This document shows, piece by piece, positions 1 to 12,704 of a stretch of 12,704 bases of DNA. The notes under the pieces are model-generated. The model ran no database searches. It worked only from the letters and a program-made list of their open reading frames with translations, and was not told the DNA's origin. The translations under genes were made by a program, and so were the position numbers. Position 1 is the first letter of the stretch; each line of letters begins with the position of its first letter. Source of the DNA: a bacterium (GTDB taxonomy: Archaea > Nanoarchaeota > Nanoarchaeia > Woesearchaeales > UBA10216); contig JAAGZO010001089.1 in assembly GCA_024206195.1 (NCBI GenBank), positions 1 through 12,704 on the forward strand. Direction: 5' to 3'.

Positions 1-393
1 GCCCTCTGTCTGTTCTGCTCTGTACAGTCCAACATTACGGAAGAACTTAAGAACAGATTCTTTCTTTCCTGTGGATGGATCGATCTCATCTCTGAATACT
101 GGCATAAAGATAATAATGTTGTTACGTCTTTTCTCTTCTGGTGTTACTTCTCTGCCGAACTGACCCCACTTGGTTTTGCTCATTGCGATAGTACCGTGAC
201 CACCCTGCATCATAATCATTATCTGATTGCGGAAGCTATAAGCGTAAAGCCCTGCTATCTTGTAATGGCTTGTGAGCTTGTCAATGTCTACCTTGCTTGT
301 CAGGGCACCTTTGAGGAATGTATCAAGCTTTGCTTCCAGACCTTTACGTTCAGCGACCTTGTTGGCTTTCCAGTTTTTCTTATCGTAGGACAT
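1..393 (-). CDS. ArdC-like antirestriction / ssDNA-binding domain protein, C-terminus cut off by window edge
   Basis: The 131 visible residues match the N-terminal ssDNA-binding domain of ArdC-type antirestriction proteins (family knowledge). YSFRNQIMIMMQ is at about 52-63, a Trp and GR motif (KTKWGQFGRE) at 73-82, an IIIFMPVF strand at 93-100, and the domain-closing QTEG at 128-131. In plasmids and phages this domain protects incoming DNA or binds ssDNA, often fused to a metallopeptidase or another catalytic domain; what follows here lies outside the window. The start at 393 is chosen for the GGGAGA Shine-Dalgarno sequence six bases upstream. An in-frame ATG at 423 would add ten residues and cannot be excluded. 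The promoter at 441-469 drives it. Codon use looks less AT-rich than in the small orphan genes, which suggests an older phage gene. The domain assignment is fairly secure; the biological role is inferred. Confidence 0.8.
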   Translation of the reverse strand, partial: MSYDKKNWKANKVAERKGLEAKLDTFLKGALTSKVDIDKLTSHYKIAGLYAYSFRNQIMIMMQGGHGTIAMSKTKWGQFGREVTPEEKRRNNIIIFMPVFRDEIDPSTGKKESVLKFFRNVGLYRAEQTEG

Positions 394-440
394 GTGCTGT
401 CTCCCGTTTCGAATCGGCTTCATTGCCTCATCTGTTAAAG

Positions 441-469
441 AGTATGCATTATAGTCTTTTCCAAGTCAA
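441..469 (-). promoter_or_regulatory. Cassette promoter P1 (drives ArdC-like gene)
   Basis: The -35 box TTGACT is at 464-469, followed by the shared TGGAAAAGAC. A 17-bp spacer gives a poor -10 CATACT at 441-446. TATAAT also occurs inside the spacer, seven bases upstream, but would leave only a 10-bp spacer. The leader is longer (about 40 nt) than in other copies. Confidence 0.7.
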
Positions 470-477
470 CTATGAAT

Positions 478-762
478 TTATTCCCATGCCCACTTTATAA
501 TTTTATTAATTGTTATTACACTACGTTCACATAGTATACTAACAACAACAACAGCTATCACTATTAAACCCACAACTCCAGTAGGATAAATTAAAATCTC
601 AAAACATGAATCAAAATCTATATTACCCCTTTCTACTAAACTTGTACTACCATCAAACATCAGTTGTGCAGTACAGATAATAGAAAATAAAACATATGCT
701 ATTGTTGAAAGTATTACAGAATAAACAGTAGTTTTTATAATATATTTAAATAACGTCTTCAT
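478..762 (-). CDS. Small two-TM membrane protein, unknown function
   Basis: No family is recognised for this 94-residue protein. It has two hydrophobic segments at about 10-33 and 61-79, joined by a polar loop of about 27 residues with a Cys and several acidic residues. A basic start (MKTLFKYIIK) suggests an inner-membrane hairpin with the N-terminus in the cytoplasm. The ATG overlaps the stop of the upstream gene by four bases (ATGA), and no good Shine-Dalgarno sequence is seen, so translation is probably coupled. It is the last gene of the four-gene operon from promoter 1339-1367 and ends eight bases before the -35 box of the next promoter. Confidence 0.8.
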   Translation of the reverse strand: MKTLFKYIIKTTVYSVILSTIAYVLFSIICTAQLMFDGSTSLVERGNIDFDSCFEILIYPTGVVGLIVIAVVVVSILCERSVITINKIIKWAWE

Positions 763-953
763 GATTTATTATTCCATTGAATATTATTGTTTTCTATTGC
801 CCGTTCAGCCGCTTCCAATGATTTGTAATCTTTACTGCATCCCATCCAATCATCATCTAAAGGATGACCATAGACAAACCATATCTTATTAATACAATCT
901 CTATAGATAGTATTCTTACCAACCTCTTTAACCTTTAAGCATCCTGTCGGCAT
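759..953 (-). CDS. Small hypothetical protein (64 aa)
   Basis: The family is not recognised. The protein starts MPTGCLKVKEVG, has an aromatic centre (KIWFVYGHPLDDDWMGC) and ends in a likely helix rich in Ala and Glu (SLEAAERAIENNN). The ATG at 953 is preferred because it follows the upstream stop by four bases; a TTG at 995 would give 14 more residues but lies inside the upstream gene without a ribosome binding site. The fold, short strands followed by an Ala/Glu-rich helix, loosely recalls the 50-aa protein at 4112-4264, but similarity is too weak to claim homology. It is the third gene of its operon. Confidence 0.7.
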   Translation of the reverse strand: MPTGCLKVKEVGKNTIYRDCINKIWFVYGHPLDDDWMGCSKDYKSLEAAERAIENNNIQWNNKS

Positions 954-957
954 ATCA

Positions 958-1140
958 TCACTTTCTTTTAAGTTGATCAATCTTTCCCATTTCAAGAGCT
1001 AAACAAGGCGGGCAATAGCCGTGACTATAATCATGTGAATATGAATGAGGTTCATGATTCCAATCCTCTACCCGTTCCCTGTTGCCCTGTAATACTCTTG
1101 TGCAAGCACAACACATTACTTTAATAGGTTTGTTAGACAT
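958..1140 (-). CDS. Stand-alone zinc-ribbon protein resembling sensor-kinase C-terminal module
   Basis: The 60 residues hold two Cys pairs, C10/C13 and C43/C46, 29 residues apart. Between and around them are a Trp, HEPHSYSHDYSHGYCPPC, and a short basic tail. The C-x2-C...W...H...SHGxCPxC pattern resembles the small metal-binding module found at the end or in the linker of many bacterial sensor kinases and response regulators (usually C-x2-C-K-x-I-R...SHGICPEC). Here it stands alone. The start at 1140 overlaps the upstream stop by eight bases; the longer frame from 1194 has no ribosome binding site. Zinc binding is inferred from the motif. A role in interfering with host signalling is only a guess. 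Confidence 0.72.
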   Translation of the reverse strand: MSNKPIKVMCCACTRVLQGNRERVEDWNHEPHSYSHDYSHGYCPPCLALEMGKIDQLKRK

Positions 1141-1291
1141 CTTGCTTTGTCTTGTTGAATGTGTTATCGATATATTCATCAAGAGGGTTATCATAAACCA
1201 CCTTGCCCTGTGCCCTGCGAGAGTTAACCTTATTAATAATTACATCAACCGCCCACCACTTCTGATCTGTTGTTAGTTCTACCTTTGGCAT
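1133..1291 (-). CDS. Small hypothetical protein (52 aa)
   Basis: No family is recognised. The protein begins MPKVELTTDQKWWAVDVI and continues as a polar, probably helical chain ending NTFNKTKQDV. The ATG at 1291 is chosen because AAAGGGCA lies at good spacing upstream, matching the leader of other cassettes; a TTG at 1336 lies in the promoter leader and is rejected. It is the first gene of the four-gene operon (1291 down to 478) and overlaps the next start by eight bases, so the operon is likely translationally coupled. Confidence 0.72.
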   Translation of the reverse strand: MPKVELTTDQKWWAVDVIINKVNSRRAQGKVVYDNPLDEYIDNTFNKTKQDV

Positions 1292-1338
1292 ATCGTTGCC
1301 CTTTATTTTATTGGTGACTTTATTGCCACTGTTCAAAC

Positions 1339-1367
1339 ATCATATGTTATAGTCTTTTCCAAGTCAA
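1339..1367 (-). promoter_or_regulatory. Cassette promoter P2 (drives 1291-478 operon)
   Basis: TTGACT is at 1362-1367 and -10 TATGAT at 1339-1344, with a 17-bp spacer starting TGGAAAAGAC. The upstream gene's TGA stop (1364-1366) lies inside the -35 box. Confidence 0.85.
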
Positions 1368-1684
1368 TCTAATTGTTTAATAAATTCTTCGGACTCTTCT
1401 TTGAAGTGAATACCAAGAACACCACTCCTCTTTATATTGTGAAGTTCATCTGAATCCGCACCCAACCTAATACATTCAGAATGTGATATGAAATGATCCT
1501 TTGTACACTCTGAGCAATATGTACACCTTTTATGTACAACGTAATCAGTAGAACTTGACATATGTTTTGTTATATATGTCAGTTTAAAGTCATGGTGTCT
1601 TGCCCTACCAAACTTGTCTATATTCATCGGACATGAACTATCTATAGGTGGTGCTGATAGCCAACTCTTGAAATTCTCCAACAT
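1364..1684 (-). CDS. Cys/His-rich small protein (possible zinc binding), 106 aa
   Basis: The protein is not recognised. A Cys/His cluster lies at about 54-71: C54, C57 and C60 in HKRCTYCSEC, then H64, H68 and C71. This spacing could coordinate one or two metal ions. The rest is polar with a basic stretch (DKFGRARHHDF) at 23-33 and an acidic C-terminus (KEESEEFIKQLD). The start at 1684 has a full AAAGGGAGA ribosome binding site. The final codon GAT plus TGA stop run into the downstream -35 box, the same LD-stop ending seen in the protein at 10188-10796. Confidence 0.8.
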   Translation of the reverse strand: MLENFKSWLSAPPIDSSCPMNIDKFGRARHHDFKLTYITKHMSSSTDYVVHKRCTYCSECTKDHFISHSECIRLGADSDELHNIKRSGVLGIHFKEESEEFIKQLD

Positions 1685-1708
1685 AACAATCTCCCTTTGT
1701 TAATGATT

Positions 1709-1737
1709 AATATAGTCTAAGGTCTTTTCCAAGTCAA
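1709..1737 (-). promoter_or_regulatory. Cassette promoter P3 (drives 1364-1684)
   Basis: TTGACT is at 1732-1737, -10 TATATT at 1709-1714, with a 17-bp spacer starting TGGAAAAGAC. The upstream gene's TAG directly abuts the -35 box. Confidence 0.9.
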
Positions 1738-1902
1738 CTACTTTGTCCATTTTAATCTGATATTAAATATAGAATCGGCATCTTCTCTAGCCTGATCCTT
1801 TGTTGCGTTATGATCAGTTCCTAATTGATATTCACGTAATAACTCTTCTGCCTCTCTTAACAATTCACCTGCTTTAAATGGATATTTTACCTTATCAGCC
1901 AT
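1738..1902 (-). CDS. Small helical hypothetical protein (54 aa)
   Basis: This short gene fills the space between two cassette promoters. The sequence MADKVKYPFKAGELL is followed by a charged, probably helical run (REAEELLREYQLGTDHN, then ATKDQAREDADSIFNI) and a basic end (RLKWTK). The start at 1902 has AAAGGGAAA about six bases upstream, and the TAG stop directly abuts the -35 box, the same arrangement as for longer genes here. No family is recognised. The reading frame, ribosome site and boundary pattern together make it a real gene. Confidence 0.75.
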   Translation of the reverse strand: MADKVKYPFKAGELLREAEELLREYQLGTDHNATKDQAREDADSIFNIRLKWTK

Positions 1903-1929
1903 AATGTATTTCCCTTTATGTTAATGATT

Positions 1930-1958
1930 AATATAGTCTAAGGTCTTTTCCAAGTCAA
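1930..1958 (-). promoter_or_regulatory. Cassette promoter P4 (drives 1738-1902)
   Basis: TTGACT is at 1953-1958, -10 TATATT at 1930-1935, 17-bp spacer. The promoter and leader are nearly identical to P3. Confidence 0.9.
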
Positions 1959-1959
1959 G

Positions 1960-2199
1960 TTAAACAAAGACTGTATCTATGTCACTTACTATGGTATTAA
2001 ACGTCTCATCTCTTTTCTTTTCATCATTAAACGACCATGTTACTGGATGTCCGGCAGGAACAGTAAAATCAATAGTATAATAATCAATTTCTTCTGTCAG
2101 ATTACCACTACAATCTCTTTTTAATACATCATTTTTAGCAATAAACGATACCATTTTAAGGTTTATAATGTGGTTACTGTTTGGTTGTTTTATAAACAT
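1960..2199 (-). CDS. Small beta-rich hypothetical protein (79 aa)
   Basis: The family is not recognised. The pattern is of alternating strands (NHIINLKMVSFIAK, EIDYYTIDFTV, VTWSFN) ending in a helix (EKKRDETFNTIVSDID), which would suit a small PH-like or split-barrel fold; this is inference from sequence pattern only. Two ATGs are available at 2205 and 2199. The second is preferred because it sits eight bases after GGAG, whereas the first leaves only two. The TAA stop is one base from the downstream promoter. Confidence 0.78.
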   Translation of the reverse strand: MFIKQPNSNHIINLKMVSFIAKNDVLKRDCSGNLTEEIDYYTIDFTVPAGHPVTWSFNDEKKRDETFNTIVSDIDTVFV

Positions 2200-2231
2200 G
2201 ATCATCTCTCCCTTTGTTAACGTTGATGATA

Positions 2232-2260
2232 ACTATAGTCTAGGGTCTTTTCCAAGTCAA
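2232..2260 (-). promoter_or_regulatory. Cassette promoter P5 (drives 1960-2199)
   Basis: TTGACT is at 2255-2260, -10 TATAGT at 2232-2237, 17-bp spacer. The -35 box contains the TGA stop of the upstream Tat-signal gene. Confidence 0.9.
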
Positions 2261-2718
2261 GCTCTTTCAAAGAAACCTTTACGTTTCTTGAACCCGAATG
2301 ATCTACCACCAAAGTTTGGTGTTGGCCTATCCTTAAGAGGAATTTGTGCTCTGGCATTCTGTAGTTTACGAAATGCTCTATTCTTTGCACCATCACCACG
2401 AAGACGACCAGTAACACTTTGTTCATCCGCATCTAATATATATGCTGAACATTTATGTACAACTATTTGAAAGTTTTCATCCTTTTTAATGTAAGTAACA
2501 AAGAGTTTTTTATTCTCTTCTTTAAGGTCTGAGAGTATCAATAACCCATCAATAGGATGTATCTTATCTCTCATGATGTTACGATTTACCCCTATAAGCC
2601 TATCTCTAAACCCCAGTTCATATGATGATACAACATCAGCACCTACACTACCTATCATAGTAGCACCAACCGCACCTGTACCTGTTACCTGTAAGAATGT
2701 TCTTCTAGTCATCTTCAT
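2257..2718 (-). CDS. Twin-arginine (Tat) signal-bearing protein, unknown function (153 aa)
   Basis: The N-terminus MKMTRRTFLQVTGTG carries a textbook twin-arginine motif, T-R-R-x-F-L-Q (R5, R6). A mildly hydrophobic, Gly/Ala-rich stretch runs to about residue 27 (GSVGAD), a plausible cleavage region. Established Tat biology would send the folded protein across the inner membrane. The mature part has a strand-rich middle (GLLILSDLKEENKKLFVTYIK) and a strongly basic C-terminus (GRSFGFKKRKGFFERA); no cofactor or enzyme motif is seen. ATGs at 2721 and 2718 are adjacent; 2718 has better spacing to GGGAGA. The TGA stop lies inside the next -35 box. Function and true export are unproven. Confidence 0.82.
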   Translation of the reverse strand: MKMTRRTFLQVTGTGAVGATMIGSVGADVVSSYELGFRDRLIGVNRNIMRDKIHPIDGLLILSDLKEENKKLFVTYIKKDENFQIVVHKCSAYILDADEQSVTGRLRGDGAKNRAFRKLQNARAQIPLKDRPTPNFGGRSFGFKKRKGFFERA

Positions 2719-2748
2719 CATAATCTCCCTTTATTGACGTTAATGATT

Positions 2749-2777
2749 ACTATAACTTAAGGTCTTTTCCAAGTCAA
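2749..2777 (-). promoter_or_regulatory. Cassette promoter P6 (drives Tat-signal gene)
   Basis: TTGACT is at 2772-2777, -10 TATAGT at 2749-2754, 17-bp spacer. The -35 box contains the TGA stop of the methyltransferase. Confidence 0.9.
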
Positions 2778-3499
2778 GTTCTTTCAAGTATGAGCTTTAT
2801 GTGTGTTGCGGTATCATTAAATGAACCAAACCCAAACTCTTTATTCCATTTCTTATTTAGATATGGTAATGGTTGATGGTTGATATAATCAACACTGTGG
2901 CTATATGTAAACTGTTTTACCATCTCCTCTACACTGAGGGGTAGATAGTTTTCTTGTACCTCACGCTCCCAATTCTCTGTGTACATATATTTCAATAGAA
3001 AGTGTATCATATCACGCTTGTTACTTATCCTGCCCCACACTTTCACAAAGTCTGCATACTGTTCAGGATAATTCTCTCTAACTTTAGAGATTGGTGTGAT
3101 AAACATATCATTACACACTGCATCTGTTACCGCCATATCCCTAACAACTATCTGCTGGAATGGTACAATGTTAGCCCAGAAGTTATCTATATCAGCATAA
3201 CTATATACTTCATGGATAACAGAGCTTAATATAAGTAATGTATTCTCTGGAAGATCTGACAATTCTTCAAACTTATTAACAATTTCACAATCCGTTACAG
3301 TTTCCTGTGGTGCATTATCCACACCTATATAACGTGCGTTAGGAAAGTAATGTTTGCTTGCTTTGATCAATGTACCGTCAGCACATCCAAAGTCTACGAT
3401 ACAATCAGGTGTTTTAACCTTGTCTACCCAGAATAGTTTATCGTACATGCTACGAGCCATTCCATCATTATATACTGCATAATTCTGTACTGCTGTCAT
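2774..3499 (-). CDS. Class I SAM-dependent methyltransferase (241 aa)
   Basis: The Rossmann-type SAM-binding core is clear. Motif I is IVDFGCADGTL at 34-44, the acidic residue ending strand 2 is in YIGVDNA at 57-63, and a strand-4 region has LSSVIHEVYSYAD at 91-103. VVRDM follows at 118-122. The HEVYSY and RDM motifs recall a group of bacterial and phage class I methyltransferases of undefined substrate; there is no DPPY or similar DNA-methylase motif, so a DNA N6/N4-adenine or cytosine enzyme is unlikely. The C-terminal third (about 150-241) is probably a lid or substrate domain. It is the longest gene on the left half and has its own promoter. The start at 3499 has AAAGGGAGA at normal spacing. 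Confidence 0.88.
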   Translation of the reverse strand: MTAVQNYAVYNDGMARSMYDKLFWVDKVKTPDCIVDFGCADGTLIKASKHYFPNARYIGVDNAPQETVTDCEIVNKFEELSDLPENTLLILSSVIHEVYSYADIDNFWANIVPFQQIVVRDMAVTDAVCNDMFITPISKVRENYPEQYADFVKVWGRISNKRDMIHFLLKYMYTENWEREVQENYLPLSVEEMVKQFTYSHSVDYINHQPLPYLNKKWNKEFGFGSFNDTATHIKLILERT

Positions 3500-3522
3500 C
3501 TTATCTCCCTTTGTTAATTAAT

Positions 3523-3551
3523 AATATAGCTTAAGGTCTTTTCCAAGTCAA
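3523..3551 (-). promoter_or_regulatory. Cassette promoter P7 (drives methyltransferase)
   Basis: TTGACT is at 3546-3551, -10 TATATT at 3523-3528, 17-bp spacer. It lies immediately downstream of a terminator, so it isolates the methyltransferase from upstream transcription. From start codon to -35 box it matches the 6821-6875 element at 54 of 55 positions. Confidence 0.92.
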
Positions 3552-3552
3552 A

Positions 3553-3600
3553 TAAAAAAGCCCACCATCATAACGTTCGAATCGTTTATAATAGTGGGTT
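3553..3600 (-). terminator. Rho-independent terminator
   Basis: On the minus strand a long stem forms between CCCACTATTATAAACG and CGTTATGATGGTGGG, with one bulged A, G-U pairs and a seven-base loop, followed by C and a run of six T (complement of 3554-3559). It ends the 4264-3643 operon. Confidence 0.88.
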
Positions 3601-3642
3601 AAAGCTGGGTACTTTAGACATTATTGTACCACGTTGTTTAAA

Positions 3643-3819
3643 TTACTCTGGTTCTATTCTACTTCTAACTTTACAATGTGAGCAAGTAAGTGTTACACCT
3701 TCATTCTTTATTCTTTCAATTACCGAAGCAAATAATAACCCTCCCCAAAATCCTGTTTCAATTTGTATTTCTTTACGACAGTTTGGGCATTGTATTCCGG
3801 TGTTCAATCCTAATTTCAT
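3643..3819 (-). CDS. Zinc-ribbon small protein (58 aa)
   Basis: Two CxxC knuckles, C11/C14 (CPNC) and C46/C49 (CSHC), flank a hydrophobic, possibly helical middle (GFWGGLLFASVIERIK), giving a zinc-ribbon-like protein with an unusually long, apolar insert. The ATG at 3819 overlaps the upstream stop as TAATG, and AGGA lies just upstream, so translation is coupled. It is the last gene of a three-gene operon and is followed by the terminator at 3553-3600. No family can be named; metal binding is inferred from the Cys spacing. Confidence 0.78.
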   Translation of the reverse strand: MKLGLNTGIQCPNCRKEIQIETGFWGGLLFASVIERIKNEGVTLTCSHCKVRSRIEPE

Positions 3820-4115
3820 TATCCTACAACCTCATTATCATTATAGTTTCGTATCGATTTCTTCATTGCCCTGTAGTACTTTGATACGTTGTCAGTTCGT
3901 ATAACCTCTACTACATCAGCGGTAAACTTTTGACCTTCATGAGATCGCAATCCTCTAGGGAACTGTAAATAAGTGTCGGTGTTCTCACAATATGCTTTGT
4001 ACTTACCACCAACCCGAAGTATCACAATTTCAGCATCTTTAATCACATTCTTTTCATCGAACAAAGCACATTCAAATAGCTTGGCTTCGTAGTCATCTGT
4101 CCGTTCGAACTTCAT
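3819..4115 (-). CDS. Hypothetical protein, 98 aa, beta-rich
   Basis: The family is not recognised. Predicted strands (AEIVILRVGGKYKAYCEN, DTYLQFP, KFTADVVEVIRT) alternate with charged segments, and the C-terminus is a basic helix (SKYYRAMKKSIRNYNDN). The pattern would fit a small barrel or nucleic-acid-binding fold, but this is only inference. Its ATG overlaps the upstream stop (ATGA) and its TAA overlaps the downstream start (TAATG), so it is the tightly coupled middle gene of the 4264-3643 operon. Confidence 0.8.
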   Translation of the reverse strand: MKFERTDDYEAKLFECALFDEKNVIKDAEIVILRVGGKYKAYCENTDTYLQFPRGLRSHEGQKFTADVVEVIRTDNVSKYYRAMKKSIRNYNDNEVVG

Positions 4116-4264
4116 GATTTTACAAATGTCTGGTACTTGTCACGAAGTTTCTGAGCTTCCTGCTCTGCCAGTTCCTTAGAGTTGTATGAAACACCCTCTT
4201 GGATGTAGTTAACAAGTACATTGTATTTCCCGTTGCTTGCTTCTGATACTGTGACGTTTGGCAT
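4112..4264 (-). CDS. Small hypothetical protein (50 aa)
   Basis: The protein MPNVTVSEASNGKYNVLVNY continues with a turn and a charged helix (SKELAEQEAQKLRDKYQTF), giving two or three short strands then one helix. Of two in-frame ATGs (4270, 4264), the second is preferred because AAAGGGA lies eight bases before it. The stop overlaps the next start (ATGA). It is the first gene of the operon that ends at the terminator at 3553-3600. The fold pattern is like the small protein at 759-953, but no homology is claimed. Confidence 0.72.
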   Translation of the reverse strand: MPNVTVSEASNGKYNVLVNYIQEGVSYNSKELAEQEAQKLRDKYQTFVKS

Positions 4265-4309
4265 ATTCATGTTCCCTTTGGTTTGTTGTTATTGTCTCAC
4301 TGTTCCAAT

Positions 4310-4338
4310 ACTTTATACTAAGGTCTTTTCCAAGTCAA
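4310..4338 (-). promoter_or_regulatory. Cassette promoter P8 (drives 4264-3643 operon), weak -10
   Basis: TTGACT is at 4333-4338 with TGGAAAAGAC. At 17-bp spacing the -10 is TAAAGT; TATAAA is also present at 15-bp spacing. This is the least typical -10 region apart from P1. Confidence 0.78.
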
Positions 4339-4339
4339 C

Positions 4340-4606
4340 TTAAAAATCCTCTAGTGCTTCAAGAAACAGTTCGCCTTCAAGGTCTTCAAGTGTTGCATAC
4401 TCATCTGTCTTGAATCCCCTATACATATTCAGCTTAAGGAAACTCAATGGCATATCTGGTGTCGCACCCATCTTTTCAAAGTTAGTTTTGTTACCAACAA
4501 CTCTACCTTGTCGATACGTTGCCATTTCACCTGTACCCCTGACAAATTCAAATATAAAGTACTTGCCATTACTATCTACAAATTTTATGTATTTTACTAG
4601 GTTCAT
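4340..4606 (-). CDS. Hypothetical protein, 88 aa
   Basis: No family is recognised. The N-terminal part is strand-rich and basic (MNLVKYIKFVDSNGKYFIFE, then EMATYRQGRVVGNK), and the C-terminus is strongly acidic (DEYATLEDLEGELFLEALEDF), giving marked charge separation. The start at 4606 has AAAGGAAA five bases upstream and is preferred to an upstream start at 4630 inside the previous gene. The gap to the previous gene is eight bases, so it is third in the 4925-4340 operon. The TAA stop is one base from the next promoter. Confidence 0.8.
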   Translation of the reverse strand: MNLVKYIKFVDSNGKYFIFEFVRGTGEMATYRQGRVVGNKTNFEKMGATPDMPLSFLKLNMYRGFKTDEYATLEDLEGELFLEALEDF

Positions 4607-4614
4607 AGTTTCCT

Positions 4615-4827
4615 TTATTTTGATGCCCAATCATATAACTTAACAATTATATCACCTATTACTACAAACAAGGCCATTATACAACCAGCAAGAATAAATG
4701 GCATTATACCACTATCGTTAATTAATTCATGGCCTGAATATATTAGCACACCTATTACAGCTACCACCGTTAATATGGCAATAATTCGAAATCCCCATCG
4801 TATAACAAACTTTAATATATTCATCAT
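4615..4827 (-). CDS. Small two-TM membrane protein (70 aa)
   Basis: Two long hydrophobic segments at about 12-31 and 40-62 are separated by a short polar loop (SGHELINDSG). Basic residues at the N-terminus and KLYDWASK at the end suggest both ends face the cytoplasm. Adjacent ATGs at 4827 and 4824 overlap the stop of the upstream microprotein (ATGATG), indicating coupled translation. The longer frame from 4890 lies inside the upstream gene and is rejected. The family is unknown; size and topology would fit holin-like, superinfection-exclusion or other envelope-modifying phage proteins, which sequence alone cannot separate. Confidence 0.78.
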   Translation of the reverse strand: MMNILKFVIRWGFRIIAILTVVAVIGVLIYSGHELINDSGIMPFILAGCIMALFVVIGDIIVKLYDWASK

Positions 4828-4925
4828 GATCTTAACCATCCTACTATAAAAAATATAGTACCAGCTATCGGGTGTCCGGTACAGAAACAAACTACACTAC
4901 ATACAAAAAGCTGTCCAGCCGTCAT
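4824..4925 (-). CDS. Cys-rich micro-membrane peptide (33 aa), CFCTGHP family
   Basis: The 33-residue product has a Cys-rich core, CSVVCFCTGHP at about 9-19, then a hydrophobic run (IAGTIFFIVGW) and a basic end (LRS). The ATG at 4925 has AAAGGGAG at good spacing and is the first gene after promoter 4949-4977, so it is very likely translated. Fourteen of 20 positions in the core match the product at 5504-5620, showing selection on the peptide. It probably sits in the membrane. The four clustered Cys/His residues could bind metal or form disulfides. No known family comes to mind. Confidence 0.75.
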   Translation of the reverse strand: MTAGQLFVCSVVCFCTGHPIAGTIFFIVGWLRS

Positions 4926-4948
4926 TGTTACTCCCTTTGTTAGTTAAT

Positions 4949-4977
4949 ACTATATGCCATAGTCTTTTCCATGTCAA
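4949..4977 (-). promoter_or_regulatory. Cassette promoter P9 (drives 4925-4340 operon)
   Basis: It has consensus -35 TTGACA (4972-4977), -10 TATAGT (4949-4954) and a 17-bp spacer. One of three intact copies with TTGACA. The upstream gene's TAG abuts it. Confidence 0.92.
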
Positions 4978-5451
4978 CTAGATTTCTTCTAGTACTGCAT
5001 CATCCCAACCATCAATTACCCATATAATTAAAGAATGTGATAGTGATTTAACTATCCAAAGCAGTGATATTCCTATATGTCCGGTGAATATAAGCCCCAC
5101 GATAATAACAATAAAAAATAGATTATCAATACTGGCTTGTTCTTTCTGGTATTCTATATAATCAGGAAACTTCTTTGCAACAGTCATAAGCGTAGCTTTT
5201 GATACATACTGTTGGAGATATGCATTCCTATCTGACTCAGAGGACTTCTCAAGATATTCATCACTTTTTACTGCATTTATTATATTATTAATAATACCGA
5301 GAATGCTTATTATACCAATAACAAACCCTACCCATGATATAGTAACAAACAATCTCCAGAATCCAACATAATATAATGATAGTGGAACTGTTGCCAACAT
5401 GGCTGTCCATGTTAATAGTGAACGTGCATATTTTTTCTTATGTTTAATCAT
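4978..5451 (-). CDS. Multi-pass membrane protein (157 aa)
   Basis: Hydrophobic segments lie at about 12-29, 33-58 and 110-134, with a further partly apolar stretch at 138-147. A charged, probably helical cytoplasmic loop (about 62-108) separates the second and third. The N-terminus is very basic (MIKHKKKYAR) and the C-terminus acidic (DGWDDAVLEEI), which fits the positive-inside rule for a cytoplasmic N-terminus. The third segment contains FTGH followed by small and hydrophobic residues, recalling the CTGHP core of the two flanking microproteins at 4824-4925 and 5504-5620; this may be distant kinship. Unknown function. The start at 5451 has AAAGGGAGA. Confidence 0.82.
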   Translation of the reverse strand: MIKHKKKYARSLLTWTAMLATVPLSLYYVGFWRLFVTISWVGFVIGIISILGIINNIINAVKSDEYLEKSSESDRNAYLQQYVSKATLMTVAKKFPDYIEYQKEQASIDNLFFIVIIVGLIFTGHIGISLLWIVKSLSHSLIIWVIDGWDDAVLEEI

Positions 5452-5474
5452 CTTGTCTCCCTTTGTTAGTTAAT

Positions 5475-5503
5475 ACTATATGTCACAGTCTTTTCCATGT
5501 CAA
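5475..5503 (-). promoter_or_regulatory. Cassette promoter P10 (drives 4978-5451)
   Basis: TTGACA is at 5498-5503, -10 TATAGT at 5475-5480, 17-bp spacer. It differs from P9 at two positions in the promoter. Confidence 0.92.
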
Positions 5504-5620
5504 CTAAATAGCATAGATTAAAAAGATAGTTCCCCATACTGGATGCCCAGTGCAAAAGCATATACAAGAGCATAGTGCTACAATATACTTGCTTGGTATC
5601 TTATCAAATACGAGTTGCAA
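5504..5620 (-). CDS. Cys-rich micro-membrane peptide, second copy of CFCTGHP family; start uncertain
   Basis: The frame ends CSCICFCTGHP, then VWGTIFLIYAI and a TAG directly abutting the next promoter. It is a clear paralogue of the 33-residue product at 4824-4925: the Cys pattern, CFCTGHP and GTIF are shared. No ATG exists in frame. TTG at 5620 gives 38 residues and is used here; another TTG further upstream (TTG AAG, with GAAGGGAAGAG before it) is possible. Both lie inside the upstream gene, so translation would be coupled. If neither start works, this is a decaying copy. Preserved coding similarity argues that it was functional until recently. Confidence 0.6.
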   Translation of the reverse strand: MQLVFDKIPSKYIVALCSCICFCTGHPVWGTIFLIYAI

Positions 5621-6191
5621 ATCTTTCAGCTTCAAACTCTTCCCTTCTTTCTTGGCTCATTTCCTCTAGCAATTTCTCTGCATCCTTGGCACGTTCCAAG
5701 ATACACAATGGACATATCCTTGCGGGTTTGCTTGATTTCCCGAACTGTACCAGCGGTATATCTTTAAAGTAAACCCCACATCCTTTACAATACATGTTAC
5801 CTTGTGATTTCTTGGTAGTAACACCTATACCATGAGTTTTAAATACTATCTCTTGGTTTCCAGATTTACCAGCAAAGTTTGGAGCTTCAAGATCAACCTC
5901 TTCAACTGTCCATTGTGTAAGGTCTAATTGCTTTTGTCTAAGCCTGGTTATATTCTTGTCAATCCAAGCTGTTGGTTGATTATGTTTTATAAAATTATCT
6001 TTAGTTCTGTTGCTATGCTCAATACCGTTATTGCAATTACTAAGCTCTCTTGCTATAATACCCTTGGCACTTCCGGCTTTCTTATAATGTCTGGCGTACT
6101 TGATCTCGCTTGTTCTATAGTGTAATTTTAAATAACCCTTAACAAACTTTACATACTCACCATCATGACATTTTATTGCATATGCTTTCAT
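5604..6191 (-). CDS. Zinc-finger paralogue family member A (195 aa)
   Basis: This is one of four related proteins in the window (also at 10188, 10849 and 11693). The N-terminus MKAYAIKCHDGEYV and the RHYKKAGSAKG segment at 35-44 match the equivalent parts of members at 10188 and 11693. After a variable middle and VDLEAPNF at 99-106, the conserved C-terminal module has YCKGCG (C135, C138), KDIPLVQFG and RICPLC (C160, C163), then a charged helix and ERFATRI. The CxxC-CxxC arrangement with about 21 residues between pairs indicates a zinc finger. The family is not recognised. The ATG overlaps the upstream stop (TAATG), coupling it to the L7/L12-like gene. Confidence 0.82.
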   Translation of the reverse strand: MKAYAIKCHDGEYVKFVKGYLKLHYRTSEIKYARHYKKAGSAKGIIARELSNCNNGIEHSNRTKDNFIKHNQPTAWIDKNITRLRQKQLDLTQWTVEEVDLEAPNFAGKSGNQEIVFKTHGIGVTTKKSQGNMYCKGCGVYFKDIPLVQFGKSSKPARICPLCILERAKDAEKLLEEMSQERREEFEAERFATRI

Positions 6192-6598
6192 TATATCGCT
6201 TCCAAGTAGTCATCACGTTCCATTGCAATCTTCTTAAGTCCACCTTCATTTTTAATGTTATCCAAAAGAGAATCAACAGCATGTAGCATTGAGGGGAATC
6301 TATATACATCCATGTTATCTATAGCATTCTCAATAAGGTTCATAAATTCATCTTTGGTATATGGTTCAGGATATCCGGTCATATGTTTAGAGAATATAGA
6401 TCGGAGCTTTTCAGGGTCGTAATGTCCAAGTCCATCAACACAAGATTCAATTGCATCCTTAGAATCTTTCAATCCCTTGTTAGAAATTTCCCTATACTTT
6501 TTGATAAGACCAATCTTTTGTCTCTTATTGACCATATCCATAATAGTATTCATGTTGAAGTCAACAATCGCATTATTACATTTTAATCTTACTTCCAT
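6191..6598 (-). CDS. Ribosomal protein L7/L12 C-terminal-domain-like protein (135 aa)
   Basis: Residues 28-51, KIGLIKKYREISNKGLKDSKDAIE, closely follow the hallmark of the L7/L12 stalk C-terminal domain (K-I-x-V-I-K-x-x-R-E-I-x-x-L-G-L-K-E-A-K-x-L-V-E). That surface recruits translation GTPases to the ribosome. The host protein's N-terminal dimerisation and hinge regions are absent. Instead a helical C-terminal part of about 80 residues follows (DPEKLRSIFSKHM, FMNLIENAIDNMD, SMLHAVDSLLDNIKNE), which is not recognised. The start at 6598 has AAAGGGAGA. It is the first gene of the 6598-5504 operon. A role in competing for elongation factors is plausible but inferred; the motif could also be reused for another partner. 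Confidence 0.78.
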   Translation of the reverse strand: MEVRLKCNNAIVDFNMNTIMDMVNKRQKIGLIKKYREISNKGLKDSKDAIESCVDGLGHYDPEKLRSIFSKHMTGYPEPYTKDEFMNLIENAIDNMDVYRFPSMLHAVDSLLDNIKNEGGLKKIAMERDDYLEAI

Positions 6599-6621
6599 AG
6601 TCTCTCCCTTTGTTGTTAATA

Positions 6622-6650
6622 ACTATAGCTTAAGGTCTTTTCCAAGTCAA
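6622..6650 (-). promoter_or_regulatory. Cassette promoter P11 (drives 6598-5504 operon)
   Basis: TTGACT is at 6645-6650, -10 TATAGT at 6622-6627, 17-bp spacer. The TGA stop of the upstream gene lies inside the -35 box. Confidence 0.92.
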
Positions 6651-6823
6651 GATTTTCTCTCAATCTCCAAAAGTTTAAATAAGAGTCTTGCCTGTTTGGT
6701 TCTATCAGTTTCATCCATAACTTCTTTAATAAGTTTCCACTTATACTGTATCGAGATATGTTTACAACATGGACAGGTATTTCCACTTATCCAACGATAC
6801 CCACATTTATCACATACGTTCAT
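6647..6823 (-). CDS. Zinc-ribbon small protein (58 aa)
   Basis: The N-terminus MNVCDKCGYRWISGNTCPCC holds C4/C7 and C17/C20, nine residues apart, a compact zinc ribbon. The rest is a basic amphipathic helix (QYKWKLIKEVMDETDRTK, then QARLLFKLLEIERKS), which may bind nucleic acid or a partner. The start at 6823 has AAAGGGAGA, and the TGA stop lies inside TTGACT of promoter 6622-6650. The leader is almost identical to that of the methyltransferase. No family can be named beyond zinc ribbon. Confidence 0.82.
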   Translation of the reverse strand: MNVCDKCGYRWISGNTCPCCKHISIQYKWKLIKEVMDETDRTKQARLLFKLLEIERKS

Positions 6824-6846
6824 CTTATCTCCCTTTGTTAATTAAT

Positions 6847-6875
6847 AATATAGCTTAAGGTCTTTTCCATGTCAA
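6847..6875 (-). promoter_or_regulatory. Cassette promoter P12 (drives 6647-6823)
   Basis: TTGACA is at 6870-6875, -10 TATATT at 6847-6852, 17-bp spacer. The upstream gene's TAG abuts the -35 box. Confidence 0.92.
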
Positions 6876-7091
6876 CTAAATAGCTACTAGTAATGCCTCA
6901 GATGTTGTTACTATTTTCATATCAGTAGCCCAGCCACTACCTAAATAACTATCTAACCATTCCCCGACAGAATTAAAATGCATATCAGTACTATGTGAAC
7001 TATCTATAGACTTCTCTTTTATATCACCATTCTTATAGAATGTCAATCTCACAAGATTTGTGTCCCGATAGGTTATTAGATATTCTTCCAT
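6876..7091 (-). CDS. Small acidic hypothetical protein, tandem paralogue 2 (71 aa)
   Basis: The protein starts MEEYLITYRDTNLVRLTFYK, has GEWLDSYL at about 43-50 and ends KIVTTSEALLVAI. All three segments have counterparts at the same places in the protein at 7107-7313 (METYYYKLSNELWKVVF, DEWMRTFS, EIMPECEALLEFI), so the two arose by tandem duplication. No family is recognised; the pattern is strand-strand-loop-helix-strand. The start at 7091 lies just after a collapsed copy of the promoter element, whose TGGAAAA may now serve as the ribosome binding site. The TAG stop abuts promoter 6847-6875. Confidence 0.8.
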   Translation of the reverse strand: MEEYLITYRDTNLVRLTFYKNGDIKEKSIDSSHSTDMHFNSVGEWLDSYLGSGWATDMKIVTTSEALLVAI

Positions 7092-7110
7092 ATGATATTT
7101 TCCATGTCAA
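7092..7110 (-). repeat. Collapsed copy of the cassette promoter element
   Basis: TTGACA (7105-7110) and TGGAAAA remain, but the rest of the spacer, the -10 and the leader are gone; the next ATG (7091) starts 17 bases downstream of the -35-like box. No acceptable -10 is visible at 16-18 bp. The upstream TGA stop still lies in the -35-like box. It is probably a deletion relic that fused two cassettes into one operon. Confidence 0.7.
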
Positions 7111-7313
7111 ATGAATTCTAACAAAGCTTCACACTCTGGCATTATTTCTATATCTTCTTTGTCGTCAATGCTAAATGTTCGCATCCACTCATCATTGGTA
7201 TATACATAAGGATCATAAACTTCATCACTTAAACATCTCTCTTCTATCATAAAATCATCAGAAAATACAACCTTCCAGAGTTCGTTACTTAATTTGTAAT
7301 AGTAAGTTTCCAT
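7107..7313 (-). CDS. Small acidic hypothetical protein, tandem paralogue 1 (68 aa)
   Basis: The 68-residue sequence aligns along its length with the 71-residue product of 6876-7091 (shared start ME-x-Y, a basic/hydrophobic strand, EW in the middle, SEALL/CEALL near the end). It is very acidic in the middle (DEVYDPY, DDKEDIE). No clear Shine-Dalgarno sequence lies before the ATG at 7313; the upstream 12 bases are pyrimidine-rich and preceded by the hairpin at 7326-7368. It probably depends on read-through from promoter 7905-7933. Its stop overlaps the collapsed promoter. Confidence 0.78.
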   Translation of the reverse strand: METYYYKLSNELWKVVFSDDFMIEERCLSDEVYDPYVYTNDEWMRTFSIDDKEDIEIMPECEALLEFI

Positions 7314-7325
7314 GATAAAAGGAGT

Positions 7326-7368
7326 GGATGGGGGACGTGAAGGGAGACTACACGTTACTCCCCCATCC
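7326..7368 (-). promoter_or_regulatory. Stable hairpin with loop complementary to the phage Shine-Dalgarno; possible attenuator or weak terminator
   Basis: A nine-bp GC-rich outer stem (7326-7334 with 7360-7368) and a five-bp inner stem (7335-7339 with 7351-7355) are separated by a four-base bulge and closed by an 11-base loop (7340-7350). On the minus strand the loop reads TAGTCTCCCTT; TCTCCCTT is an exact complement of the AAGGGAGA leader site. The stem is followed by ACTCCTTTTATC, a weak T tract. It lies between the stop at 7386 and the ATG at 7313. Confidence 0.65.
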
Positions 7369-7385
7369 AGATGAAGAAATTTATA

Positions 7386-7877
7386 TTAACTATCTAAATC
7401 AGCCTGTATTGAATCCCGTATCTTTTCCAGTTCGCTTGTGTCGTTACCGGCTTCCTTTTCCTGCTCGATTACTTTATCAAGCTCTTTAACGACTTCCTCA
7501 CCTTCCCTGCCGTATCCACACTTCGGACACCGGAACTTCTCATCAAGCTGTCCACAGTTATTAGGACAAGGACGTTCTTTAAGGAACTTCTGTCTCTCTG
7601 CCTCATCAGCATCAGACCAGTCTTTGAGTTTCTTGCTCAATTTCTTAAGAAGCTTACGTTCATCTGCAATTGCACTCTCAAAGTCCTCAACCTTATCAAC
7701 AAGGTTTGCACCATGAGTGTTATAGTCGGTGAACCCTGCTTTGTCCATAGCGTCAAAAGAATCAGTTGCATCTACAAAGTCAACAACATCTCCTTGAAAC
7801 TCAGTAGGGTCGCCATTATGATCAACCATATACTTGAATATATAAAACCTTCTCTCACCAAATGAATCTATCGCCAT
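7386..7877 (-). CDS. Zinc-ribbon protein with flanking coiled coils (163 aa)
   Basis: A zinc-ribbon-like core, CPNNCGQLDEKFRCPKCGYG (C104, C108, C117, C120), sits between two highly charged helical stretches. About 62-103 precedes it (ADERKLLKKLSKKLKDW) and about 126-163 follows (VVKELDKVIEQEKEAGND). The N-terminal 60 residues are a separate small domain (RRFYIFKYMVDHNGDPTEFQ, then FVDATDSFDAMDKAG). The first pair spacing C-x3-C is slightly unusual. The start at 7877 has AAAGGGAGGA, the strongest ribosome site in the window. It has its own promoter and may share a transcript with the tandem paralogues downstream. No family is recognised. Confidence 0.83.
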   Translation of the reverse strand: MAIDSFGERRFYIFKYMVDHNGDPTEFQGDVVDFVDATDSFDAMDKAGFTDYNTHGANLVDKVEDFESAIADERKLLKKLSKKLKDWSDADEAERQKFLKERPCPNNCGQLDEKFRCPKCGYGREGEEVVKELDKVIEQEKEAGNDTSELEKIRDSIQADLDS

Positions 7878-7904
7878 TGTCTTATCCTCCCTTTATTTGT
7901 TAAT

Positions 7905-7933
7905 ACTATACTAATTAGTCTTTTCCAAGTCAA
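7905..7933 (-). promoter_or_regulatory. Cassette promoter P13 (drives 7386-7877 and probably 7313-6876)
   Basis: TTGACT is at 7928-7933, -10 TATAGT at 7905-7910, 17-bp spacer. The upstream gene's TGA lies inside the -35 box. Confidence 0.92.
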
Positions 7934-8463
7934 GATTTAATACCATGTTTCTTATCTAAAGGTTTCCATCGTCTTTTAAATACTATAAGACATTCGTCAA
8001 TAATACTTTTAAGTTCTGTCTGTGTGAACTCTTCAAGGTCAGACTCGGTTAATCCCATCTTGAAATACTTTAAATCTTTAAGTACAACATCTTCAAGATA
8101 CTCTTGAGTAAAATGCCCATCAAAAATATTAGCCTTTATCATATCATATTCAGAATAAACTGGTCGTAGAGCATCACAAGGAAATATATAATCTCCCCAT
8201 GCATACTCAAACATACCCAAATGTCCTTCAAAATCACCCTCAGTAATGCTCTTAACTATTGATAGAGTTACTTCTCTATCGGCTGTCATATGATTAAAAA
8301 CAACTGTTGCTAATCCTTGTTCACACTCTTCATATGATAATCCATCAATCAAAGAAGTATTACAAATGACAGCACAATCTGATAAGAGTTTTGACTTGCC
8401 TACATTATCTTCTGCGATACCAATGTTTATCAGTTTTGATTTTAGTTTAGTAGAATCTTTCAT
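7930..8463 (-). CDS. Hypothetical protein, 177 aa
   Basis: No family is recognised. The protein is mostly helical by pattern, acidic in the middle (SITEGDFEGHLGMFEYAWGD) and basic at both ends (MKDSTKLKSKLINIG; VFKRRWKPLDKKHGIKS). Four Cys (C30, C34, C47, C96) are not in a zinc-like arrangement. There is no signal peptide or membrane segment, so a cytoplasmic location is expected. The start at 8463 has AAAGGGAGA. The stop is the TGA in TTGACT of the next promoter, and the last two codons (AAA TCT) are the same as in two other cassettes, giving the shared KS ending. Confidence 0.83.
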   Translation of the reverse strand: MKDSTKLKSKLINIGIAEDNVGKSKLLSDCAVICNTSLIDGLSYEECEQGLATVVFNHMTADREVTLSIVKSITEGDFEGHLGMFEYAWGDYIFPCDALRPVYSEYDMIKANIFDGHFTQEYLEDVVLKDLKYFKMGLTESDLEEFTQTELKSIIDECLIVFKRRWKPLDKKHGIKS

Positions 8464-8486
8464 CTTATCTCCCTTTGTTACTGATA

Positions 8487-8515
8487 ACTATAATCTAAGG
8501 TCTTTTCCAAGTCAA
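8487..8515 (-). promoter_or_regulatory. Cassette promoter P14 (drives 7930-8463)
   Basis: TTGACT is at 8510-8515, -10 TATAGT at 8487-8492, 17-bp spacer. The leader (TATCAGTAACAAAGG) is the same as for the three zinc-finger paralogues on the right. Confidence 0.92.
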
Positions 8516-8703
8516 GATTTAAAACTTTCTCTTCCCTTTTCCGTCCGCATCTTTAGTATTACGTAAGGCAGGAAGCACATTTTTATTGCATCACATACAC
8601 ATCTTGGTGTTCTTGAGTTATTAATATCATGCATAACAGCAGTTATGTATACCGAACCTGCCGTCAGAAATAATATAAATAATATAAATAAAGTTGTCGT
8701 CAT
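8512..8703 (-). CDS. Small membrane-anchored protein (63 aa)
   Basis: A single hydrophobic segment at about 4-24 (TLFILFILFLTAGSVYITAV) follows a short start (MTT), so the protein is an N-terminally anchored or secreted peptide. The tail has three Cys (C35, C37, C43) and then a basic stretch (KMRTEKGRESFKS). No lipobox is visible. No family is recognised. The start at 8703 has AAAGGGAGA at somewhat long spacing. The final AAA TCT TGA runs into the next promoter, as in neighbouring cassettes. Confidence 0.8.
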   Translation of the reverse strand: MTTTLFILFILFLTAGSVYITAVMHDINNSRTPRCVCDAIKMCFLPYVILKMRTEKGRESFKS

Positions 8704-8729
8704 TTTGTTTTCTCCCTTTGTTGTTGATA

Positions 8730-8758
8730 ACTATAATCTAAGGTCTTTTCCAAGTCAA
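8730..8758 (-). promoter_or_regulatory. Cassette promoter P15 (drives 8512-8703)
   Basis: TTGACT is at 8753-8758, -10 TATAGT at 8730-8735, 17-bp spacer. The TGA of the upstream gene lies inside the -35 box. Confidence 0.92.
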
Positions 8759-9126
8759 GTGATTACTCTATTATGTTTAGCACAAGTGTAACACCATTGT
8801 TCAATGCACTGTCCGAGTTCATGGTAGCATTCTGGACATATTTCTTTAGGTTCTTTGGGTTTGTTAGGTTCTTTAGGTTCTTTGGGTTTGTTAGGTTCTT
8901 TGGGTTCTTTAGGTTCGTTACAAGTACAGTTACCACCGCAACCCTTGGTCATATCAACGATACCTCTCATTGATTCGTTCTCAGCAACAAGTATCTGTAT
9001 CTGTATAGGTTTAGTCTCATCAGACTCATTCCTACCAACCATAGCTTCGGCATCTTGTTTAAGGAAATCCATTATCCTCTGGAGTTCCACATCTTTTCCT
9101 GTATGTCCTGTTACAAGTATCTTCAT
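8755..9126 (-). CDS. Cys-rich protein with Lys/Glu/Pro repeat linker (123 aa)
   Basis: There are three parts. The N-terminal 60 residues look like a small alpha/beta domain (MKILVTGHTGKDVELQRIMD, later IQIQILVAEN). A Cys cluster (C63, C67, C69) then leads into a repetitive linker at about 70-95 made of PKEPKEPNK units. A C-terminal Cys-rich finger follows, CPECYHELGQC and WCYTC (C97, C100, C107, C112, C115), a likely zinc-binding element. The linker is encoded by a 27-bp tandem repeat. No family is recognised. The start at 9126 has AAGGGAGA. The linker length is likely to vary between relatives through slippage. Confidence 0.82.
   Translation of the reverse strand: MKILVTGHTGKDVELQRIMDFLKQDAEAMVGRNESDETKPIQIQILVAENESMRGIVDMTKGCGGNCTCNEPKEPKEPNKPKEPKEPNKPKEPKEICPECYHELGQCIEQWCYTCAKHNRVIT
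8842..8919 (-). repeat. 27-bp coding minisatellite
   Basis: Two exact 27-bp copies (8842-8868, 8869-8895) are followed by a diverged partial copy (8896-8919). Each copy is built from 9-bp subunits, so the array has both 9- and 27-bp periods. It encodes the PKEPKEPNK linker. Confidence 0.93.
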
Positions 9127-9149
9127 CGTTTCTCCCTTATATTGTTAAT

Positions 9150-9178
9150 ACTATAGACCAAGGTCTTTTCCAAGTCAA
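9150..9178 (-). promoter_or_regulatory. Cassette promoter P16 (drives 8755-9126)
   Basis: TTGACT is at 9173-9178, -10 TATAGT at 9150-9155, 17-bp spacer. The stop of the 23-residue ORF lies inside the -35 box. Confidence 0.92.
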
Positions 9179-9246
9179 GAGTTATTAGAGTTCTTGCCTA
9201 TTACGACAGAACCCAGTGATCTACAAATTGTGATAAATGTACTCAT
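9175..9246 (-). CDS. Possible 23-aa microprotein
   Basis: The frame reads MSTFITICRSLGSVVIGKNSNNS. Its ATG overlaps the stop of the basic microprotein gene (ATGA) and its TGA is the one inside TTGACT of promoter 9150-9178, the same boundary rule as for larger genes. These two junctions are the main support; the peptide is too short to classify. It could be a genuine peptide or the tail of a decayed cassette gene. Confidence 0.5.
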   Translation of the reverse strand: MSTFITICRSLGSVVIGKNSNNS

Positions 9247-9350
9247 TTTCTTCTGGCCTTCTGCTTTGCCTTACGCCTTGCAAGTTTCTTTGCATTAACT
9301 TTTGCAATCTGTGCGTTCTGTTCGTCACTGAATCTATCTTTTGATGCCAT
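9243..9350 (-). CDS. Very basic microprotein (35 aa)
   Basis: The product MASKDRFSDEQNAQIAKVNA ends in a run of Lys and Arg (KKLARRKAKQKARRK), with at least 14 basic residues in 35. The second half is a likely single basic helix suited to nucleic-acid or ribosome binding; this is inferred from composition. AAGGAGT lies at good spacing before the ATG at 9350, and promoter 9377-9405 is just upstream, so expression is likely. The stop overlaps the next ATG. No family is recognised. Confidence 0.72.
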   Translation of the reverse strand: MASKDRFSDEQNAQIAKVNAKKLARRKAKQKARRK

Positions 9351-9376
9351 TTGTACTACTCCTTATGTTGTTAATA

Positions 9377-9405
9377 ACTATATACTAAAGTCTTTTCCAA
9401 GTCAA
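9377..9405 (-). promoter_or_regulatory. Cassette promoter P17 (drives 9350-9175)
   Basis: TTGACT is at 9400-9405, -10 TATAGT at 9377-9382, 17-bp spacer. The stop of the 25-residue zinc microprotein lies inside the -35 box. Confidence 0.9.
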
Positions 9406-9479
9406 GTGGTTCTACACTCTAAACAAATAAATACCTCATGTGAGTCTAAATCTTTCCCGCACTGAATACATATTCTCAT
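9402..9479 (-). CDS. Zinc-knuckle microprotein (25 aa)
   Basis: The whole product is a minimal Cys4 ribbon: CIQC (C4, C7) and CLEC (C19, C22), 11 residues apart, with almost nothing outside it. The ATG at 9479 follows the upstream stop by four bases with GGATGA before it, and the TGA lies inside TTGACT of the next promoter, so both ends follow the rules of this region. Such an isolated zinc ribbon could act as a small protein-binding module; function is unknown. Confidence 0.7.
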   Translation of the reverse strand: MRICIQCGKDLDSHEVFICLECRTT

Positions 9480-9483
9480 TATA

Positions 9484-9696
9484 TCATCCCCATCCTTTCC
9501 ATTGAAGGATTGCTACAATAGACAAGCCTGCAATTATACCAAACAAAGATAATACCATCATATTATCATAAAACTGTGATTTCTTATCTTTGTGTAAATT
9601 AAACAATCCAACCTCTATTGCTCTATCCATATCCTTACTTAGCCAAATGAACATAGATATTGTAGAAGCTAAAACCAGTATCCCACCCCAAATCAT
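9484..9696 (-). CDS. Small two-TM membrane protein (70 aa)
   Basis: Hydrophobic segments at about 2-20 (IWGGILVLASTISMFIWLS) and 45-64 (NMMVLSLFGIIAGLSIVAIL) flank a charged loop (KDMDRAIEVGLFNLHKDKKS). The ATG at 9696 overlaps the upstream stop as TAATG. A GTG at 9747 would extend it by 17 residues inside the upstream gene, which is less likely. The protein ends QWKGWG. Unknown family; topology suggests both ends on the same side of the inner membrane. It is the middle gene of the 10136-9402 operon. Confidence 0.78.
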   Translation of the reverse strand: MIWGGILVLASTISMFIWLSKDMDRAIEVGLFNLHKDKKSQFYDNMMVLSLFGIIAGLSIVAILQWKGWG

Positions 9697-10136
9697 TATA
9701 TAAGTTCCAAGAGGAAATCCGCTTCTGATTCGAATATCTTGGTACACTCACGATTTGGTACAACATTATCCATGAAGGTGTCGAAGTCCATCAGCTTGAG
9801 GTTATTTGATTTATGTTCCTCAAATTGTCTTACACCCTGTTCATCAGGATCAGACCAGTAACCATACAACCTGCCGTATGAATCATACTGAGCTACATTG
9901 TGTTCATCAATCTCTTGGTTTCCAGCATCATCAAGAGTTGGGATACCATCTTCGGGATTGTGCATATATTCCCATACGGTATCGGGTCGATCACCTTTAA
10001 AATAAACAATGTAATCAACAGGGTTAGGTTCTGGTATTACTTCCTCATTAGGATTAACACCCAAGATTTCTTCCTGTTCATCAGCACTCAGTATATCTCC
10101 GAACAAACCTTTTGCTTTATCTTTAATACTACTCAT
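9696..10136 (-). CDS. Acidic hypothetical protein (146 aa)
   Basis: The protein is strongly acidic throughout, apart from a short basic N-terminus (MSSIKDKAKGLFGDIL). It has aromatic and Tyr-rich patches (VDYIVYFKGDRPDTVWEYMH, YDSYGRLYGYWSDPDEQG) and ends KIFESEADFLLELI. The ending resembles the last residues of the tandem paralogues at 6876-7313 (SEALLVAI, CEALLEFI), as does the preceding TFMDNVV; this may be a shared C-terminal domain, but the evidence is short. No known family. High negative charge leaves open DNA mimicry or anti-host inhibitor roles, which the sequence does not prove. The start at 10136 has AAGGGAGA. Confidence 0.8.
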   Translation of the reverse strand: MSSIKDKAKGLFGDILSADEQEEILGVNPNEEVIPEPNPVDYIVYFKGDRPDTVWEYMHNPEDGIPTLDDAGNQEIDEHNVAQYDSYGRLYGYWSDPDEQGVRQFEEHKSNNLKLMDFDTFMDNVVPNRECTKIFESEADFLLELI

Positions 10137-10162
10137 AATCTTTTCTCCCTTACGTTGTTAAT

Positions 10163-10191
10163 ACTATAGTATAATGTCTTTTCCAAGTCAA
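10163..10191 (-). promoter_or_regulatory. Cassette promoter P18 (drives 10136-9402 operon)
   Basis: TTGACT is at 10186-10191, -10 TATAGT at 10163-10168, 17-bp spacer. The upstream gene's GAT TGA runs into the -35 box. Confidence 0.92.
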
Positions 10192-10796
10192 TCTAATTTA
10201 TGTAGGAACCTTTCAGATTCTAGTTCTTTCCTTGTTACCTTGTCCATCTTATTCAAGAGTACTTCACCTTCGTGAGCATGTTCCATTAAACAAAGTGGGC
10301 AGACATTCAGTTTCTTTTTCCAGCTACCACCAAGTGAAAAGTATGGTAGGTCTTTGAGAATAAGTCCACATATACAACAATAAGATTGAGCACTATTACC
10401 CTTTTCATAACCTTTGAATCCCATATAAGAATCTCTGGCATCCTTGAAACGTATCTTGGGTTTCTTCTTATCCTCTGGATCGATCTCAACCTCGGCTATT
10501 GTCAGGCCATTTAATAGGTCGAGTAAATTTTCATTATCTGTAATACTCTTTTTTAGATAATACCCTCCCATACTTTTAGTCCGTAACGAAGTTTTTAAAT
10601 GTGTTAGCTTGGTAGTTGTATTCTTTATAACACCAGCCAGCCCACGTTCCGCACCAGCCTTTGATTTATAGTGCTTACCCCTCATCAGATCATCTGTAGT
10701 AACGTCTTTAATTGTATTGTTCCAGCGTAATCGTATGTTAGGAAACTTTGCTATTATAAAATTCCCTTCACTTGTTTGTAATGTAAAATATTTCAT
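10188..10796 (-). CDS. Zinc-finger paralogue family member B (202 aa)
   Basis: It shares the family plan with 5604-6191. An N-terminal strand pair MKYFTLQTSEGNFI is followed by KHYKSKAGAERGL at 41-53, a variable helical middle and AEVEIDPED at 101-109. The C-terminal module has YCCICG (C140, C143), LKDLPYFSLGG and NVCPLC (C166, C169), then a charged helix and SERFLHKLD. Similarity to the other members is strongest in the last 70 residues. The molecular role is unknown; a zinc finger after a variable domain could suit target recognition in the host. The start at 10796 has AAAGGA. Confidence 0.82.
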   Translation of the reverse strand: MKYFTLQTSEGNFIIAKFPNIRLRWNNTIKDVTTDDLMRGKHYKSKAGAERGLAGVIKNTTTKLTHLKTSLRTKSMGGYYLKKSITDNENLLDLLNGLTIAEVEIDPEDKKKPKIRFKDARDSYMGFKGYEKGNSAQSYCCICGLILKDLPYFSLGGSWKKKLNVCPLCLMEHAHEGEVLLNKMDKVTRKELESERFLHKLD

Positions 10797-10816
10797 ATGT
10801 TCCTTTGTTACTGATA

Positions 10817-10845
10817 ACTATATGCCAAGGTCTTTTCCAAGTCAA
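10817..10845 (-). promoter_or_regulatory. Cassette promoter P19 (drives 10188-10796)
   Basis: TTGACT is at 10840-10845, -10 TATAGT at 10817-10822, 17-bp spacer. Three bases separate the upstream TAA from the -35 box. Confidence 0.92.
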
Positions 10846-10848
10846 GCC

Positions 10849-11640
10849 TTAATCCATTGATATCAGGAATCTATCTGTGTTATAATGTTCAAGAATATCC
10901 GGTGATATTTTCTTTGATTGTATCTGTGCTTCATGTGATAGTTTGGTCATACAGATTGCACATATTCTATGAGTTTCCTTACCACCATAGATAACTAACT
11001 GTGGTACATCTGGCACAGCACCGCCACAGGCATTACAATAACTTCCTGCTGTCTCATCAGACTTTCGCATATCCCATTTGATCGATCGCTTCTCTGAGTC
11101 CATAAATTTAAACTCAAGGTCACACTCTCGGACAATAAGTTTATCTTTTATATATTTGATCTCACTCTCTGCCCGAAGTTTAACGTTATCCCAATTTGTT
11201 TTGCCGTTCCATACATAGTCTTCTATGGCCTTTACTTGCAGTTCGTTATATGTCTGGTTTCGTGTATTTTGACGACCATTAAAGTATATACTTCTTGAAC
11301 CCCAAGCATAGTTCGGATCATCATACTGGATGCACATGTTATACTTTGTCAATATATCAACCTTTTCATCAAAAGTTAATGTTGGATAACCAGATGCTAA
11401 ACGAGCATTATCTTTTATTCCAGTAATAGCAGTTGCCAAATCTTTCTTGGCTGTCTTGTCGAGTTTATCGATTTCCGCCAAGGCATCCTTTTCTGTATCG
11501 CATGATGGTGCTAGTGCTGTCTGTTTTGTAAAACATGGTTTTGCTTTAATTTCATTTGCATAGTAACCATACCCACCACCAAAATATTTGAAGTAACCTT
11601 TGCTTTTCGCATTAACACCTATAAACCATTTACTAATCAT
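10849..11640 (-). CDS. Zinc-finger paralogue family member C, longest and most diverged (263 aa)
   Basis: The C-terminal module is clear: SYCNACGG (C202, C205), VPDVPQLVIYGG, RICAIC (C227, C230), then a helix and TDRFLISMD. The N-terminal 190 residues differ from the other members. They are Gly/Tyr-rich at the start (GYFKYFGGGYGYYANE), have a charged helical part at 48-85 (EKDALAEIDKLDKTAKKD), and a long insert with WGSRSIYFNGRQNTRNQ near 113-129. The common finger on a distinct N-terminal part suggests domain swapping or fast divergence. The start at 11640 has AAAGGAGA. Longest gene in the window; no known family. Confidence 0.82.
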   Translation of the reverse strand: MISKWFIGVNAKSKGYFKYFGGGYGYYANEIKAKPCFTKQTALAPSCDTEKDALAEIDKLDKTAKKDLATAITGIKDNARLASGYPTLTFDEKVDILTKYNMCIQYDDPNYAWGSRSIYFNGRQNTRNQTYNELQVKAIEDYVWNGKTNWDNVKLRAESEIKYIKDKLIVRECDLEFKFMDSEKRSIKWDMRKSDETAGSYCNACGGAVPDVPQLVIYGGKETHRICAICMTKLSHEAQIQSKKISPDILEHYNTDRFLISMD

Positions 11641-11662
11641 TGTATCTCCTTTATTACTGATA

Positions 11663-11691
11663 ACTATAGACTAAGGTCTTTTCCAAGTCAA
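11663..11691 (-). promoter_or_regulatory. Cassette promoter P20 (drives 10849-11640)
   Basis: TTGACT is at 11686-11691, -10 TATAGT at 11663-11668, 17-bp spacer. Confidence 0.92.
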
Positions 11692-11692
11692 C

Positions 11693-12349
11693 TTATATCC
11701 CACCAAGTATTAGCTCATTGGTTATCTTTTCTCTATGCTTAACGTCCATACGTTCGAATGTACTATTGATTTCATCTACCTTAAGCTTTAAACAACATAC
11801 ACAAACCTTCATACTGTTAGCTTCAGGAAATTCAAAATATGGTACATTCTTAAGAGTGACACCACAGGACTTACAATAGGTTCTTGCCTTACTATCTTTC
11901 CTTGCCAACATACGAACCTTCTTGTCTTGCTTGGCGTACCATGCATTCCATGTAACCTTAAGGTCTGATGGGAAGTTTGGTTCGTCTAGTTCCAGTTCAA
12001 CAACCTCTGCTTTCTGCAACCAACTGAGGATTTTAACAGCACTCTCATACTTTCCTTTGGCTTGGTTTAATGCCCAACCATTGCCATAGTAATTTCTATT
12101 ACCACCTTTTTGAAAGTTATGTTCTTTTAATTTTTCTTCGTAAACTGCTTCAAGCATGGGTACATCTGCGGTGTATGATTTGAGGTACTTCCTAACCCAT
12201 GCCTTTGCTGGTGTTGCTGATTTATAATGCTTGGCATCATCGTCACAGTCTGTAATCTTAAGACTTGCACCGGAATAATAAGATGTGCTTATTGCTTTGT
12301 AACCATCTTCAATAAATTCTTCACCGGATTTAATTGCATAACATTTCAT
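11693..12349 (-). CDS. Zinc-finger paralogue family member D (218 aa)
   Basis: This member is close to 5604-6191 at both ends. MKCYAIKSGEEFI matches MKAYAIKCHDGEYV, and KHYKSATPAKAWVRKYLKS at 40-58 matches the RHYKKAGSAKG region. VELELDEPNF is at 117-126. The finger has TYCKSCG (C159, C162), LKNVPYFEFP and VCVCC (C183, C186, with an extra C185). A polar, Asn/Gly/Tyr-rich middle (KGGNRNYYGNGW) is unique to it. The C-terminus (MDVKHREKITNELILGGI) lacks the RF seen in the others. The start at 12349 has AAAAGGAAA. Confidence 0.82.
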   Translation of the reverse strand: MKCYAIKSGEEFIEDGYKAISTSYYSGASLKITDCDDDAKHYKSATPAKAWVRKYLKSYTADVPMLEAVYEEKLKEHNFQKGGNRNYYGNGWALNQAKGKYESAVKILSWLQKAEVVELELDEPNFPSDLKVTWNAWYAKQDKKVRMLARKDSKARTYCKSCGVTLKNVPYFEFPEANSMKVCVCCLKLKVDEINSTFERMDVKHREKITNELILGGI

Positions 12350-12374
12350 AGTGTATTTCCTTTTGTTACTGATA

Positions 12375-12403
12375 ACTATAAGTCACAGTCTTTTCCAAGT
12401 CAA
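12375..12403 (-). promoter_or_regulatory. Cassette promoter P21 (drives 11693-12349)
   Basis: TTGACT is at 12398-12403, -10 TATAGT at 12375-12380, 17-bp spacer. The TGA of the upstream remnant lies inside the -35 box. It is the rightmost element seen. Confidence 0.92.
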
Positions 12404-12510
12404 TCCAAATCATCGATGAACTCTTTAGTTTCTTTGGTCGATTTGAGCTTGGCTCTTATAAATTCAAAGGCATTATCAATAGTCTCAAAGACATACTGAT
12501 CATCAGTAAA
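12400..12510 (-). pseudogene. Start-less remnant of a cassette gene
   Basis: An open frame encodes TDDQYVFETIDNAFEFIRAK and LKSTKETKEFIDDLD, ending in GAT TGA inside the -35 box like intact cassettes. No ATG, GTG, TTG or CTG precedes it in frame back to the upstream stop, and no promoter or ribosome site lies between it and the terminator at 12506-12540. ATGs at 12503 and 12494 are in another frame that stops at once. It looks like the 3' end of a gene whose leader and 5' part were lost; a frameshift or a rare start codon are alternatives. Confidence 0.55.
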
Positions 12511-12540
12511 TAACCCTGCCCCCGTTATGAGGGCAGGGCA
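12506..12540 (-). terminator. Probable Rho-independent terminator with weak T tract
   Basis: On the minus strand CCCTGCCC pairs with GGGCAGGG (12531-12538 with 12514-12521) over a nine-base loop, followed by TTATTT. It starts about 15 bases after the stop of the rightmost gene. Confidence 0.75.
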
Positions 12541-12553
12541 TCCGGTATGTTGC

Positions 12554-12704
12554 CTAGTCTATGATAAACTTTGCGTGTGCCTTAACAATAGTCTGGAAGT
12601 TCTTGCAGGACTTGATCTGCTTAACAAACTTCTTTTTGTTTCCGTCCTTCATCATCTTGAGTCCGACAAGGGCAAAGTCAGGTCGCATTTCCAGAGTAAC
12701 GTCC
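12554..12704 (-). CDS. C-terminal part of an unknown protein, cut by window edge
   Basis: Fifty residues are visible, from DVTLEMRPDFALVGLKMMKD to a basic stretch (GNKKKFVKQIKSC) and the end FQTIVKAHAKFIID. The family is not recognised. Codon use is less AT-rich than in the cassette genes, like the ArdC-type gene at the other edge. The two may mark the older backbone on each side of the cassette array. It is followed by its own terminator, so the cassette block appears insulated from it. Confidence 0.75.
   Translation of the reverse strand, partial: DVTLEMRPDFALVGLKMMKDGNKKKFVKQIKSCKNFQTIVKAHAKFIID

What the first reader, a model, noticed from the sequence alone, without database searches (positions are those of the whole stretch)
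441..12403. Array of 21 near-identical promoter-leader elements, one per gene or small operon, all in one direction
Seen directly: 21 copies of TTGACT/TTGACA, TGGAAAAGAC, a -10 box at 17 bp and, in most, an AAAGGGAGA-type leader, each in front of one to four short genes. With only two clear terminators, transcripts should be nested, so expression rises toward the left. Repeated early promoters framing small accessory genes are known in some phages. Here the density and uniformity suggest an organised cassette system that gains and shuffles genes by homologous recombination at the promoter repeats.
Basis: partly seen in the sequence, partly recalled or inferred. Interest (0 to 1): 0.85.

Follow-up and report, generated by a model that had tools for sequence, protein, structure and literature searches.

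The report
Twenty-one copied promoters driving small genes
A stretch of DNA from an unidentified mobile element, probably a phage, carries 21 copies of one compact start signal, one before each small gene or gene group, which looks like a shared-switch version of the early-gene regions known from phages such as T4.

Summary
The 16-mer TTGACWTGGAAAAGAC occurs 21 times, all on the minus strand (0.46 expected at up to 3 mismatches), with a -10-like hexamer 17 bp behind the -35 box (TATAGT or TATATT in 18 of 21) and one to four short genes behind each.

(2) The element fills the gap between genes: the upstream stop codon lies inside the -35 box in 11 of 21 and within 8 nt of it in 9 more. (3) Neighbouring copies resemble each other, two distant copies match over 50 consecutive bp, and the array holds paralogues, which points to duplication and copying. 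(4) Three hairpins interrupt the array.

No relative carrying the array was found, so gene gain and loss between relatives could not be tested. Phage or plasmid is unsettled. T4 early promoters, p576 establishment genes and SIRV2 early genes work alike: a new variant of a known kind.

The parts
12361..12403 (-). element 1 (TTGACT / TATAGT), class I; gene 11693-12349 (ends of elements here and below are approximate, to the Shine-Dalgarno site or start)
11649..11691 (-). element 2, class I; gene 10849-11640
10803..10845 (-). element 3, class I; gene 10188-10796
10144..10191 (-). element 4, class I; genes 9696-10136, 9484-9747, 9402-9479
9358..9405 (-). element 5, class I; genes 9243-9350, 9175-9246
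9130..9178 (-). element 6, class I; gene 8755-9126
8711..8758 (-). element 7, class I; gene 8512-8703
8468..8515 (-). element 8, class I; gene 7930-8463
7885..7933 (-). element 9, class I; gene 7386-7877, then a hairpin
7325..7369 (-). hairpin (-25.6 kcal/mol, z -5.0), weak U-tract; interrupts the array
7095..7110 (-). degenerate 22nd copy TTGACATGGAAAATAT, no clear -10 or leader, directly before the start of gene 6876-7091
6828..6875 (-). element 10 (TTGACA / TATATT), class I; gene 6647-6823; identical to element 15 at positions 7-56
6603..6650 (-). element 11, class I; genes 6191-6598, 5604-6191, 5504-5635
5456..5503 (-). element 12 (TTGACA), class I; gene 4978-5451
4930..4977 (-). element 13 (TTGACA), class I; genes 4824-4925, 4615-4824, 4340-4606
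4271..4338 (-). element 14, class II leader (68 nt to the start); genes 4112-4270, 3819-4115, 3643-3819
3554..3598 (-). intrinsic terminator (-17.7 kcal/mol, z -4.7) whose U-tract runs up to the next -35 box
3504..3551 (-). element 15, class I; methyltransferase-like gene 2774-3499
2727..2777 (-). element 16, class I; gene 2257-2721
2211..2260 (-). element 17, class I; gene 1960-2205
1911..1958 (-). element 18, class I; gene 1738-1902
1689..1737 (-). element 19, class I; gene 1364-1684
1292..1367 (-). element 20, class II leader (76 nt); genes 1133-1291, 958-1140, 759-995, 478-762
394..469 (-). element 21, class II leader (76 nt); ArdC-like gene 1-393, cut by the contig end
12508..12543 (-). 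hairpin (-23.1 kcal/mol, z -4.4), 105 nt upstream of the first element
10188..12349 (-). three consecutive single-gene units of one paralogous CxxC...CxxC family (fourth member at 5604-6191)

Best explanation
The window is an early (entry-phase) accessory-gene region of a mobile element, more likely a large phage than a plasmid. Each small gene or operon sits behind its own copy of a compact host-type (sigma70-like) promoter with a Shine-Dalgarno site close behind it. The invariant TGGAAAAGAC block inside the promoter spacer is the binding site of one common factor, so the 21 units form a single regulon that is switched together, for instance fired on entry and then repressed. Units have multiplied and been exchanged by duplication or gene conversion at the repeated elements. 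Shown: the repeats, their promoter form, the packing, the invariant block, the signs of copying. Inferred: activity, the factor, early timing, and recombination as the route.
For: 21 exact copies in one orientation; 23 sites at up to 3 mismatches against 0.46 expected. Spacer bases 7-16 vary in none of 21 copies, whereas bases 17-23 differ in 53% of pairs and the 20 upstream bases in 69%; homogenisation of the whole element would have levelled these too. Upstream stop inside the -35 box in 11 of 21, at offsets 0 to -8 in 9 of 21, absent in 1; 16 of the 18 class I gaps are 48-57 nt, the other two hold the hairpins at 3598-3561 and 12543-12508. Copying: neighbour similarity 6 of 20000 shuffles, 35 of 20000 for class I alone; copies 6875 and 3551 match over 50 consecutive bp, up to the start codon of unrelated genes; four-member paralogue family, phmmer E down to 4.5e-18, and the 4824/5504 pair, E 3e-10. 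T4 early promoters show the same layout: of 8 pattern-found sites in T4 1-50000, 4 start within 12 nt of the upstream stop and 5 have the start codon at 54-57 nt.
Against: No regulator family was recognised among all 36 window proteins by Pfam at E up to 0.05; the regulator would have to be of unknown type or lie elsewhere. The core is not a clear palindrome (by eye). Promoter activity and timing are untested. No phage hallmark gene is in the window, and 13 of 36 window proteins tested against 50,697 phage records gave no match.
Confidence: 0.5

Rival explanations
1. Plain strong early promoters of the T4 type: host RNA polymerase reads all copies at once on entry, and the spacer block is kept for polymerase contact or by repeated copying, with no dedicated regulator.
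For: Same layout as T4 early promoters; PMC2988021 (passages) says T4 early promoters carry consensus beyond the known polymerase elements. Copying among elements is evident. No regulator family among 36 proteins.
Against: The 8 T4 sites found share no fixed ten-base block, only a TGG-like end before the -10 in most. Copying alone would also have levelled the 3' spacer and leader, which vary.
Confidence: 0.28
2. Leading (establishment) region of a conjugative plasmid or integrative element, with the block as repressor operator, as in Bacillus plasmid p576: genes fire on entry into a recipient and are then shut off.
For: Gene 1-393 is ArdC-like; tblastn finds 17 plasmid records (11 predicted conjugative) and no phage record. 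PMC8708921 (abstract and passages) describes ardC and other variable genes behind repeated repressor-controlled promoters.
Against: No relaxase, transfer or SSB family among the 36 proteins by Pfam; oriT was not searched. Eleven other window proteins have no plasmid match. p576 has four such promoters with heptamer operators next to the -35 box; here there are 21 with the block inside the spacer.
Confidence: 0.2
3. One reading: a dedicated cassette system in which genes are routinely gained and reshuffled at the promoter repeats.
For: Units fit end to end, with the stop codon in or at the element; paralogues and copied promoters; a degenerate half-element at 7110 beside a weakly paralogous gene pair. 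In cluster O mycobacteriophages two gene differences are put down to recombination between 17-bp repeats (PMC4351075, passages).
Against: No relatives to compare. Exact runs counted from the -35 box exceed 27 nt in only two pairs, plus the 50-bp run of 6875/3551; this is short for efficient homologous recombination (recalled). Neighbour similarity fits plain tandem duplication. The same cluster O paper says few, if any, repeats are involved in the rearrangements seen.
Confidence: 0.25
4. Single-stranded-DNA promoters (Frpo or ssi type, or EGeRS1-like) that work by folding.
For: ArdC-like gene next to the array; such promoters exist in plasmid leading regions (PMC11541004, passages). One element, 4977, folds better than shuffles (z -2.3 on both strands).
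Against: Over all 21 elements, 90-nt stretches fold no better than dinucleotide shuffles: mean z +0.34 and +0.33 on the two strands.
Confidence: 0.03

Closest known systems
T4 early promoters, and PeSL cassettes of T4-type phages
   Same: Strong sigma70-type promoters, half of those found set within 12 nt of the upstream stop codon, start codon mostly about 55 nt from the -35 box, in front of small accessory genes; PeSLs are credited with shuffling of genes between T4-like phages (PMC4503421, passages; the two PeSL papers themselves are not held).
   Different: T4 spacers found here share no fixed ten-base block, and no exact 16-mer of ordinary complexity occurs more than twice per 12.7 kb in T4 1-50000 against 18 times here. 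Only 1 of 21 elements here follows a stem-loop directly.
SPO1 host-takeover module (Bacillus phage)
   Same: 24 to 26 genes, largely unlike known proteins, in several operons in most of a 13.2-kb terminal redundancy, at least one noted as early (PMC6873191 and PMC10531801, passages).
   Different: In SPO1 1-16000 a strict TTGAC pattern finds three sites, 71-137 nt from the upstream gene, with no shared spacer block and in two directions; this pattern will miss weaker promoters, so it is a rough comparison.
SIRV2 early-gene regulatory sequence (archaeal virus)
   Same: One conserved regulatory sequence with promoter precedes 11 of 13 early genes, two known anti-CRISPRs among them, likely repressed by Aca8 (PMC11065993, passages).
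   Different: Archaeal TATA/BRE promoter; here a bacterial -35/-10 promoter, and no Aca-like gene recognised.
p576 establishment regulon (EGeRS2)
   Same: Repeated promoters with operators, ArdC, variable gene content (PMC8708921, abstract and passages).
   Different: Four promoters; operator next to the -35 box, not in the spacer; RHH repressor known.
Cluster K mycobacteriophage start-associated sequences
   Same: Short repeats in front of many small genes, nearly all in one orientation (PMC3203893, passages).
   Different: 13-bp sequence at the start codon with a proposed role in translation, not a -35/-10 promoter; absent from the window.

Membership tests
sigma70-type promoter | -35 and -10 hexamers 16-18 bp apart | tested here: met
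   TTGACT/A in 21 of 21; TATAGT or TATATT 17 bp on in 18 of 21; the three class II copies have TAAAGT, TATGAT, CATACT
sigma70-type promoter | transcription starts there | not testable with these tools
   needs start-site mapping
PeSL cassette (T4-type) | stem-loop terminator joined to an early promoter | tested here: not met
   of 60-nt stretches before the 21 elements, 1 (3551) folds strongly (z -4.6) with a 6-T run; the next lowest z is -2.2 (9178) without a T run
PeSL cassette (T4-type) | gene content differs between relatives at the cassettes | not testable with these tools
   no relative with the array found
p576-type establishment regulon | ArdC gene under the shared promoter | tested here: inconclusive
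   gene 1-393 is ArdC-like (23-35% identity), truncated, not matched by Pfam; it does follow element 21
p576-type establishment regulon | operator next to the -35 box and a reg (RHH) gene | tested here: not met
   little conservation upstream of the -35 box (at most 0.72 bits per position); no RHH or HTH family among 36 proteins
Frpo/ssi single-strand promoter | stable fold of the single strand around -35/-10 | tested here: not met
   mean z +0.34 over 21; one copy, 4977, at -2.3
SAS repeat (cluster K) | 13-bp GGGATAGGAGCCC at the start codon | tested here: not met
   no exact copy on either strand of the window
tailed-phage genome | terminase, portal, capsid or tail genes | tested here: inconclusive
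   none in this 12.7-kb contig; 20 of 36 proteins scanned against PHROGs gave only weak hits

The most novel reading that the evidence does not exclude
A regulated gene-cassette array without an integrase: the exchange unit is promoter plus gene, with borders set by the stop codon lying in or at the next -35 box. The 16-bp core serves at once as stop site for the gene before, operator and -35 region for the gene behind, and homology for exchange, so that units can be added, lost or reordered without breaking reading frames or regulation.
Probability: 0.25. Interest if true: 0.72.

Novelty: new variant of a known kind. Interest (0 to 1): 0.5.

Why it matters
If the spacer block is an operator, a single motif marks a whole early regulon of about 35 mostly unknown small genes. 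Conserved early promoters have been used to find anti-defence genes in archaeal viruses, and plasmid leading regions are rich in them (PMC11065993 and PMC11541004, passages), so the motif would be a direct handle for finding candidates. The exact end-to-end packing also makes the question of how such elements trade accessory genes testable by comparing relatives unit by unit.
Full report
What is there. The window is probably a whole metagenomic contig: the protein database lists its own methyltransferase once, with 12,704 bases as longest contig. GC is 36%. My table has 36 genes, all on the minus strand, median 84 aa, 88% coding; several very short ORFs (9175-9246, 9402-9479) were accepted partly because they fit the packing. 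The 16-mer TTGACWTGGAAAAGAC occurs 21 times, all on the minus strand; at up to 3 mismatches there are 23 sites against 0.46 expected. The hexamer 17 bp behind the -35 box is TATAGT or TATATT in 18 of 21 and deviates in three.

Conservation. Spacer positions 7-16 (TGGAAAAGAC) are the same in 21 of 21 copies. Positions 17-23 differ in 53% of pairs, the 20 bases upstream in 69%. Position 19 (T, 95%) and a T and an A in the leader are also kept. A sigma70 promoter needs the two hexamers and their spacing, not ten fixed spacer bases (established knowledge), so selection by a further binding partner is the simplest reading. By eye the core holds a direct repeat, WWGAC twice in 11-bp register (TTGAC and AAGAC); this is a lead only. 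Against it: none of the 36 proteins matches a DNA-binding regulator family in Pfam at E up to 0.05.

Packing. The upstream stop codon is the TGA inside TTGAC in 11 of 21 copies (one of these ORFs, before 12403, has no clear start codon), ends at offset 0, -1, -3 or -8 in 9, and is absent in one (3551, where a terminator stands). For ORFs of at least 25 codons with a start codon, 18 of 21 elements have a stop at -8 to +4, against a mean of 1.4 when the set is shifted round the window; one of 5000 shifts reached 18, probably the null shift itself. Of 18 gaps with a class I element, 16 are 48-57 nt; the other two are the 143-nt gap with the terminator and the 204-nt gap before the first unit. The three class II gaps are 69, 72 and 84 nt. 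Gaps without an element are overlaps or at most 15 nt, except the hairpin gap of 72 nt.

Two leader classes. Eighteen copies have the start codon 49-56 nt from the -35 box. Copies 4338, 1367 and 469 have 68-76 nt, the three deviant -10 boxes, and by eye a common AACAG...CAAT-like stretch. They head a three-gene unit, the four-gene unit and the ArdC-like gene.

Terminators. Three hairpins in gaps between genes fold far better than shuffles: 12543-12508 (z -4.4), 7369-7325 (z -5.0), 3598-3561 (z -4.7). I picked them by eye; a later scan of the minus strand in 60-nt windows found the same three, and others inside or at the end of genes starting near 8219, 7499 and 554. Only 3598-3561 ends in a run of U, and that run reaches the next -35 box. 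The simple terminator scan listed only the first on this strand. Nested transcription is thus possible within blocks of 9, 5 and 7 elements, or 14 and 7 if only the U-tract hairpin stops transcription. Gene 7107-7313 follows a hairpin with no element and no evident Shine-Dalgarno site (by eye).

Signs of copying. Leaders of neighbouring elements are more alike than in shuffled order (6 of 20000; class I only 35 of 20000). Copies 6875 and 3551, 3.3 kb apart and in front of unrelated genes, match at positions 7-56 without a break. Other long matches: 1958/1737 (40 nt) and 8758/8515 (35 nt). All three TTGACA copies, and the degenerate one, lie between 7110 and 4977. Paralogues: 5604-6191, 10188-10796, 10849-11640 and 11693-12349 (three of them consecutive single-gene units); 4824-4925 with 5504-5635; weakly 6876-7091 with 7107-7313 (E 0.04-0.07).

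Comparison. In 50 other loci held at the time, no 16-mer of ordinary complexity occurs more than 4 times per 12.7 kb; SPO1 1-16000 and T4 1-50000 give 2, the window 18. Most of these loci are chance pattern hits, not a designed sample. Eight T4 sites found by pattern share the layout in part (4 of 8 within 12 nt of the stop; the rest 43-117 nt) but not a fixed spacer block. SPO1 shows looser spacing by a strict pattern.

What element. Gene 1-393 is ArdC-like: 17 plasmid records, 23-35% identity, and no phage record. The paralogue family has relatives only in metagenomes among proteins found. The methyltransferase belongs to a broad family with a 32% relative on a viral contig. I favour phage on gene style and T4-like layout, at about 70%, and cannot exclude a plasmid.

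Mechanism. Shown: form, repetition, packing, invariant block, copying. Inferred: promoter activity, common regulator, early timing, and recombination as the route. Literature parallels were seen as passages, and for PMC8708921 also the abstract and outline. The two PeSL papers were not held.

Noticed in passing
window 1-393 (-): ArdC-like N-terminal protein at the contig end, an anti-restriction type known from plasmids; not matched by Pfam.
   Followed up: partly
window 5604-6191, 10188-10796, 10849-11640, 11693-12349 (-): Family of CxxC...CxxC proteins whose relatives found are all metagenomic; the zinc end weakly resembles PARP-type and small phage zinc folds.
   Followed up: partly
window 7107-7313 and 7095-7110 (-): Gene behind a hairpin with no promoter element, followed by a half-element lacking a clear -10 and leader just before the next gene: looks like a rearrangement scar.
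   Followed up: no
window 12400-12559 (-): Open frame of 52 codons ending in the first element, with no usual start codon and overlapping a hairpin; possibly a gene remnant.
   Followed up: no
window about 8219-8160 (-): Strong predicted RNA structure (-23.2 kcal/mol, z -6.0) inside gene 7930-8463.
   Followed up: no
window 6191-6598 (-): Short stretch resembling the C-terminal domain of ribosomal protein L7/L12 (Pfam E 8e-5, below the curated cut-off).
   Followed up: no
window 9402-9479 (-): 25-aa protein with weak zinc-finger and NinF-like matches (Pfam E about 0.01, below cut-offs).
   Followed up: no
window 2257-2721 (-): Small protein with a weak twin-arginine signal at its start (E 0.02).
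   Followed up: no
window 8755-9126 (-): Protein with a repeated EPK/EPN linker and cysteine pairs.
   Followed up: no
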